Below, piece after piece: positions 1 through 64,000 of a stretch of 64,000 nucleotides of DNA. Under the pieces are notes generated by a model that was given only the letters and a program-made list of their open reading frames with translations, had not been told where the DNA came from and made no database searches. Every line of letters begins with the position of its first letter. The stretch's first letter is position 1. Source of the stretch: Marinobacter sp. SS13-12 (GTDB lineage: Bacteria; Pseudomonadota; Gammaproteobacteria; Pseudomonadales; Oleiphilaceae); the NCBI RefSeq assembly GCF_030227115.1, contig NZ_JASSUA010000004.1:62001-126000 (forward strand). Direction: 5' to 3'. The position numbers and the translations under genes were made by a program.

Positions 1-178
1 GGTTTTCGAACACCTGGCGGGTCTTGGCGGCAAAGTCGCCTGCGGCCACCTCCATGGTCTCTGGCACCAGCGGGATCTGTCCGGAGATGTAGACAGTGTC
101 TCCGGCCTTGACGGCCTGAGAATACGTACCGATAGCCTGCGGTGCATTTTCGGTCTGGATTACGGATTTATTGGTCAT
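1..178 (-). CDS. ridA: RidA family enamine/imine deaminase (N-terminal part, runs off the left edge)
   Basis: RidA hydrolyses reactive enamine/imine intermediates released by PLP enzymes such as threonine dehydratase, giving 2-ketoacids and ammonia in the cytoplasm. The ATG at 178-176 opens a frame that runs to the window edge, giving about 59 residues. They begin [20 protein letters not shown] and continue with the family's [18 protein letters not shown] segment, which is the usual RidA start. The C-terminal half is outside the window. It lies directly downstream of spoT on the same strand with about 100 bases between, as spoT-ridA is arranged in many proteobacteria, so it is probably the last gene of the gmk-rpoZ-spoT-ridA unit. 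Confidence 0.93.
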
Positions 179-281
179 GACCTTGGGACCCTCTGTTTCA
201 AAACGCCAATCCTCACCCCTGGACGGCCAGCCTGTCAACACGCCGAAAGTCGCGCCTCGGGCCTGTCGATCAGTGGCCGCC

Positions 282-2429
282 TTAGTGCCTCACCCGGTTT
301 ATATGGGTAACCGCGCGAATATTCCTGATCCGCCGCATTACCCTGGCCAGATGCCGGCGCCCGTTCACATGCACCACCAGACTGACAATGCCCAGCCTGG
401 CGTTCTGCTCCTCCACGTTAATGCGCTCGATATTGCCGTCCGCCATGGCCACTGCGTTGGCAAGCTCGGCAATGACCCCGCGCTGGCGCTCCAGTTCCAC
501 CCGGAGCTCCACGGAGAACTCGTTGGCAATGTCCTTGGCCCACTTCAGGTGGGTCAGGCGCGATCGGCCCTCATCGTCTTCGGGTAACCTGGAGCAGGTA
601 TCCGAGTGGATGACCATGCCCTTTCCGGAATCCATGGCGCCCACCACCGGGTCCCCCGGGATGGGCTTGCAACAGCTGGCAAAGCGAACCAAAAGGCCTT
701 CGGTTCCACGGATGGTGACGGGACTGTTGTCAGCATTATCCATAACCGGTGCCAGAGCAGAATCCGAAGCCTCACCTTCAGCGCTGCCGCTGACCAGTTG
801 CCGGGCAACCAGGTAGGCCATGCGGTTCCCCAGGCCAATATCACTGACCAGATCGTCGAAGCTGTCTACCTGATTGTGACTGACCACAGCCTGAACCTGA
901 TGCTCACTGATCTTCGACAGGCTGGTTCCAAAGCCTTTCAGAGACTTCTTGAGCAGGGTTTTGCCCAGGTCCAGGGATTCAGCCCGCTTCTGGTTCTTGA
1001 GCACGTGGCGAATACTGCTGCGGGCCTTGCCAGTAACCACGAAACTGAGCCAGGCCGGATTCGGCCGTGCCCCCGGAGCGGTAATGATTTCCACGGTCTG
1101 GCCGCTTTGCAGCGGTTGGCTCAGTGAACCCAGAGTGCGATTGATACGGCAGGCTACGCAGGCATTGCCAATATCGGTATGGATGGCATAGGCAAAATCC
1201 ACCGGTGTGGCGCCACTGGGCAGCTCCATGATCTTGCCCTTGGGTGTGAACACATAGATCTCATCCGGGAACAGATCCACCTTTACGTGCTCGATGAATT
1301 CCAGGGAATCGTCCGCCCGCTCACGCATTTCCATCAGGCCCTTCACCCAGCGATCCACCCGTGACTGGTTGACGCTGGTAACATTGGAAGGCTCATTCTT
1401 GTACATCCAGTGAGCCGCTATACCATTGTTGGCAATGTGCTCCATCTCCTCGGTGCGAATCTGGATTTCGATATTCACGTGCATGCCGAACAGGGTGGTA
1501 TGCAGGGACTGGTAGCCATTGGCCTTGGGCATGGCAATGTAGTCCTTGAAACGGCCCGGCAGCGGCTTGTAGAGGCTGTGCACGGCGCCCAGGATGCGGT
1601 AACAGTCGTCCTCGGTATCAGTAATGATCCGGAAGGCGTAAACATCCATAATTTCATGGAAGGATTTCTGTTTGAACTTCATCTTGTTGTAGATGCTGTT
1701 CAGGTGTTTTTCCCGGCCCAGTATCCGCCCCGGCAAGCTGCGCTCTTCCAGTTTCTCCTGCAGTTTGCCCCGGATGTCATCAATAATTTCCCGGTGACTG
1801 CCCCGCAGTTTTGCGACCGCCTTGGAAATGTACTTCGAGCGCATCGGATACAGCGATGCAAATCCCAGGTCTTCCAGCTCGGTACAGATCGAATGCATGC
1901 CCAGGCGGTTGGCAATCGGCGCGTAGATATCGAGGGTTTCGTTGGCAATGCGCTGGCGTTTTTCATAGGGCATGGGGCCCAGCGTGCGCATGTTGTGCAG
2001 GCGGTCCGCCAGCTTGACCAGTATCACGCGGATGTCCCGCGCCATCGCCAGGGTCATTTTCTGGAAGTTCTCGGCCTGGGCCTCCGCGCGGGTACGAAAT
2101 TCAATCTGGGTCAGTTTGCTGACACCGTCCACCAGTTCTGCCACGTCTTCGCCAAACTGCTCCGCCAGGGCATCCTTGGGGATGCCGGTGTCCTCGATGA
2201 CATCGTGGAGCATGGCGGCCATCAGACTCTGGTGATCCAGCTTCAGGCCGGCAAGGATATGGGCAACCGCCAGGGGGTGGGTAATGTAGCGGTCACCGCT
2301 TTTGCGCATCTGCCCTTCATGGGCCTGTTCGGCATAATAGTAGGCTCTTCGCACCTGATTGATGCGATTGGTATCAAGATAGGTACTTAGCTCACTGGCC
2401 AGCACATCAACCGTTGCCTCTGCCGACAC
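282..2429 (-). CDS. spoT: Bifunctional (p)ppGpp synthetase/hydrolase SpoT
   Basis: SpoT makes and degrades the alarmone (p)ppGpp in response to starvation. From the GTG at 2429 the protein is 715 residues (E. coli SpoT is 702). An HD hydrolase domain with HDVIED lies near residues 75-80, a RelA/SpoT synthetase domain follows (YQSLHTT segment), then a TGS domain ([13 protein letters not shown]) and a C-terminal ACT domain ending [15 protein letters not shown]. The frame is open further upstream, to a TTG at 2540, but that would cross the rpoZ terminator hairpin at 2462-2488. The GTG at 2429 has a GGAGG a few bases ahead and family similarity begins just after it, so I prefer it. An intact HD motif suggests an active hydrolase. 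Confidence 0.95.
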
Positions 2430-2461
2430 CGCGCCTCCGTGGGGATACTGAATTTCAGGGA

Positions 2462-2488
2462 TAAAAAAACCCGAATGCATGCATTCGG
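2462..2488 (-). terminator. Intrinsic terminator/attenuator between rpoZ and spoT
   Basis: On the minus strand a fully self-complementary stem, CCCGAATGCATGCATTCGGG, is followed by a run of seven T. It lies about 105 bases after the rpoZ stop and 33 bases before the preferred spoT GTG. It should stop part of the gmk-rpoZ transcription and set a lower level of spoT. It also argues against translation starting upstream of it. Confidence 0.8.
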
Positions 2489-2594
2489 GTCCTTCCGACG
2501 TACGTCCGGTAATGCCTATAGGTACACTATAAAACCGCAAGACCAGATTTCAATGCTTTCGACGGGTTAACAGAAAATATTCCCGTCTCGCACC

Positions 2595-2807
2595 TTACTC
2601 GTCATCATCCTCGGTGAGGAGATCACGGGAGATCATGCCAGCGGCGATTTCGCGCAGGGCAATAACCGTTGGCTTATCGTTCTCTTCAGGAACCATCGGC
2701 TCGAAGCCCTTGGTTGCGATCTGGCGGGCGCGCTTGGTGGCCAGCATAACCAGCTGGAACCGGTTATCAACGTGTTCAAGGCAATCTTCAACGGTAACTC
2801 GTGCCAT
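2595..2807 (-). CDS. rpoZ: DNA-directed RNA polymerase omega subunit
   Basis: The omega subunit binds beta-prime, helps RNA polymerase assembly and, in E. coli, forms one of the two ppGpp binding sites. The 70-residue product begins [20 protein letters not shown] and contains [12 protein letters not shown] and the ALREIAAG segment typical of the family, with an acidic tail (LLTEDDDE). It is slightly shorter than E. coli omega (91), as is usual in Pseudomonas relatives. It sits between gmk and spoT, the classical gmk-rpoZ-spoT order, with about 90 bases to gmk. Confidence 0.97.
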
Positions 2808-2898
2808 AACTTCCCCGACAATAGCAATAATGACTGATTTCAGCAGACCGCGTAGTGTAATCTCGCGGGCCCAATTTGTATACAGCTAAAACCCATAC

Positions 2899-3579
<681 letters not shown>

Positions 3580-3612
3580 TCAAACACCACGACTGCAGCA
3601 ACAAGGCCTGCG

Positions 3613-3618
3613 ATTATA
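3613..3618 (-). promoter_or_regulatory. Probable -10 element of the gmk promoter
   Basis: The minus strand reads TATAAT exactly, 82 bases upstream of the gmk start codon. The hexamer 17 bases upstream (GTGCGA) is a poor -35, so this may need an activator or be a weaker promoter. The 147-base gap between gmk and the diguanylate cyclase gene holds nothing else I can recognise. Confidence 0.4.
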
Positions 3619-3678
3619 CGGCGTTTGGCCGCCTATCGCACCCGTCCACGGGGGAAGGTACGTTGATCCGGCGTAGCT

Positions 3679-4947
3679 TCAGTCATGCCAGACACAGCGG
3701 TTGCGCCCCTGATCTTTTGCCAGGTACAGACGGTGGTCTGCAATTTCCAGCAAGCGGATCATATCCACCTCATTGTCGCCCGGCACGGCACCGGCGACAC
3801 CCATACTGACGGTGACATAAGGCGCCGCTTCCGAATGGCTGTGGGGAATGGCCAGCGCATTGACGTCGTGGCGTATTCTCTGTGCGACTGCCCTCGCGCC
3901 GTCAAGATCCGTACCGGGAAGCACACAGACAAACTCCTCCCCGCCATAGCGCGCCACAATATCCGTGGGGCGGGTCAAAGCGCCGCTCAACGCGCGGGCC
4001 ACCGAGCGCAGACAATCGTCCCCTACGGCATGGCCGTAGTTGTCGTTAAAGGGCTTGAAGTAGTCGATATCAATGAAAATCAGCGACAGGGGCTGGCTCA
4101 GGTCTGCCGCCTGGTACCAGCATTTTTCCAGGAAGTCATCGAAAAAACGCCGGTTTGGTATGCCCGTCAAGCCGTCAATGGTCGATATCTGATGCAGCGC
4201 GTCGCGCTGGTCCAGCCCCTTCTGGAAGGCCTGCATAAGATTGTCCAGCTCCCGCACCAGGCGCCCTAACTCATCACGGCGGGAGTGCGGAGTATTGGGT
4301 CTGGGCCATCGCCCTGGCTGTTTCAGGCTCACAGCGGCAATGGCACGATAAATACTGAGCAGGGGCCGGGTGATCAGGAAGTGGAAAACCAGCACCACCA
4401 GCACGGCAATGCTCAATGCTTCAACAATACCCAGCAGGAACAGGCGTCGCCCACGCTGCACATAAGACTCGCCAATCGAAGCGGCGGAGAGTACCAGCCG
4501 AAGTTGACCAACCGGCAGCGGCTCGGGGGTCCGGGACACGGAATAATCCAGTGACTTCTGATAGTGGGTGACGTCACCGAACAATGCCTGCAAGAGTACC
4601 CCGGCCTGCTCGCTGGACGCATCGCCCTTCTCCATCAACACCCGACCGAAGTCATCGCGCAGGGAAACATAACGGACACTGCGGTAATTGTAGAGGCCTT
4701 CAACCACCTGGTTGGCCAGATCCGGATTGAGCTGAAAGGCAGCTTCCGCGGCAGACCCTTCAACCAGGTTCAGCAACCGCTCCATATCTTCCCGGGTTTC
4801 CGCTCGCACCATCCGGGCGTCCGACACCAGCTGAAAGACCCCGGTGCCCGCACTCAGCAGCAGGGCAATGACGAACGTCACCAGAGCCTGCCGGGTGGTG
4901 ATACTGTGCCAGCGGGTTACTTTTGCGCCTTTTTCTTCCGGTTTCAT
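3679..4947 (-). CDS. Membrane-bound diguanylate cyclase (GGDEF)
   Basis: It is predicted to make cyclic di-GMP from two GTP at the inner membrane. The 422-residue protein has a short cytoplasmic tail, a TM segment near residues 19-38 (ALVTFVIALLLSAGTGVF), a periplasmic stretch of about 130 residues, a second TM (LFLLGIVEALSIAVLVVLVFH), a HAMP-like linker and a C-terminal GGDEF domain. The signature is intact GGEEF at 335-339, and an inhibitory I-site RPTD starts nine residues before it (326), so product inhibition is likely. The periplasmic part resembles small extracytoplasmic sensor folds but I cannot assign it. It overlaps the upstream solute-binding protein gene by ATGA, so translation is probably coupled, which suggests that it senses through those proteins. 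Confidence 0.9.
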   Translation of the reverse strand: MKPEEKGAKVTRWHSITTRQALVTFVIALLLSAGTGVFQLVSDARMVRAETREDMERLLNLVEGSAAEAAFQLNPDLANQVVEGLYNYRSVRYVSLRDDFGRVLMEKGDASSEQAGVLLQALFGDVTHYQKSLDYSVSRTPEPLPVGQLRLVLSAASIGESYVQRGRRLFLLGIVEALSIAVLVVLVFHFLITRPLLSIYRAIAAVSLKQPGRWPRPNTPHSRRDELGRLVRELDNLMQAFQKGLDQRDALHQISTIDGLTGIPNRRFFDDFLEKCWYQAADLSQPLSLIFIDIDYFKPFNDNYGHAVGDDCLRSVARALSGALTRPTDIVARYGGEEFVCVLPGTDLDGARAVAQRIRHDVNALAIPHSHSEAAPYVTVSMGVAGAVPGDNEVDMIRLLEIADHRLYLAKDQGRNRCVWHD

Positions 4948-5693
4948 TCTCCGTTCCCCAGAACCTGCTGCCGTATCTGGTGGTAACGACCTTCCTCTTT
5001 CAGGTGTTCAACCCGGGTTTGCAGTTGTTTCAGGAAACGGGCTGGAACGGACTTGTGGCAAGCAAGATAGATCGCACTGCGCCGAAAGGTAAACAGCCTT
5101 TCAAGCCGAACCCCGGCGCTGCCTGCCACGACCTCGGCCACGTCTGGGCCGGTCACCCAAACATCAATAAGGCCGGACGTCAGTCGTTTGAGGTTTTCAC
5201 TGTCCCGGGATGCATTGATAATCTCAACGCCCTGGTTTGCCACATGAATACTGATGGCATCCTCATGGAAACTACCAACCCTCAGGCCCTTCAATTCCTC
5301 CAGGCTGGTCGCCTCGATACTGCGCCCCGGCAGGGCGAAGGCCGCCCACTCTGTCTCTACCAGCGGCCCCACCCAGTGGAACATGGCCTCTCGCTCGGCG
5401 GTGCGAGCGGTGGAGTACACGCAGTTCCCGGGCCGCAGCCTCGCCTCGCTGAAGGCCCTCGCCCAGGGCACCAGCAGGAAGTTCACGGGGTGATCTATTG
5501 CAGTCAGCGCTTCCTGCAACAGCCTGGTGGAAATGCCGTCTATCTCGCCCTGGTCATTGATAAAATTATAAGGCGGGTATTCTTCTGTGTAGAAGGTGAT
5601 GGGCTCAGCCGCCTGGGCATGTCCCCACACCCACAAGGCAAGGCATGGAAAAAGCAGGAACTTCAGTTCCTGTCGACAAATCAGGCGGTGCAT
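4944..5693 (-). CDS. Periplasmic solute-binding protein, SBP_bac_3 family (second of a pair)
   Basis: Starting at the ATG at 5693, which follows AGGAG with a six-base spacer, the product is 249 residues. A Sec signal peptide ends around LALWVWGHAQA and is followed by AEPITFYTEEYPPYN, the first strand and ligand loop seen in amino-acid-type periplasmic binding proteins. Later segments (LLVPWARAFSEARL, STARTAEREAMFHWVGPL) are shared with the next gene, showing tandem duplication. There is no permease or ATPase gene alongside. The ATGA overlap with the downstream diguanylate cyclase points to a sensory role rather than transport. The frame extends upstream to 5861 but that stretch overlaps the neighbouring gene and lacks family similarity. 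Confidence 0.85.
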   Translation of the reverse strand: MHRLICRQELKFLLFPCLALWVWGHAQAAEPITFYTEEYPPYNFINDQGEIDGISTRLLQEALTAIDHPVNFLLVPWARAFSEARLRPGNCVYSTARTAEREAMFHWVGPLVETEWAAFALPGRSIEATSLEELKGLRVGSFHEDAISIHVANQGVEIINASRDSENLKRLTSGLIDVWVTGPDVAEVVAGSAGVRLERLFTFRRSAIYLACHKSVPARFLKQLQTRVEHLKEEGRYHQIRQQVLGNGE

Positions 5694-5703
5694 GCCTCCC
5701 TCC

Positions 5704-6444
5704 TCATTCAATTGGCGGTATCTTGCCCCGGGCGCGAAGGTCGTCAAGTATCTGCTGCAACCGCTCAACAACGGCAGGATCGGTATCGCCGTTGACTGCA
5801 AAGTACAGTGGGTCCTCAGACAGGACATAGACAGTCTCGAAATCGTCCGGATCATGCCCATGCTTCCTCAACAGCCAATGCGCCACATCTTCACCATAGG
5901 CCCACAGGTTGACCCGGTTGGCGACCAGCATGTTCATCGCACTCTCGTTATTCACAGCCGTGTGCATGCGGGCGGTATTAACACCGGATTCCAGCAATTT
6001 CTGGGCACCTATGTCCTCCCCGATAACCACCATACTGAAGTTACCGTTTTGCAGGGCCTCCTGGTTCTGGATCGAGATATTGCTGTCTTTCCTGGCCAGC
6101 AACACCACGCGTCCGGCCGCCAGGGGGCCCACCCACTGAAACAGGTCCTCGCGGGCACTGGTACGGGTGGTGGAAAACAGCACGGTATCCGGCGTAAGCA
6201 GGGTGGTGTCATAGCCTCTGGCCCACGGCAGCACCCGGATATCCGTGGTTTTCGTAGTGCTTCCGGCGTGTTGCAGCATGGCCTTCAGGATTCCAACGGA
6301 TGAACCCTTCAGCTCACCTTCGTCCAGGTAATTGTAGGGTGGGTAATGCTCCGTTATGAAGGTGAGCCGATCAAGCTCAGAGGCGGCCCCGTAAAGAGGG
6401 CCGAAGAAAAAAATCACCAGTAGGCAGCGACAAAGCTTTGTCAT
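5704..6444 (-). CDS. Periplasmic solute-binding protein, SBP_bac_3 family (first of a pair)
   Basis: The 246-residue protein has a Sec signal peptide (about 20 residues, LLVIFFFGPLYGAASE) and an SBP_bac_3-type domain starting LTFITEHYPPYNYLDEG. It is a paralogue of the next gene: both keep YPPYN, a PWARG/PWARA motif, a STTRTSARE/STARTAERE motif and WVGPL. The next gene starts ten bases after its stop, and a membrane diguanylate cyclase follows, so the three form one operon. The ligand is not evident; small amino acids or aromatic ligands are possible from the family only. About 160 bases upstream separate it from yicC and may hold its promoter (a TTGACG lies there, but no good -10). Confidence 0.87.
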   Translation of the reverse strand: MTKLCRCLLVIFFFGPLYGAASELDRLTFITEHYPPYNYLDEGELKGSSVGILKAMLQHAGSTTKTTDIRVLPWARGYDTTLLTPDTVLFSTTRTSAREDLFQWVGPLAAGRVVLLARKDSNISIQNQEALQNGNFSMVVIGEDIGAQKLLESGVNTARMHTAVNNESAMNMLVANRVNLWAYGEDVAHWLLRKHGHDPDDFETVYVLSEDPLYFAVNGDTDPAVVERLQQILDDLRARGKIPPIE

Positions 6445-6605
6445 GGGCAGTTACTTCAGTACAGCACAACGCGTGGCCTGTTTTTTGTATGTACCTGGCT
6501 GCTACCAGGAACATGTCTTTGTTATCGTCAAGGTAGCACATGCCAGGCATCCTGTACGGATTACCTACAGGTGTGGCCAACAAACCGCTATTGGCCGCAG
6601 CCGCT

Positions 6606-7472
6606 CTACTCCAGGTTCTGTACCTGCTCCCGCATCTGCTCAATGAGCACCTTCAGATCAACGGCAGCCCTGGTCACCCGGGCATCGATACTTTTGCTAC
6701 TGAGGGTGTTGGCCTCACGGTTCAGCTCCTGCATCAGAAAGTCCAGCCGACGGCCGATGGCATCATCGCCCTGAAGGGTCTCTGACACTTCGGTGATATG
6801 GGCGTCCAGCCGGTCAAGCTCTTCGGCCACGTCACTTTTCTGGGCCAGCATGACCATTTCCTGGGCAATTCGGTCAGGGTCAATGTCGACCTTTGCCTGC
6901 TCAAAGCGGTTTTTCAGGTGCTCTTCCTGGGCGCGAATCAGCTCCGGCATGCGCTCCCGCACCTCAGCGATCAGTTTGCCCATGGTGGCCAGCCGGTCTT
7001 CAAACAACGGGCGCAGACGTTCCCCTTCACGTTCCCTGACTGTCACCAATTCACTCACCGTACGCTCAAACAGCTCCCCCGCTGCCTTGCGGGCAGGACC
7101 GTAATCCTGCTCGGTGGAGGCCAGCACACCTGGCCACCTGAGGACATCCAGGGCACTGATGTGGGCCGGATTATCCAGCATCTTGTTGATGTGATTGGCC
7201 GCCTCATTCACCGCATGGGCCACATCCTCGTCGATCTCGAACCCCTGCGACGCAGCTTCCGTTGTCTGCAGGCGAATGGCCACATCCACCTTGCCCCGTC
7301 GCAGTTGTTTGCGCAGCTGTTCGCGAAAACTGTTTTCCAGTTCCCGAAGTGCCTCGGGTAGTCGGAAGGACGGCTCCAGGTAACGGTGATTGACCGTGCG
7401 AATCTCGCAGGTGAGCGTTCCCCAGTTCTCCTGGGTATCCTGGCGGGCAAAGGCCGTCATACTTCTGATCAT
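6606..7472 (-). CDS. YicC family RNA-binding/endoribonuclease protein
   Basis: YicC-family proteins carry N-terminal YicC and C-terminal DUF1732 domains and act on RNA; E. coli YicC has been described as an endoribonuclease. The start MIRSMTAFARQDTQENWGTL at 7472 is the family's usual N-terminus and gives 288 residues (E. coli 287). The C-terminus (IGRRLDFLMQELNREANTLS, then VDLKVLIEQMREQVQNLE) is the conserved DUF1732 signature. It is divergent from rph with 164 bases between, as in Pseudomonas and E. coli, where yicC and the RNase PH gene also neighbour each other. Confidence 0.95.
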   Translation of the reverse strand: MIRSMTAFARQDTQENWGTLTCEIRTVNHRYLEPSFRLPEALRELENSFREQLRKQLRRGKVDVAIRLQTTEAASQGFEIDEDVAHAVNEAANHINKMLDNPAHISALDVLRWPGVLASTEQDYGPARKAAGELFERTVSELVTVREREGERLRPLFEDRLATMGKLIAEVRERMPELIRAQEEHLKNRFEQAKVDIDPDRIAQEMVMLAQKSDVAEELDRLDAHITEVSETLQGDDAIGRRLDFLMQELNREANTLSSKSIDARVTRAAVDLKVLIEQMREQVQNLE

Positions 7473-7636
7473 GGTGACTCCGCGTTTGGAAAGAAGCAGT
7501 ACCTTCAGTCTAGCAGGGTGACTGCCCGAACATCGAACAGACGTCTCTGGCTGCGTGTTATACTCCGTAATCTTTCGACATTGCAATCGACCAGGACTGA
7601 TGTCCTGGACACTCACTACTGATACCAGGAACGACT

Positions 7637-8353
7637 ATGAGACCGAGCGGAAGAACGCCGGAACAATCCCGAGATATTCGCATTACACGCCACTACACCC
7701 GCCACGCCGAAGGTTCCGTGCTGGTGGAATTCGGCGACACCAAGGTGATCTGCACCGCCTCTATCGAAAACAAGGTCCCACCGTTTCTGCGGGGCGAAGG
7801 CAAGGGCTGGATCACTGCCGAGTACGGCATGCTGCCCCGCTCTACCGGCAGCCGCATGGGCCGCGAAGCCGCCCGTGGCAAACAGGGTGGACGTACCGTG
7901 GAAATCCAGCGTCTCATCGGCCGCTCCCTGCGCGCCGCGGTTGACCTGAGCGCCCTGGGCGAACACTCGATTACTATCGACTGCGACGTTATCCAGGCTG
8001 ACGGTGGCACCCGCACGGCTGCTATCACCGGGGGCTGTGTGGCACTTGTAGACGCGCTGAACCATCTGGTTAAAGAGGGCCGGCTGAAAAAGTCGCCTCT
8101 GAAGCAGATGATTGCGGCTTTCTCAGTCGGTGTTTACAAGGGTACGCCGGTGCTGGATCTGGATTACCCGGAAGACTCCGAAGCCGAGACCGACATGAAT
8201 GTGATCATGACGGATCAGGGAGGTTTCATTGAGATTCAGGGGACGGCCGAGGGCGCGCCGTTTGAGCAGGAAGAGCTCGATGGCATGCTGAAGCTGGCCA
8301 AGCTGGGGATTTCTCAGTTGTTTGAGGCCCAGAAGGCGGCTTTGGAAGTTTAA
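7637..8353 (+). CDS. rph: Ribonuclease PH
   Basis: A phosphate-dependent 3'-5' exoribonuclease that trims the 3' ends of tRNA precursors. The product is 238 residues, the family length. It starts [20 protein letters not shown] and keeps [15 protein letters not shown], the phosphate-site arginine segment ([19 protein letters not shown]), and the [18 protein letters not shown] block. The C-terminal catalytic stretch [19 protein letters not shown] is also intact, so the enzyme should be full and active, unlike the frameshifted rph of E. coli K-12. It is divergent from yicC. Confidence 0.98.
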
Positions 8354-8370
8354 TTTTCTGGAAGCTGGTT

Positions 8371-8424
8371 TGTCGGATTACGCCTTCGGCTTTTATGCCC
8401 TTCACGGGTAAATCCGACCTACGG
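8371..8424. repeat. Short palindromic repeat, copy 1 (GTCGGATT...AATCCGAC type)
   Basis: The stretch opens TGTCGGATTACGCCTTCGGC and closes TAAATCCGACCTACGG, so the ends are inverted repeats (GTCGGATT / AATCCGAC) around a GCCTTCGGC hairpin. A related element lies at 33985-34018 in the opposite sense. In this copy about 20 extra bases (ttttatgcccttcacgg) are inserted. It follows the rph stop directly and could act as a transcript-end structure or a REP-like element. Confidence 0.75.
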
Positions 8425-8450
8425 TTTGCGGTTAACTCTGGAGTCTGGGC

Positions 8451-8560
8451 GGTCTCGGGGAGATGGGCCTTCCCGGACCGTCTCCGGCCAGGGACGGCCG
8501 GAGTCGAGCGCACAGGGATGTGCTTGTAGCGTGTCCGGGAAGGGCCATCTCTCCGAGACC
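8451..8560. repeat. Large cloverleaf-like palindrome, copy A (reverse orientation)
   Basis: The arms 8451-8478 and 8533-8560 are 28 bases each and complementary except at two positions (GGTCTCGGGGAGATGGGCCT... against its partner). The 54-base core between them, read on the minus strand, contains ACGCTACAAGCACATCCCTG followed by TGCGCTCGAC and a second hairpin with a TCCC loop (CTCCGGCC / GGCCGGAG). It matches the cores at 18567-18620 and 33870-33921 but in reverse orientation. It fills most of the gap between convergent rph and crc. Confidence 0.85.
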
Positions 8561-8574
8561 GTTTATTCCCTACC

Positions 8575-9381
8575 CTAAAGGCCAATCTCGATATCGTAAT
8601 CCATGATCACCGGCGCGTGATCGGAGAAGCGGGTGCTGTCGTCAATCCAGCCATCGCGGATGGTCTTGCGGATTCCTGGCGTCAGTAGCTGATAATCCAC
8701 GCGGATTCCGGCGTTCTTGCGGGAACCTTCGGCCTGCTCGGGCCACCAGGTGAACTGGTTGCTTTGTTTGTTGATATCGCGGAATGCATCAACACAGCCC
8801 ATTTCATCAAACAGGCGATCCAACCATGCCCGTTCGTGGGGCAGAAAACCGGAGAAATCCAGCGTGTGGTACAGCGGGCTGGCGTCGGTCACGTGATGGG
8901 CGGTCTGCAGGTTGGCGCAGAAGATGAACTGACGGCGCTTGCGCAGGGTTTTCTGCATATGGAGGCCGAAGGCTTCCATGAAATCGTCCTTGTGATCCAG
9001 CACGGTCAGGTCGTCGTCGCCAATCAGCTCCTCTTCCCGGCCCAGGGCACAGGGGGAGAGCACACAGGCAACGGACACCTTGTCGAAATCGGCCTGGATA
9101 AAACGGCCCTCGCGGTCGGCCTGCTCATTGGCAAAACCGTACATGATGGCTTTGGGAAAGTGGCGGGTATAGATGCCAACACCGCCGTCCTCGTTGCGTT
9201 CGCCATCAATGAAGTAGGCCTCGTAGCCCTCCGGGATCAGGTTGTAGTCCTCGATCTCGTAGGCCCGCATGCGGTGGTCCTGAACGCAGACCACGTCAGC
9301 GTCCTGCCTGGCCAGCCATCCAAAGAAACCTTTTTCAACCGCCTGAGCCAGACCGTTGACGCTGATCGTTACTACCCGCAT
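8575..9381 (-). CDS. crc: Crc-like catabolite repression control protein (ExoIII fold)
   Basis: In Pseudomonas, Crc works with Hfq to repress translation of mRNAs for less preferred carbon sources; it has the fold of exonuclease III but no nuclease activity. The 268-residue protein has the fold's landmarks (ISVNG with N9, GGVGIYTRHFPKA, EGRFIQADFDKVSVACV, NQFTWWP, RVDYQLLTPGI, FSDHAPVIMDYD). Active-site positions are altered: QDHR (D35) in place of QE, and CANLQTAHH in place of CGDLNxAH, the same places where Pseudomonas Crc diverges, although SDH (253-255) is kept. The rph-crc-pyrE position is identical to Pseudomonas. An active ExoIII-type nuclease remains possible but less likely. Confidence 0.82.
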   Translation of the reverse strand: MRVVTISVNGLAQAVEKGFFGWLARQDADVVCVQDHRMRAYEIEDYNLIPEGYEAYFIDGERNEDGGVGIYTRHFPKAIMYGFANEQADREGRFIQADFDKVSVACVLSPCALGREEELIGDDDLTVLDHKDDFMEAFGLHMQKTLRKRRQFIFCANLQTAHHVTDASPLYHTLDFSGFLPHERAWLDRLFDEMGCVDAFRDINKQSNQFTWWPEQAEGSRKNAGIRVDYQLLTPGIRKTIRDGWIDDSTRFSDHAPVIMDYDIEIGL

Positions 9382-9462
9382 ACGTGTTCCCTGATTCGGT
9401 TTGTGTGTATGATACCGGTTTTACGCGTTAATTAAAGATCCACACCCGCCAGAAGCCCTGTC

Positions 9463-10101
9463 ATGCACGACTATCAGCAACAATTCATTGAATTTGCCAT
9501 TCGCCGTAATGTTCTTCGTTTCGGCGAGTTTACGCTAAAATCCGGCCGCACCAGCCCCTACTTTTTCAATGCCGGGCTGTTCAATACCGGAGAGGACCTG
9601 CTTGAGTTAAGCAAGGCTTATGCCGCTGCACTGCAACGCAGCGGGCTGAATTATGACATTATTTTCGGGCCTGCCTATAAGGGCATACCGTTGGCAACAG
9701 TGACGGCCATGGCGCTGGCCTCGGAAGGAACCAACAAACCTTTTGCTTTCAACCGCAAGGAAAAAAAGGAGCACGGCGAAGGTGGAAACATCGTCGGCGC
9801 CCCCCTGCAGGGCAATGTACTGATTGTTGACGATGTTATCACCGCTGGCACCGCCATTCGCGAATCCATAGAGATTATTAACGGCGCTGGGGCAGAACCA
9901 GCCGGGGTTTTGATTGCACTTGATCGCGAGGAGCGAGGTGCGGGCGAACTTTCGGCCATACAGGAAGTCAAAAAGGAATTCGGCATCCCGGTTGTCAGCA
10001 TTATCACGCTCGGCCAGGTACTTGATTACCTGAAGAACAGGCCGGGATTCGACGAGCACGCCCAAAGGGTTGCTGCATACCGGGATGAGTACGGCGTCTG
10101 A
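9463..10101 (+). CDS. pyrE: Orotate phosphoribosyltransferase
   Basis: It converts orotate and PRPP to orotidine 5'-phosphate in pyrimidine synthesis. The 212-residue length is typical (E. coli 213). The sequence has [20 protein letters not shown], the [15 protein letters not shown] loop, the flexible [11 protein letters not shown] loop and the PRPP-binding motif [13 protein letters not shown]. It is divergent from crc with about 80 bases between, and stops about 80 bases before the next gene. Confidence 0.98.
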
Positions 10102-10183
10102 AACCGGGCATGGTTTATCGCCCAGCTTTTGTTATGCTTCACGACGACACAACTCGTTTTTACCGGAGCACCAGTCCTTCATC

Positions 10184-10831
10184 ATGAACCGTCTGACCAG
10201 GTTTTCAATCGCTGTATCTGCCGTGGCAGCACTGACTGTTGCCACAATTGCAGAAGCCAGGATGTACCGTTACACGGATGAAAACGGCCAGGTTGTCATC
10301 AGCAATACCATCCCCCAGGAAGCCACCAAACGGGGCTATGATATTCTCAGCAAAAACGGTCGCGTTATTGAAACGATTGACCCCGAGCCCACGGAAGAGG
10401 ACATTGCCGCCAGGGAAGCGGAAGAACAGCGCAAGGCCGAGGAGGCACGGCAGCGAGAGCTGGACCGCAAGCTTCTGGAGCGCTTCAGCCATCCGGATGA
10501 AGCTGTGCGTGCAATGCACAGAAAAATCCGCGAACTGCAGGGGCTGAACCAGCTCAAAAGAGGCAATATTTCCGTCATCGACAGCCAGCTGGACAATGAG
10601 CAGAGTCGGGCAGCAGACCTCGAACGCTCGGGCCGCGACATTCCGGAATCAACACTTGAAAAACTCCGGCGACTGGAGGCACAGATCCGGGATATCGAAC
10701 GGGAAATCAGTTCACAAAACGCCGACATCAAGGCCTTGCGGGAACAGTTTGAGAAAGATATCGAACGGCTGGAGGAAATAACCGGAAAGGAAAGAACTGT
10801 ACCGCTGGATCCTGACGAGGCAGAGAAATAG
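10184..10831 (+). CDS. Secreted DUF4124 domain protein with a coiled coil
   Basis: From the ATG at 10184 the product is 215 residues. A Sec signal peptide of about 25 residues (RFSIAVSAVAALTVATIAEA) precedes a DUF4124 domain, RMYRYTDENGQVVISNTIPQ, a short envelope domain found in many proteobacteria. The rest is highly charged, EA-, R- and K-rich, and predicted to be a long coiled coil in the periplasm (from about residue 65 to 205). The function is unknown. The frame opens earlier, at 10070, but that would overlap pyrE and lacks a signal peptide at its start. A bidirectional terminator follows. Confidence 0.85.
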   Translation: MNRLTRFSIAVSAVAALTVATIAEARMYRYTDENGQVVISNTIPQEATKRGYDILSKNGRVIETIDPEPTEEDIAAREAEEQRKAEEARQRELDRKLLERFSHPDEAVRAMHRKIRELQGLNQLKRGNISVIDSQLDNEQSRAADLERSGRDIPESTLEKLRRLEAQIRDIEREISSQNADIKALREQFEKDIERLEEITGKERTVPLDPDEAEK

Positions 10832-10861
10832 CCACCAGGCGACATAGTGGAACACGAACAC

Positions 10862-10892
10862 AAAAAAGGTCACCTCAGCGGGTGACCTTTTT
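10862..10892. terminator. Bidirectional intrinsic terminator
   Basis: The stem GGTCACC / GGTGACC (10868-10874, 10881-10887) with a six-base loop is flanked by A6 on the left and T5 on the right, so it can end the DUF4124 transcript on the plus strand and the phasin transcript on the minus strand. Confidence 0.9.
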
Positions 10893-10916
10893 ATTTACCA
10901 ACCTTCCAGCTGCCAA

Positions 10917-11345
10917 TCAGGCAGTAGCGGAAGTATCCTTGGCCGTGCTGGTGCTATTGCTCTTGCGGGCTGTGGTTTTGCGTGCAGCCGGCTTCTTGGC
11001 CTGGGCAGTGGCCTTGGTTGACTGGGCAACGCTGGTCACTTCGTCCGCTGCGTCGGCAACGGAATCTGCGCCTTCAGCCGCTTCTTTTTCCAGCTTGGCA
11101 ACCAGATCGGCCGCGAAGCTGCCAACACGGCTGTTCAGGCTACGCAGCTGGTCAAACAGGCTTTCACTGTAGCCGTAGTAACGGGTACGCAGGTTCTTTA
11201 CGCTGTACTCGCGCGCTTCTGACTCCAGCTTTTCAGCGTATTCGAAAGGCTTGGAAGACAGCTTCTTCTGCTGCTCTTCTGCGGCATTGATGCCCTTCTC
11301 TACGATATCCTGCAGTTGTTCCTGATAGCTCTTGAGTTTACCCAT
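10917..11345 (-). CDS. Phasin family protein
   Basis: Phasins coat polyhydroxyalkanoate granules. The 142-residue protein has an amphipathic helical region (about residues 1-95: KSYQEQLQDIVEKGINAAEE, LRTRYYGYSESLFDQLRSLN, VGSFAADLVAKLEKEAAEG). It ends in a lysine/alanine-rich tail with AQAKKPAARKTTARK, a histone-like tail seen in PhaF-type phasins, which bind DNA nonspecifically. Length and composition fit, but the family is weakly conserved. No PHA synthase gene is in the window. It converges on the DUF4124 gene. Confidence 0.75.
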   Translation of the reverse strand: MGKLKSYQEQLQDIVEKGINAAEEQQKKLSSKPFEYAEKLESEAREYSVKNLRTRYYGYSESLFDQLRSLNSRVGSFAADLVAKLEKEAAEGADSVADAADEVTSVAQSTKATAQAKKPAARKTTARKSNSTSTAKDTSATA

Positions 11346-11509
11346 GATGAATCTCCTTAGATTGTGGATGCATAGTGTTAAAAAGTTGCATCATCGCGGC
11401 CAGAGAATCTGTGCCGACTTGTGATTACATGGGTAACACTACGGTTTAAAATTAGAATGTTCATACTAATCCCGAAGCCATTCGTTATTTCGATATGCCG
11501 ACTGCTCCC

Positions 11510-11537
11510 TTGATGATTTTTTAAACTTGGGCATAAT
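11510..11537 (+). promoter_or_regulatory. Sigma-70-type promoter of the FN3-like lipoprotein gene
   Basis: TTGATG (11510-11515) and CATAAT (11532-11537) are separated by 16 bases, and the ATG lies 32 bases further on. The region back to the phasin gene (about 220 bases) holds no other gene that I can see. Confidence 0.6.
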
Positions 11538-11568
11538 TTGCGCCGATAATCGAATCGCGAGAAACACC

Positions 11569-12075
11569 ATGCAAGGAAAGACACTCACCCAAGGGACTGC
11601 TGGGCAGGTGCGGCCCTGGAAACTATTCGTTCTCTTACTCGTCCTCCTGGGACTGGCTGGCTGCCAGGAAGACTCCGGGGCGTCGCGGGCGGCATCCAGC
11701 CAGGCCAATGAGGTGTCGGCGAAACGCCTTGATAACGCCATCACCTCTTTTCGCGACACATTGGGGCAATCGGGAGAGGGTTCCCGAGCTACTGGCGAAA
11801 CATCCCTGGCCACACCCCCCATTCTGCGCTGGGACGCGCCACTGACCAGGGAAGATGGCTCCCGCCTCTATTCGAGCGATATAAGCGGCTATCGCATTTA
11901 CTACCGGCTGCGCCACGAAAAAGGGTTTGATGTGATTCGACTACCCGGCAGTGCTGATACTGAATACCCGCTGGAGGATTTTACTCCCGGTGCTTACGAG
12001 TTCAGTATCACCACACTTGATGACAACGGCCTCGAAAGCCGGCGCTCTGACACAGTCTTTGTTGACCTGATCTGA
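11569..12075 (+). CDS. Lipoprotein with a fibronectin type III-like domain
   Basis: From the ATG at 11569 the product is 168 residues. A signal peptide with a lipobox (LLGLAGC, Cys at about residue 33) is followed by a low-complexity serine/alanine stretch and then an FN3-like domain of about 85 residues at the C-terminus. That domain reads ILRWDAPLTREDGSRLYSSD, then GYRIYYRLRHEKGFDVIRLP, then YEFSITTLDDNGLESRRSDT. Such domains bind surface proteins or polysaccharides, but no function can be given. Its end lies five bases from the convergent DUF2782 gene's end. Confidence 0.8.
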   Translation: MQGKTLTQGTAGQVRPWKLFVLLLVLLGLAGCQEDSGASRAASSQANEVSAKRLDNAITSFRDTLGQSGEGSRATGETSLATPPILRWDAPLTREDGSRLYSSDISGYRIYYRLRHEKGFDVIRLPGSADTEYPLEDFTPGAYEFSITTLDDNGLESRRSDTVFVDLI

Positions 12076-12079
12076 ACCG

Positions 12080-12421
12080 TTACCAGCTGAAAATAACCCA
12101 ACTGGGCACCAGCATGTCGGTTTCATTCTCGCGGATCCAACCACCACCGTCTGCAGGAACCAGGTAATACTCCGGCCCTGCCTCCGGCACGACCTTGATC
12201 TCCATCAGCTGGCCGTTCACCCGGTACTCATAGAACACTTCATTCTCACCCGGGCGGATAACAATCTGAGGGCCGTCGGAAGATGGCTGGTAATCAGACA
12301 CCACCAGCGGTTCCCGAGGCGTCTGGACAACATCGCTGTCGTCCATGCTTTCCTGTGCCATCACAGGCCCCCATAACATACCCAACACAAGTCCCGAGCA
12401 GGCGATACGTTTCATTTTCAT
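12080..12421 (-). CDS. Secreted DUF2782 domain protein
   Basis: The 113-residue protein has a signal peptide (MKMKRIACSGLVLGMLWGPVMA) and a small domain of about 70 residues with IVIRPGENEVFYEYRVNGQL and MEIKVVPEAGPEYYLVPADG, matching the DUF2782 family. In Pseudomonas this family is also found just before polA, divergently transcribed, as here (polA starts 124 bases away). Function unknown; probably periplasmic. Confidence 0.88.
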   Translation of the reverse strand: MKMKRIACSGLVLGMLWGPVMAQESMDDSDVVQTPREPLVVSDYQPSSDGPQIVIRPGENEVFYEYRVNGQLMEIKVVPEAGPEYYLVPADGGGWIRENETDMLVPSWVIFSW

Positions 12422-12544
12422 GTTACTCTTCCATTCTGTTTAAGGACGCCAAAAGCCGCCCTGACACTGCGAACCAATGCCTCCGTGCAGTCAGAGTTGC
12501 ACAAGCCATTCAACGCTTCAATCAGAATCCGGATCCGTTTTGAT

Positions 12545-15286
12545 ATGACACAACAACAGACTCCGCCCGTGGTTCTCGTCGACGGGTCGTCGTACCTTTT
12601 CCGCGCCTATCACGCCCTGCCTCCCCTGATGACCAGCAAGGGGCACCCCACCGGAGCCATCAAGGGCGTCATCAGCATGATCCGGAAGCTGGAACAGGAT
12701 TTTCCCGGCTCGAAAATGGTGGTGGTGTTCGACGCCAAGGGGAAAACCTTCCGCAACGACCTGTACGAAGACTACAAGGCCACCCGCCCGCCCATGCCTG
12801 ACGACCTGGCCGTGCAGATCCAGCCTATCCACGATATGGTTCGCGCCATGGGTCTGCCGCTGCTGATAGTCAGTGGCGTCGAGGCCGATGACGTCATCGG
12901 CACCCTGGCAGACGAGGCCACCAGCAAAGGCATCGATGTTGTGGTTTCCACCGGCGACAAGGACATGGCACAACTGGTGAGCGACCACGTCACCCTGATC
13001 AACACCATGACGGATACCCGCATGGACCGGGAAGGCGTGGTGGAAAAGTTCGGCATTGCCCCGGAACAGATCGTGGATTACCTGGCGCTGGTGGGTGACA
13101 AGGTGGACAACATACCCGGCGTTAATAAATGCGGCCCGAAAACCGCCGTGAAATGGTTGCAGACCTGGGACAGCCTGGACGAAATCATCGAGCACGCGGA
13201 CGAGGTCAAGGGCAAGATTGGCGAGTACCTGCGGGAAGCCAGGGAGACACTGCCCCTGAGCCGCGAACTGGCCACCATCAAAACCGATGTGGACCTGGAA
13301 TTCGGGCTGGAAGACCTGAAGCTGAGAACCCAGGACGACGACAAGCTGCTTGAGCTGTTCCGTGAATACGAGCTCCGCTCCTGGATTGCGGAACTGGAAA
13401 ATGGTGATAACGACTCCTCCGCCAACAAGGATACCGGCAACACCGCTGGCGGCAGCAACCAGACTGCCACGAGAGAAAAGAAGTACTCGGTCATCACTGA
13501 CCAGGCAGAGTTGGACAACTGGATGGAGCGCCTCAACAAGGCTTCCCTGTTTGCATTCGACACGGAAACCACCAGCCTGCGCTACATGGACGCCGAAATC
13601 GTTGGTGTATCCTTTGCTATCGAGGCAGGCGAAGCTGCCTATGTTCCCCTGGGCCACGATTACATGGGCGCTCCGGAACAACTGGACCGTGACACCGTAC
13701 TGGAGCAGCTGAAACCGCTGCTGGAAGACCCGAAAAAAGCCAAACTCGGCCAGAATCTCAAGTACGACAAGAACGTTCTGGCCAACCATGGCATCAGTCT
13801 GGAAGGTATTGCGGAAGACACCATGCTGGAGTCCTACGTGCTCAACTCGGTAGGTTCGCGCCATGACATGGACTCGCTGGCCATGCAATATCTGGGCGAG
13901 CAGACCATCACGTTCGAGTCCATTGCCGGCAAGGGTGCCAAACAGCTGACCTTCAACCAGATTGATCTGGAACAGGCAGGCCCTTACGCCGCCGAAGACG
14001 CCGACATCACCCTGCGCCTGCACCAGGTGTTGCGACCGCAACTGGAAAAAACCGGTCGCCTGCGGGAGGTGTATGAAAACATCGACCTGCCACTGGTGCC
14101 GGTGCTGTCGCGGATGGAGCAACGGGGCGCCATGATCAGCGCCAGCACCCTGCGCCAGCACAGCCAGGAACTGGCGGAACGCATGGCGGAGCTGGAGAAG
14201 GAAGCCCACGACGAAGCCGGCGAAACCTTCAACCTGGGCTCCCCCAAGCAACTGCAAACCATCTTCTACGACAAGATGGGGCTGCCGGTGGTGAAGAAAA
14301 CTCCGAAAGGCGCGCCGTCCACAGCTGAACCGGTGCTTCAGGAACTGGCCCACGAACATGCCCTGCCCCGGCTGATCCTGGAGCATCGCAGCCTGAGCAA
14401 GCTCAAATCCACTTACACGGACACCCTGCCGGAGCTGATCCATCACCGTACCGGCCGGATCCATACCTCTTACCATCAGGCGGTGACGGCCACCGGCCGG
14501 TTATCATCGTCAGAGCCCAACCTGCAGAACATCCCGATCCGCAGTGAACAGGGGCGCCGTATTCGCCAGGCATTCGTAGCGCCGGACGGCTACAAACTGA
14601 TGGCCGCGGACTACTCCCAGATTGAACTGCGGATCATGGCCCACCTGTCTGGCGACAAGGGCCTGCTGACGGCCTTCGAGAAGGGCGAGGACATTCACCG
14701 GGCAACCGCCGCGGAAGTGTTTGGCGTTGCCGTGGACGAGGTCTCCGCCGATCAGCGCCGCAGCGCCAAGGCCATCAATTTCGGGCTCATTTATGGCATG
14801 TCGGCCTTCGGCCTTGCCCGCCAGCTGGATGTGGGCCGCAACCAGGCCCAGGAATACATCGACAGGTACTTCGAGCGCTATCCCGGGGTACTCAGGTACA
14901 TGGACAACATCCGCAAGCAGGCCCACGACGACGGCTTCGTCGAAACCCTCTACGGACGGCGCCTCTACCTGCCGGAGATCAACGCCCGCAACAAACAGAT
15001 GCAACAGGCCGCAGAGCGTACTGCCATCAACGCTCCCATGCAGGGAACTGCTGCAGACATCATCAAGCGGGCAATGGTCAGCGTGGAAGACTGGCTGCTG
15101 GCCAATCACGGGGATGACGCACGGATGATCCTGCAGGTTCACGACGAACTGATTCTGGAAGTGCGAGAGTCGGCGGTGAACAAGATCCGCGAAGGCCTGG
15201 AAAAGCGTATGTCAGCTGCTGCCAGGCTGGATGTTCCCTTGCTGGTGGAAGCCGGCGTTGGCAATAACTGGGACGAAGCGCACTAG
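12545..15286 (+). CDS. polA: DNA polymerase I
   Basis: It fills gaps and removes RNA primers in replication and repair. From the ATG at 12545 the protein is 913 residues (E. coli 928). There is an N-terminal 5' nuclease (PPVVLVDGSSYLFRAYHALP, GVEADDVIGTLA, VSTGDKDMAQL), then a 3'-5' proofreading domain (FAFDTETTSLRYM, LGQNLKYDKNVL) and a C-terminal polymerase. Motif A is DYSQIELRIMAHLSGD, motif B RRSAKAINFGLIYGMS and motif C VHDELILEV. All catalytic acidic residues are present. An upstream in-frame TTG/ATG start region (12485) is unlikely because family similarity starts with MTQQQTPPVVLVDG. Confidence 0.98.
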   Translation: MTQQQTPPVVLVDGSSYLFRAYHALPPLMTSKGHPTGAIKGVISMIRKLEQDFPGSKMVVVFDAKGKTFRNDLYEDYKATRPPMPDDLAVQIQPIHDMVRAMGLPLLIVSGVEADDVIGTLADEATSKGIDVVVSTGDKDMAQLVSDHVTLINTMTDTRMDREGVVEKFGIAPEQIVDYLALVGDKVDNIPGVNKCGPKTAVKWLQTWDSLDEIIEHADEVKGKIGEYLREARETLPLSRELATIKTDVDLEFGLEDLKLRTQDDDKLLELFREYELRSWIAELENGDNDSSANKDTGNTAGGSNQTATREKKYSVITDQAELDNWMERLNKASLFAFDTETTSLRYMDAEIVGVSFAIEAGEAAYVPLGHDYMGAPEQLDRDTVLEQLKPLLEDPKKAKLGQNLKYDKNVLANHGISLEGIAEDTMLESYVLNSVGSRHDMDSLAMQYLGEQTITFESIAGKGAKQLTFNQIDLEQAGPYAAEDADITLRLHQVLRPQLEKTGRLREVYENIDLPLVPVLSRMEQRGAMISASTLRQHSQELAERMAELEKEAHDEAGETFNLGSPKQLQTIFYDKMGLPVVKKTPKGAPSTAEPVLQELAHEHALPRLILEHRSLSKLKSTYTDTLPELIHHRTGRIHTSYHQAVTATGRLSSSEPNLQNIPIRSEQGRRIRQAFVAPDGYKLMAADYSQIELRIMAHLSGDKGLLTAFEKGEDIHRATAAEVFGVAVDEVSADQRRSAKAINFGLIYGMSAFGLARQLDVGRNQAQEYIDRYFERYPGVLRYMDNIRKQAHDDGFVETLYGRRLYLPEINARNKQMQQAAERTAINAPMQGTAADIIKRAMVSVEDWLLANHGDDARMILQVHDELILEVRESAVNKIREGLEKRMSAAARLDVPLLVEAGVGNNWDEAH

Positions 15287-15479
15287 TTCATCCTTCCGGG
15301 GTCCGTTTTGGGGCAACAGCTCACCAAAACGCCCTGTTTGCGATCATCGCTTGTGCGCCGAATCGCGTAACCACGCCTTTTCATCAGACGGCATGGAATT
15401 CGCAAGGTATTGAGATTGTCGGCTTCTGCCTGATCGGGCAGGAGCCAGGTTGTGACACATCTTTCCCGAGGCCGTTACC

Positions 15480-15824
15480 ATGACATTTCTGGCATCTCAA
15501 AGAAGCTGGCTACTGGACCCTGGCCTGCTGAAGCTGGTACACCAGTGCCGGCGCCTGATTCACACCGAATTCGGAGTCAAACTGCATCTCACGGAAGAGC
15601 ATCTGGAACAGCAACTGGCAGACTACGCCCGTAAAACCCGCTCCAGCCAACTGACCCGCACCTGGGCCGCACTGACTGAGCAGGTTCCCCAGCTCAGAAT
15701 GGCAGAACCTGAAGAGGATGAGGAAGGCGACAAGCGAACCTATCGTGGACAGGCCCCCGTGGAGGAAGAAACGCCTCGGCCACAGCGATCCAAGCGAATC
15801 TATCGCGGCCAGGTGGTCGGCTGA
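15480..15824 (+). CDS. Hypothetical 114-residue protein with C-terminal YRGQ repeats
   Basis: I do not recognise the family. The first 70 residues look helical (LASQRSWLLDPGLLKLVHQC, LTEEHLEQQLADYARKTRS). The acidic, proline-rich tail carries two copies of an R(T/I)YRGQ motif (KRTYRGQAPVEEE and KRIYRGQVVG, the second at the very C-terminus), about 25 residues apart. It lies alone between polA and the convergent fadL; the 193 bases after polA contain a small CTGCCTGATCGGGCAG hairpin but no clear promoter. It starts with ATG and its stop is inside a hairpin. A conserved function in related marine genera is possible. Confidence 0.65.
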   Translation: MTFLASQRSWLLDPGLLKLVHQCRRLIHTEFGVKLHLTEEHLEQQLADYARKTRSSQLTRTWAALTEQVPQLRMAEPEEDEEGDKRTYRGQAPVEEETPRPQRSKRIYRGQVVG

Positions 15825-15840
15825 CCAGTCTCGGTCAGCC
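15819..15840. terminator. Hairpin between convergent genes
   Basis: GGCTGACC (15819-15826) and GGTCAGCC (15833-15840) form a perfect 8-bp stem with a six-base loop, extended by AGGT / ACCT with a bulge. It overlaps the stop codon of the 114-residue protein gene and lies 15 bases from the end of fadL. There is no T run, so it may only stabilise or pause the transcripts. Confidence 0.45.
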
Positions 15841-15854
15841 ACCTGAAGCTGTGA

Positions 15855-17261
15855 TCAGAACGATTTGCTGACCTGGACGCCGGCACTCCAGGCGTCGAGT
15901 TCATAGGTGCCCTGATAGCGTGCTGCTCCGGGCATCGGCTCGTCATTAACGTCGTAATTCCGCTCATCGACGTCCTGATCGTCAAACAGCAACACACCGG
16001 CTGCAACGTCAACCGTCCAGCCAGAACGGGCGTCTGCATACTGCGCGCCCAGCGTCAGCCAGTCACGATCACCGGAAGGAATTCGCGCGGTGCGGAAATC
16101 GTCGTTCACCGGCGACTCATCCCAGGCATAGCCGGCCTTGAATGCCCATTCCGGAGTGGCCTGCCAGATAGCACCGACATTCGCCTGCCAGGTATCTTTC
16201 CAGTTCTCAGACACATGGGCAATCAGGCGATCATCGCCCAGCCCCGGCCCTGCCCGGGAAGAAACCGGGCCGTTATCCTCACGGCTGACGATGTCCAGAG
16301 CCTCAAAGCGGCTCCACTTTGCCCAGGTTGCACCGGCCAGGAATGTCACTGTGTCGGTAATGCGGTGGCGAGCGCCAAAGGTGATACTTTCCGGAATTTC
16401 CAGCGGAACCGTCGCCTTTTCAGTCACTGTGGACTGACTGAAGGTGAGACCACCAGATCCCAGACTGCCCTGCGGGAAATCGCGGATTTCCGCCTCGCCA
16501 TCGAGATCCAGCTCGGCTCCGGTCTGTGCAGAGATGCCAAATTGGGTTCGCTCGGAAAGCTCCCAAAGCATCCCGAAGGCAAAGGTGAGCGCAACGTCGT
16601 CGCCCTCAACATCCGCATACCCATCATCCAGGGTTCCCGGTGGCAGCCCAAAACGGGCTTCCGTACCGCTGTAATCCTGAAACTTGGTCAGCTTGCCCTC
16701 GGCATAAATAATGTTGATGCCCGCTCCCAGGGACAAACCATTGCCATCATTGACGGCAATGGAAGGGCTGAATGCGATGGCGGTCAGCTCGGTCTCGTCA
16801 GCGAAAAAGCGGCCCTTGAAGTCATCCTCATAGTCAGCAGCAAGACCATAGGGTGCGTGCAGCCCAAAGCCCACGTCCAGCCAGTTGTTGACTTCGTGGG
16901 TCATATAAAAGTTCGGGAGGACGGCCGGATCGGCGATATCACCACCGTTTCCACCGGTAACAGGGCGACCATCGTCACGAACAGCACTGCCGGTGCCTTC
17001 TTTGAGTTCCGCGTCGATATCCAGCACGGCAGCGCCAAATGACATATTGGTACCAGACAGCTGGCTCATACCGGCGGGGTTAAAAAACACCGTGGTGGCA
17101 TTCTCCGGGTTGGCGGCCGTTCCGGCGTTGGCAACGCCCATGGCACTGGCGCTTTGCTCATTCAGGGAAAAGCCGCCAGCCAGTACGCTGGCCGGAGCGG
17201 CAGCAGCGGCGATGGTGGCAAAACGGATAGCAGAGTAAAGGTTGGCTTTTTTGTTACGCAT
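15855..17261 (-). CDS. FadL family outer-membrane long-chain fatty acid/hydrocarbon porin
   Basis: FadL/TodX channels take up long-chain fatty acids and other hydrophobic compounds through the outer membrane. From the ATG at 17261, which follows GGAGG, the product is 468 residues. A signal peptide ends around APASVLA and the mature N-terminus GGFSLNEQSASAMGVANAGT is the family's hatch signature, followed by NPAGMSQLSGT. Aromatic beta-strands alternate to a terminal phenylalanine (VQVSKSF), as in outer-membrane barrels. It is a single-gene unit, with an inverted-repeat operator candidate upstream at 17351-17368. A FadL suits a lipid- or alkane-using marine bacterium. Confidence 0.93.
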   Translation of the reverse strand: MRNKKANLYSAIRFATIAAAAAPASVLAGGFSLNEQSASAMGVANAGTAANPENATTVFFNPAGMSQLSGTNMSFGAAVLDIDAELKEGTGSAVRDDGRPVTGGNGGDIADPAVLPNFYMTHEVNNWLDVGFGLHAPYGLAADYEDDFKGRFFADETELTAIAFSPSIAVNDGNGLSLGAGINIIYAEGKLTKFQDYSGTEARFGLPPGTLDDGYADVEGDDVALTFAFGMLWELSERTQFGISAQTGAELDLDGEAEIRDFPQGSLGSGGLTFSQSTVTEKATVPLEIPESITFGARHRITDTVTFLAGATWAKWSRFEALDIVSREDNGPVSSRAGPGLGDDRLIAHVSENWKDTWQANVGAIWQATPEWAFKAGYAWDESPVNDDFRTARIPSGDRDWLTLGAQYADARSGWTVDVAAGVLLFDDQDVDERNYDVNDEPMPGAARYQGTYELDAWSAGVQVSKSF

Positions 17262-17350
17262 AAGTCCTCCGTGTAGCGTTACCACGGAGTATACGCAGGG
17301 TGATCTGATGGCCACAATTACCATCCCTACTGGTTCAGGGGCCTAATTGT

Positions 17351-17368
17351 TTCAGACTAAAGTCTAAA
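17351..17368. promoter_or_regulatory. Candidate operator upstream of fadL
   Basis: TTCAGACT-AA-AGTCTAAA is an inverted repeat with 7 of 8 positions paired. It lies about 55 bases upstream of a TATACT -10 candidate (17294-17289, minus strand) for fadL, and 16 bases beyond the end of pilU. The regulator is not known. Confidence 0.4.
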
Positions 17369-17383
17369 TTGGCGATATATCGA

Positions 17384-18505
17384 TCAATCGTCCTGAATCG
17401 ACAGCTTGTCGACACTCGAGGCCAGCTTGTCCGCGCCCTGGGAATCCGTGCCAAGCTTGATCATCAGACGCAGGTCGTTCGCGGAGTCGGCATGAGCAAG
17501 CGCGTCTTCGTACGTAATGGAACCCTCTGCATAAAGCGTGTAAAGCGCCTGATCGAAGGTGCGCATGCCGGTTTCGTTGGACTTGGACATCAGTTCCTTG
17601 AGCTTGTGCACCTCGCCCTTACGGATCATGTCAGCAACCAGAGGCGTGTTGATCAACACCTCGATGACGGCTTTGCGGCCCTGTCCGTCCGGTGTCGGAA
17701 TCAACTGCTGGGCGACAATGGCCTTGAGGTTCAGGGACAGGTCCATCCAGATCTGGTTGTGCTGCTCCGGCGGGAAAAACTGGATTATCCGGTCCAGCGC
17801 CTGGTTGGCGTTGTTGGCGTGCAGGGTGGCCAGGCACAGGTGACCGGTTTCAGCAAACTGCACCGAGTATTCCATGGTCTGGCGGGTTCGCACCTCACCA
17901 ATCAGAATAACGTCCGGCGCCTGACGCAGGGTGTTTTTAAGCGCCACTTCAAAGCTTTCCGTATCGATGCCCACTTCGCGCTGGGTGACGATACAGCCCT
18001 GATGCTGGTGAACGAATTCAATCGGGTCCTCAATCGAAATGATATGGCCCCGGCTGTTGCGGTTACGGTGCCCCAGCATGGCTGCCAGCGAAGTGGACTT
18101 ACCAGTACCGGTGGCGCCCACGAACATGATCAGGCCACGCTTGGTCATGGCCAGTTCCTTGATCACCTCCGGCAGCGCGAGGTCATCAATCTGCGGGATC
18201 TTCACCTCAATCCGCCGCAGCACCATGCCGCAGAGGTTACGCTGGAAGAAGGCGCTGACACGGAAGCGGCCGATACCCCGGGCACTGATGGCAAAGTTAC
18301 ATTCGTGACTTTCCTCGAACTCGGCCCGCTGTTTGTCGCTCATCGAACCGTAAACAAACTCACGGGTCTGCTCCGGCGTCAGGGCGTTCTTGGTAACAGG
18401 AAGCACCTTGCCGTTCACCTTCATGGAGGGCGGCACACCGGCTGTTATAAAAAGGTCAGAGCCACCCTTTTCCACCATTAAACGGAGCAGTTTTTCGAAT
18501 TCCAT
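17384..18505 (-). CDS. pilU: Type IV pilus retraction ATPase PilU
   Basis: PilU is a PilT-dependent accessory retraction ATPase of type IV pili and is needed for full twitching force. The start MEFEKLLRLMVEKGGSDLFI (18505) is the family start and gives 373 residues. An ATG two codons earlier is also possible, but AGG lies at the better distance for the chosen one. It has Walker A GATGTGKST (130-138), the Asp box DVILIGEVRTRQTMEYS, and the His box HLCLATLHANNANQALDR. It lacks the AIRNLIRE motif of PilT (here PLVADMIRKGEVHKLK), as expected for PilU. pilT lies upstream on the same strand, separated by palindrome copy B. Confidence 0.95.
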   Translation of the reverse strand: MEFEKLLRLMVEKGGSDLFITAGVPPSMKVNGKVLPVTKNALTPEQTREFVYGSMSDKQRAEFEESHECNFAISARGIGRFRVSAFFQRNLCGMVLRRIEVKIPQIDDLALPEVIKELAMTKRGLIMFVGATGTGKSTSLAAMLGHRNRNSRGHIISIEDPIEFVHQHQGCIVTQREVGIDTESFEVALKNTLRQAPDVILIGEVRTRQTMEYSVQFAETGHLCLATLHANNANQALDRIIQFFPPEQHNQIWMDLSLNLKAIVAQQLIPTPDGQGRKAVIEVLINTPLVADMIRKGEVHKLKELMSKSNETGMRTFDQALYTLYAEGSITYEDALAHADSANDLRLMIKLGTDSQGADKLASSVDKLSIQDD

Positions 18506-18539
18506 GATCATCTACCTGTGTTTCTGACTTTCGGTGTCC

Positions 18540-18647
18540 GGGTGCCGGGCGGGGCCTGTTCCAGGGCACGCTGTAAATACGTCCATGTACGCTCGACAAA
18601 AACATCCCTGTTTTTGACGTCCCTGGAACAGGCCCCGCCCGGCACCC
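18540..18647. repeat. Large cloverleaf-like palindrome, copy B
   Basis: The arms 18540-18566 and 18621-18647 are 27 bases and perfectly complementary (GGGTGCCGGGCGGGGCCTGT...). The 54-base core contains ACGCTGTAAATACGTCCATG, then TACGCTCGACAAAAACATCC and CTGTTTTTGACG. Two mini-hairpins are visible: TAC/GTA around a TCCA loop and CAAAAACA/TGTTTTTG around TCCC. It lies between pilT and pilU, so it could lower downstream pilU expression or stabilise the pilT message. Its core shares almost 40 bases with copy C but its outer stem sequence is different. Confidence 0.9.
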
Positions 18648-18678
18648 GCCGAACAATGTGCCAAGCCTTCTACCGCAT

Positions 18679-19713
18679 TTAGAAGTTGTCCGGCATTTTC
18701 GCCTTCATTCGTGCCGCTTCGCGGGAAATGAGACCTTTCTTCAACAGTTTTTCCAGGCACTGGTCCAGGGTCGTCATGCCCAGGGAACCACCGGTCTGGA
18801 TTGCCGAGTACATCTGCGCAATCTTGTCCTCGCGGATCAGGTTACGGATTGCAGAGGTACCAATCATGATCTCGTGGGCGGCAATCCGGCCGCCACCCAT
18901 TTTCTTCATCAGGGTCTGGGAGATAACCGCCTGCAACGACTCCGACAGCATGGAACGGACCATGGACTTCTCTTCCGCCGGGAATACATCCACCACGCGG
19001 TCAATGGTTTTTGCCGCCGAGGTGGTGTGCAGGGTGCCGAATACCAGGTGGCCGGTTTCCGCCGCCGTCAATGCCAGACGAATGGTTTCCAGGTCCCGCA
19101 GCTCGCCCACCAGGATGATGTCGGGGTCTTCCCGCAGTGCCGAGCGCAGGGCTTCGTTGAAGCCCAGGGTGTCACGATGCACTTCCCGCTGGTTGAGCAG
19201 GCATTTCTTGGATTCGTGCACGAATTCGATGGGGTCCTCAATGGTGAGGATGTGCTCGTAGCGGCTGTCGTTGATGTAGTCGATCATCGCCGCCAGCGTG
19301 GTGGACTTACCGGAACCCGTAGGACCGGTAACCAGTACCAGACCACGGGGTACCGATGAGATGTCCTTGAACACCTGGCCCATGCCCAGGTCTTCCATGG
19401 TCAGCACTTTTGACGGGATGGTCCGGAAAACCGCGCCGGCCCCCCGGTTCTGGTTGAACGCGTTGACACGGAAGCGGGCAACCCCCGGAACCTCAAAGGA
19501 AAAGTCGGTTTCCAGAAATTCTTCGTAGTCCTTGCGCTGCTTGTCGTTCATGATGTCGTAGATCAGCCCGTGGACTTCTTTATGCTCCATGGGCGGAAGG
19601 TTGATACGGCGAACATCGCCATCAACACGGATCATCGGAGGAAGGCCGGCCGACAGGTGCAAATCTGATGCGCCCTGTTTGGCCGAAAAGGCAAGCAGTT
19701 CAGTAATATCCAT
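18679..19713 (-). CDS. pilT: Type IV pilus retraction ATPase PilT
   Basis: PilT is the hexameric cytoplasmic motor that depolymerises pili in twitching motility. The start MDITELLAFSAKQGASDLHL (19713) gives 344 residues, as in Pseudomonas. It has Walker A GPTGSGKST (130-138), Asp box DIILVGELRDLETIRLA, His box HLVFGTLHTTSAAKTIDR, and the PilT-specific SAIRNLIREDK motif. It is divergent from yggS, matching the Pseudomonas pilT-PLP protein-proC order. The frame extends upstream to 19761 but has no family similarity there. Confidence 0.98.
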   Translation of the reverse strand: MDITELLAFSAKQGASDLHLSAGLPPMIRVDGDVRRINLPPMEHKEVHGLIYDIMNDKQRKDYEEFLETDFSFEVPGVARFRVNAFNQNRGAGAVFRTIPSKVLTMEDLGMGQVFKDISSVPRGLVLVTGPTGSGKSTTLAAMIDYINDSRYEHILTIEDPIEFVHESKKCLLNQREVHRDTLGFNEALRSALREDPDIILVGELRDLETIRLALTAAETGHLVFGTLHTTSAAKTIDRVVDVFPAEEKSMVRSMLSESLQAVISQTLMKKMGGGRIAAHEIMIGTSAIRNLIREDKIAQMYSAIQTGGSLGMTTLDQCLEKLLKKGLISREAARMKAKMPDNF

Positions 19714-19859
19714 AGGGGTCCTCGGAAGGCTTTTTGCTTTTATCCCGGTATGCGCCGGCATCAGTCAGCAGGCCCCGAACAGCTTCACTTGGCATTTCAG
19801 TGACCTGCGGGTAACGTGTCACCGTATCAGTGACTGACCGGAGTCGGCGGATTCGCACA

Positions 19860-20552
19860 ATGAGCAGCATAGCAGACAACATCGGGACCGTAACCCGACG
19901 CATACAAAAAGCAACATTGAAGGCCGGCCGCAAGGCGAACTCGGTGCGCCTGCTGGCTGTGAGCAAAAAACGGCCTGCGGAGGACCTTCGAACCGCCTTC
20001 GAGGCTGGCCAACGTGCCTTTGGTGAAAGCTATGTCCAGGAAGCGCTGGACAAGATGGAGGCCCTGGCTGATCTGGACGCGATCGAGTGGCATTTCATAG
20101 GCCCGATCCAGTCCAACAAGACGCGCCAGATTGCGGAAGCCTTTGACTGGGCTCACAGCGTCGACCGGCTCAAGATTGCCCACCGGCTGGATGAGCAGCG
20201 CGACAGCGCCCTGCCGCCGCTGAATATCTGCCTGCAGGTGAACATCAATAACGAAGCGTCCAAATCCGGCTGTTCGCTGGAGGATCTCACGGAGCTGGCA
20301 GACGCCATTGAGGAGATGCCCAATCTCTCGCTCCGGGGCCTGATGGCGATTCCTGACCCGGACCAGCCCGAAGCGGAATTGCGATCCAGCTTCCGCAAAC
20401 TGGCCAACGCACTGAAAAAACTCCGGCAGGAAGCACCGGGCTCCGGCCCTCTGGACACCCTTTCCATGGGCATGTCCGACGACCTGGAAATGGCCATTGA
20501 AGAGGGCTCTACCTGGGTGAGGGTTGGAACCGCCCTGTTCGGCCCCCGGTAA
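19860..20552 (+). CDS. YggS family pyridoxal phosphate homeostasis protein
   Basis: YggS/PLPBP proteins bind PLP without known catalysis and balance vitamin B6 and amino acid pools. From the ATG at 19860 the product is 230 residues. The PLP lysine K36 is in LLAVSKKRP. FGESYVQEALDKMEAL, IEWHFIGPIQSNKTR, SMGMSDDLEMAIEEGSTWVR and VGTALFGPR are the family landmarks. proC follows 83 bases downstream on the same strand and pilT is divergent, the order in Pseudomonas and relatives. Confidence 0.96.
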   Translation: MSSIADNIGTVTRRIQKATLKAGRKANSVRLLAVSKKRPAEDLRTAFEAGQRAFGESYVQEALDKMEALADLDAIEWHFIGPIQSNKTRQIAEAFDWAHSVDRLKIAHRLDEQRDSALPPLNICLQVNINNEASKSGCSLEDLTELADAIEEMPNLSLRGLMAIPDPDQPEAELRSSFRKLANALKKLRQEAPGSGPLDTLSMGMSDDLEMAIEEGSTWVRVGTALFGPR

Positions 20553-20635
20553 GCGGAGGCTGACAGGCCCGGTTCCTGTTATCATCACCAGCAGATCGAC
20601 AATTGACCACTACTGATCCAAAGGCGGAGTGAACC

Positions 20636-21469
20636 TTGAGCACATCACCAACGATTTCGTTTATCGGCGCCGGCAACATGGCCAGTGCCATTATCGGTGG
20701 CATGCTGGACAGCGGCTTCCAGGCCGCCAATATCTGGGTCAGCGCCCCCGATGACAATCACCTTCAGTCCATCCGCAAGCAGTTTGGCGTCAGCGTGACT
20801 ACCGACAACCGCTACTGCGCCCAGCAGGCGGACATGGTGGTTCTTGCGGTGAAGCCACAGGTCATGGCGGATGTCTGTTCAGATATCGCCCCGGTGGTCC
20901 AGAATACCCGCCCGCTGATGGTCTCCATCGCGGCCGGGCTGGAAGCATCCACTCTGGACGAATGGCTTGGCGGCGGTCTCCCGCTGGTGCGGGTGATGCC
21001 GAATACACCCTCGCTGGTGGGCAAGGGGGCTGCCGGCCTCTACGCCAATGACCAGGTAAAGGACAAGCAGAAAGCCATGGTCGAGTCGGTCTTCAGCAGC
21101 ATAGGCTCCGCGCTATGGGTCGACGAGGAGTCGCTCCTCCATGCAGTGACCGCACTATCGGGAAGTGGCCCCGCCTACTTCTTCCTGATGCTGGAAGCCC
21201 TTGAAGAAGCAGCAACCGACGCGGGCATCGCCAGCGAAACCGCCCGTGCCTTGGCCATCCAGACCATGGCCGGTGCTGCCGAAATGGCCGGACGTAGCGA
21301 ACTCGACCCCGGCCAGCTCAAGCGCAATGTCATGTCCCCCGGTGGCACCACGGAACAGGCCATCCATACCTTTGAAGAGGGCGGCCTCAGGGACCTGGTG
21401 AAAAAAGCCTATTCCGCAGCCTATAAGCGCTCCGGGGAAATGGCCAAAGAACTTGCCAAGAAACAGTAA
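20636..21469 (+). CDS. proC: Pyrroline-5-carboxylate reductase
   Basis: The last step of proline synthesis, reducing pyrroline-5-carboxylate with NAD(P)H. The start is a TTG at 20636, with GGAG six bases ahead; no ATG fits, because the Rossmann motif SFIGAGNMASAIIGG already begins at residue 8. The protein is 277 residues. The C-terminal signature is intact (ALSGSGPAYFFLMLEALEEA, then VMSPGGTTEQAIHTFEEGGL). yggT follows 23 bases downstream, the common proC-yggT arrangement. Confidence 0.97.
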   Translation: MSTSPTISFIGAGNMASAIIGGMLDSGFQAANIWVSAPDDNHLQSIRKQFGVSVTTDNRYCAQQADMVVLAVKPQVMADVCSDIAPVVQNTRPLMVSIAAGLEASTLDEWLGGGLPLVRVMPNTPSLVGKGAAGLYANDQVKDKQKAMVESVFSSIGSALWVDEESLLHAVTALSGSGPAYFFLMLEALEEAATDAGIASETARALAIQTMAGAAEMAGRSELDPGQLKRNVMSPGGTTEQAIHTFEEGGLRDLVKKAYSAAYKRSGEMAKELAKKQ

Positions 21470-21492
21470 CCGATAACGGGAGACACGGCTTC

Positions 21493-22074
21493 ATGCTGGC
21501 TGACATTCTGATCACCATTCTGCTCATTGCCTCAACGTTTTACCTGACGATTGTGCTGCTGCGTTTCCTGCTGCAACTGGCAAGGGCCGATTTCTACAAC
21601 CCGATCACCCAGTTCGCGGTGAAGGCCACCAATCCGTTGCTGCGGCCCCTGCGCCGATTCATCCCCGGATGGGGAGGTATCGACGGTGCCTCCCTGGTAC
21701 TGGCTGTCATCATCCAGGCCATCACCTTTTTCCTGATCCTGTTTGCCATCAACGGCAGCATTCCGGCCATCAACCCGCTGACACTGCTGAGCTGGTCGAT
21801 ACTCAATGTGCTGGACCTGATCGTGAAAATCTACTTCTGGTCCGTCATCGCCGTTGTGGTGGTGAGCTGGATCGCCCCGCAAAGCAACCACCCTGCCATC
21901 CAGCTGGTGGCACAGATCACCGAGCCAGTAATGCGGCCCGTGCGTAGCGTGATGCCCTCTCTTGGTGGGCTGGATCTGTCACCCATTATCGTCTTCCTGA
22001 TCCTCAATGTGATTTCAGTCGTGATCGATCACATGAAAATTGCCGCCGGCATGGGATCCATTGTCGGAATGTAG
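21493..22074 (+). CDS. YggT family membrane protein
   Basis: A 193-residue inner-membrane protein with two YGGT repeats, each of a pair of hydrophobic helices. The first spans about residues 1-90 (ITILLIASTFYLTIVLLRFL, NPITQFAVKATNPLLRPLRR) and the second about 95-190 (VIAVVVVSWIAP, PAIQLVAQITEPVMRPVRSV). Function is uncertain; some members have been linked to cell division or osmotic tolerance. It is the last gene of the yggS-proC-yggT unit and is followed by a strong terminator. Confidence 0.95.
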   Translation: MLADILITILLIASTFYLTIVLLRFLLQLARADFYNPITQFAVKATNPLLRPLRRFIPGWGGIDGASLVLAVIIQAITFFLILFAINGSIPAINPLTLLSWSILNVLDLIVKIYFWSVIAVVVVSWIAPQSNHPAIQLVAQITEPVMRPVRSVMPSLGGLDLSPIIVFLILNVISVVIDHMKIAAGMGSIVGM

Positions 22075-22130
22075 ACTGCCTCCCAAAAACACAATCCGTT
22101 ACACATACGGACAATAAAGCAACCTTCCCG

Positions 22131-22168
22131 TGCAGCTGATCCATCTCACTGAATCAGCTGCATTTTTT
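22131..22168 (+). terminator. Intrinsic terminator after yggT
   Basis: TGCAGCTGAT (22131-22140) pairs perfectly with ATCAGCTGCA (22153-22162) across a 12-base loop, followed by T6. It ends the yggS-proC-yggT transcript. The next gene's -10 lies just after it. Confidence 0.9.
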
Positions 22169-22171
22169 ATG

Positions 22172-22177
22172 TATAAT
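22172..22177 (+). promoter_or_regulatory. -10 element of the dynamin-like GTPase gene promoter
   Basis: An exact TATAAT immediately follows the yggT terminator, 142 bases before the GTPase gene's start. The hexamer 17 bases upstream, CTGAAT, is a modest -35 and lies inside the terminator loop and stem, so terminator and promoter are interleaved. The long leader between contains nothing I recognise. Confidence 0.5.
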
Positions 22178-22318
22178 CCGTCGTTCTGCTGTACATACCC
22201 GTGACCGGCCTCGCAGAATTGCCCGGCAGGTGCGGTAACATTAGCTATATTTTCAACGCAGCTTTACCCAACCAAAAGCCAACGCAGTCGCCCGGAAGTC
22301 GAGCAGAAGGATGGTCCG

Positions 22319-24283
22319 ATGAACAAGCAAGGTACCCTGTCGCAGCAGGTCGAGGCCTACCACGGCTGGAAGAAAGAGCTGATCAGACAGATCGGCCGTT
22401 ATCGTTTGTGGCTTCAGGACAACAATCTGTTTTCGGATGATGTCAGCAACCGCATCCGCCACGGGCTGGAATTACTGATCGAAGACGAGCTCACCATTGC
22501 CTTTGTGGGAGAGTATTCCCGCGGGAAAACCGAACTGATCAACGCCCTCTTCTTCTCGGAATACGGTCAGCGCATGCTGCCCTCCCAGGCCGGCCGCACC
22601 ACCATGTGCCCGACCGAGCTGTTTTTCGATCGTACCTCCAACAGCAATTATCTGCTCCTGCTTCCCATCGAAACCCGCACCGGCGAACTTTCTCTGCAGC
22701 AACTGCGCAAACAGCCGGAACGCTGGGTCAAACATGACCTGGACGAGCGCGACCCGGAAATCATGCGGGAAGTACTGGCAGAAGTGGCGCGGGTCAAGAG
22801 CGTCAGCCCCCAGGAGGCTCGCGGCCTCGGTTTTGATGAAGACATGCTGGAGCATGACCGCAACCGGCCCGGGAACGTACTGGTTCCGGCCTGGCGCAAT
22901 GCCCAGATCAGCATCCGCCATCCGTTGTTCGAGCGTGGGCTGAGAATCCTGGACACGCCGGGCCTCAACGCACTGGGCTCCGAGCCGGAACTGACCATCA
23001 GCATGCTGCCCCGAGCCCACGCCATCATCTTCCTGCTCAGTGCCGACACCGGCGTTACCGCCAGTGACATGACCATCTGGAAGGAGCACATCGATACCGA
23101 GCATGCAGATCACCGTGCCGGACGCTTTGCGGTGCTGAACAAAATTGACGTGCTCTGGGACGACCTCCAGGGTGAGAAGCATACCCACGAAGCCATTGAA
23201 CGGGTGCGGGGGTACACGGCAGACCACCTCGGCATGCGCCAACAGGACGTCATTCCGCTTTCTGCCAAGCAAGGTCTGCTGGCACGGGTGAAAGGCAACG
23301 AAGAACTGCTAGAGCGTTCGAATCTTGGCCAGCTGGAGCAGCTGATTATCCAGCGCATCCTGATGCACAAGGAACAGCTGATCACCCAGAGCCTGATCAA
23401 CGATCTGCTGGGCATGCTGCAGAACAGCCAGGCTGCCATGCAGACCCGGCTCGACGCACTTGAGGAAGAACTGGAGGCCTGCTCCGGTGTCACCATGGAC
23501 AAGGACGCGCTACGCCGCCTGGCCGACCGCGCCCAGCGGGATTACGATTTCTATTACAAGAAGCTGATCACCCTGCGGTCAAGCCGGCGGCTGATGGACT
23601 CCCAGGGCGATATGCTCAAGGGTCTGGTCAGTGAGGACCGATTCGAGGCCCACGCTGACAAAGTCCGCCAGAAGATGTCGAAAAGCTGGACCACCGCTGG
23701 CATGAACCACAGCATGGACCATTTTTTCGAATTGCTGGAAAGTGACCTGGCCAATCTCCTCAGCGAAGGCCACCTGGCGGAAAAAATGGTGGGTGCCATC
23801 TATCGCCGCTACAACGAAGACACCCGGGCCCGCCACCTGGAGCCGATCCCCTTGCGGGCGGGGCGCCACGTGATTGCCGTACGGGAGTTACGCAAGAAGG
23901 CCAAACGGTTCCGAATCAGCCCGAAAAACCTGCTGACGGAACAGTCTCTGCTGGTGCGCCGTTTTTTCAATGTCATCGTCGAGGAAGCCCGCACCCTTCA
24001 CCAACGGGTAAGAGCTGATGTAGAGCGCTGGCCCGCGGAAGCACTCTTGCCCATCATGCAGTATTCCATGGAGCAGAAACAGTTGCTGGAACACCAGATC
24101 CGACGGCTGCGGGACATGGTGCGCAGTGATCGCGACAGCCGCGCCGAACGGGAACGACTGCAGAACACCATTACCGATCTGAAACGGCAGCTGGAACTGG
24201 CCGACGCCATGCAACGGCAGATCCGCAAACCGGCACCAACGATGATCCAGCAGAAGGTGGTCAACATTTCCGGCGCTGTCTGA
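22319..24283 (+). CDS. Dynamin family GTPase
   Basis: A 654-residue bacterial dynamin-like protein, probably acting on membranes or as a scaffold. The GTPase domain is complete: G1 P-loop GEYSRGKT (64-71), G2 threonine in AGRTTMCPTE (about 94-95), G3 DTPGL (212-216) and G4 NKID (274-277). The rest (residues 370-650) is mainly helical and ends in a coiled coil (EHQIRRLRDMVRSDRDSRAE, then LQNTITDLKRQLELADA). No transmembrane segment is evident. It stands alone with its own promoter, in the position between yggT and metX. Bacterial dynamins often come in pairs; here I see only one. Confidence 0.88.
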   Translation: MNKQGTLSQQVEAYHGWKKELIRQIGRYRLWLQDNNLFSDDVSNRIRHGLELLIEDELTIAFVGEYSRGKTELINALFFSEYGQRMLPSQAGRTTMCPTELFFDRTSNSNYLLLLPIETRTGELSLQQLRKQPERWVKHDLDERDPEIMREVLAEVARVKSVSPQEARGLGFDEDMLEHDRNRPGNVLVPAWRNAQISIRHPLFERGLRILDTPGLNALGSEPELTISMLPRAHAIIFLLSADTGVTASDMTIWKEHIDTEHADHRAGRFAVLNKIDVLWDDLQGEKHTHEAIERVRGYTADHLGMRQQDVIPLSAKQGLLARVKGNEELLERSNLGQLEQLIIQRILMHKEQLITQSLINDLLGMLQNSQAAMQTRLDALEEELEACSGVTMDKDALRRLADRAQRDYDFYYKKLITLRSSRRLMDSQGDMLKGLVSEDRFEAHADKVRQKMSKSWTTAGMNHSMDHFFELLESDLANLLSEGHLAEKMVGAIYRRYNEDTRARHLEPIPLRAGRHVIAVRELRKKAKRFRISPKNLLTEQSLLVRRFFNVIVEEARTLHQRVRADVERWPAEALLPIMQYSMEQKQLLEHQIRRLRDMVRSDRDSRAERERLQNTITDLKRQLELADAMQRQIRKPAPTMIQQKVVNISGAV

Positions 24284-24296
24284 GCAGCGCCGGAAA
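24267..24296 (+). terminator. Strong hairpin across the GTPase gene's stop codon
   Basis: TTTCCGGCGCTG (24267-24278) and CAGCGCCGGAAA (24285-24296) are perfectly complementary, with the TGA stop codon at 24281-24283 in the loop region. There is no T run, so it may act as a pause or message-stability element rather than an intrinsic terminator. Confidence 0.55.
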
Positions 24297-24452
24297 CGGC
24301 GGTTGCAGCCGCGCGGGCCGGCCTTTAAACTGCTTGGCTGGCAATCAGCCGGCCATTCCATCGAGCCCACCGTCTTCCCGGGCTCTCCTGTGCGGCCATT
24401 GCCTCAATCTTGTTGCAGATAAACCGGACCGAATCAGGAACCTGTCGCGCCA

Positions 24453-25601
24453 ATGCCCGATCCCTTGCCAACGGATTCTGTAGGGATAGTCACCCCTCAG
24501 ACACTGCACTTCGATACGCCGATTACCCTGGCGTGCAACCGGACACTGGAAAGTTACGACCTGGTGATCGAGACCTATGGCGAACTCAACGCCGATGCCA
24601 GTAACGCGGTGCTTATCTGTCATGCCCTCAGCGGCCATCACCACGCGGCCGGCTACCATAGCAAGGAAGATCGCAAGCCCGGCTGGTGGGACAGCTGCAT
24701 AGGCCCCGGCAAGCCCATCGACACCAACCGTTTTTTCGTTGTCAGCCTGAACAACCTGGGCGGCTGCCATGGCAGTACCGGGCCCGGCAGCACCAATCCA
24801 CAGACCGGTCAACCCTATGGGCCCGATTTTCCCGTTATCACCGTTCGCGACTGGGTGCACAGCCAGGCCCTGCTGGCCGACCGGCTCGGTATCGAGTGCT
24901 GGGCCGCGGTGGTTGGCGGATCCCTGGGGGGCATGCAGGCCCTGCAGTGGAGCCTGGATTATCCTGACCGGCTGCGACACGCCGTAGTCATTGCATCAAC
25001 CCCGCGCCTCAGCGCCCAGAACATTGCCTTCAACGAGGTGGCGAGGCAGGCCATCACGTCAGACCGGGAATTTCACGACGGCCGCTACTACGAGTACAAC
25101 ACCCTGCCCCGGCGGGGGCTGATGCTGGCACGGATGGTGGGCCACATTACCTACCTGTCCGACGCCTCCATGGGGGAAAAATTCGGCCGTGAGTTGCGGG
25201 ACCAGGCCTACAAATTCGGCTACGACGCCGAATTTCAGGTGGAAAGCTACCTGCGCTACCAGGGCGAGCGGTTCTCGGAGTCGTTCGACGCCAACACCTA
25301 TCTGCTGATGACCAAGGCACTGGACTATTTCGACCCCGCCTACGAACACGACAACGATCTGGCAAAAGCCCTGCGCGGCGCCTGCTGCGAATTCCTGGTA
25401 CTGTCGTTCAGCACCGACTGGCGATTTACCCCGGCAAGGTCGGAAGAACTGGTGAACGCCATGATCTCTGCCCGTTGCAAGGTCAGTTACGCGGAAATAG
25501 ACGCACCCTGGGGCCATGATGCCTTCCTGATACCCACCCCAAGATACACCGCCATCTTCGAGGCGTACATGGACCGTGTAGCGAGGGAGGCAGGGGCATG
25601 A
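24453..25601 (+). CDS. metX: Homoserine O-acyltransferase (MetX family)
   Basis: It activates homoserine, the first committed step of methionine synthesis; in gammaproteobacteria this family often uses succinyl-CoA (MetXS) rather than acetyl-CoA, which the sequence does not settle. The alpha/beta-hydrolase protein has 382 residues. The triad is Ser157 ([14 protein letters not shown]), Asp322 (FSTDWRFTP) and His355 (PWGHDAFL). The oxyanion-side [12 protein letters not shown] stretch is intact. It overlaps metW by four bases (ATGA). The 169-base leader has no SAM riboswitch that I can recognise. Confidence 0.96.
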
Positions 25602-26200
25602 GACCAGACCTGAAAATTATCGAGCAATGGATCAAACCGGGAAGCCACGTGCTTGACCTGGGTTGCGGCGACGGCACCCTGCTGGACTACCTGCAGCGGG
25701 AGAAACGGGCCACCGGCTTCGGGCTGGAAATCAATCAGGACCACATCACCACCTGCATGGGCCGTGGTGTATCAGTCATCGAACAGAATCTGGATACCCA
25801 GGGGCTTGGAAACTTCGAGGATCACACCTTCGACACCGTGCTCATGACCCAGGCACTGCAGGCCGTTCGCCGCCCGGACATGGTGCTTGATGAGATGATG
25901 CGGGTCGGTCGCGAAGGCATTGTAACCTTCCCCAACTTCGCCTACTGGAGACTGCGCTGGTACCTGATGCGTCGGGGCCGTATGCCCGAATCCGAAACTC
26001 TGCCGTATAAATGGTATAACACCCCCAACATCCATTTGTGCACCTTCAAGGACTTCGAGGCCTTGTGTTACCGCAAAGGCTTCCGCATCCTGACCCGTAC
26101 GGTGGTGGATGGTGAGCATCAGGATCGCTGGCTCAGCCGCCTGTGGCCCAACATGTTGGGACAGATTGCCATATACCGGATAACCCGGGAGGATTCATGA
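25598..26200 (+). CDS. metW: Methionine biosynthesis protein MetW
   Basis: MetW is a methyltransferase-fold partner of MetX that is needed for full acyltransferase activity in several proteobacteria. The 200-residue protein has the SAM-binding-like motif [15 protein letters not shown] and the following [16 protein letters not shown], and [20 protein letters not shown]. It overlaps metX and the next gene by ATGA at both ends, so translation is coupled within this operon. Confidence 0.96.
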
Positions 26201-26652
26201 ACAGAATAATTCACGCCCACTGGTTTGCCATACTGTCACTGGCATGCCTGCTCCTGCTCTCTACCCAGACCCACGCCGGTTCAAAGGATTTCGGTGAATT
26301 CCAGGTGCACTGGAGCGTTTTTCCCAGCACCTTCCTGGCACCCGAGGTCGCCAGGGAGAACAACCTGAACCGCAGCAAAAGCATTGGAATCGTTAACATT
26401 TCCATAATGCGGGAAACCGAAAATGGCGGCCTGGAGCCAGTGTCAGGGCAAGTGGAAGGCAAGGTACTGAACGACGTGCAGCAGGTGAAATTTCTGGGGT
26501 TTCGCCGCATACAGGAAGGTAATGCCGTCTACTTCATCGCGGAATACCAGTACAGCAACGCTGAATTGATGACTTTTCAGATAACCGCAAGGCCCACTGG
26601 CAGTAAAGAGGATCTTCCCATTCGTTTCGCCCATACGCTGTTCAATGACTGA
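26197..26652 (+). CDS. Secreted DUF4426 domain protein
   Basis: The ATG at 26197 follows GGGAGG and gives 151 residues: a Sec signal peptide ([14 protein letters not shown]), then a single domain with [23 protein letters not shown]-like [17 protein letters not shown] and [20 protein letters not shown]. This is DUF4426, which occurs between metW and rdgB in Pseudomonas and relatives. Function unknown; predicted periplasmic. It overlaps metW (ATGA) and rdgB (TGATG). Confidence 0.93.
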
Positions 26653-27263
26653 TGACTGAGACCACAGACCGACTGGTTATAGCCAGCAATAACAAAGGCA
26701 AGATTGCCGAACTGGCGGAGCTGCTCAAACCCCTGGGACTAACGCCTGTCGCCCAGGGGACGCTGGGGGTCGGCGAGGCGGAAGAGCCGGCCGTCACCTT
26801 TGTGGAAAATGCCATCCTCAAAGCAAGGCATGCGGCCCGCGTCACCGGCTTACCCGCCCTGGCGGACGATTCCGGGCTTGCGGTTGACGCACTCGGTGGC
26901 CAGCCGGGTGTTCGCTCGGCGCGCTATGCGGGCGAGTCTGCCAGTGACGACGATAACGTTCGTGCCCTGTTGTCGGCCCTGGAAGGAATCCCTGAAGAGC
27001 AACGAACCGCCCAGTTCCACTGCGTACTGGTCTACCTGCGCCATGCCGATGATCCAACGCCGGTCATCTGCCATGGCCGCTGGCCAGGGAAGATACTGGA
27101 TCAACCCAGAGGGGAAGGCGGTTTTGGTTATGACCCGGTATTTCTGGTACCGGAAACAGGAACCAGTGCCGCGGAACTGTCCCGTGAAGACAAAGGCCGG
27201 ATAAGTCACCGTGGACGGGCACTGGCCCAGCTCCTGGAACAGCTGGGCGCCGGGGCAGAGTGA
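26652..27263 (+). CDS. rdgB: XTP/dITP diphosphatase (RdgB/HAM1)
   Basis: It removes non-canonical purine nucleotides (dITP, XTP) from the pool to prevent their incorporation. The 203-residue protein has the HAM1 signatures [36 protein letters not shown] and [27 protein letters not shown] and the C-terminal [14 protein letters not shown] are also present. Its start overlaps the previous stop (TGATG) and its end overlaps hemW's possible GTG. Confidence 0.97.
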
Positions 27264-27265
27264 CC

Positions 27266-28420
27266 ATGGAGCTGCCGGATGACTGGCGGAACAGCGCACT
27301 ACCCCCACTAAGCCTGTACATTCACGTTCCCTGGTGCGTGAAAAAGTGCCCCTATTGTGATTTCAACTCTCACGCGCTGACCGGCGACATCCCTGAGGAC
27401 CGCTACCTGAAAGCCATCATGGAGGATCTCGCCAGCGACCTGGCACTGGTTCAGGGCCGCAGCATCCAGACGGTGTTCATCGGCGGTGGCACGCCGTCAC
27501 TGATGTCATCGAACTTCTATGAAAGCCTGTTCCGCCAGCTACGCGAACACCTCCGCTTCGACGATGATGTCGAAATTACCCTGGAGGCCAACCCGGGAAC
27601 GGTTGAGCAACGCCGGTTCCATGGCTTTCGGGCAGCAGGAATCAACCGCCTGTCCATCGGCATTCAGAGTTTCAATGCGCAGCGCCTGAAAGACCTGGGG
27701 CGCATCCACGATGACAAGGCCGCGCACAAAGCCATTGAGGCGGCCCGTAACGCCGGCTTCGACAATTTCAACCTCGACCTGATGCATGGATTGCCAGGCC
27801 AGACACCGGAGCAGGCCATTACCGACCTGGAAACGGCCCTGGCGTGGGAGCCTCCGCACCTGTCCTGGTACCAGTTGACCCTGGAGCCCAATACTGAATT
27901 CTTCAGCCGCCCCCCGCCACTGCCGGACGAGGACCACCTGTGGGAGATCTATCGCCAGGGCTCGGAATACCTGCACCAACAGGGTTTCGCAGATTATGAG
28001 GTGTCAGCCTGGAGTCGGGCGGGGATGGCATCCCGCCATAACCTGAATTACTGGATGTTTGGGGACTACCTGGCCCTTGGTGCCGGAGCTCACGGCAAAA
28101 TCACCCTGCGCAACGGTGAAATAAGGCGATTCTGGAAAACACGGCAACCCGAGGCCTACCTGAAGCGGATTGGCAGCCGAACCGCCGGCAACCAGGTGGT
28201 CGAGCCTGACGAGCGGCCTCTGGAATTTCTGATGAACGCCTTGCGCCTGACGTCCGGAGTACCGGAAAACCTGTTCACAGAACGTACAGGTTTACCATTG
28301 AGCACAGTTGCGGTAAAACTTCAGGAATTAAGAACGGAAAATCTGCTGAAACCGGGACGAATTCAGACGACAGAACTCGGACAGCGATACCTGAACAGCG
28401 TGCTGGAGCGCTTTCTCTGA
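27266..28420 (+). CDS. hemW: Heme chaperone HemW (radical SAM)
   Basis: HemW binds and transfers heme; it resembles HemN but lacks coproporphyrinogen oxidase activity. The radical SAM Cys motif is CVKKCPYC (Cys24, 28, 31) after LSLYIHVPW. The product is 384 residues from the ATG at 27266; a GTG two codons earlier (27260) overlaps the rdgB stop and is equally possible. QTVFIGGGTPSLM, EANPGTVE and GINRLSIGIQSFNAQRLKDL are family landmarks, and the C-terminal HemN_C-like part is present. It ends with a TGATG overlap to the next gene. Confidence 0.95.
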   Translation: MELPDDWRNSALPPLSLYIHVPWCVKKCPYCDFNSHALTGDIPEDRYLKAIMEDLASDLALVQGRSIQTVFIGGGTPSLMSSNFYESLFRQLREHLRFDDDVEITLEANPGTVEQRRFHGFRAAGINRLSIGIQSFNAQRLKDLGRIHDDKAAHKAIEAARNAGFDNFNLDLMHGLPGQTPEQAITDLETALAWEPPHLSWYQLTLEPNTEFFSRPPPLPDEDHLWEIYRQGSEYLHQQGFADYEVSAWSRAGMASRHNLNYWMFGDYLALGAGAHGKITLRNGEIRRFWKTRQPEAYLKRIGSRTAGNQVVEPDERPLEFLMNALRLTSGVPENLFTERTGLPLSTVAVKLQELRTENLLKPGRIQTTELGQRYLNSVLERFL

Positions 28421-28953
28421 TGTCATTGCCGCGTCTTCTGACCCTGCTTCCCCAAAGGCTCAACCTGAGCCTGTTGGCAACAGCGGCCCTGCTGCTTATT
28501 CTGGTACTCGTCAACCAGCCGCTGCGGACTGGCTCGGCGCCCCAGGGCATCGTCAGCTTCCAGATGGCAGCGACGGCAGACCAGTCCATGGCCATCATCC
28601 GGAGCTGGCGCGAGGGTGGCCTGGTATGGGCCCATGTTTCCCTGTGGCTGGATTTCCTGTTCGTCCCGGCTTACCTGTTCACACTGATTCTTCTGACCAA
28701 CCACCTGACCCGGGACCGACCGGGCGTTCGGGAGCGCAACGTGGCGCGCTGGGTCAAAGCGCTGTTCGTGGCTGCCGGCACCGGTGATATGGCGGAAAAC
28801 ATCCTGCTGCTGAACAACATGGACCCGCCTACGGATATGCTCAGTCTGTCGGCAACCGTGTGCGCGCTGATCAAGTTTACCGGGCTCATGCTGGGCGCGG
28901 CAGGACTGGTGATCATCCGGGCTGCCAGGCGCCACCCGCTGGCCCACGGATAA
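28420..28953 (+). CDS. Hypothetical inner-membrane protein, four predicted TM segments
   Basis: I do not recognise the family. The 177 residues contain hydrophobic segments near residues 17-32 (LSLLATAALLLILVLV), 70-95 (VSLWLDFLFVPAYLFTLILL), 110-125 (LFVAAGTGDMAEN, amphipathic) and 145-165 (VCALIKFTGLMLGAAGLVII). It starts with a TGATG overlap, so it is coupled to hemW as the last gene of the metX operon, and is convergent with trmB. Function unknown. Confidence 0.75.
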   Translation: MSLPRLLTLLPQRLNLSLLATAALLLILVLVNQPLRTGSAPQGIVSFQMAATADQSMAIIRSWREGGLVWAHVSLWLDFLFVPAYLFTLILLTNHLTRDRPGVRERNVARWVKALFVAAGTGDMAENILLLNNMDPPTDMLSLSATVCALIKFTGLMLGAAGLVIIRAARRHPLAHG

Positions 28954-28972
28954 CGCCGCCGGAATCAGACGC

Positions 28973-29689
28973 CTAGTTTGTGCGGTAGAACACCAGGTCA
29001 CAGACCCCGTGTCCCAGGTTTTCACCGCGCTTCTCGAACTTGGTCACCGGACGATCCTCGGGACGCGGGGAATACTGGCCCGGCTCCTGAGTGTTGGCGA
29101 AGCCTTCCGACTCACTCATGATTTCCATCATGTATTCCGCGTAGTTCTCCCAGTCCGTCGCCAGGTGCAGGATACCGCCCACCCGGAGCTTGTGGCGCAG
29201 GCGTTGAACGAAATCATGCTGGATCAGCCGGCGCTTGTGATGCCGCTTCTTGTGCCAGGGATCCGGGAAAAACACCATCACCCGGTCCAGGGCGGCATCG
29301 GGCAGGCACAGGTCAATCACGTCGTTGGCATCGATAGCGTAGATCCGGACGTTCTCCAGCCCCCTGTCTTCAATCTCCTTCAACAGGGCACCCACACCCG
29401 GAAGATGCACCTCGACACCGATAAAGTCCTGCTCCGGCGCCGCTTCCGCCATATCGGCGAGGGATTTGCCCATGCCAAATCCGATCTCAAGATTCAGCAT
29501 ATTGTCCCGGCCGAACACCTGGCGCGGGTCGATCATGCCCTGCTCACGGGTCAGGCCGTACTTGGGCCAGCTGCGCTCGTAGGCCTTCTTCTGGCCTTCG
29601 GTCATTCGCCCCTGACGCAACACGAAACTGCGCACGCCACGGCGTGTGGTAACAGGTGAATCGCCGGAAACATCATCGTGATCGGTCAT
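28973..29689 (-). CDS. trmB: tRNA (guanine-N7)-methyltransferase TrmB
   Basis: It methylates G46 of tRNA with SAM. The 238-residue protein has the SAM-binding [16 protein letters not shown], the [20 protein letters not shown] stretch with the family's catalytic region, and [16 protein letters not shown]. The length is as in E. coli (239). It converges on the metX operon and its own promoter must lie in the 130 bases before comM's end. Confidence 0.96.
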
Positions 29690-29821
29690 CTGACGTCCTC
29701 AACCGCCCTTTCGCGGTGCCTCTTCAATGGGTTATATCGACAGTTTACCAGAGTGACTTGCTGCAGACGCCACTATACAGCCAGGTATTTGTGCCCGTCA
29801 GCCCCTGTTAAGCCCGACCCT

Positions 29822-31345
29822 CTATACCGAGACCTGCGCATTCCTGGTCTGCTGCCGGTCCAGCTTGCGATAGCCCAGAGCCTCCACCAGGTGACCATTG
29901 CCGATACGCTCCTGACCTTCCAGGTCAGCGAGGGTTCGCGCCACCCGAAGAATGCGGTGCAAGGCCCGGGCAGACAGGCCCAGGCGCTCCATCGCCGCGG
30001 ACAACATGGTTTCACCAGCCTGGTCCACCCGGCAGTAGTGGTGTAGCTCACTGCCGCCCAGGGCGCTATTGACCGCACCCCGTTGAACCTGCCGCTGCCG
30101 GGCCTGATTGACACGCTCACGCACCACGGCGCTCGACTCCCCCTCCCCTTCGCGCTGCATCAGCACCTCACCACTTTGCACCGGCACTTCCACATGCAGA
30201 TCGAAGCGGTCCAGCAACGGCCCGGAAATCTTTGCCCGATAGCGGAGCACCTGTTGTGGCGTACACTGGCACTCGATCGAGGGATGCCCCAGGTAACCGC
30301 AGGGGCACGGGTTCATGGCCGCCACCACCTGAAACCGGGCGGGAAAAGTCACCTGCCTCGCGGCACGGCTGATGGCAATCTCGCCGGACTCCATGGGCTC
30401 CCGCAGCACTTCCAGCACCCGGCGCCCAAACTCCGGCAGTTCGTCCAGAAACAATACGCCACGGTGCGCCAGTGAGATTTCACCAGGCCGCGGACTACTG
30501 CCCCCACCCACCATGGCAACGGATGAGGCGGTGTGATGCGGTGACCGGTAAGGTGGCCGGCACCAGTCCTCGTCCTGAACCGGCAACCCGGCCACCGAGT
30601 GGATACTGGCCACCTCCAGGGCGGACTCCGTGGTCAAGGGGGGCAGAATGCCGGGCAGACGGCTGGCGAGCATGCTCTTCCCGGTACCCGGGGGGCCAAA
30701 CATCAGCAGGTTATGCCCGCCCGCCGCCGCTATCTCCAGCGCCCTGCGCGGAACGTTCTGGCCCCGGACATCGGCCAGGTCCGGACCGGGCCTGGCACTC
30801 TGCTCTGCCACTGCAGCCGGAACCGGAGAAATACGGGCCCGATCACACAGGTGCTCACACACTGTCAGCAGATGGGCTGCTGGCAACACGTCGTCCTGGC
30901 TGGCAAGCGCGGCTTCGGCGGCATTGGCCTGGGGAATCAGCAACTGGCGTCCTTCTTTACGGGCCGCCAACACGGCAGGGAGCACCCCCTTCAGGGGGCG
31001 CAGCGCACCATCAAGGGACAACTCGCCCACACACTCGTATGTCGCAAGGCTTTCCGCCGGAATCTGTCCGGAAGCGGCGAGGATGCCCAGGGCAATGGGG
31101 AGGTCGAAGCGGCCACCCTCCTTGGGCAAATCAGCGGGAGCCAGGTTGATTGTGATTCTGCGGGCGGGAAAGTCGAAGCCGGCATTGAGCAACGCGCTAC
31201 GGACACGCTCCCTGCTTTCACGAACGCCGGTTTCCGGCAGCCCGACAATGGAAAGTGCCGGCAGGCCGCCGGACAGGTGGACTTCAACAGTAACGGATGG
31301 CGCGGATACGCCAATGCTGGCGCGGGTATGGACGACGGCAAACAT
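29822..31345 (-). CDS. comM: YifB/ComM family Mg-chelatase-like AAA+ ATPase
   Basis: ComM is a hexameric branch-migration helicase that helps integrate foreign DNA during natural transformation. The 507-residue protein has an N-terminal LonC-like domain (SGGLPALSIVGLPETGVRES, FDLPIALGILAASGQI), the AAA+ Walker A GPPGTGKSMLASRLPGI, Walker B GVLFLDELPEFGR, and the cysteine cluster MNPCPCGYLGHPSIECQCTP. It also has a C-terminal Mg-chelatase domain ending LGYRKLDRQQ. It starts 59 bases after ubiK on the same strand. Type IV pilus genes pilT/pilU are also in this window, but no other competence genes are. Confidence 0.95.
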   Translation of the reverse strand: MFAVVHTRASIGVSAPSVTVEVHLSGGLPALSIVGLPETGVRESRERVRSALLNAGFDFPARRITINLAPADLPKEGGRFDLPIALGILAASGQIPAESLATYECVGELSLDGALRPLKGVLPAVLAARKEGRQLLIPQANAAEAALASQDDVLPAAHLLTVCEHLCDRARISPVPAAVAEQSARPGPDLADVRGQNVPRRALEIAAAGGHNLLMFGPPGTGKSMLASRLPGILPPLTTESALEVASIHSVAGLPVQDEDWCRPPYRSPHHTASSVAMVGGGSSPRPGEISLAHRGVLFLDELPEFGRRVLEVLREPMESGEIAISRAARQVTFPARFQVVAAMNPCPCGYLGHPSIECQCTPQQVLRYRAKISGPLLDRFDLHVEVPVQSGEVLMQREGEGESSAVVRERVNQARQRQVQRGAVNSALGGSELHHYCRVDQAGETMLSAAMERLGLSARALHRILRVARTLADLEGQERIGNGHLVEALGYRKLDRQQTRNAQVSV

Positions 31346-31404
31346 GACAACCTTCCATGGTTATGGGTATTGGCGGCTCAGCCGCCTGACGGGCTTCCTG
31401 CCTG

Positions 31405-31659
31405 TCAGCTGTTCGGGGGCTGCTGCTCCAGCTCGGCCACACGCTTTTCCAGCGCCTCGACCTTTTCACGGGTTTTCATCAGGACCGCCTGCTGGGCATC
31501 AAATTCGTCACGGGTTACCAGCTCAAGGCGCGACAGCACGGTCATTACCGTCGCCCGGGCCTGGGCTTCGAAGTCCTCACGGGCGGCACGGGCCATATCG
31601 GGAACAAACTGGCCGAACTGACCCTGAAGCTGGGTAAAGAAATCCTGTGGACCTTTCAC
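31405..31659 (-). CDS. ubiK: Ubiquinone biosynthesis accessory factor UbiK
   Basis: UbiK (YqiC, BMFP family) partners UbiJ in ubiquinone synthesis under aerobic conditions. The 84-residue protein begins with GTG (31659) after AGG at a suitable spacing, has the MKGPQDFFTQLQGQFGQFVP start of the family and ends in a coiled coil (LMKTREKVEALEKRVAELEQ). Upstream lies the 411-base regulatory gap before glnK. Confidence 0.9.
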   Translation of the reverse strand: MKGPQDFFTQLQGQFGQFVPDMARAAREDFEAQARATVMTVLSRLELVTRDEFDAQQAVLMKTREKVEALEKRVAELEQQPPNS

Positions 31660-31819
31660 AAATCACCTCGCTGGCTTGAACACTTATAAGCTCTGTTGAA
31701 CTCTCCAGAACCCGTCCGGAACTGGCACCGGTACGAAGGTCGGAAGTGTAACACATTGCCTGCCCTGCCATACTGTACCCTATCGGCAGTATAATGCCGC
31801 TGAGGCAGCTTTTAATGAT

Positions 31820-31879
31820 TGCACCTGACTTGTGCATCATTATGGTTCGCTTCCGACAGGCCAGCCCCGAAATGGTGCA
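31820..31879 (+). promoter_or_regulatory. Pair of NtrC-like binding sites upstream of glnK
   Basis: TGCACCTGACTTGTGCA (31820-31836) matches the NtrC dyad TGCACC-N5-GGTGCA with one mismatch. The second site (31863-31879, AGCCCCGAAATGGTGCA) has a perfect right half-site TGGTGCA and a weaker left half. They lie about 65-125 bases upstream of the sigma-54 promoter, a normal enhancer position. These sites and the promoter explain most of the 31660-32070 gap, which holds no gene that I can see. Confidence 0.6.
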
Positions 31880-31943
31880 GCCTGACGGTCCATTTTGGAT
31901 CAGCATATACTCAAGATACTGATATTATTGTTATTTTTTGCGT

Positions 31944-31959
31944 TGGCACACACGATGCT
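31944..31959 (+). promoter_or_regulatory. Sigma-54 (RpoN) promoter of glnK-amtB
   Basis: TGGCACACACGATGCT keeps the invariant GG (-24) and GC (-12) ten bases apart and matches the consensus TGGCACGNNNNTTGCT at most other defined positions. It is about 112 bases upstream of the glnK start. Together with the upstream NtrC-like sites it predicts nitrogen-limitation control. Confidence 0.8.
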
Positions 31960-32046
31960 AAAAGCCTTGTACGCAATCCGCACAATTGGTGTGCGAGGTG
32001 GCAGCATCCCGACCTCAACAACGGACCGAAGAGTTCCAGGCGTTGA

Positions 32047-32409
<363 letters not shown>

Positions 32410-32481
32410 TTACAGCCTGATCAACCAGACAGCCAACGCAAAAAACTTATAACCTGAAAAGCCTCGTGCGGAGGGCTTCAC

Positions 32482-33762
32482 ATGGAAAGCAATCTTAATT
32501 ATATCTTTGAACTCCAGTATGCGCTGGATACCTTTTACTTCCTGATTTGCGGTGCCCTGGTCATGTGGATGGCCGCGGGTTTCTCGATGCTCGAGGCAGG
32601 CCTGGTGCGTGCCAAGAACACCACTGAAATCCTGACCAAGAACGTCTCCCTGTTTGCAGTAGCCTGTACCATGTATCTGATCGTCGGCTACGACATCATG
32701 TACGATGGCGGACTCTTCCTCAGTGGCGTTACCACTGTCGCGCAAATGGACGACGCGGCCATTGCCGGAGTCCTTGCAGCTTCCAATGAAGCCGGTTTCG
32801 GCGAGATGGGTGAATACGCAGGCGCTTCGGACTTCTTCTTCCAGGTGGTTTTTGTTGCCACAGCCATGTCCATTGTTTCCGGTGCCGTCGCTGAGCGCAT
32901 GAAGCTCTGGGCCTTCCTGGCATTCGCCGTGGTTATGTGCGGCTTTATCTACCCGATGCAGGGTTCCTGGACCTGGAACGGCGATGCTGTTTTCGGCATC
33001 TACGAGCTCAGCTACAGCGATTACGCCGGCTCCGGTATCGTGCACATGGCTGGTGCTGCTGCTGCCCTGGCTGGTGTTCTGCTGCTGGGCCCCCGTCAAG
33101 GCAAATACGGCTCAAAGGGCCAGATCAATGCCTTCCCGGGCGCAAACCTGCCGCTGGCAACTCTCGGTACCTTTATCCTGTGGATGGGCTGGTTCGGCTT
33201 TAACGGCGGCTCTACCCTGAAGCTGGGTGGTATCGGTGTGGCCAACGAGGTTGCCAACGTGTTCCTGAACACCAACGCAGCGGCAGCCGGCGGCCTGATC
33301 GGCGCACTGATCGTCGCCCGCATCATGTTCGGCAAGGCTGACCTGACCATGGCCCTGAACGGTGCCCTGGCCGGTCTGGTAGCCATCACGGCTGAGCCTG
33401 CTGATCCTTCGCCCCTGCTGGCGACCATCATCGGCGCTATCGGCGGCATCGTTGTGGTGTTCTCGATTGTCACACTCGACAAGATGCGTATTGATGATCC
33501 GGTCGGTGCTATCTCGGTGCACGGTGTGGTTGGCATCTGGGGTATCTTCGCGGTGCTGTTGTCCGACGCGGATGCGACCTTTATGGGTCAGCTGGTCGGA
33601 CTGCTCACCATCTTCGTCTGGGTCTTCGGCACCAGCCTGATTGTCTGGGGCATCCTCAAGGCGGTCATGGGTATCCGGGTTACCGAAGAGGAAGAGTACG
33701 AAGGCGTGGATCTGTCCGAGTGCGGCATGGAAGCCTATCCGGAGTTTGTCAGCAGCAAGTAA
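32482..33762 (+). CDS. amtB: Ammonium transporter AmtB
   Basis: A trimeric inner-membrane channel for ammonia/ammonium. The 426-residue protein has about 11 hydrophobic segments. The conserved twin histidines of the pore are His188 (SGIVHMAGAAAAL) and His347 (ISVHGVVGIWGI). The signature stretch FSMLEAGLVRAKNT and the NGALAGLVAITAEPA segment are intact. There is no obvious signal peptide, and the start MESNLNYIFELQYALDTFYF is a little longer on the N-terminal side than E. coli's mature protein. A bidirectional terminator follows. Confidence 0.97.
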   Translation: MESNLNYIFELQYALDTFYFLICGALVMWMAAGFSMLEAGLVRAKNTTEILTKNVSLFAVACTMYLIVGYDIMYDGGLFLSGVTTVAQMDDAAIAGVLAASNEAGFGEMGEYAGASDFFFQVVFVATAMSIVSGAVAERMKLWAFLAFAVVMCGFIYPMQGSWTWNGDAVFGIYELSYSDYAGSGIVHMAGAAAALAGVLLLGPRQGKYGSKGQINAFPGANLPLATLGTFILWMGWFGFNGGSTLKLGGIGVANEVANVFLNTNAAAAGGLIGALIVARIMFGKADLTMALNGALAGLVAITAEPADPSPLLATIIGAIGGIVVVFSIVTLDKMRIDDPVGAISVHGVVGIWGIFAVLLSDADATFMGQLVGLLTIFVWVFGTSLIVWGILKAVMGIRVTEEEEYEGVDLSECGMEAYPEFVSSK

Positions 33763-33781
33763 TATTGGCTGACACTGGATC

Positions 33782-33814
33782 AAAAGAGGGGCGCCTGCGG
33801 GCGCCCCTCTTTTT
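33782..33814. terminator. Terminator after amtB
   Basis: AGAGGGGCGCC (33785-33795) pairs with GGCGCCCCTCT (33800-33810) around a TGCG loop, with A4 before and T5 after, so it works in both directions. It ends glnK-amtB and may also stop transcription from the speE side. Confidence 0.92.
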
Positions 33815-33844
33815 GGTTCGGAGTTAACGGTTCTTGGAGGTGAC

Positions 33845-33946
33845 GGAAGCGGGCAGGGCCTTCCGGGATACGCGGTGAATACGTCCCTGTACGCTCGACA
33901 AAAACATCCATGTTTTTGACGATCCCGGAAGGCCCTGCCCGCTTCC
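33845..33946. repeat. Large cloverleaf-like palindrome, copy C
   Basis: The arms 33845-33869 and 33922-33946 are 25 bases and perfectly complementary (GGAAGCGGGCAGGGCCTTCC...). The 52-base core has GGTGAATACGTCCCTGTACG, then CTCGACAAAAACATCCATG and TTTTTGACG, nearly identical to copy B. An extra GAGGT / AACCTC match outside the arms may extend the stem. It lies between the amtB terminator and speE, next to copy 2 of the short palindrome. Confidence 0.9.
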
Positions 33947-33984
33947 TCGCCAACCTCGGAGTTTACCTCCCGTAGTTGGTCCTC

Positions 33985-34018
33985 GTAGGTCGGATTAGGC
34001 GAAGCCGTAATCCGACAA
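33985..34018. repeat. Short palindromic repeat, copy 2
   Basis: GTAGGTCGGATTAGGCGAAG followed by CCGTAATCCGACAA: an inverted repeat (TCGGATTA / TAATCCGA) around GGCGAAGCC. It is the reverse-oriented relative of 8371-8424 without the insertion. It ends about 20 bases from the speE stop codon. Confidence 0.8.
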
Positions 34019-34037
34019 CCCCACTCCCAGCTAACGC

Positions 34038-34919
34038 TTACCTTTCGCTCGACATAACCTCATCTTCCAACACATCCACCATAAACTGGGGCAAAGCCAA
34101 CGCCCCCCGATGGATATCAGCGTTGTAATAACGAGTCACAAACGGCCGCTGATCGGCATCTTCTTCACGGAAGTACACAACAGGCTTCTCCTTCCCCGCC
34201 ATGGTGCAACTCCACCACCCGGTGGGATACACCGGCTGCGGGAACGGCAGGGTACGCACATGGTCGAACCCGGCCTTTTTCATGTCATCGTGGATGGTCT
34301 TGATGATGGTGTTGGTATGCAGCAGCGGCGACTCGCTCTGTTGGACGATGATGCCACCCTCACGCAGCGCAATCATGCAGTCGCGGTAGAAATCCAGCGC
34401 GAACAGGCCCTCGGCAGGGCCTACCGGGTCGGTGCTGTCGATGATAATGACATCGAGGCTTTCAGGCACCGCGTCACGAATCCACTGGATGCCGTCACCG
34501 AAGAAGAAGTTGGCGCGGGGGTCGGTGTTGGATTCGCACAGTTCGGGGAAGTACTGTTCCGAAAGGCGGGTGACGCGCTCGTCGATTTCCACCTGCCAGG
34601 CTTCTTCCACACCCGGGTGTTTAAGGACTTCTTTAAGAGTGCCGCAGTCACCACCGCCGACGATAACGACCTTCTTCGGGTCCTTGTGGGTGAACAGGGC
34701 CGGATGGGTCATCATTTCGTGGTACAGAAAGTTGTCACGGCTGGTCAGCATCACGCAGCCGTCCAGCACCATCAGGTTGCCGAAGGTTTCGGTTTCCCAG
34801 ATTTCCAGCTTCTGGAATTCGGTCTGTTCTTCGTGCAGCTTCTTCTTTACCTGCAGGGAAAATGCGGTTCCCTGGTCCTGGAATACCTCGGTAAACCAGC
34901 CGTCGTTCAGTGCAGTCAT
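34038..34919 (-). CDS. speE: Spermidine synthase
   Basis: It transfers aminopropyl from decarboxylated SAM to putrescine. The 293-residue protein has GYFQVLDGCV-like LMVLDGCVMLTSRDNFLYHE, the SAM-binding VVIVGGGDCGTLKEVLKHPG, and the active-site segment DVIIIDSTDPVGPAEGLF. PTGWWSCTMAGK follows in the C-terminal part. It is divergent from the arginine decarboxylase gene speA, so polyamine synthesis genes are grouped: arginine to agmatine (speA) and putrescine to spermidine (speE). An AdoMet decarboxylase gene is not in the window. Confidence 0.97.
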   Translation of the reverse strand: MTALNDGWFTEVFQDQGTAFSLQVKKKLHEEQTEFQKLEIWETETFGNLMVLDGCVMLTSRDNFLYHEMMTHPALFTHKDPKKVVIVGGGDCGTLKEVLKHPGVEEAWQVEIDERVTRLSEQYFPELCESNTDPRANFFFGDGIQWIRDAVPESLDVIIIDSTDPVGPAEGLFALDFYRDCMIALREGGIIVQQSESPLLHTNTIIKTIHDDMKKAGFDHVRTLPFPQPVYPTGWWSCTMAGKEKPVVYFREEDADQRPFVTRYYNADIHRGALALPQFMVDVLEDEVMSSER

Positions 34920-35117
34920 TTCGTGTCTCCGGAGTTACTTGTCGAGCCTGTTCGTATTGAGGGTATTGTAGGTGGGGAGTTGCCACACCTAAAGGACTAT
35001 CATCGCGTCGGGCCATGGTTTTTCCCGCGCGGTTCTTTCAGCAGGCCGGTGGAATCCATACAATGACGGCCATAAGCCGGCACCGTGCCGGCTCCGGATT
35101 CAGCACAGGACAGCTCC

Positions 35118-37028
35118 ATGAGTGAACCGACCGGCAGTGCCGCCCACGAGGTGTACAACATCGCCCACTGGAGTGATGGTTATATCGATGTGAATGCCCG
35201 CGGTGAGGTGCTGATCCGGCCGGACCGGGGCCAAAGTGGTGAGGACATCAACCTGCCCGACCTGACCCGCTCACTGGTCAGCAACGGGGTGCAATTGCCG
35301 GTGCTGATCCGTTTCACCGACATCCTCCACGACCGGGTCAACAAGCTGTGTGGTGCCTTCAACAAAGTGGCGCAGGAACAGGGCTACCAGGGCGCTTACA
35401 CGGCCGTCTATCCCATCAAGGTGAACCAGCAGCGGCGAGTGGTCGAGGAACTGCTATGTGCAGAGCCGGCTGCCAGGGATAACCAGATCGGTCTTGAAGC
35501 GGGCAGCAAGCCGGAACTGATGGCGGTTCTGGCGTTATCTCAGCAGCCCGGGTCGGTCATCGTCTGCAACGGGTACAAGGACCGGGAATACATCCGTCTG
35601 GCACTGATCGGACAAAAGCTGGGACACCGGGTGTTTATCGTGGTGGAGAAACAGTCCGAGCTGCCGCTGATTCTGGAGCAGGCCCGCCGTCTCGGAGTGA
35701 CACCGTTGATTGGTGTTCGTGCACGACTGGCCACCATCGGAAAGGGGAACTGGCAGAATACCGGCGGGGAAAAGTCGAAATTCGGTCTTTCCGCCAGCCA
35801 GGTGCTGGATGTGGTTGAAACACTGCGCGGAGCCGGAGCTTTGGGATCCCTGCAGTTGCTGCATTTCCACCTGGGTTCGCAGATTGCCAACATCCGCGAC
35901 ATCCAGACCGGGCTGCGGGAATGTGCGCGCTTCTACAGCGAATTGCGCCAGATGGGTGCGCCGGTTGGCACGGTGGATATCGGCGGGGGCCTTGGTGTGG
36001 ATTATGAAGGCACCCGGTCCCGCAGCAGTTGCTCCATGAACTACAGCGTGCAGGAGTATGCCTACAACGTGATCCATATACTGCAGTCGGAGTGCGACCG
36101 GGCTGGCATCCCCCATCCCAACCTGATCAGCGAATCGGGCCGGGCGTTGACGGCTCACCATTCGGTGCTGGTCACCAACGTGATTGACCGCGAGGTGCCC
36201 GACAAGCGCAGGCCGGAGCAACCGGTCAGTGATGCTCCGGCGCCGCTTCAGGACCTGTGGCGGGATCTGGAGAGCCTTCAGGATGCACGCTCCCCCCGCT
36301 CGCTGGCGGAGATTTACCACGACGTACTCCATGCCATGGCGGACGTCCACACGCAGTTTGCTCATGGTCTGTTGTCGTTGGCCGATCGCGCCAGGGCAGA
36401 AACGCTCTACACCACCTGTTGCCGGGCACTCCGGAACCAGCTGAACTCCGATAATCGCGCGCACCGGGAGATTATTGATGAGCTCAATGAGAAATTGGCG
36501 GAGAAGCTGTTTGTGAACTTCTCACTGTTCCAGTCGCTGCCGGATGTCTGGGGCATCGACCAGATTTTCCCGATCATGCCCATCAACGGGCTCAATCGCC
36601 CCCTGACCCGGCGTGCGGTTATCCAGGACATTACCTGTGACTCCGACGGGCGCATCGACCGCTACGTGGACGGCCAGGGTATTGAAACTACCTTCCCGCT
36701 ACCGGAAGAGACGCCGGAGGAACCCATGCTGATGGGCTTTTTCATGACCGGTGCCTACCAGGAAATCCTCGGCGACATGCACAACCTGTTCGGCGACACC
36801 CACTCGGTGGATGTGCGACGCAACGCCGGCGGCGGCCACACCGTGAGCGAGCCGATCCACGGCGATACCGTGGCCAGGGTACTGCAGTACGTTAACTTTG
36901 AACCCGCTGCCCTGCTGCGGGCCTATCAGCAGAAGTTTGCCGCCAGCGGGCTGCCGGATGACGAACAGGCCAGCCTGCTGGAAGAGCTTGGCAGCGGTCT
37001 TGAGGGCTACACCTACCTGGAGGAATAA
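35118..37028 (+). CDS. speA: Biosynthetic arginine decarboxylase
   Basis: PLP- and Mg-dependent decarboxylation of arginine to agmatine, the first step to putrescine. From the ATG at 35118 the product is 636 residues (E. coli 658). The PLP lysine is Lys101 (YTAVYPIKVNQQR); LQLLHFHLGSQI, the TVDIGGGLGVDYEGTRS PLP-phosphate loop, and NLISESGRALTAHHSV are conserved. It is divergent from speE; the 198 bases between probably hold both promoters but I could not pick one with confidence. Confidence 0.97.
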   Translation: MSEPTGSAAHEVYNIAHWSDGYIDVNARGEVLIRPDRGQSGEDINLPDLTRSLVSNGVQLPVLIRFTDILHDRVNKLCGAFNKVAQEQGYQGAYTAVYPIKVNQQRRVVEELLCAEPAARDNQIGLEAGSKPELMAVLALSQQPGSVIVCNGYKDREYIRLALIGQKLGHRVFIVVEKQSELPLILEQARRLGVTPLIGVRARLATIGKGNWQNTGGEKSKFGLSASQVLDVVETLRGAGALGSLQLLHFHLGSQIANIRDIQTGLRECARFYSELRQMGAPVGTVDIGGGLGVDYEGTRSRSSCSMNYSVQEYAYNVIHILQSECDRAGIPHPNLISESGRALTAHHSVLVTNVIDREVPDKRRPEQPVSDAPAPLQDLWRDLESLQDARSPRSLAEIYHDVLHAMADVHTQFAHGLLSLADRARAETLYTTCCRALRNQLNSDNRAHREIIDELNEKLAEKLFVNFSLFQSLPDVWGIDQIFPIMPINGLNRPLTRRAVIQDITCDSDGRIDRYVDGQGIETTFPLPEETPEEPMLMGFFMTGAYQEILGDMHNLFGDTHSVDVRRNAGGGHTVSEPIHGDTVARVLQYVNFEPAALLRAYQQKFAASGLPDDEQASLLEELGSGLEGYTYLEE

Positions 37029-37074
37029 CGGACTCCCGCCAACGAAAAATAATTCACGAAAAACAGACCCGGGC

Positions 37075-37104
37075 TGATCCGGCTGTCTGCCCGCCCCGTA
37101 CATA
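37075..37104 (+). promoter_or_regulatory. Candidate ECF (RpoE/ChrR-type) promoter of the sigma-anti-sigma operon
   Basis: TGATCC (37075-37080), 18 bases, then TACATA (37099-37104). In Rhodobacter RpoE-ChrR systems the autoregulated promoter is TGATCC-N18-TAAGA, so the -35 is exact, the spacing is exact and the -10 is partial. It is about 80 bases upstream of the preferred GTG start. Confidence 0.55.
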
Positions 37105-37185
37105 TCGTGACTGACAAACCCGGGGCGAGTGCATAGAATGATGAACAGAACAATTTCTAATCATGCGACAGTCAAGGAGCGTCCG

Positions 37186-37785
37186 GTGACCACACTGGAT
37201 CAGAAGCCGGCACGGGCCGAGGGCCGCAAGGACCCCTGGAGCCAGATGCTGGAGAAGGTGGGCAAGAACCAGGACCGTCAGGCCTATCATGCCCTGTTCG
37301 AGCATTTTGGCCCGCAGATCAAGTACTACGCCATGGCTAACGGCCTGGCGAGTCATGCCGAAGAGCTGGTCCAGGAAGTGTTCGTGTCCATCTGGCGTCG
37401 TTCGTGTCTCTATGACTGGCGCAAGGCTGCCGCATCCACCTGGATCTTCACCATCGCACGTAATCAGCGCATCGACATGCTGCGCAAGATGAAGCGCACC
37501 AGCGCAGAGATGCCGGTCGAGACCGAAGATCTGTGGCAGATTCCCGGCGAAAACGATGATGAGCCGGTTACATCACTGCATCGCCTGATGTCCGAGCGTC
37601 GGGTGAGAGAATCTCTCAGCCAACTCCCGGAAGAACAGATCACCGTTATTGCCAAGGTTTACATGGAAAGCAAGTCACACCAGATGGTGGCCGACGAGCT
37701 TAATATACCGTTGGGTACCGTAAAAAGCCGGGTTCGCCTGGCATTGAACAAACTGAAAGTGATATTGCAGGACCAGAACGTATGA
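37186..37785 (+). CDS. ECF sigma factor of the RpoE/ChrR type
   Basis: The protein has sigma region 2 (about residues 35-100, FGPQIKYYAMANGLASHAEE, LVQEVFVSIWRRS, AASTWIFTIARNQRIDMLRK) and region 4 (EQITVIAKVYMESKSHQMVA, LNIPLGTVKSRVRLALNKLK), with no region 3, so it is an ECF factor. I chose the GTG at 37186 (200 residues) because AAGGAG lies six bases ahead; ATGs at 37138 and 37141 are alternatives. The chrR-like gene follows with an ATGA overlap, which defines the pair: anti-sigma factor release activates this sigma, in Rhodobacter on singlet oxygen or organic peroxides. Here the signal is inferred. Confidence 0.88.
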   Translation: MTTLDQKPARAEGRKDPWSQMLEKVGKNQDRQAYHALFEHFGPQIKYYAMANGLASHAEELVQEVFVSIWRRSCLYDWRKAAASTWIFTIARNQRIDMLRKMKRTSAEMPVETEDLWQIPGENDDEPVTSLHRLMSERRVRESLSQLPEEQITVIAKVYMESKSHQMVADELNIPLGTVKSRVRLALNKLKVILQDQNV

Positions 37786-38426
37786 CACGGCATCACCCAG
37801 ACACGTTAACTCTGATGGAATACAGCGCGGGCAACCTCAGTGAGCCCCACGCGTTGTGCATTCGCCTTCATCTGGATCAGTGCCCTCACTGCCGCAGCCG
37901 CGTTGATACGCTCGACAGCCTGGGTGCGGTGATGATGGAAAGTCAGCCCCAGGTGGGTGTGTCATCGGACATGTTTGACTCCATCCTGTCGCGTATCGAC
38001 AGCGAGCCGGACATGACCGAAAAGTACATCCAGACCCAGGCCAAACGCATGAGCCCGCTCCAGAAACTGTTGGGCGATAACCTGAACGACCTGCCCTGGA
38101 AGCGTCAACTGGGCGATGTCAGCGTACTGGACATCAGCGAACGGTTCCCGGGCCAGAGCGAGCAGGTTGTATTGCAGAAGCTGGCCGCTGGCGGCAAGGC
38201 CCCGGTTCACACCCACCGCGGCGACGAAACCACCATCGTGCTCCAGGGAGCCTTTGCAGACCAGAAAGGTGTGTTCAATCAGTGGGACTTTGTCGTTCTC
38301 AACCAGGAAGATGAACACAAGCCTGTCGCCGTTGGCTGTGAAGATTGCATTACGCTGTCGGTATTGAGTGCGCCGGTCAAACTCACCGGCACTTTCACCC
38401 GGTTGCTGAACCCCTTTATACGGTGA
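37782..38426 (+). CDS. ChrR-type zinc anti-sigma factor
   Basis: A 214-residue two-domain protein. The N-terminal zinc anti-sigma domain has His5, His30, Cys34 and Cys37 (HLDQCPHC), the same four ligands and spacing as Rhodobacter ChrR (His6, His31, Cys35, Cys38). The C-terminal cupin domain has His143, His145, Glu149 and His179 (PVHTHRGDETT, NQEDEHKPVAV), matching ChrR's His141, His143, Glu147 and His177. Residue matching at eight metal ligands makes the assignment strong. It overlaps the sigma gene by four bases. It ends in a small hairpin and converges on an SDR gene. Confidence 0.93.
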   Translation: MTRHHPDTLTLMEYSAGNLSEPHALCIRLHLDQCPHCRSRVDTLDSLGAVMMESQPQVGVSSDMFDSILSRIDSEPDMTEKYIQTQAKRMSPLQKLLGDNLNDLPWKRQLGDVSVLDISERFPGQSEQVVLQKLAAGGKAPVHTHRGDETTIVLQGAFADQKGVFNQWDFVVLNQEDEHKPVAVGCEDCITLSVLSAPVKLTGTFTRLLNPFIR

Positions 38427-38442
38427 GACGGTTCGCCGTCTC
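38425..38442. terminator. Short hairpin between convergent genes
   Basis: GAGACGG and CCGTCTC pair perfectly around a TTCG tetraloop, right over the stop codon of the anti-sigma gene and 14 bases from the SDR gene's end. A TTCG loop on a 7-bp GC-rich stem is very stable, but no T run follows on either strand. Confidence 0.5.
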
Positions 38443-38455
38443 AACGCTTTCCCCG

Positions 38456-39199
38456 TCACCATGGAATAGCGGAACCATCCCAACTCAGGAAGGTTCCGCT
38501 GTCGTTCTCTGTTAAACCCTCTGCCACATCCAGGATGTTTTCCGCCGTTTCTCCCGGCTCGTAAACCTGTAGCTGCGCCAGTGAACGGGCAAAAGGCCTG
38601 CTCAGTGGCGACAATGTGGTTCCCGGATGCACGGCTACACAGGCCAGCGGACGGTATTTCCTGGGCAATTCAATGGACAGGTTGCGCACCAACATATTGA
38701 GCGCTGCCTTGGAGCTTCGGTAGGCATACCAGCCACCAAACCCATTATCGGTTATGGAACCAACCTTGGCAGATACCGCCACTATACGTTTGAAGCGCCG
38801 ATGACGAAGCCAGGGAGAGATGGCCTGAACCAGCATGGCAAAACCGGTGGCGTTCACCGAAAAAGCATGGGCGAAGGCCTCTGCATCCAGATCCTCCAGT
38901 CGCTTTTCCGGAGTCATTCCCGGACCATGCAGTATCCCCGCGGCATAGATCAAGGTGTCCAGTCCCGCCTCTTCCGGCACAACCTCCTTGAGCTTTTCTG
39001 CTGCTGTCCGGGCGCTGTCTTTTTCAGCTGCGTCCCACGGAATCAGTGAGACCCGGCCTGACTGCCCGTCGCTGAAAGCAACCGATGATGGATTGCGGCA
39101 CAGCCCCACCACCGAAACCCGGGAATCCCGTTCCAACAGTCGTTCGGCCAGGGCGTGGCCAATAGCGCCGGATATTCCGGCAATCAACACCTGCTTCAT
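38456..39199 (-). CDS. Short-chain dehydrogenase/reductase
   Basis: A 247-residue classical SDR. The nucleotide-binding glycine motif is VLIAGISGAIGHALAERL near residue 5, slightly unusual (GISGAIG in place of TGxxxGIG). The active-site YxxxK is YAYRSSKAALN, preceded by a serine in VAVSAKVGSI; the NNAG motif is replaced by IYAAGI. Similarity is to the CsgA-like ('C-factor') SDRs. Relatives of this SDR often lie next to RpoE-ChrR sigma operons, which suggests membership of the same stress regulon, although it is transcribed oppositely and I found no TGATCC promoter before it. Substrate unknown. Confidence 0.88.
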   Translation of the reverse strand: MKQVLIAGISGAIGHALAERLLERDSRVSVVGLCRNPSSVAFSDGQSGRVSLIPWDAAEKDSARTAAEKLKEVVPEEAGLDTLIYAAGILHGPGMTPEKRLEDLDAEAFAHAFSVNATGFAMLVQAISPWLRHRRFKRIVAVSAKVGSITDNGFGGWYAYRSSKAALNMLVRNLSIELPRKYRPLACVAVHPGTTLSPLSRPFARSLAQLQVYEPGETAENILDVAEGLTENDSGTFLSWDGSAIPW

Positions 39200-39354
39200 G
39201 GCAACTCCCAGCCAGCATTCCGTCTATCAAGTGAAACTATGGGATAAATACGAATATTTACGGCTTCAGACCGGTCGCTGCAGTGAACCGAAGATTAAAA
39301 CGGGCGTATGAATACAGGCGTTGACACCACTTGCTGCATTGAGGAGAGACTTCC

Positions 39355-41130
39355 ATGCAATACCAGGCCCCGGCGAATGACCTTCGCTTTTTGCTGTTTG
39401 ATGTCCTTGGCGCTGACAAGCTCCATGAACTGGAAAAGTACGCAGACGCCACCCCTGACCTGATTTCGGCAGTCATCGACGAGGCCGGAAAACTGGCAGC
39501 GGAAGTGATCCAGCCCACCAATCAGGTCGGTGACCGCCAGGGCTGCCAGTACAACCCGGAAACCCATGACGTTACTACTCCGGATGGCTTCCGCGAGGCC
39601 TACACCAAATTCGTCGAGGGCGGCTGGACGGCACTGGACGCACCACTGCAATACGGCGGTCAGGGTCTGCCCCATACCCTGAAGTTCGTGGTGGATGAGA
39701 TGGTGTGTTCCACCAACCTGTCCCTGGGTATGTACCCGGGCCTGACCCACGGGGCCATCAGCGCCCTTTTTGCCCATGGTTCCGACGAACTGAAAGACAC
39801 CTACCTGGAAAAGCTCATCTCCGGCCAGTGGACCGGCACCATGTGCCTGACCGAACCCCAGTGCGGTACCGACCTGGGACTGATCCGTACCCGCGCCACT
39901 CCCAATGATGATGGCTCCTATTCGATCGAAGGCACCAAGATCTGGATCACCGGTGGCGAACATGACCTGGTGGACAACATTGTGCACCTGGTACTGGCCA
40001 AGCTCCCCGGCGCGCCGGACACCACCAAGGGTATATCCCTGTTCGTGGTGCCCAAGGTGCTGCCGGATTCCGGCGAGCGCAACCCCGCCTTCTGCGGTGG
40101 CCTGGAACACAAGATGGGCATCAAGGGATCTGCCACCTGCGTGATGAACTTCGAGGGTGCCAAAGGCTGGCTGGTAGGCGAGCCCAATGACGGCATGCGC
40201 GCCATGTTCACCATGATGAACGAAGCCCGCCTGATGGTGGGCATGCAGGGCCTGGGACTGGCTGAGATGGCCTACCAGGAAAGCCTGGGCTTTGCCCGCG
40301 AGCGTCTGCAGAGCCGCTCCCTGAGTGGTCCCAGGAACCCGGACGGCCCGGCGGACCCGATCATCGTGCACCCGGACGTGCGCCGCATGCTGATGCGCCA
40401 GAAGGTGCTCAATGAAGGCATGCGGGCCCTGGCCCTGTTTACTGGCCTCAAGCTGGACCTGTCGGTAGCCCACGGTGACGAGGCGGTTCGCGAATCGGCG
40501 GATGACCTTGTTCAGCTGTTGACCCCGGTGGTGAAATCCTTCCTCACCGACGAAGGCTTCAACAACGCCAACACCGGCCTGCAGGTGCTGGGCGGCTCCG
40601 GCTTCACCACTGACTGGCCGCTGGAGCAGCTGGTACGGGATGGCCGTATCGCCCGCATCTATGAAGGCACCAATGGCATCCAGGCGATGGACCTTGTGGG
40701 CCGCAAGCTCAGCCTCAAGGGCGGTCAGCTGGTACGCACCCTGTTTGCGGAACTGACCGGCTACCTCACGGAAAACCCGGAAGCGCCGCACCGGGAGGAG
40801 CTGAAGGGTGCCATAAAGTCGCTGGAGTCGGCCACGATGTGGATCGCCAGCCATGCTCCCAAGGATCCGGAGCAGGCCGGAGCGGCCGCAACGCCTTACC
40901 TGCGCCTGATGGCGCTGACCGTCATCGCCTACCTCTGGTCCCGCATGGCAGGCGTGGCGCGGGCGCAGCTGGATGCCGGCGAAGGCAACAAACCGCTCCT
41001 GGAAGGCAAACTGGTCTCGGCCCGCTTTTACTTCGAGAAGCTACTGCCGGAGATCCAGTGGCTACCGCAGGACATCGAGAGCGGAAAGGGGTCGCTCATG
41101 GCCTTCGAGGACGATCACTGGGCGGCGTGA
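39355..41130 (+). CDS. Acyl-CoA dehydrogenase (FadE5/DmdC-like family)
   Basis: A 591-residue flavoprotein of the long acyl-CoA dehydrogenase group, which starts MQYQAPANDLRFLLFDVLGA and includes FadE5 and the methylmercaptopropionyl-CoA dehydrogenase DmdC. FAD-binding GTMCLTEPQCGTDLGLIRTR, substrate-loop KIWITGGEHDLVDNIVHLVL, and the catalytic glutamate in the YEGTNGIQAMDLVGRKL motif (about residue 437) are intact. Its substrate cannot be told from sequence: medium-to-long acyl-CoA or methylmercaptopropionyl-CoA. It starts after GAGGAGAG, alone on its strand until the tcdA region, and is divergent from the SDR gene. Confidence 0.94.
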   Translation: MQYQAPANDLRFLLFDVLGADKLHELEKYADATPDLISAVIDEAGKLAAEVIQPTNQVGDRQGCQYNPETHDVTTPDGFREAYTKFVEGGWTALDAPLQYGGQGLPHTLKFVVDEMVCSTNLSLGMYPGLTHGAISALFAHGSDELKDTYLEKLISGQWTGTMCLTEPQCGTDLGLIRTRATPNDDGSYSIEGTKIWITGGEHDLVDNIVHLVLAKLPGAPDTTKGISLFVVPKVLPDSGERNPAFCGGLEHKMGIKGSATCVMNFEGAKGWLVGEPNDGMRAMFTMMNEARLMVGMQGLGLAEMAYQESLGFARERLQSRSLSGPRNPDGPADPIIVHPDVRRMLMRQKVLNEGMRALALFTGLKLDLSVAHGDEAVRESADDLVQLLTPVVKSFLTDEGFNNANTGLQVLGGSGFTTDWPLEQLVRDGRIARIYEGTNGIQAMDLVGRKLSLKGGQLVRTLFAELTGYLTENPEAPHREELKGAIKSLESATMWIASHAPKDPEQAGAAATPYLRLMALTVIAYLWSRMAGVARAQLDAGEGNKPLLEGKLVSARFYFEKLLPEIQWLPQDIESGKGSLMAFEDDHWAA

Positions 41131-41222
41131 GCGGCTTTTCAGGCCAACCCAGAAACTATGGCCGGAAATGACTGATATTTGTCAAGCACTGACCTTCCGG
41201 ACAGCACGCTTATAAACGATAC

Positions 41223-41318
41223 TGAATACGTTGATTAGTGTCTCTGAACTAGTCCGGCCCACCCCCCGTCGGGTTGGGCACATACTTACAGGCCACGCTC
41301 TTGCGTGGCCTTTTTTTT
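41223..41318 (+). ncRNA. Candidate small RNA between the acyl-CoA dehydrogenase gene and tcdA
   Basis: A CTGACC-16-TATAAA promoter-like pair (41189-41216) lies downstream of the acyl-CoA dehydrogenase stop, and a perfect terminator with T8 ends at 41318. Between lie a GC-rich hairpin (GCCCACCCCCCGTCGGGTT, near 41257-41279) with a C-rich loop and no ORF. A 95-base transcript would result. It could equally be just the 3' end of the dehydrogenase message, whose terminator would be the same hairpin. Confidence 0.3.
41291..41318 (+). terminator. Strong intrinsic terminator
   Basis: GGCCACGC and GCGTGGCC form a perfect 8-bp stem around a TCTT loop, followed by T8. It ends the acyl-CoA dehydrogenase transcript or the candidate small RNA. 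Confidence 0.95.
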
Positions 41319-41417
41319 ATGCCCGGCAATCGCCGTTTCCCGACACCCTGACTTACCCCGATTAGAGACAGCCGGCAGGGCTGGGTTACAATCGTGGCTT
41401 TTGGGCGGAGATGCAGT

Positions 41418-42245
41418 ATGACGGGTGACGATTTCCACTTCCGCTTCGGCGGCATTGAGCGACTGTATGGTCGCAGGGCCCTGGAGCGCTTCCGTCACGC
41501 CCACATTGCCATAGTCGGCCTCGGCGGTGTCGGTTCCTGGGCAGCCGAGGCCCTGGCCCGCTCCGGTATCGGCACGCTGACACTGATCGACATGGACGAC
41601 ATTTGCGTTTCCAATACCAACCGTCAGCTCCACGCTCTGACAGGCCAGTATGGCCGTACCAAAACCGACGCCATGGCGGAACGCCTGCGGGGGATCAATC
41701 CGGAAGCCGATATCCGGGTCCACTTCGGGTTCCTGAATACCAAAAACGTCAGTGAACTGATCACCCCCGAGATGTCAGGGGTGGTTGACGCCATCGACAG
41801 CGTCAAAGCCAAGGCTGCGCTGATTGCCCACTGCCAGCGGCGGAAGATTGCGCTGATTTGTGCTGGCGGTGCCGGCGGCCAGATGGACCCGACCCAGATC
41901 CGCGTCAGTGACCTCAGCAAGACCACGCAGGATCCACTTCTGGCCAAGGTTCGTAATCTGCTGCGACGGGAGTATGGTTTCTCTCACAATCCCAAGCGCC
42001 GTTTCGGAATCGAAGCCGTGTACTCCCTTGAACAGCTCACGTATCCTGCTGGGGACGGTGAGGTTTGCCTCCAGAAACCGGCCACCGAAGGCCCGGTGAG
42101 GCTGGATTGCGCCTCAGGATTTGGCGCCGCCAGCCCGGTGACCGCCAGTTTCGGTTTTTTTGCAGCAGCCCGGCTACTTGCCAGGCTCGCACGCAAGGCG
42201 GAATCCGACACCTCAGTAACCTCCCCTGCCGAACAACAGAACTAA
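41418..42245 (+). CDS. tcdA: tRNA threonylcarbamoyladenosine dehydratase TcdA
   Basis: TcdA (CsdL) cyclises t6A to ct6A at position 37 of tRNAs, using ATP. From the ATG at 41418 (GGAG seven bases ahead) the product is 275 residues (E. coli 268). The ThiF/E1-like fold starts FHFRFGGIERLYGRRALERF. It has GLGGVGSWAAEAL (34-46), the IDMDDICVSNTNRQ ATP-binding motif, and GAGGQMDP. An earlier in-frame GTG (41394) is unlikely. A terminator separates it from the upstream gene. Confidence 0.93.
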   Translation: MTGDDFHFRFGGIERLYGRRALERFRHAHIAIVGLGGVGSWAAEALARSGIGTLTLIDMDDICVSNTNRQLHALTGQYGRTKTDAMAERLRGINPEADIRVHFGFLNTKNVSELITPEMSGVVDAIDSVKAKAALIAHCQRRKIALICAGGAGGQMDPTQIRVSDLSKTTQDPLLAKVRNLLRREYGFSHNPKRRFGIEAVYSLEQLTYPAGDGEVCLQKPATEGPVRLDCASGFGAASPVTASFGFFAAARLLARLARKAESDTSVTSPAEQQN

Positions 42246-42273
42246 CCCATGACTCAATGGAACTGAAGCCATT

Positions 42274-44121
42274 ATGACCGTCAGCACCGTTTTTCTACTT
42301 GCCTGCATTGGTGTGCTTTCCCTGTTCTGCCAGTGGCTCGCCTGGCGGGTTCGCATGCCGGCCATCCTGTTCCTGCTGGCCGGCGGTATTGCGGCAGGCC
42401 CGCTGCTGGGCTTTCTGAATCCGGAGCAGGTGTTCGGAGACCTGCTGTTCCCGGTCATTTCCCTGGCAGTGGCCATCATCCTGTTCGAGGGCAGCCTGAC
42501 GCTCCGGTACGAAGAAATCCGTGGCCACGGCAAGATGGTTCGCAATCTGATTCCCGTCGGCTCCGTTGTCACCTGTGTTATCGGCACCCTGGCCGCACGC
42601 TGGATCCTGGATGTGTCCTGGGAGGTGGCGCTGCTGTTCGGTGCCATTTCCATCGTCACCGGACCAACGGTTATCGCTCCTCTGCTGCGATCCGTGCGGC
42701 CGAACGCCAAGCTCGCCAACATCCTGCGCTGGGAAGGCATTATCATCGACCCGGTGGGCGCCCTGCTGGCGGTTCTGGTATTCGAGGGCATCGTGTCCTG
42801 GGGCCAGGGCAATGTTTTCGGCCATTCCATGTACATCTTCGGCAAAACCCTGGCGGTGGGCTTCCTGCTTGGCGCCGCGGCGGGCTGGCTCAACGGCATT
42901 GCCCTGCGCAAGCACCTGTTGCCCCAATACCTGCATAACGCCGGCACCCTGACCTTCATGCTCGGCGCCTATGCCCTGTCCAATGAAATGGCTCACGAAT
43001 CGGGCCTGCTGACGGTCACCGTCATGGGCATCTGGATGGCCAACATGAAGCAGGTGCCCATCGACGCGATTCTGGAATTCAAGGAATCCCTGAGTGTGCT
43101 GCTGATCTCGGCCCTGTTCATCATCCTCGCCGCACGGGTCGAGTTTGCAGCCATTGCCCAACTGGGCTGGGGCCTGGTGGTCGTGCTTGCGCTGCTGATG
43201 CTGGTGGCGCGCCCGGTGAGCATTTTTCTGTCGGCTATCGGCACCAGTCTCAACTGGCGCGACAAGCTGTTTCTGAGCTGGATTGCTCCCAGGGGCATCG
43301 TGGCCGCGGCGGTATCCGCCCTGTTCGCGTTCCAGTTACAGGAGCTGGGCTACGAGAGTGCCGGTGCCCTGGTACCCCTGATCTTCATGCTGATCATTGC
43401 CACCGTCACCCTGCAGAGCCTCACCGCGCGGCCGCTGGCCAAGCTGCTGGGGGTGGCCGAACCAGCCGCCTACGGCTTCCTGATCCTGGGCGCCAACCCG
43501 GTGGCACGGAAAATCGGCCTGGCACTGAAAAAACTGGAGGTGCCGGTCACCCTGGCCGATACCAACTGGGAAAACGTCAAGCAGGCACGGATGGAAGACC
43601 TGCAGGTGTACTTCGGTAACCCGGTCTCCGAGCATGCGTCTACCCATCTTGACCTGACCGGCATTGGCAACCTGCTGGTGATCTCCCCTTACAAGCACAT
43701 GAACTCGCTGGCCACCTATCACTTCCTGGACTGGTTCGGAAAGAACTCGGTGCTGACACTGGCCGAAGGCGACCAGGACCAGAAAGCCAGGCACCAGACC
43801 GCCGAGAAAATCCAGATGACCCGGGGGCTGTTTGGCGGAGTGAGCTACGCCAAGCTAGCCAGCCTGGCCAGCCAGGGGTATTCGGTGAAAACAACCCAGC
43901 TCAGTGACGAGTTCACGTTTGACGACTTTCTGGAGAAATACGACCGCCAGGCCATGGTGCTGTTTGTTCTGGACACCCGCGGGCACATCACGCCCGTAAA
44001 AAGCATGGATAGCATCAAGCCGGAGAAAGACTGGACGCTGGTCAGCCTGGTACCGCCCCAGGCAAGAAAGGAGCGCAAGGAGCGGGATACCGGAGAAGCC
44101 CCCGAACCGGCTCCGGCCTGA
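42274..44121 (+). CDS. Cation:proton antiporter with a C-terminal TrkA-N domain
   Basis: A 615-residue monovalent cation/proton antiporter-1 (CPA1, NhaP-like) inner-membrane protein with about 12 hydrophobic helices in residues 5-400 (FLLAGGIAAGPLLGFLNPEQ, IILFEGSLTL, AISIVTGPTVIAPLLRSVRP with the family's TGP motif, WEGIIIDPVGALLAVLVFEG with the transport Asp). A cytoplasmic RCK/TrkA-N domain follows (YGFLILGANPVARKIGLALK), which often binds nucleotides or K+ to gate the carrier. It may export Na+ or K+ in a marine cell. It follows tcdA by 28 bases. Confidence 0.92.
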   Translation: MTVSTVFLLACIGVLSLFCQWLAWRVRMPAILFLLAGGIAAGPLLGFLNPEQVFGDLLFPVISLAVAIILFEGSLTLRYEEIRGHGKMVRNLIPVGSVVTCVIGTLAARWILDVSWEVALLFGAISIVTGPTVIAPLLRSVRPNAKLANILRWEGIIIDPVGALLAVLVFEGIVSWGQGNVFGHSMYIFGKTLAVGFLLGAAAGWLNGIALRKHLLPQYLHNAGTLTFMLGAYALSNEMAHESGLLTVTVMGIWMANMKQVPIDAILEFKESLSVLLISALFIILAARVEFAAIAQLGWGLVVVLALLMLVARPVSIFLSAIGTSLNWRDKLFLSWIAPRGIVAAAVSALFAFQLQELGYESAGALVPLIFMLIIATVTLQSLTARPLAKLLGVAEPAAYGFLILGANPVARKIGLALKKLEVPVTLADTNWENVKQARMEDLQVYFGNPVSEHASTHLDLTGIGNLLVISPYKHMNSLATYHFLDWFGKNSVLTLAEGDQDQKARHQTAEKIQMTRGLFGGVSYAKLASLASQGYSVKTTQLSDEFTFDDFLEKYDRQAMVLFVLDTRGHITPVKSMDSIKPEKDWTLVSLVPPQARKERKERDTGEAPEPAPA

Positions 44122-44150
44122 GGGGCTTGGCCTGGGTTGGCGTGAGGGAG

Positions 44151-45140
44151 TCAGCGGCTACGGCAGTCGAGCACCAGTTTGCCCCTGACGTGTCCGCCCT
44201 CCAGCATGCGATGAGCATCGGCCACCTGATCCAGCGTGAAGGTCTCGTCAATGTGAACCCGCACGTCGCCGTCCTCGATCAGTTCGGCGATCTCATCAAG
44301 ATGAAAGACATCAGGGCGGACCGTCATGCCGTGGGCCCTTAGCCCCAGCGCTTCCGCTGCCGTGATGATCTCGTCGGCCGTTACCGTGGGAATGGTCACC
44401 AGCACGCCATGCTCGCTAAGGGTATGCAGGGAACGCTTGCCGGCCTCGCCACCCACCAGGTCCAGCACCACGTCCAGGCCGTAGCATTCGTCCACCACAT
44501 CGGTGGTGTGGTAATCAATCACCTCATGCACACCGAAGGCGGCCAGAAAATCGCGGTTGCTTGCTGATGCAGTCGCGATGACATGGGCACCCCGCTCCAG
44601 TGCAAACTGGACCGCAAAATGCCCCACTCCGCCGGCGCCGGCGTGAATCAGTACTTTCTGGCCCGCTTCCAGTTCCGCCACTTCGAACAGCGCCTGCCAG
44701 GCGGTCAGCGCGGCCAGGGGCAAGGCGCCTGCCGTTACCAGGTCCAGTTCTTCCGGCACAACGGCCAGCTCGTCGGCGCGGGCAACGGCATACTCAGAGT
44801 AGCCCCCGCCGCCGGCAGGAAACCCTACCATGCCCATTACCCGGTCACCGGGCACCAGGGTGGTGACATCCTGGCCCACGGCAATCACTTCGCCGGCGGC
44901 GTCAAAGCCCGGGGTCCAGGGCAGGCGGTCTTCAATCTGCCGGGCGACGAATCCCAGCCCTTTGCGGGTTTTCCAGTCGATGGGATTCAGCCCGGCACCG
45001 GCCACCCTGAACAGCACTTCCTCGGCACCCGGCTCCGGGATTGCGGAGGATTCAACCCGGAGGACGTCGGCATCACCAAAGCGGTCATAGACGACTCGGC
45101 GCATGGCGTTGCCAGCATTGGGATCAACGGTGTTTTCCAT
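44151..45140 (-). CDS. NADPH:quinone reductase-like medium-chain dehydrogenase
   Basis: A 329-residue member of the quinone oxidoreductase/zinc-free medium-chain dehydrogenase family. The N-terminal GroES-like domain has GLNPIDWKTRKG and PGFDAAGEVIAVG; the nucleotide-binding site is VLIHAGAGGVGHFAVQFA with the AXXGXXG motif. Zn ligands of alcohol dehydrogenases are absent. The ATG at 45140 has GGAG close upstream; an internal ATG (MRRVVYDRF) 12 codons in is an alternative start. The substrate is unknown. It may share a transcript with the thioesterase and SMP-30-like genes upstream, which are on the same strand. Confidence 0.9.
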   Translation of the reverse strand: MENTVDPNAGNAMRRVVYDRFGDADVLRVESSAIPEPGAEEVLFRVAGAGLNPIDWKTRKGLGFVARQIEDRLPWTPGFDAAGEVIAVGQDVTTLVPGDRVMGMVGFPAGGGGYSEYAVARADELAVVPEELDLVTAGALPLAALTAWQALFEVAELEAGQKVLIHAGAGGVGHFAVQFALERGAHVIATASASNRDFLAAFGVHEVIDYHTTDVVDECYGLDVVLDLVGGEAGKRSLHTLSEHGVLVTIPTVTADEIITAAEALGLRAHGMTVRPDVFHLDEIAELIEDGDVRVHIDETFTLDQVADAHRMLEGGHVRGKLVLDCRSR

Positions 45141-45200
45141 GATGTTCTCCAGACAGCTTCAGGGACAGGACAGAATCATTTGTTCAGACTAGCAGAAACT

Positions 45201-45689
45201 TCACGGTGTGGAATTAAAGCTGGCATCAAAGCCGCGACCACCCGGCACCATGGCGCCACCGAGAATGTCAGCGTATTCAGCAGGCATGCGCGAGGGCCGC
45301 TGGCTCTTCAGATTGACGCAGGCGTGGGTAGATACCGCCCGTACCAGGGTCTTGCCGTCAGATTCCCGGACCAGTTGGAACTGGCGCGCTGAGCGAAAGC
45401 GACCGTCAAACCCGGTCAGCCAGGTACCCAGTACCAGACGATCGCCGGCGTTGGCGGCCGCCAGGTAATCAATTTCCGTACGGGTAATGGCCATGGCCTT
45501 GCCGGTCTTTTCGTGCAATTCCCAGGTCATTCCCAGGCTCTCGATATGCTGCCAGCTGATCTCCTCGAGCCAGCGCACGTACACCACGTTATTGGCGTGG
45601 CCCAACCTGTCGGTATCCTCATCACGCACGACAATGGTCATGGTGAAGGGTTCGGGAAGATCCCAACTCACCGGATTGCCATCACTCAT
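45201..45689 (-). CDS. Acyl-CoA thioesterase (4HBT hot-dog fold)
   Basis: A 162-residue 4-hydroxybenzoyl-CoA-type thioesterase. The signature DTDRLGHANNVVYVRWLEEI carries the usual catalytic Asp in hot-dog thioesterases (D in the HANN context). Substrate not known; medium-to-long acyl-CoAs are common. Its start codon overlaps the upstream SMP-30-like gene by eight bases, so the two are likely co-translated. Confidence 0.9.
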   Translation of the reverse strand: MSDGNPVSWDLPEPFTMTIVVRDEDTDRLGHANNVVYVRWLEEISWQHIESLGMTWELHEKTGKAMAITRTEIDYLAAANAGDRLVLGTWLTGFDGRFRSARQFQLVRESDGKTLVRAVSTHACVNLKSQRPSRMPAEYADILGGAMVPGGRGFDASFNSTP

Positions 45690-46773
45690 CGTTGCTGTCT
45701 CCCAGGCCCGGAATGGCCGATAACGCTAACCGGCCAATGCGGTCATTGTGAAGTGAACCAAAGTAGAGGTAACCATCGTGAGGGTTAACCGAGGTTATCT
45801 CTTGCAGATGGGTACCGCGGGTGTCGTGAAGGCTGGTAATCACCCCGCCCTGTTCGTCCATTGCCACAACCAGCCCGTACTCCTGGGGCTCTGGCAAAAA
45901 ATAGTCGGGCAGCTTGGCCAACAGGTCCTTGAGCCAGGGCTGCCGGTGCATGGCGTCAACCTGCGGGTTTCTCAGGGTGGGAAAGGCTACCCAGTAGCGG
46001 CCTTCACTGTCGACCGCCAGGTTGTCGGGAAAACCCGGCAGATTATCGGCGAACACCTCGGCCTGGCCGGGGTCGCGGCCGCCTATCCAGTACTTGAGGA
46101 TGCGGTACTTCCAGGTTTCGTTGACCAGCACGTACTCACCATCCGGCGACACCGCCACCCCGTTGGCAAAATGCAGGTTGCTCAGCAGCACCTCGGTTTT
46201 TTGCGTGCGCGGGTCATAGCGAAGAAGACGCCCGTGAGGACGCATTTCCAGCAGGTCCAGCACGTAATCCGGCTGACGGAAACGGGAGCTGGCGTCGGTG
46301 AAATAGATCCTGCCGTCCGGGGCAATATCCACATCGTCGGTAAAGCGGAAGGGCAGGCCCTCCGCTTCCCGCGTCAGCAGGGTGACGGACTTGTCCGGGG
46401 CGATGGACAACAGCCCCTTCCAGGAATCCGCCACTATGAGATTGCCCTGGCGGTCAAACACCATTCCCAGCGGCCGTCCCCCGGTTTCGAGCCATTTCTC
46501 GACCCGTCCGTCCGGCCAGACCCGGACAATCCATCCGTCCTGAGTGCCGGTGTAGAGCACACCCTCTTCATCCACGGTAGTATCTTCCGGGCCATAGACT
46601 TCTCCCCTGGCCAGAAGATCTGCCAACCTCAGGCGTTCGTTCGGGGCCAGCTCACCGGTCAGTGGCTGTGGGGACGGAGCTTTCCAGGACTGGCTGTTTA
46701 TGGGCGAAGGCGACAACAGAAAACTGCCCAACACCAGAAAACCGATCAGCAACGCTCCCAGAAGCCACTTCAT
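45682..46773 (-). CDS. SMP-30/gluconolactonase/LRE-like beta-propeller protein
   Basis: A 363-residue protein with one N-terminal TM or signal anchor (LLGALLIGFLVLGSFLLSPS) and a six-bladed propeller related to strictosidine synthase and gluconolactonase. Visible blades include GPEDTTVDEEGVLYTG, GRPLGMVFDRQGNLIVADS, TDDVDIAPDGRIYFTDASSR, ANGVAVSPDGEYVLVNETWK and PDNLAVDSEGRYWVAFPTLR. The lactonase metal ligands (Glu, Asn, Asp) appear kept in PEDTT, PDNLAV and SRF contexts. It may hydrolyse lactones or be an arylesterase-like enzyme. It overlaps the thioesterase gene by eight bases. Confidence 0.85.
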   Translation of the reverse strand: MKWLLGALLIGFLVLGSFLLSPSPINSQSWKAPSPQPLTGELAPNERLRLADLLARGEVYGPEDTTVDEEGVLYTGTQDGWIVRVWPDGRVEKWLETGGRPLGMVFDRQGNLIVADSWKGLLSIAPDKSVTLLTREAEGLPFRFTDDVDIAPDGRIYFTDASSRFRQPDYVLDLLEMRPHGRLLRYDPRTQKTEVLLSNLHFANGVAVSPDGEYVLVNETWKYRILKYWIGGRDPGQAEVFADNLPGFPDNLAVDSEGRYWVAFPTLRNPQVDAMHRQPWLKDLLAKLPDYFLPEPQEYGLVVAMDEQGGVITSLHDTRGTHLQEITSVNPHDGYLYFGSLHNDRIGRLALSAIPGLGDSNDE

Positions 46774-46870
46774 AGATGATGCCTGTTCCTGTCAGATGCA
46801 ATTTCGTCACCTTACCAGACCCCCGCCACCGGCTAAACTGGCAACCACGCCGCAGGCAAGGCCATAAGGC

Positions 46871-47662
46871 CTAGTCGGCAAGAAAACGACGACACAGTGC
46901 GGCAAAGCTGTCCGGCTTTTCTGCGTGCAGCCAGTGCCCGGTACCAGAGATAATGCGCAGATCGGCATTGGGGAAAAGCCGGCGAATCTCATCGCGGTGC
47001 TTCTCCTGAATGTAGGCAGAGTCAGCGCCCTTGATAAACAATACCGGGCCTTCGAACGGGCCATCACCTTCCGGTGCCTGGGCGAGCTTCGAATAGCTCT
47101 GTTCGATCACTGGCAGGTTAAGGCGCCAGCGATAAGGCCCGGGATAGTCGTTACGCTCATCGTCCGCTACCCGCACCAGGTTTTTCAGCAGAAACTGCCG
47201 GACACCGGGTTCTTCCACGTAGTCAGCCAGCACCTTGTCGGCATCCTGCCGCGAGCGGATGGCGCCCAGATCCACGGCATTCAGCCCCTCCAGAACGGCA
47301 TCATGGCGGGGGTGGTAAGTCACCGGCGCGATATCCGCCACAATAATCCGCTCAACGCGCTCCGGAGCCTGGAGTGCCACCTGCATTGCGATCTTGCCGC
47401 CCATGGAGTGACCGAGGATGGCGGCTTTGTCCAGCCCCCGGGCATCCATGTAGGCCAGCACATCGTCCGCCATTGAGGGATAATCCATGGTATCCGTATG
47501 AGGAGAGCTGCCGTGATTGCGCTGGTCCAGAGCATGGATCTGCCACTGGTCCTGCAACCGGCGGCTGATGCCACCCAGGTTATCCTGCGAACCGAACAGG
47601 CCGTGCAGCAGAATCAGTGGCGGTCCATCGCCGGTAATGCGGTAGTTGAGTTCAACACTCAT
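46871..47662 (-). CDS. Alpha/beta hydrolase (YbfF-type esterase)
   Basis: From the ATG at 47662 (AGGAG nine bases ahead) the product is 263 residues. The fold shows HGLFGSQDNLGGISRRL near residue 20, the nucleophile elbow GHSMGG (about residues 87-92) and the catalytic histidine in GTGHWLHAEKP near the C-terminus. It resembles YbfF and related esterases with acyl-CoA or small ester substrates. It ends in the opposite direction from the peptide gene region; no operon partner. Confidence 0.9.
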   Translation of the reverse strand: MSVELNYRITGDGPPLILLHGLFGSQDNLGGISRRLQDQWQIHALDQRNHGSSPHTDTMDYPSMADDVLAYMDARGLDKAAILGHSMGGKIAMQVALQAPERVERIIVADIAPVTYHPRHDAVLEGLNAVDLGAIRSRQDADKVLADYVEEPGVRQFLLKNLVRVADDERNDYPGPYRWRLNLPVIEQSYSKLAQAPEGDGPFEGPVLFIKGADSAYIQEKHRDEIRRLFPNADLRIISGTGHWLHAEKPDSFAALCRRFLAD

Positions 47663-47767
47663 GGACAGGGTCTCCTGTGATGCCGGTAAACGAACTACAT
47701 TACCATCGGTGGCTACAGGCACAAGGGGAAGCGGTCAAAGGGGCGGGCGGAACAGATTCTGCAGACG

Positions 47768-47792
47768 AAAAAAAGCCGGAGTTTCCCCCGGC
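47768..47792 (-). terminator. Intrinsic terminator of the small peptide gene
   Basis: On the minus strand GCCGGGG and CTCCGGC (one G-T pair) enclose a GAAA tetraloop, followed by T7. It lies 50-75 bases beyond the stop codon of the peptide gene. A second inverted repeat (GATCAGCT...AGCTGATC, 47820-47843) spans the stop codon. Confidence 0.85.
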
Positions 47793-47841
47793 ATCAGGTC
47801 ATAAACGTTGGTGTCTTTCGATCAGCTTCAGAGCGAGCTGA

Positions 47842-47934
47842 TCAGCAGTAGTACATGCTGTTCAGGTATTCAGCCAGTGCGACAATGTTGGAACGCTCAA
47901 GCTCGTTATGGGGTACAAAAATTTCCAGATCCAT
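47842..47934 (-). CDS. Small peptide gene, 30 codons, function unknown
   Basis: The ATG at 47934 follows AGGAGGTGTTTTC, a near-perfect ribosome binding site. The 30 residues start MDLEIFVPHNELERSNIVAL and end with AEYLNSMYYC. There is one cysteine, at the very C-terminus, next to two tyrosines; the middle is acidic and amphipathic. It has no signal sequence, so it is probably cytoplasmic, a leader peptide or a precursor that is processed. It has its own terminator (47768-47792) and lies divergent from an AraC regulator, behind a 21-bp direct repeat. It is below normal gene-calling length. I do not recognise a family. Confidence 0.65.
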   Translation of the reverse strand: MDLEIFVPHNELERSNIVALAEYLNSMYYC

Positions 47935-48012
47935 GAAAACACCTCCTGTCTCAATTCGCTTGGGTAAGAATCCTCAGTGACTTAATGCTATCGTTGTTAC
48001 AGGGACAACCCA

Positions 48013-48045
48013 TTGACACGCTGTCCCACAGGCTTGACATTTTGT
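48013..48045. promoter_or_regulatory. 21-bp-period direct repeat between peptide gene and araC-type gene
   Basis: TTGACACGCTGT (48013-48024) and TTGACATTTTGT (48034-48045) share TTGACA-N3-TGT and begin exactly 21 bases apart, two helical turns, as for AraC-family half-sites. The proximal copy would overlap the -35 region of a TAGCAT (47990-47985) minus-strand promoter of the peptide gene, a class II activator position. A GGGACA...TGTCCC inverted repeat (48002-48027) overlaps it. TTGACA (48034-48039) can also serve as a -35 for the AraC gene. The 427-base gap to 47663 is otherwise filled by the peptide gene and its terminator. Confidence 0.5.
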
Positions 48046-48089
48046 ATCAGCACGGATGAATTCCTGTTAACCATTAAACAAAGGTGACC

Positions 48090-49148
48090 GTGAACGCTCC
48101 CCAGGCAGAAGCCACCACATCGCCGCTGGTTGCAGCTTCAAGTACGCTGGCACTGGTTCACTATCTGGACCTGCAAGGGGTACTCGACCTCCCCACCGTG
48201 GAGAGAATCACCGGGTTCAGCCGTAATGAGCTGACCGATCCGGATCTTCGCATCCCCGCTGAAAACCACTACCGCCTCTGGGAGCATGCAGAGCTGGCCA
48301 CCGGCGATCCGGCCGTCGGACTTCATGCCGGCCAGGTGATCGATCCTGACCGCATGGGACTGGTTGGCCATGTGTTCTTCAACTGCGACACCCTGGGCGA
48401 GGCCGTTACCCAGTATGTTCGCCTGCACCGGCTGATCAATGAATCGGTTACCCTGAGTTTTGAGCAGGCCGGCGACCAGGCCATTCTTACCTGGCAAGCA
48501 GATTCGCCGGGGCACTATTGCCGTCAGGACATGGACCGGACCCTGGCGGCCGCCCTGTGCCGGACCCGGCACTTTATTCACTCCTCTATCGTTGCCGAGT
48601 GGGCCGAGATTGCGCATCCGGAACCGTCCTACAGCAACGAATACCGGCGCCTGCTGGGGGGACGGATCTATTTCGGCTCCGGCACCACCCGCCTTGCCTT
48701 TGACAGCCGGCACCTGGGCCATCCGATTCCCCACCGCAATCCCTACGTCTATTCCGCGGTGCTCAAGCAGGTCAACTCGCTGCTGGCCCGTCTTCAGGGC
48801 CGGCGCACCTTTGGCCGCAAGATCCGGCGACTGATATCCCGCCAGATGGCCACCGAACGCATCGATGCCGACACTCTGGCAAAACAGTGCCATATGAGCC
48901 GACAGACCCTGTATCGGCGTCTGAAGAAAGAAGGACTGGGGTTTCACGAACTGGTGGAAGAGGTGCGCAAGGACAAGGCCCTGCGCTACGTAGCGGCGGA
49001 CCATTACGCGCTTGGCGAAATCGCCTTCCTGCTGGGCTTTTCCGAGCTCAGTGCCTTCAGCCGCGCCTTCAAACGCTGGACCGGGATGGCGCCGGCCCAG
49101 TACCGGGCCCGCCACCAGTCCAATGAAAGCGGGGAAATATCGGAATGA
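48090..49148 (+). CDS. AraC family transcriptional regulator
   Basis: A 352-residue regulator with an N-terminal ligand-binding domain of the arabinose-binding/OruR type (about 20-205) and a C-terminal double HTH of the AraC type. The C-terminal half has RIDADTLAKQCHMSRQTLYR and, in the second HTH, ALGEIAFLLGFSELSAFSRA and FKRWTGMAPAQYRARH. The start is the GTG at 48090, with AAAGG five bases ahead; a GTG two codons earlier is possible. It overlaps the cardiolipin synthase gene by ATGA and may control both it and the divergent peptide gene. Ligand unknown. Confidence 0.92.
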   Translation: MNAPQAEATTSPLVAASSTLALVHYLDLQGVLDLPTVERITGFSRNELTDPDLRIPAENHYRLWEHAELATGDPAVGLHAGQVIDPDRMGLVGHVFFNCDTLGEAVTQYVRLHRLINESVTLSFEQAGDQAILTWQADSPGHYCRQDMDRTLAAALCRTRHFIHSSIVAEWAEIAHPEPSYSNEYRRLLGGRIYFGSGTTRLAFDSRHLGHPIPHRNPYVYSAVLKQVNSLLARLQGRRTFGRKIRRLISRQMATERIDADTLAKQCHMSRQTLYRRLKKEGLGFHELVEEVRKDKALRYVAADHYALGEIAFLLGFSELSAFSRAFKRWTGMAPAQYRARHQSNESGEISE

Positions 49149-50581
49149 GCCTGCCCGACGTCTCCTGGCTCGCTGCTGCCATCGGGCTGCTCTATCTGAC
49201 TGCAGCCGTCTGCATTTACCGGATTCTGATGACCTACCGCACGGCCCAGGGCGCCCTTGCCTGGGTTCTGGCACTGATAGGCCTGCCCTATATCGCCGTC
49301 CCTCTGTTCCTGCTGTTCGGACGCAACCGTTTTGGGGGCTACCTGAACGCACGGCGCACCGGCGATGCCGCCCTTACCGAGCTGCTGAATCACTATGAGC
49401 AACAGTCTGCGTCCATCAGCCAGCGGGACCACGAGCATTTTGATGATGAACTCCGGGTGCTCTGCAAGCTGGGCCGGCAACCCTTCACCAAAGGCAACCA
49501 ATGTGATTTGTTGAAGGACGGGGAAGCCACCTTCGACGCCCTGTTTGACGCTATGGAAAGTGCCCGCCGCTATATCCTCCTGGAGTTCTATATCGTTCGC
49601 TCCGACAAGATCGGCCAGCGCATCAAGTCGATTCTGAAGCGCAAACTCGCCCAGGGTGTGGAGGTGTGGTTTCTCTATGACGATATCGGCAGTGTCTGGT
49701 TACCCCGGAAATATCTCAGGGAACTGGCCGCCGCTGGCGCCAACATTGCTTCCTTCGGGGACGGTAATTTTCGCCGTATGCGGTTACAGGTGAATTTCCG
49801 CAATCACCGCAAACTTCTGGTCTGCGACGGGGAGGTGGGCTTTGTCGGCGGTATCAACCTGGGTGATGAGTACCTGGGTACCGCCATGGACGAGGAACCC
49901 TGGCGCGACAGCCACTGCCGCATTACCGGGCCGGCGGTGACCGGCCTGCAACTGGCCTGGCTGGAAGACTGGAACTGGGCGAGCGGGGAATTTCCCACGC
50001 TCAACTGGACACCCTCCATGCCGGCACGGGGTGATCAGGAAGTGCTGATTCTGCCCACCGGGCCGGCCGACACTTACGAAACCTGCACGCTGTTTTTCCT
50101 GAACTGCATCAACAATGCCCGCGATCGCCTCTGGATTGCCTCACCCTATTTCGTGCCCGATTTCCAGATCATGAATGCCCTGCAGCTGGCGGCGCTACGG
50201 GGGGTGGATGTGCGCATCATCATTCCGGAAAAGTCCGACAGCTGGCTGATCGGGCTTGCGGCGTACTCATACCTGGTCCAGGCATGCCGGGCCGGTATCG
50301 GCATCTACCAGTACCAGCCTGGTTTCATGCACCAGAAGATGGTGCTGGTGGATAATCGCTACGCCGCCCTGGGTACGGCCAATCTGGACAACCGGTCCAT
50401 GCGGTTGAACTTCGAGATCACCGCGATCTGTACCGCTGGCGACTTTGTTGAAGGTATCGAGCACATGCTGGAACAGGACCTGGCGAGCTGCCGCCTGATG
50501 AGCGAAAGGGACTACCGTGAGCGCTCGATCCCTTTCCGCCTGGCCTGCAGAACCATCCGGCTGGCAGCGCCCTTGCTCTGA
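49145..50581 (+). CDS. cls: Cardiolipin synthase
   Basis: A phospholipase D superfamily enzyme that makes cardiolipin in the inner membrane. The 478-residue protein has two N-terminal TM helices (WLAAAIGLLYLTAAVCIYRI; AWVLALIGLPYIAVPLFLLF) and two HKD motifs: HRKLLVCD (His221, Lys223, Asp228) and HQKMVLVD (His396, Lys398, Asp403). All catalytic residues are present. It overlaps the AraC gene by four bases, so the regulator and the enzyme share a transcript. Confidence 0.95.
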   Translation: MSLPDVSWLAAAIGLLYLTAAVCIYRILMTYRTAQGALAWVLALIGLPYIAVPLFLLFGRNRFGGYLNARRTGDAALTELLNHYEQQSASISQRDHEHFDDELRVLCKLGRQPFTKGNQCDLLKDGEATFDALFDAMESARRYILLEFYIVRSDKIGQRIKSILKRKLAQGVEVWFLYDDIGSVWLPRKYLRELAAAGANIASFGDGNFRRMRLQVNFRNHRKLLVCDGEVGFVGGINLGDEYLGTAMDEEPWRDSHCRITGPAVTGLQLAWLEDWNWASGEFPTLNWTPSMPARGDQEVLILPTGPADTYETCTLFFLNCINNARDRLWIASPYFVPDFQIMNALQLAALRGVDVRIIIPEKSDSWLIGLAAYSYLVQACRAGIGIYQYQPGFMHQKMVLVDNRYAALGTANLDNRSMRLNFEITAICTAGDFVEGIEHMLEQDLASCRLMSERDYRERSIPFRLACRTIRLAAPLL

Positions 50582-50689
50582 AACGGGGCGCACCAGCGGT
50601 GCCGGTTTCGGTGTGACCATTTTCCGGACGGAGAGAATGTGAGAGTATTCCAGAACCATTGAGCCAGCACGCTGTAACGAAGCAGGACC

Positions 50690-51364
50690 ATGACCACATT
50701 CAAGCCCCGCGAGACCCTGACCGAACAGGTCGCACGCCACATTGAAAACCTCATCGCCTTTGGCCAACTTCGTTCCGGCGAGCGAATATATGAAAGCGCC
50801 ATGGCGAAACAGATGGACGTCAGCCACGGCTCGATCCGCGAAGGTTTACTGTTGCTGGAAAAACGCCACCTGGTGCAGAACGTTCCCCGCAAGGGGGCCT
50901 TCGTCACGCCGCTGGATGAGTTTTTCGTGCGGAGTCTTTACGAGGTGCTGCAACTGTACCTGACCCATACTGGTCGCAAGCTGGTGCGGCAGTGGCAACC
51001 CGCTGACATGGACAAGCTCGAATCCCTGTATCAGCGAATGAAAGCCTGCCACGACAACAATGATCTGCTGGTGTTCCTGGAGCTCGGCATCGAATACACC
51101 CAGGCATCGCTGGCCTATGCGGACAATTATTTCATTGTGTCGGCCATCGAGGATCTCTGGCCGTCAGCCAAGCGCTGTGCCTTTGTCGCTTTTCAGCGTG
51201 GGGGGAATCGTGTGCTGGAGGACAACCTGCAACACGTGCGTGAATCCATCGACGCTATCCGCGACCACGATGAGGAACGTATGGCGGACATCCTGGCAAA
51301 GTACGCCGAACAGCAATGCCAGCAGGTTCTTGAAGCCATTGGCACTACCCCTGCCACCGCCTGA
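50690..51364 (+). CDS. GntR family transcriptional regulator
   Basis: A 224-residue regulator: an N-terminal winged HTH (about residues 10-75, LTEQVARHIENLIAFGQLRS, MDVSHGSIREGLLLLEKRHL, RKGAFVTPL) and an all-helical C-terminal FCD/VanR-type effector domain (YQRMKACHDNNDLLVFLELG, then HVRESIDAIRDHDEERM). Target and ligand are not known. It lies 109 bases after cls, and its stop is 21 bases from the end of the convergent patatin gene. Confidence 0.9.
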   Translation: MTTFKPRETLTEQVARHIENLIAFGQLRSGERIYESAMAKQMDVSHGSIREGLLLLEKRHLVQNVPRKGAFVTPLDEFFVRSLYEVLQLYLTHTGRKLVRQWQPADMDKLESLYQRMKACHDNNDLLVFLELGIEYTQASLAYADNYFIVSAIEDLWPSAKRCAFVAFQRGGNRVLEDNLQHVRESIDAIRDHDEERMADILAKYAEQQCQQVLEAIGTTPATA

Positions 51365-51385
51365 CCCTTGCCTGTGTCCGGCTGG

Positions 51386-53590
51386 TCAGTCAAACAGGCG
51401 GGTAAACGAAAACCCCAGGCTCAGGTAGGCGCTCCAATCGTCCTCATTGTTGTAGGCCGTGGCAATCTGAAGGGGCCCCAGAAAGGATTCAACCCCGGCA
51501 AACACACTGGCTGAGTGCAGCAGATTGTTCCAGCGGGCATCCCCCAGCGAGGACCAGGCATTCCCGGATTCAAAACCCACCCCGGCAAACCAGGGTACGA
51601 AGGGCCCCCCAAACTCCTGTCGGGCAAAGACACTGGCAAGGACAGCATCCTCACCGGCGACCTCGCCCTGACTGTAAGCCGACAAGCGACGAAACCCGCC
51701 CAGCAACACCGAGTTCTCAATCCCGGCCACACCCCGGGTCACGGTATTGGCGAACAGTAAACCGGTGAGGCTTGTCTTGTGCCAGCTTGCCGTGCCCAGA
51801 GCCATGACCCTGACCGAATCAAAGTTACGGTCAGACCCGAGGCCCGGGCGCTCAAAACGGCCGCGGATACCCGCAAAACCACCGGATTCGGGAAGAAAGG
51901 TGTCGTCCAGGGAGTCGTGGACCAGCCGCAGGCTGAAGCTGCCACTCTGGATTGAGTCGGACGGCGCCACCGGTTGTCCGACCTGCTCGTCGACAGTGGC
52001 ATCCCCCCGCTGGTACTCAAGGCGGATTTCACCGTTGACCCCCAGCTCGGTTCCCAGGGAAAGGTCGACCTGGCGGCTGGTAATATCCACCTCGGTAATA
52101 CGCTCGCCGTCGCCATCGAACGCACTCAGGCTCTCCCGGGAGTACTCCCCTCCCACCGTCAGGAACCGCTTGAACCCGTAATCCAGGGGCTGGAACCATT
52201 CGGTCCGGACCCATGGCTGGGTACCCAACTGAACCCCGGTTGCCCACTCGCCACCCAGGGAGTTGAGGCCGGTCATACGCAACGACGCCGCCAGATTGAA
52301 GCGGGTTTCGTTCTCGAAGTTGTCTTCGTAGTTCAGGCCGAAGGCGAGGTAATTCGGCCCCCAGCTTTTTTCCCGGACCTGGATTACAAGATCGGTTCCG
52401 CCCGTCTCCGATGGCACCAGGGAATAGGAGACAGTCTCGTAGTAGCCGAGGCCATAGATGCGCTTGAGATCTTCCTCAAGCGCATTCATATCCAGTGGCT
52501 CGCCAGTTTCCTGACGTATACGCTGGCGCAGGAAACTTCCCCCCAGACGGGAATGATCATCAAAGCGCACGCCAGTGATCAGCCCCGGACTGAAGGAATG
52601 TCCCAACACCCGGCTGCGGTAGCGATTCCACTGTTCGTCACTCACGCTCAGATGGCGAAGCTCGCCGGCATGTTTGCGGGCACCGCTGGCACCAAGTTCG
52701 AACAGCGCCAGCGCTTCGTAGAAATCCGACGATGACAGGCCTTCCAGGTCCGGCCGGATCAGTATGTCCCGGTCAGTCAGCAACTTCAGCTGCCGTTCGG
52801 TATTCTGCCGCGTCATCATGGTGGTGAGCTGACCAACCACCGAAAAGGCTTCCCGAATCTCGTCCCGTTCCAGCAACGGATCGGTAATGTCCACAGCGAT
52901 GATGATCTCGGCGCCAAGATCCCTGGCCACACTGACCGGCAGGTTATTGGCCACACCGCCGTCCACCAGCAGCCGCCCGTCCAGCGTGACCGGGGCATAG
53001 ACACCGGGAACGCTCATGCTGGCACGAATCGCCTCGGACAGATTGCCCTTGCCGATGACCACCTGCTCTCCGGTCTCCAGATCCGTGGCAACCGCACGAA
53101 ATGGAATCGCCAGCTTGTCAAAATCTTCCACCAGGGAGGCGCTGCGGGTGAGTTCGTTGAGAATGAAGCCGAGGTTCTGGCCGGCAATGAGGCCGCCACC
53201 CAGATGAAGCCCATCCGTGCGAACACCCAGGCCCGGTGCCACAGGAAAGCGCCAGTCCTGGCTCTTGCGCCTGACGGGTTTGTAGGCGCGGCCGGGGTCA
53301 TCGCGAAAGCTCGACACCCAGTCCATATCGATAAAACGTTCTTCGATTTCGTGAACGTTCATACCGGAAGCATAAAGGGCACCAACCGCGGAGCCGGCGC
53401 TGGTGCCCACCACGATATCCACCGGTATTTTCAGTTCCTCCAGCACTCGCAGCACACCGACATGGGCCATGCCCTTGGCGCCACCACCGCTGAGTACCAG
53501 CCCTACCTTTGGCCTCCCTGCATCGGCCAGTGCCGGCATACCGGCCAGCACCACACCCACCAGAACCAGTAATCTCAATGCCGACATCAT
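51386..53590 (-). CDS. Patatin-like phospholipase with an outer-membrane barrel (PlpD/type Vd autotransporter)
   Basis: A 734-residue protein: signal peptide (LRLLVLVGVVLAGMPALADA), a patatin domain (residues 25-320), a POTRA-like segment (about 330-410), and a 16-strand beta-barrel that ends in Phe-Asp (GFSFTRLFD). The catalytic dyad is Ser64 in GTSAG (VGTSAGSAVG) and Asp210 (LLVDGGVANNLP), with the oxyanion loop SGGGAKGMAHV (34-44). This is the PlpD architecture of Pseudomonas, a lipase that carries its own translocation pore. The cargo may be released or stay on the surface. A cytosolic patatin is excluded by the signal and barrel. Confidence 0.92.
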   Translation of the reverse strand: MMSALRLLVLVGVVLAGMPALADAGRPKVGLVLSGGGAKGMAHVGVLRVLEELKIPVDIVVGTSAGSAVGALYASGMNVHEIEERFIDMDWVSSFRDDPGRAYKPVRRKSQDWRFPVAPGLGVRTDGLHLGGGLIAGQNLGFILNELTRSASLVEDFDKLAIPFRAVATDLETGEQVVIGKGNLSEAIRASMSVPGVYAPVTLDGRLLVDGGVANNLPVSVARDLGAEIIIAVDITDPLLERDEIREAFSVVGQLTTMMTRQNTERQLKLLTDRDILIRPDLEGLSSSDFYEALALFELGASGARKHAGELRHLSVSDEQWNRYRSRVLGHSFSPGLITGVRFDDHSRLGGSFLRQRIRQETGEPLDMNALEEDLKRIYGLGYYETVSYSLVPSETGGTDLVIQVREKSWGPNYLAFGLNYEDNFENETRFNLAASLRMTGLNSLGGEWATGVQLGTQPWVRTEWFQPLDYGFKRFLTVGGEYSRESLSAFDGDGERITEVDITSRQVDLSLGTELGVNGEIRLEYQRGDATVDEQVGQPVAPSDSIQSGSFSLRLVHDSLDDTFLPESGGFAGIRGRFERPGLGSDRNFDSVRVMALGTASWHKTSLTGLLFANTVTRGVAGIENSVLLGGFRRLSAYSQGEVAGEDAVLASVFARQEFGGPFVPWFAGVGFESGNAWSSLGDARWNNLLHSASVFAGVESFLGPLQIATAYNNEDDWSAYLSLGFSFTRLFD

Positions 53591-53602
53591 CCCGCCTGTA
53601 GT

Positions 53603-54229
53603 TTATTGGTCGTCCGTGCGGTCTTCGTCTGCCAGCGACAGGTGGGATACATCGGGTACGACCGGTGGCGGCAGGTCTCGCTTGACGCCCAGTTCGGTGC
53701 CCGGTGGCGCCAGCGTCCAGTCGTCCAGGTGCTGAAACATGGGGGTCGGAGCCTCCCGGTGTTCCTCAAGGGTTACGCCGACCGGATCAAGAGTCAGCCC
53801 GGATCCGGACAGGATCGAGTCAACTTTCTCACCCGCCACCGGCAAGCGATCACCCGGCTCCACGGCCACGGATGACGCCGGTTTACCCGCAGCAGATGCA
53901 GGCTCAGCCTGTTCTGGTGCGGCTTGCGCAGGTGCCTGTTCGGGTTGCGCCTGTGCCCGGGGCCTGGTGGCTGGCGCCGGACGGGAGGGCGGAGGTGGCG
54001 CTGCACCTTCCATTGGCTGCACGTAGGCCACCATACCGTGTTTTTGCAATACCGCCCGGTATTTTTCCGCCTGCAACTCTTCCAGCTTGTTGCGGATAAC
54101 CACCGGCTGACCGCTGAACATGCGGTCAACCTGTTCTACCGTGGCCTTGAACAGGTTTTTTGCATTACTACGGGCTGTCGCCGGGTCCGTCCCCGGCGTA
54201 CACTCACCTCTGAAAACGAGCTGGAACAT
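53603..54229 (-). CDS. Conserved hypothetical protein with a proline/alanine-rich linker
   Basis: A 208-residue cytoplasmic protein. The first 65 residues (MFQLVFRGECTPGTDPATAR, then VDRMFSGQPVVIRNKLEELQ) match a short domain that I recall in Pseudomonas proteins with similar starts (MFKLVFRGE...). A middle linker is strongly P/A/Q-rich (PEQAPAQAAPEQAEPASAAG). The C-terminal 60 residues are acidic with LEEHREAPTPMFQHLDDWTL and LAPPGTELGVKRDLPPPVVP. The function is unknown. The stop is 13 bases from the start of the patatin gene, so the two may share a transcript. Confidence 0.75.
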   Translation of the reverse strand: MFQLVFRGECTPGTDPATARSNAKNLFKATVEQVDRMFSGQPVVIRNKLEELQAEKYRAVLQKHGMVAYVQPMEGAAPPPPSRPAPATRPRAQAQPEQAPAQAAPEQAEPASAAGKPASSVAVEPGDRLPVAGEKVDSILSGSGLTLDPVGVTLEEHREAPTPMFQHLDDWTLAPPGTELGVKRDLPPPVVPDVSHLSLADEDRTDDQ

Positions 54230-54448
54230 GATCCTGCCTCTTACTGCATCTGTTTTTCATCATAATAGTTGATCCTGGCGGGCTGCGGAAACTTGCAGCT
54301 ATCTGTCCAGTGTTTGGGCAAACTGCAAACAATTGAAAAATGTGTGCAACAATCAGGCAAAACTGCCTGGACTCTGCAATAATGATAAGTAACTAAATGT
54401 TACATATGTTTACAAACCTCCACGGACTCACATCACAGGAGTGACTCC

Positions 54449-54811
54449 ATGCCCATCAGATGCATCACTGGCGTCTTTGCTCTGTTGCTGGCCATGTCCT
54501 TGCAGCCCGCAGCGGCTAGCAATCTGGACCTTCTGCTGAGCGGGATTTTTCCGGACCAGCAGGCCACCTACATCGGCTATGAGAGTATCGAGAGGGAGGA
54601 TATACCCACGACATCCCACATTGAACGCAAGTACCTGGTGGTGGACTTCCGCTTCAAGTCCGATCCTGCCAGCGACCAGTTACAGGCCAGTGTCCACAAG
54701 GTCTGCATGGCGCTTCTGAAAGACCGGGAACTGATTCGGTCCCTGTCCAATTCCGGTTACGACATGGTCGCCGTCGCCTTTGACCGACAGTCCCAGTACG
54801 ACTGTCTCTGA
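54449..54811 (+). CDS. Hypothetical secreted protein, 120 residues
   Basis: A Sec signal peptide (CITGVFALLLAMSLQPAAAS) precedes about 95 residues with LDLLLSGIFPDQQATYIGYE and KYLVVDFRFKSDPASDQLQA, and two cysteines (KVCMALLK and the C-terminal QYDCL) that could form a disulfide. I do not recognise the family. It has AGGAG upstream and lies 7 bases from the convergent sensor kinase's stop. The 219-base upstream gap is AT-rich with an imperfect ATGTTACATATGTTTACA dyad; I see no other gene there. Confidence 0.6.
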   Translation: MPIRCITGVFALLLAMSLQPAAASNLDLLLSGIFPDQQATYIGYESIEREDIPTTSHIERKYLVVDFRFKSDPASDQLQASVHKVCMALLKDRELIRSLSNSGYDMVAVAFDRQSQYDCL

Positions 54812-54818
54812 GGCGACC

Positions 54819-57617
54819 CTACTGATCCCGGCCCAGCAGGCGCGGAAATGCATCCAGCGCACTGTTCACCGAGTCCAGATTGAAAGCCTCAACATCCGCC
54901 AGCAGTTTCTCACCGTAACGGGTGACAGAGGGCGACCGGAAGCGCTTGCCCCATTCCAGCAAGCGCAAGGCAAAGTCCGTCATCTGTTCCGGGTCGCCGC
55001 TTTCCCGTACGGTTTCCCATTCGTTCCCGAAATCCCTGGCCAGCTGCTCCCGCAGCCAGCCACGCTCCTGCATGCTCAGGGTCTGGGCCAGCAAACGCTC
55101 TGACTCCTCCGGCGTGCCCTCCTCCTCGGCCTGCTCCTCTGTCACTGCGACCCGGGGCAGGCTGACAGTAAAGGTGGAGCCTGCCCCCGGCTCACTTTCA
55201 ACCTTCAGCTCGCCCCCCATCATTCGTACCAGCTTGCGGCTGATAGCCAGGCCCAGGCCGGTGCCCCCGTAACGCCGGCTGTTCTGTCCTTCCTGTTGTT
55301 CAAAGGCTTCGAAGATCTGCTCCTGTTGACCCGGGGGAATACCGATACCGGTGTCCGCAACCGTTACCATCAGGCGATACCATCTGCGCTTGTCGGTGTC
55401 GCCATCCCCGGGGGGCTCGCCACCCGCAGATTTGTGGGGTGTGGCAGTGGCACGAACGGTCACACCGCCCTCATGGGTAAATTTGATCGCGTTACCCACA
55501 AGATTGAACAGCACCTGACGCAGCCGGGTTTCATCCAGCATCATCGCCGCCGGCATTCTGGAATCAACACTGACCTCAAGTGATATCCCCTGCTCGGTCG
55601 CTCTCAGATCAAATATATGCCGTACGTCACTCAGCAGGCGGCGCACGGACACCGCCGAATAGTCCAGCCGCATTTTCCCCGCCTCGATGCGGGAAAGATC
55701 AAGGATATCGTTGATCAGCATCAGCAAGCTGCGACTGCCGGCACGAATGGCATCCAGGTAATTTCTTTGCTGGGGGTCCGTCACCGTGTTGCTGAGCAGA
55801 TCGCTGTAGCCGATGACCGCATTCATCGGGGTGCGGATTTCGTGGGACATATTGGCGAGGAATTCGCTCTTGGTCAGGCTGGCTGCCTCTGCCTCCCGCG
55901 CCAGGCGCTCTGCTTCCAGTTTCGCCGCCCGCAACTCGTCTTCACTTCTGCGCAAGGCATTTTCCGAGCGGATTCTTTCGTCCACCTCCCGCGACAGCTT
56001 GCGGTTCCAGTACAGGAAAATCAGCACTACCACGATGGCAATCAGCACAATCCGGCGCACCACGGTGTAATCCGTTTCCTGCTCGATATCCAGGTGAATC
56101 CAGCGGTTGTAGATAGACTCGGTTTCAGCAGCATCCAGGCTGCCCAGTGCCTTGTTCAGGATGCGCTGCAGTTCCGGCCGGTCCTTGTCGACGGCGAACC
56201 GCAGCTCGTACTGGTAAGGTGTAATGCTGGTAATCCGCAGATTTGAAAGCCCCAGCCTGGCCACCGTGTAGCTCACTGCCGGGATGTGCGTCACCATCAC
56301 ATCAAGGTCACCATTGGACAATGCCAGCAGCCCTTCCTCAATGGACGTTACCGGATAGAGGTCGAGATTGGGATGGTTGATCAGCAGGTAATCATGCCCG
56401 GCCTGGCGACTGACCACACCTACTTTTTCATCCCTGAGCTGCTGCAGCTCACCAATAAAACGCCCGTCATCGCGGATCGCCAGGGCAATGGGCACCGTCA
56501 GATAGGCACGGCTGAAAAGGAATTCCTCCTCCACCCTGGGCGTTCGGGACAGTGCCGGCAGGATGTCCACATCCCCGGAACGCAGAGCCGCTTCGGCATT
56601 GGCACTGTCGGTCATCACTTCGCGACTGAAACGGATATTGAGCTTTTCTTCCAGGCGAGTAACCAGGTCCGGCACCAGCCCGGTGGGCTGACCATCCTGG
56701 GTGAACTCGAACGGCGGCCAGTCTGGCCGGAAGGCCAGTTTCAGATCGGAATGACGCTTGAGGAATTCACTTTCGCTGGCAGACAGTGAGATGGCGGTTG
56801 GATCCTGCTCGGGTATCTCCGTTTGCAGCCAGGACTGGCGAATGGTCCGATGCTCATTGTGGTCAATGGCGAGAACGGCCTGGTTGAGAACCCGGTAAAT
56901 CTGGTCTTCGCCCGCTTTGACTTCAAGTACCGCGTCCACGGACTGATGATTCAGCAGCGTGGCCATCCCCACTCCGTTCACCATGGCGGACTGGAGGTAA
57001 TCGGAAACCACCGGAACCGGCCCGAGGAAGGCATCAGCCTGGCCGGACAGAAGCATACTGACCGCTTCACTGATACTGGCTACGGGTACCGGGGAGAGAC
57101 GGTCAACTGGATCCAGCAACGCAAACTGATTGGAGTCGTTGGTAATCAGTGCAATGCGTGCGCCTTCAAGGTCAGCCAGCTTGCGGATGCCGGCATCCCC
57201 GGAGTGGACAAAAATGCCATAGGTCAGACTCATCAGTGGCGACGTTACGGCAACATCAGACGGCGCCGGTTGTCGGGCCAGGCGGGTGGTCAGCCTGGCA
57301 TCCAGCGTGCCGTCCCTGAGCCATTCCTCCAGCTGCGCCTCGTCGCCTGCAACCGGTTCAACGGGCACCTTCAATTTGTCCGATAGCCGGTTGAGGTAGT
57401 CGATGAATATGCCGGCCAGCTCCCCCTCCCCGGTGTCGAACGCCAAAGGCACCTGGGCGGCACGGACACCAATGCGGAAGGCGTCACGTTGCTGCAGCCA
57501 CTGCAGGTCTTCCTTGCCCAGAACCGGCGCCGGTGAGGGCTGGGGTGGCTCTGCGGCGGACATACCGGAAACCAGAAGGCAACTGACTAGCAACAGAAAA
57601 TAAAAGGCGCCCCTCAC
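54819..57617 (-). CDS. BvgS-like sensor histidine kinase with tandem periplasmic solute-binding domains
   Basis: A 932-residue membrane kinase starting with GTG (57617; GAGG seven bases ahead). Signal peptide, then two SBP_bac_3 domains in the periplasm (about residues 45-265, and 290-505 starting [20 protein letters not shown]), one TM helix (523-537), a coiled-coil signalling helix, HisKA with His592 ([19 protein letters not shown]), an HATPase with N box ([15 protein letters not shown]), DTGIGIP and GTGLGL, and a small C-terminal helical extension as seen in BvgS-type kinases. It has no receiver or Hpt domain and no response regulator nearby, so its partner is elsewhere. Confidence 0.9.
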
Positions 57618-57760
57618 TGGATATCCTCACCGGTTTGGCTACAGTTCAGGGAACCATACCCGTAAATTCTTCTGATTGCATTCAGCGGCTTACCCGCTTT
57701 ATCGTAAGCAGACCCGCAGTCATCGACAAAACGGGGACCACCCCGGGGAGAACCATTCCG

Positions 57761-57994
57761 ATGGACACCAGCAACCACACGTTCAGCGCCCTTTTTGAGC
57801 AGCTTGGTATGCCCGCTGACAAACAGAGCATCGAGGATTTCATTGCGAAACACTCACCCCTTCCTTCCGAGATTGCGCTGCAGGATGCGCCCTTCTGGTC
57901 CGAAAGCCAGTCCCAATTCCTTGAAGAAGGCCTGGAAGACGACTCCGACTGGGCGGAAATTATTGATGAACTGGATGCGCTGATGCGTCACTGA
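57761..57994 (+). CDS. DUF2789 family protein
   Basis: From the ATG at 57761 the 77-residue protein reads MDTSNHTFSALFEQLGMPAD and continues through IEDFIAKHSPLPSEIALQDA to a C-terminal WAEIIDELDALMRH. It is small, acidic and helical, and its start matches the DUF2789 family. Function unknown. It converges on the diguanylate cyclase gene and their ends overlap by 35 bases. The frame is also open upstream to 57635, but that part has no family similarity. Confidence 0.85.
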   Translation: MDTSNHTFSALFEQLGMPADKQSIEDFIAKHSPLPSEIALQDAPFWSESQSQFLEEGLEDDSDWAEIIDELDALMRH

Positions 57995-59663
57995 TGACCA
58001 CCTTGTCGCGCCCCGAGTCCTTGGCCAGATAAAGTGCTTTGTCTGCGCGATCAAAAACGTCATCCTCGTCATCTCCTTCAACAAATTCCGCAAGCCCGGC
58101 GGAAAAGGTGACAGACACAGGGTCACCCCGGAAATGGAACGGCAATGCCGCGATGTGCTTGCGCATGCCGTCGAGGACCGAACTGGCGATATCCGGTGGC
58201 GTCTCCGGCATCAGAACCACAAATTCCTCGCCACCAAACCGGGCAATGAAATCCGTTGTTCGCAGCCGGTCACTCAGGGCCTTGGCCACCAGTTGAAGGA
58301 CCCGGTCACCAGCCTTGTGGCCGTAGGAATCGTTGACCCGCTTGAAGTAATCAATATCGAGCACACCGACTGTCAGGGGGTGACGGTATCGTTGCCAGCG
58401 TTGGTACTCAAAGGCAAGGCGCTCCTGCCAGGCCTCCCGGTTGGGCAACTGGGTGAGGACGTCTCTCAACGCCTTCTGACGTTCTTCTGCCAGCTCTTCC
58501 CGCACCTGCTCCGAGTGCGTTTCAACCGCCGCGAGTTTTTCGTGCATCAATTCCAGCTGTTGTGACAGGTTCTTCTCACGTTCGGTCTCCTGAGTGCGGA
58601 AGCGTTCAACAGCGCCACTGATCGACTCCAGATGCTGCCCCACTGACGCCTTCAACTGGTCAAAATCGGCACTGGACTCCACCTGTTCGCCAAGTGTCTG
58701 CAGTTCATCCCGGATTTCACGATCCAGCGCTTCGGAGGCATTGAGGCGCCCGGTCTGCGCAGTGGTCTGGTCGGAAAAACACTGCCGCAATGACTCCAGC
58801 CGCTCATCCAGCCGCCGAAGAAAGGCTTCAAACTCCCTCTGGCTACGGGTAACGGCAGCAATCACCAGCTCCGCGACACCGTTGAGGCCCTCACGTAATT
58901 CATCCCAGTTGTCACTGTTAAGCAGTGACTCCTGAAGCCGCTTGGCCCTGGCTTCGGAGGCCGGCTCCAGGGCTACCTGACCCAGCATGTGCCCGAGCAA
59001 CTCGCCAACCCGCCGGGCAATTCTCAGGCGCTGATTGGCCTCTTCCACGCCACCCTGGTCCAGCTCCGATTCGTCCCGGCATGGTTTGTCAGACTCACTA
59101 TCGGCGCCCCCTTCCGTTGTCGTCGGCCGGGAATCCCGGGAACCGAACAGCCGGCCCAACACGCCGGGCCTGGCCGCCTGCTCTCCGGTTTCCGCCAGCC
59201 CGCCCGCCAGTGCCTTCTCCAGAACGACACCAAAGTCCGACAACCAGTCGGCAAAGTACAATTGCAGCGTTTCCGGTTTATGGAGCCGTTTTTCCAGATC
59301 CTTCAGTTGATCCTTGCTGCCCGCAAACAGGGAACTGGAGCGAAGCCCGGACAACAAGTGTTCAAGGGTCGTCCTGGTCCGGCGGGCAGATTCGGCCTTC
59401 TGGTCGTCGAGTTCGGATACCTGGCGATCGATCCGGTCCTGCAGCTTGTGCCAGCTCCCGGAATCGGGAGATGTTTTACGCAATTCGCTGCGCAAACCTG
59501 CAAGCAAACGGTCCAGCTCCGGATTCTGTCCCTCGGAGGCCAGGCTGGTACGAACCAGCATTCGCTGCAGCTGATTTCTTTCACTCTCCCACTGCAACTC
59601 GCGCTCTTCCGATTGTTCAAGCGCCCTCAGATACTTTTCCTTCCAGGGTGAATCCGATGACAT
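57960..59663 (-). CDS. Soluble coiled-coil diguanylate cyclase
   Basis: A 567-residue protein with no TM segment: a long, mostly helical and coiled-coil sensory region (residues 1-390, KLQDRIDRQVSELDDQKAES, LQLYFADWLSDFGVVLEKAL, then a helical bundle) and a C-terminal GGDEF domain with GGEEF at 477-481. An I-site RTTD begins nine residues before it (468). The substrate site DIDYFKRVNDSYGH is intact. The start ATG directly follows the xerC stop TAG, so it is translated from the lysA-dapF-DUF484-xerC operon. Its C-terminus overlaps the DUF2789 gene's end. Its signal is unknown. Confidence 0.9.
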   Translation of the reverse strand: MSSDSPWKEKYLRALEQSEERELQWESERNQLQRMLVRTSLASEGQNPELDRLLAGLRSELRKTSPDSGSWHKLQDRIDRQVSELDDQKAESARRTRTTLEHLLSGLRSSSLFAGSKDQLKDLEKRLHKPETLQLYFADWLSDFGVVLEKALAGGLAETGEQAARPGVLGRLFGSRDSRPTTTEGGADSESDKPCRDESELDQGGVEEANQRLRIARRVGELLGHMLGQVALEPASEARAKRLQESLLNSDNWDELREGLNGVAELVIAAVTRSQREFEAFLRRLDERLESLRQCFSDQTTAQTGRLNASEALDREIRDELQTLGEQVESSADFDQLKASVGQHLESISGAVERFRTQETEREKNLSQQLELMHEKLAAVETHSEQVREELAEERQKALRDVLTQLPNREAWQERLAFEYQRWQRYRHPLTVGVLDIDYFKRVNDSYGHKAGDRVLQLVAKALSDRLRTTDFIARFGGEEFVVLMPETPPDIASSVLDGMRKHIAALPFHFRGDPVSVTFSAGLAEFVEGDDEDDVFDRADKALYLAKDSGRDKVVISDASAHPVHQ

Positions 59664-60611
59664 CTAGCTCTCCCTGCCTTTCTTCAGGCCACGGCGGGCG
59701 CGGGGATGGCTCTGGTCGTAAACCTTTGCCAGGTGCTGGAAATCGAGATGGGTATAGACCTGTGTCGTTGCTATGTCGGCATGGCCCAGCAACTCCTGCA
59801 CCGCCCGCAAGTCACCACTGGATTCCAGCATATGACTGGCAAAGGAGTGCCGTAAAAGATGAGGGTGCAAACGCTGGTCCGCCCCTTTCGCCAGGCCCCA
59901 CCGGCTCAACCGGGACTGGATACTGCGGGTGCTCAGCCTGTCTCCACGCCGGCTTACATACAGGGCGCTCTCATCGTCAGGTGCTATGGCCTTCCGCACT
60001 TCGAGCCAGCGGGCAAGCGCGTCAAGCGCCTTGCGTCCCACGGGGAGGATGCGTTCCTTGCTGCCTTTGCCCAGCACCCGGACTTCTCCGCCACGAGGGT
60101 CCACCGAGTGCAGGTTCAGACCGGCCAGCTCGGACAACCGCAGGCCGGATGAATACATCAGTTCAAACATGCTCAGGTCACGAATTTCCAGCGGGTCGTC
60201 AGGGGTGGCATCGAGCAGATGGTTAAGCTGGTCAACGTCCGCCACCTTGGGCAGACGACGCCCCGCCTTCGGGGCGCGGATATCCAGGGCCGGATTATCA
60301 GTGGCCAGGTGTTCCCGCAGCAGGTATTCGTAAAAGCGCCGTATCGCGGACAGGTGACGGGCGATACTGCGCCCCCCGAGCCCTTCCCGGCTCAACTGGG
60401 CGACGTAGCGCCGCAGCTCATGGCTTGTCACAGCCCGCCAGGCGGGGGATGGCTGTTGTTCTACCCAGGCGAGGAAACGTTTGAGGTCGTCACAGTAACT
60501 GCTGCAGGTGCGTGGTGAGTGCCGTTTCTCCGATGCCAGGTAACGCAAGAAACCTTCCAGCGGCTCCGAGAGCGCCGCAACCGGGGCCCTCTCACCAACA
60601 GCGACCGTCAT
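59664..60611 (-). CDS. xerC: Site-specific tyrosine recombinase XerC
   Basis: XerC resolves chromosome dimers at dif with XerD. The 315-residue protein has an N-terminal SAM-like core-binding domain (about 15-100) and a catalytic domain with all residues: Arg158 (SGLRLSEL), Lys182 (GKGSKER), His251 and Arg254 (HLLRH), His277 (LLGHADIATTQ) and Tyr286 (VYTHLDF). It is the fourth member of the lysA-dapF-DUF484-xerC order, as in Pseudomonas. Confidence 0.96.
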   Translation of the reverse strand: MTVAVGERAPVAALSEPLEGFLRYLASEKRHSPRTCSSYCDDLKRFLAWVEQQPSPAWRAVTSHELRRYVAQLSREGLGGRSIARHLSAIRRFYEYLLREHLATDNPALDIRAPKAGRRLPKVADVDQLNHLLDATPDDPLEIRDLSMFELMYSSGLRLSELAGLNLHSVDPRGGEVRVLGKGSKERILPVGRKALDALARWLEVRKAIAPDDESALYVSRRGDRLSTRSIQSRLSRWGLAKGADQRLHPHLLRHSFASHMLESSGDLRAVQELLGHADIATTQVYTHLDFQHLAKVYDQSHPRARRGLKKGRES

Positions 60612-60613
60612 AC

Positions 60614-61360
60614 TCAGCGAGACTCCGCCACCACGTCAGTCACCGGTACCGCAGCGGTATGTCGCTGCAGGATGGGTGGCAGTAGCCGGCTGAGAGTATC
60701 GCTGATATAGGTCAGGAACAGTGAACCCATGCTCTGGTCGAAATACCCGGTTTCACAGCTGCCAACCGCGAACACCCCAACCAGTTCGTCAGTTCTTAGA
60801 GGCACCAGCGCCACTGAAGCAATCGGCTCTTCCCGGTCAGGAAACAGGAAACTGCGCTCACTTTCACGGAACTGGCCACACACCGCGCGATCACCCTCCA
60901 GAAGGCCACCCAGCCGGGCTTTTGCCACTTCCGGCGCGACCACATGCAGGGCACCCTGCGCAGCTGTTGGTAGCTCGGAATCGGTGAACAGAATGACTGA
61001 CGCCGCATCCAGGCCGAAGTCGCCACGAATACTGTCATCAATCGCCGCCGCCATGTCATTCAGGTTGCGGGCCTCGATTACCTGCATCAACAGCCGTTTG
61101 CTTTTCTCGAACAGCCGGTCGTTATGACGGGCAATGGAGACCAGCTCGACCAGCTCGCGGCGGAGGGTATCGCGCTGCTCACGGAACAGGTGCACCTGAC
61201 GCTCCACCAGCGATATCGCACGGCCGCTGTCATGGGGCAGTGTCAGGCTCCGCAGGAGTTCGTCCTGTTCAACAAAGAAGTCGGGGTTGTCCCGCAGATA
61301 GTCTGCGACCGCTTCCGGGCTGAGCTCTCCGGCCTTCTTGTGGGCCGTTTGGTCTGTCAT
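60614..61360 (-). CDS. DUF484 family protein
   Basis: From the ATG at 61360 (CAGGAGAGCAGC upstream) the 248-residue protein has a short N-terminal helix (SPEAVADYLRDNPDFFVEQD), a coiled coil (VERQVHLFREQRDTLRRELV) and a GAF-like domain (about 110-230, VLFTDSELP-type fold with ASVALVPLRTDELVGVFAVG). Members occur between dapF and xerC in many gammaproteobacteria. Function is not established. It starts 17 bases after dapF and xerC follows with two bases between. Confidence 0.93.
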   Translation of the reverse strand: MTDQTAHKKAGELSPEAVADYLRDNPDFFVEQDELLRSLTLPHDSGRAISLVERQVHLFREQRDTLRRELVELVSIARHNDRLFEKSKRLLMQVIEARNLNDMAAAIDDSIRGDFGLDAASVILFTDSELPTAAQGALHVVAPEVAKARLGGLLEGDRAVCGQFRESERSFLFPDREEPIASVALVPLRTDELVGVFAVGSCETGYFDQSMGSLFLTYISDTLSRLLPPILQRHTAAVPVTDVVAESR

Positions 61361-61376
61361 GCTGCTCTCCTGATAG

Positions 61377-62312
61377 TCAGGGCTTTGATGTAACTGGCTG
61401 GCGATGGCGATTCTGCTGCCGTTGATGCCCCGGCCTTGTATCGCCCTGCCGCGCACTTCTGCGACGTCGAGGGGGCTGGTCTCCCGGCAGGCGAAGCTGA
61501 CCTTCGAACACGCTGGACGTGGGGCCCTCCATCATAACAGGGGACCCTTCACCCTGCCATTCAATGACGAGGTGGCCGCCTTTCAGCTCTACATCCACCC
61601 GGTTGTCCAGCAGGCCGCGCAAACAACCCGCAACAACAGCCGCACAGGCACCGCTGCCACAAGCCATGGTTTCACCGGAACCGCGCTCGAATACCCGCAG
61701 CCGGGCGTGAGTGCGATCTACAATCTGCAGAAAACCGATATTGGCCCGCGCGGGAAACCGGGGATGGTTCTCCAGCCGGGGGCCGAGTTCACCCACCGGC
61801 GCAGTGTCCACATCATCCACCACCAGCACCCCATGGGGATTGCCCATGGATACGGCGCTGAGCTCCACGGTTTCACCACCCACTTCCACCGTATAGACAT
61901 CCTTGCGACGGTCGGCGGCAAAAGGAATGGCCGGGGGATTCAGCTCCGGCACGCCCATGTCCACTGTCACCATACCGCCACGGCCGACCCTGAGTTCAAT
62001 CACGCCCTTGGCGGTCTGCACCCGGATCACCTTCTTGTTGGTCAGGCGCTGATCGCGGACAAAACGGGCAAAACAGCGGGCGCCATTGCCGCATTGTTCC
62101 ACTTCCGAACCGTCGCTGTTGAAGATCCGGTAACGAAAGTCCACATCCGGCAGACCCGGGGGTTCAACCACCAACAGCTGGTCGAAGCCGATGCCAAAGT
62201 GCCGGTCGGCAAGCTCGCGAATCGTTTCCGGGCGCAGGCGGAACGGCTGGCTGATGGCATCCACCACCATGAAGTCGTTCCCCAGACCGTGCATCTTGGT
62301 AAAATTGAGCAT
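61377..62312 (-). CDS. dapF: Diaminopimelate epimerase with an arginine-rich C-terminal extension
   Basis: It interconverts LL- and meso-diaminopimelate for lysine and peptidoglycan. The core ([20 protein letters not shown] at 62312) aligns with E. coli from the first residue. Catalytic cysteines are Cys74 ([11 protein letters not shown]) and the second in [13 protein letters not shown] (about residue 219). After the usual end ([12 protein letters not shown]) it continues for 34 more residues, [20 protein letters not shown] and on, giving 311 residues against a usual 275 or so. Other starts (62342, with GAGG eight bases ahead; and 62360, overlapping the lysA stop) would add 10 or 16 residues. 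Confidence 0.94.
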
Positions 62313-62356
62313 TGGGCCCTGCCCGCGTCGAGGCTGATTCATAGCATCATCCTCAT

Positions 62357-63607
62357 TCATTCCGGCAAACAGCTTTCAGGACCAAGCTGCTCTTCCAGGG
62401 TTTCCCGGCGGCGCACCACGTGCACCTGGTCGCCATCCACCATCAGTTCCGGAGGGCGATTGCGGGTGTTGTAGTTGGAGCTCATGACAAAACCATAGGC
62501 GCCAGCGGAGCGGACCGCCAGCAGATCCCCGGCCTGAAGTCGTAGTTTGCGATCCTTGCCCAGAAAATCCCCGGTTTCACACACCGGCCCCACCAGGTCC
62601 CAGGCTTTTTCCTCGCCGTCTGTGCGGGGCGTCACCGGTATGATCGACTGCCAGGCGCTATAGAGGGCAGGCCGGATCAGGTCGTTCATCGCCGCATCAA
62701 TAATGGCAAAATTGCGATGCTCGGTGCACTTGAGGAATTCCACCCGCGTCAACAGGATACCGGCGTTGGCCGCGATGGAGCGGCCCGGCTCCATGATCAG
62801 TTCCAGTTTCCGCGTGCCGAGACGTTCCGACAGCGCCGTGACATAGTCCGACGGCTGTGGTGGTTGCTCCCGGTCGTAGGTAACACCCAGGCCGCCGCCC
62901 ATGTCCAGATGGCGGATAACGATGTTCTTTTGCGCCAGGGTCTCGATCAGCACCAGCACCCGGTCCAGAGCATCCAGGAACGGTGTTACCGACGTCAGCT
63001 GGGAACCGATATGGCAATCCACGCCCTGTATGTCGAGGTTGGGCATGGTGGCGGCGCGCTCATAGACCGCAGGTGCTTCAGCGATATCGATCCCGAACTT
63101 GTTTTCTTTCAGGCCCGTGGAAATGTAGGGATGAGTCCCTGCGTCCACATCGGGATTCACCCGCAGGGACACCGGAGCCCTGACGCCAAGCTCACCCGCC
63201 ACTTCGTTGAGCCGGTCCAGCTCGGTGTCGGATTCCACATTGAAACAGCGAACTCCGGCCTCAAGCGCCTGCCGCATTTCCCAGCGCTGCTTGCCCACCC
63301 CTGAGAAAACGGTTTTTGCAGGATCGCCACCGGCGCGAATCACCCGCTCCAGTTCTCCGGCAGAGACGATATCGAAGCCCGCACCAAGCCGCGCCAGCAC
63401 ATTCAGCACAGCCAGGTTGCTATTGGCCTTGACGGCATAACAGACCAGGTGGGGGCGGCCTGCCAGGGCATCATCATAAGCGTGATAATGACGTTCCAGA
63501 GTCGCACGGGAATACACATAAGCGGGCGTCCCGAAGCGATCGGCAATGGTAGCCACCGGTACGTCTTCGGCGTACAGCTCGCCATTGCGGTAGTTAAAGT
63601 GATCCAT
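62357..63607 (-). CDS. lysA: Diaminopimelate decarboxylase
   Basis: The last step of lysine synthesis (meso-DAP to lysine). The 416-residue protein has the PLP lysine Lys60 (YAVKANSN), [40 protein letters not shown] and [14 protein letters not shown], with the catalytic Cys in the last. dapF follows at once on the same strand, and lptM precedes it, the classical lptM-lysA-dapF-DUF484-xerC cluster. Confidence 0.97.
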
Positions 63608-63645
63608 GGATATCCTGAGTCTGTTGATGGGGCAGCCGGCCGGCC

Positions 63646-63813
63646 CTAGCGGTCACCGGTGTCATCGCTACGGCTCTGTTCGCTGTCGCTGGCCTGCTCG
63701 GCAGCCGTGTTGTTATCGGAAGGTACGTCCCGGTACAACGGCCCTTTCTGACCACAGCCCGCAACAAACCCGGCCATAACCAGCAGGAAGATGATTGTCT
63801 GTCCTGGTTTCAT
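63646..63813 (-). CDS. lptM: LPS translocon maturation lipoprotein LptM (YifL family)
   Basis: A 55-residue lipoprotein: signal peptide with lipobox (MAGFVAGCGQ), then the family's GCGQKGPLYRD just after the acylated cysteine, and a short acidic, serine-rich tail (QASDSEQSRSDDTGDR). LptM helps oxidative maturation of the LptD-LptE translocon in E. coli. It lies 38 bases upstream of lysA, the usual position. It is too short for ordinary gene-length cutoffs. Confidence 0.92.
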   Translation of the reverse strand: MKPGQTIIFLLVMAGFVAGCGQKGPLYRDVPSDNNTAAEQASDSEQSRSDDTGDR

Positions 63814-63901
63814 GGGTAACTGCCCCTGTTTTCTGTATGGGCGAAGTATACCTGAGTGGGGCCGTGCCCGGCGAGATGCCAGAGGTACTGAATGAGTGGC
63901 G

Positions 63902-64000
63902 TTAAAGGTGCTGATTCAGGGCATTTTCCAGCTCTGACCGGTAATACAGGTACTGAATGGTCTGAATGTCCTGCTGATAGACCTGGGGGTCCAGGTCATG
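63902..64000 (-). CDS. C-terminal end of an unidentified protein (possibly class I adenylate cyclase)
   Basis: The last 32 residues of a gene that enters from the right edge: HDLDPQVYQQDIQTIQYLYY then RSELENALNQHL and TAA. In Pseudomonas, the class I adenylate cyclase gene cyaA lies not far from lptM-lysA, and the acidic, tyrosine-rich tail could suit it, but 32 residues are too few to prove it. Confidence 0.4.
   Translation of the reverse strand, partial: HDLDPQVYQQDIQTIQYLYYRSELENALNQHL

What the first reader, a model, noticed from the sequence alone, without database searches (positions are those of the whole stretch)
8451..33946. Three large intergenic palindromes with copy-specific outer stems around a shared two-hairpin core
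Copies at 8451-8560, 18540-18647 and 33845-33946 each have outer arms of 25-28 bp with 0-2 mismatches, yet the arm sequences differ from copy to copy (compare GGGTGCCGGGCGGGGCCTGT with GGAAGCGGGCAGGGCCTTCC). Pairing is kept while sequence changes, the mark of selection on structure. The 52-54 base core is conserved: ACGCT, an N-AC-TCC[A/C]-GT mini-hairpin, CGCTCGAC, and a second mini-hairpin with a TCCC or TCCA loop. The second mini-hairpin is also compensated in copy A (CTCCGGCC/GGCCGGAG in place of CAAAAACA/TGTTTTTG). Copy A is inverted. All lie between or after genes (rph-crc, pilT-pilU, amtB-speE). The folded form would be a long stem ending in a two-leaf head. I do not recognise a described family, though REP-like repeats are common.
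Basis: partly seen in the sequence, partly recalled or inferred. Interest (0 to 1): 0.7.

Follow-up and report, generated by a model that had tools for sequence, protein, structure and literature searches.

The report
Mobile RNA palindromes with CsrA-like sites
The three palindromes belong to a repeat family present about a hundred times in this genome and patchily across gammaproteobacteria; they look like structured RNAs carrying a paired docking site for the global regulator CsrA, which would make CsrA sites part of a mobile genetic element.

Summary
Confirmed and extended. This genome holds at least 106 copies; 60 of 61 sampled same-genus genomes match, and exact head matches occur in many gammaproteobacterial genera. 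Arms differ between copies but pair: all 28 arm pairs show double-sided changes in 29 copies. On it both mini-hairpins carry C-A-N-GGA-N-G loops, two per copy, 23-25 nt apart, in 101 of 106 copies: the recalled CsrA/RsmA consensus. The genome encodes an orthodox CsrA. Between near relatives arms change in concert, and elements flip, decay or vanish. The closest known element is Yersinia YPAL/RU-2, whose printed sequence has the same head and both loops. Rfam gave only sub-threshold matches; my searches found no paper linking YPAL and CsrA. Best reading: a YPAL-like mobile RNA offering a two-site platform for one CsrA dimer. Against a simple mRNA role: no sense bias between tandem genes (26:22), no promoter or terminator signal. 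CsrA binding is untested.

The parts
8451..8560 (+). copy A, RNA strand: ~28-bp stem and two-hairpin head, in the gap after rph (convergent with an exoIII-family gene)
   Evidence: (103.7 bits)
8489..8496 (+). copy A, hairpin H2 loop, CANGGANG site 1
8513..8520 (+). copy A, hairpin H1 loop, CANGGANG site 2 (24 nt from site 1)
18540..18647 (-). copy B, RNA strand: between two pilT/pilU-family genes, sense, 28 nt before the start of the downstream gene
   Evidence: (115.8 bits)
18603..18610 (-). copy B, H2 loop site
18580..18587 (-). copy B, H1 loop site (23 nt from the other)
33842..33949 (-). copy C, RNA strand: 3' of speE, sense, convergent with an ammonium transporter gene
   Evidence: (111.1 bits)
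33905..33912 (-). copy C, H2 loop site
33882..33889 (-). copy C, H1 loop site (23 nt from the other)

Best explanation
The three palindromes are copies of a mobile, YPAL-like palindromic element of Gammaproteobacteria that acts as RNA of one fixed strand (A: +; B and C: -). The RNA forms a ~28-bp stem that holds up two short hairpins with A-N-GGA-Y hexaloops 23-25 nt apart. I infer that one CsrA/RsmA dimer docks on the two loops. Copies transcribed as 3'-UTR or intergenic RNA would then tether CsrA to that transcript and, summed over about a hundred copies, compete with mRNA targets for CsrA. The long stem would shield the platform from exonucleases, and its sequence is free as long as it pairs. 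Shown here: structure, strand asymmetry, loop motif, copy number, distribution, turnover. Inferred: CsrA binding, transcription of each copy, the decoy effect.
For: Double-sided changes at all 28 arm pairs in 29 copies, and in 95 rows from 80 named public loci, nearly all gammaproteobacterial (score 0.901 vs 0.192; fitted to the model, includes some Marinobacter and a few antisense rows). Strand asymmetry: G-U 90 vs A-C 10 in 106 copies; already 23 vs 3 in 27 copies found by regular expression on the head, without a covariance model (one of the 27 rows was out of register); copies with more G-U than A-C 57, the reverse 4. Two CANGGANG sites in 101 of 106 heads, 0 of 106 on the reverse complement, 5 of 21,200 shuffled heads, while the hairpin stems around them change. 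The same two sites, 24 nt apart, in the published RU-2. An orthodox CsrA close to solved CsrA/RsmA chains. Two Rfam families with paired matches to the CsrA motif were proposed as CsrA-binding (PMC4333381, passages). That the loops fit the CsrA SELEX and RsmE consensus rests on recalled consensus strings.
Against: Between tandem genes the RNA strand is sense 26 times and antisense 22 times, and the G-U bias is also seen in antisense copies (14:2), so read-through mRNA cannot be the only source of the RNA (home-made gene caller, 23 of 106 unclear). No promoter signal upstream (6 of 106, against 6 downstream and 9 and 16 on the other strand) and no U-run terminator. 5 of 106 copies lack two sites; in the mixed gamma set 68 of 86 kept rows have at least two CANGGA and 77 of 86 at least two ANGGA. 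The one Rfam sRNA that weakly recurs, Yersinia Ysr224 (20-29 bits, cut-off 70; 5 of 8 loci), lies on the complementary strand. No expression or binding data were available. G-T is also tolerated in single-stranded DNA hairpins, so the strand bias alone does not prove RNA.
Confidence: 0.6

Rival explanations
1. A purely selfish palindromic mobile element in which the folded single-stranded DNA of one strand is recognised by a transposase or nuclease; the GGA loops are its recognition marks and the host gains nothing.
For: High turnover and patchy distribution; no gene-orientation bias; element pairs within 400 bp always have the same relative orientation (11 of 11); YPAL shows target-site duplications of 3-26 bp and recent mobility (PMC2229807 passage); repeated matches with equal scores in G466 and G307 suggest recent copies.
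Against: Own copies show no copy-specific flanking direct repeats (mean best segment score 5.10 vs 5.10 for shuffled partners). RAYT/Y1 transposase presence does not track copy number: G048 has 3 and no scored element, G004 has 22 and 4 elements, and element-rich genomes such as G005, G007, G008 and G023 have none; other transposase families were not tested. It does not explain why both loops fit the CsrA consensus.
Confidence: 0.2
2. A REP/YPAL-like 3' hairpin that only changes mRNA stability (exonuclease block or RNase III site), without CsrA.
For: Long near-perfect duplex, intergenic, few in divergent gaps (8 of the 83 copies with clear neighbours); YPAL is reported as expressed together with upstream genes and possibly affecting their stability.
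Against: A plain stability hairpin does not need a conserved two-loop head, yet the head is conserved while the arms are free; no sense bias.
Confidence: 0.15
3. Perfect arms are kept mainly by mutation: one arm is copied onto the other during replication (hairpin-templated correction), with little selection.
For: Between G000 and G016, 81 arm pairs changed on both sides (79 still paired in both) against 37 on one side, of 532; with three doubtful orthologs removed, 41 against 31 of 448 (arithmetic).
Against: I would expect mutational copying to be strand-symmetric; it should not produce G-U 90: A-C 10, nor conserve the head.
Confidence: 0.1
4. Bidirectional intrinsic terminators.
For: Strong stems; 27 of the 83 copies with clear neighbours lie between convergent genes.
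Against: No TTTTT within 60 nt after the stem on the RNA strand in any of 106 copies. Beside copy C the ammonium transporter gene has an ordinary terminator-like hairpin of its own.
Confidence: 0.03

Closest known systems
YPAL / RU-2, Yersinia palindromic sequences (~168 bp miniature elements)
   Same: Same head: the copy in Yersinia similis (L353) differs from the published RU-2 at 3 of 108 positions, and the RU-2 head matches the window heads at 40/56, 38/53 and 36/53 aligned positions; both CANGGANG loops present, 24 nt apart. Intergenic, multi-copy, predicted conserved stem-loop.
   Different: In this genome the arms are copy-specific and no flanking duplications were found; at least 106 copies; relatives occur far beyond Enterobacterales. 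No CsrA mention in the YPAL passages read.
TwoAYGGAY (RF01731) and Bacillaceae-1 (RF01690) RNA motifs
   Same: Two matches each to the CsrA-binding motif; proposed CsrA-binding (PMC4333381, passages).
   Different: Neither family is among the Rfam matches up to E 10 in 8 own loci.
Csr/Rsm sponge sRNAs (CsrB, RsmY, RsmZ)
   Same: GGA in hairpin loops, generally in pairs for the CsrA dimer.
   Different: One pair of sites per copy, dispersed over about a hundred places; no promoter or terminator signal of its own.
GTAG REPs and RAYT transposases
   Same: Interspersed intergenic palindromes; a GTAG-REP end (CGACCTA) lies within 60 nt 5' of 22 of 106 copies and 3' of 1.
   Different: Much longer, different head; copy number does not follow RAYT genes.

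Membership tests
YPAL/RU-2 | characteristic internal sequence (head) | tested here: met
   (36-40 identical positions of 53-56); Yersinia similis copy found by the same pattern and by model R2
YPAL/RU-2 | target-site duplication on insertion (3-26 bp) | tested here: not met
   no copy-specific direct repeats in 106 own copies; old insertions could have lost them
YPAL/RU-2 | ~167-168 bp unit conserved over its length, arms included | tested here: not met
   arms copy-specific; only weak flank motifs
YPAL/RU-2 | empty and filled sites among relatives | tested here: inconclusive
   13 of 35 mapped sites have no scored element in G016; by eye several are deletions or decayed copies, not empty targets
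Csr/Rsm RNA | GGA in hairpin loops, in pairs | tested here: met
   101 of 106
Csr/Rsm RNA | binds CsrA/RsmA | not testable with these tools
   needs a binding assay
Csr/Rsm RNA | autonomous sRNA gene with promoter and terminator | tested here: not met
   no promoter excess, no U-run in 106 copies
TwoAYGGAY RF01731 | reaches the Rfam model | tested here: not met
   window at gathering threshold and 8 loci at E<=10
GTAG REP/RAYT | association with a RAYT gene | tested here: not met
   no element in the loci of the two own RAYT genes; no tracking in 61 genomes
intrinsic terminator | U-run after the stem | tested here: not met
   0 of 106 with TTTTT within 60 nt

The most novel reading that the evidence does not exclude
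A mobile RNA element has scattered paired CsrA docking sites over the genomes of many Gammaproteobacteria, about a hundred in this genome, so that bulk transcription itself sets free CsrA: a distributed sponge carried by a transposable repeat, standing in for or adding to CsrB/RsmZ-type sRNAs (none reaches the Rfam cut-off in this genome; those models may simply miss a homologue here).
Probability: 0.3. Interest if true: 0.92.

Novelty: new variant of a known kind. Interest (0 to 1): 0.75.

Why it matters
If CsrA binds these loops, CsrA activity would depend on mobile repeats in ordinary transcripts, and YPAL, reported in 2006 (cited so in PMC2759123) and for which the passages I read offer only a possible effect on RNA stability, would gain a partner protein. 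It would also give a large natural data set on how long palindromes evolve: arms change in concert, elements flip and drop out between near relatives. The central claim can be tested with one gel-shift experiment.

Tried and rejected
Rfam at gathering threshold (window): nothing; at E<=10 (8 loci): only matches far below the families' cut-offs, among them Ysr224 on the complementary strand in 5 loci and a miRNA model at E 0.0002, which I take for chance fits to a long hairpin. RAYT/Y1 transposase as driver: no element near the two own RAYT genes, no tracking in 61 genomes. Target-site duplications and an extension of the stem into the flanks: no excess over shuffled partners. Sense orientation in tandem gaps, which I expected: not found. 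Promoter upstream: no signal. The best RsmY-like place (30.5 bits, cut-off 57) reads, by eye, as a gene end followed by a terminator. Phage records: no match to an own copy; plasmid records: none to an own copy, 27 to the Yersinia copy; 2 viral contigs match a head pattern. U-run avoidance after the stem is clear at 60 nt (0 vs 15 of 106 on the other strand, p 4e-5) but not close to the stem (0 vs 4 at 20 nt, p 0.12) and partly reflects an A/C-rich flank.

Rows dropped: 8 antisense rows before the 106-copy counts; antisense rows and rows with more than 6 gapped pairs (86 of 95 kept). One match (C1:1556656) was not fetched, and one further copy (in L128, with a long insertion) came in.
Full report
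Observation. The three palindromes are real. An inverted-repeat scan of the 64-kb window returns them as its three longest hits, with arms of 25-29 nt at 93-100% and 52-54 nt between the arms. As RNA they fold at z -9.7 to -11.6 on either strand, with none of 200 shuffles as good. Neighbours by NCBIfam: ribonuclease PH and an exodeoxyribonuclease III family protein (A), two PilT/PilU family ATPases (B), a marine-subtype ammonium transporter and SpeE (C).

Copies. A 16-base head pattern with up to two mismatches gave 44 places in the genome, 17 of them perfect; the backwards control gave 11. Twenty-nine copies were aligned and made into a covariance model, R1. R1 found 107 matches in the genome at E<=0.01, one of them the antisense of another; only 150 of 1357 candidates were scored, so this is a lower bound. 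106 distinct sense copies were studied further. In the order 72 of 194 genomes and 41 of 96 genera match with R1 at E<=1e-5. In the class 48 of 276 genomes and 44 of 216 genera match at E<=1e-6 with R2, a model built from 93 own rows. These searches scored at most 13-63 candidates a genome, so counts are lower bounds.

Structure. On 29 copies every one of the 28 arm pairs has changes on both sides; 96.4% of arm cells are paired; the whole-structure covariation score is 0.785 against 0.207 after shuffling and at most 0.190 when partners are slid. Two larger sets, fitted to the models, agree on the score (0.873 vs 0.217; 0.901 vs 0.192); two of the five measures (pairs with a double change, further pair types) were reached by 19 and 20 of 500 shuffles. 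Heads are conserved within subfamilies: among 27 heads of 52 nt, 33 positions are at least 95% one base; 43 heads of 54 nt are more varied. The outer 18 nt of the arms average 40% identity between copies. Information content falls with distance from the head, except for two G-rich positions, 17 and 18.

Strand. Arm mismatches are not random. Copies with more G·U than A·C: 57 against 4 in this genome, 53 against 9 in the mixed gamma set. The bias holds whatever the direction of the neighbouring genes. A strand-symmetric process would not do this; I infer that the structure acts as a single strand of this polarity, RNA or possibly single-stranded DNA.

Loops. On that strand the two mini-hairpins read C-A-N-GGA-N-G. 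101 of 106 heads have two such sites, 23, 24 or 25 nt apart (39, 28 and 34 copies); no reverse complement has two, and 5 of 21,200 shuffled heads do. In the window one other same-strand pair of CANGGANG lies 20-30 nt apart, at 10390 and 10411. The A before and the Y after GGA need not pair, which fits a hexaloop. This equals the recalled CsrA SELEX consensus (RUACARGGAUGU) and the recalled RsmE consensus (A/UCANGGANGU/A); those strings come from memory. PMC4333381 (passages) states that CsrA sites are hairpins with GGA in the loop, generally in pairs because CsrA is a dimer, and proposes two Rfam families of unknown function as CsrA binders. The genome has one CsrA match, whose product matches solved CsrA/RsmA chains, the 2jpp set among them, at E down to 1e-30.

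Surroundings. Of 106 copies, 27 lie between convergent genes, 26 between tandem genes in sense, 22 between tandem genes in antisense, 8 between divergent genes, and 23 were unclear with a home-made gene caller. So copies are rare in promoter gaps but show no sense bias. In the window all three are sense to the gene upstream of the RNA. Weak flank motifs were found, no promoter signal, and no U-run within 60 nt after the stem. The GTAG-REP end CGACCTA lies within 60 nt 5' of 22 of 106 copies and 3' of 1. Eleven pairs of copies lie within 400 bp of each other, all 11 with their 5' sides facing.

Turnover. In the gap between the two PilT/PilU family genes, 12 of 30 examined loci (this genome included) carry a scored element, six in each direction (read). 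The direction differs even between this genome and G016, whose flanks are 96.7 and 98.1% identical there. Over 1.6 Mb of G016, 35 own sites could be mapped (flanks 77-99% identical, mostly above 90%): 19 have the element in the same orientation, 3 in the opposite one, 13 no scored element. By eye these 13 include a headless hairpin (n88), partial deletions (n24, n54), a site that keeps both flanks without the stem-loop (n7), and a decayed copy with broken arms and a broken loop (n64). In the 19 pairs 81 of 532 arm pairs changed on both sides (79 still pairing in both) and 37 on one side (20 still pairing); without three doubtful orthologs (n11, n75, n76) this is 41 double (all pairing) and 31 single (16 pairing) of 448. 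In one case (n50) the head and inner arm are unchanged while the outer parts of both arms are replaced together. I infer correction of one arm from the other, on top of selection.

What is known. The Yersinia element YPAL/RU-2 is the closest relative found: the published RU-2 aligns with the Yersinia similis copy at 105 of 108 positions and its head with the window heads at 36-40 of 53-56 positions, both loops included. [quoted passage not shown] PMC2267715 (passages) gives YPAL an RNAz score of 1.00 as a stem-loop family. PMC2847712 (passage) counts YPAL in Yersinia genomes. PMC3733652 (passages) sorts short REPs into GTAG and CGTC families and lists YPAL among MITEs. The original 2006 paper is not held. 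Searches for YPAL with CsrA/RsmA and for CsrA with sponge or interspersed repeats listed no paper that joins them (only titles, abstract starts and term counts of the listed papers were seen); most subscription papers are not in this library. Rfam 15 has no match over a cut-off in the window.

Judgement. The structure, the strand polarity and the family are shown here. CsrA docking is a strong inference from the loops. The genome-wide decoy effect is a hypothesis. A selfish element using folded single-stranded DNA is the main rival.

Noticed in passing
window 33985-34016 and about 8370-8425: GTAG-type REP palindromes (GTAGGTCGGATTAGGCGAAGCCGTAATCCGAC and a relative) next to copies C and A; genome-wide the REP end CGACCTA lies within 60 nt 5' of 22 of 106 elements and 3' of 1.
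   Followed up: partly
own genome, e.g. L102:1531-1930, L097:1507-1863: Eleven pairs of elements within 400 bp, all 11 in the order '-' then '+', 46-181 bp apart; some enclose REPs (by eye), and one composite (L128) appears inverted in G016 (by eye).
   Followed up: partly
L128:1874-2064: An element copy with a long extra insertion inside the H1 hairpin; its H1 loop site is broken, the outer stem intact.
   Followed up: no
L156 (G013, gap between the two PilT/PilU family genes): A headless palindrome with outer arms like those of copy B: the head is missing, the outer stem kept (by eye).
   Followed up: no
own copies with heads such as TGTGCGGAGCCATGGATGGCGGAGC and GTGCCGAAGGAGCGT: Some subfamilies carry extra GGA triplets beside the two loops (up to five GGA per head).
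   Followed up: no
G466 and G307: Several matches with identical scores, which suggests recently copied elements with identical arms.
   Followed up: no
L011, L012, L001, L016, L020: The Rfam family Ysr224 (a Yersinia sRNA) matches the complementary strand of the element weakly, 20-29 bits against a cut-off of 70.
   Followed up: no
window 33785-33814: An ordinary terminator-like hairpin with a T-run between the ammonium transporter gene and copy C.
   Followed up: no
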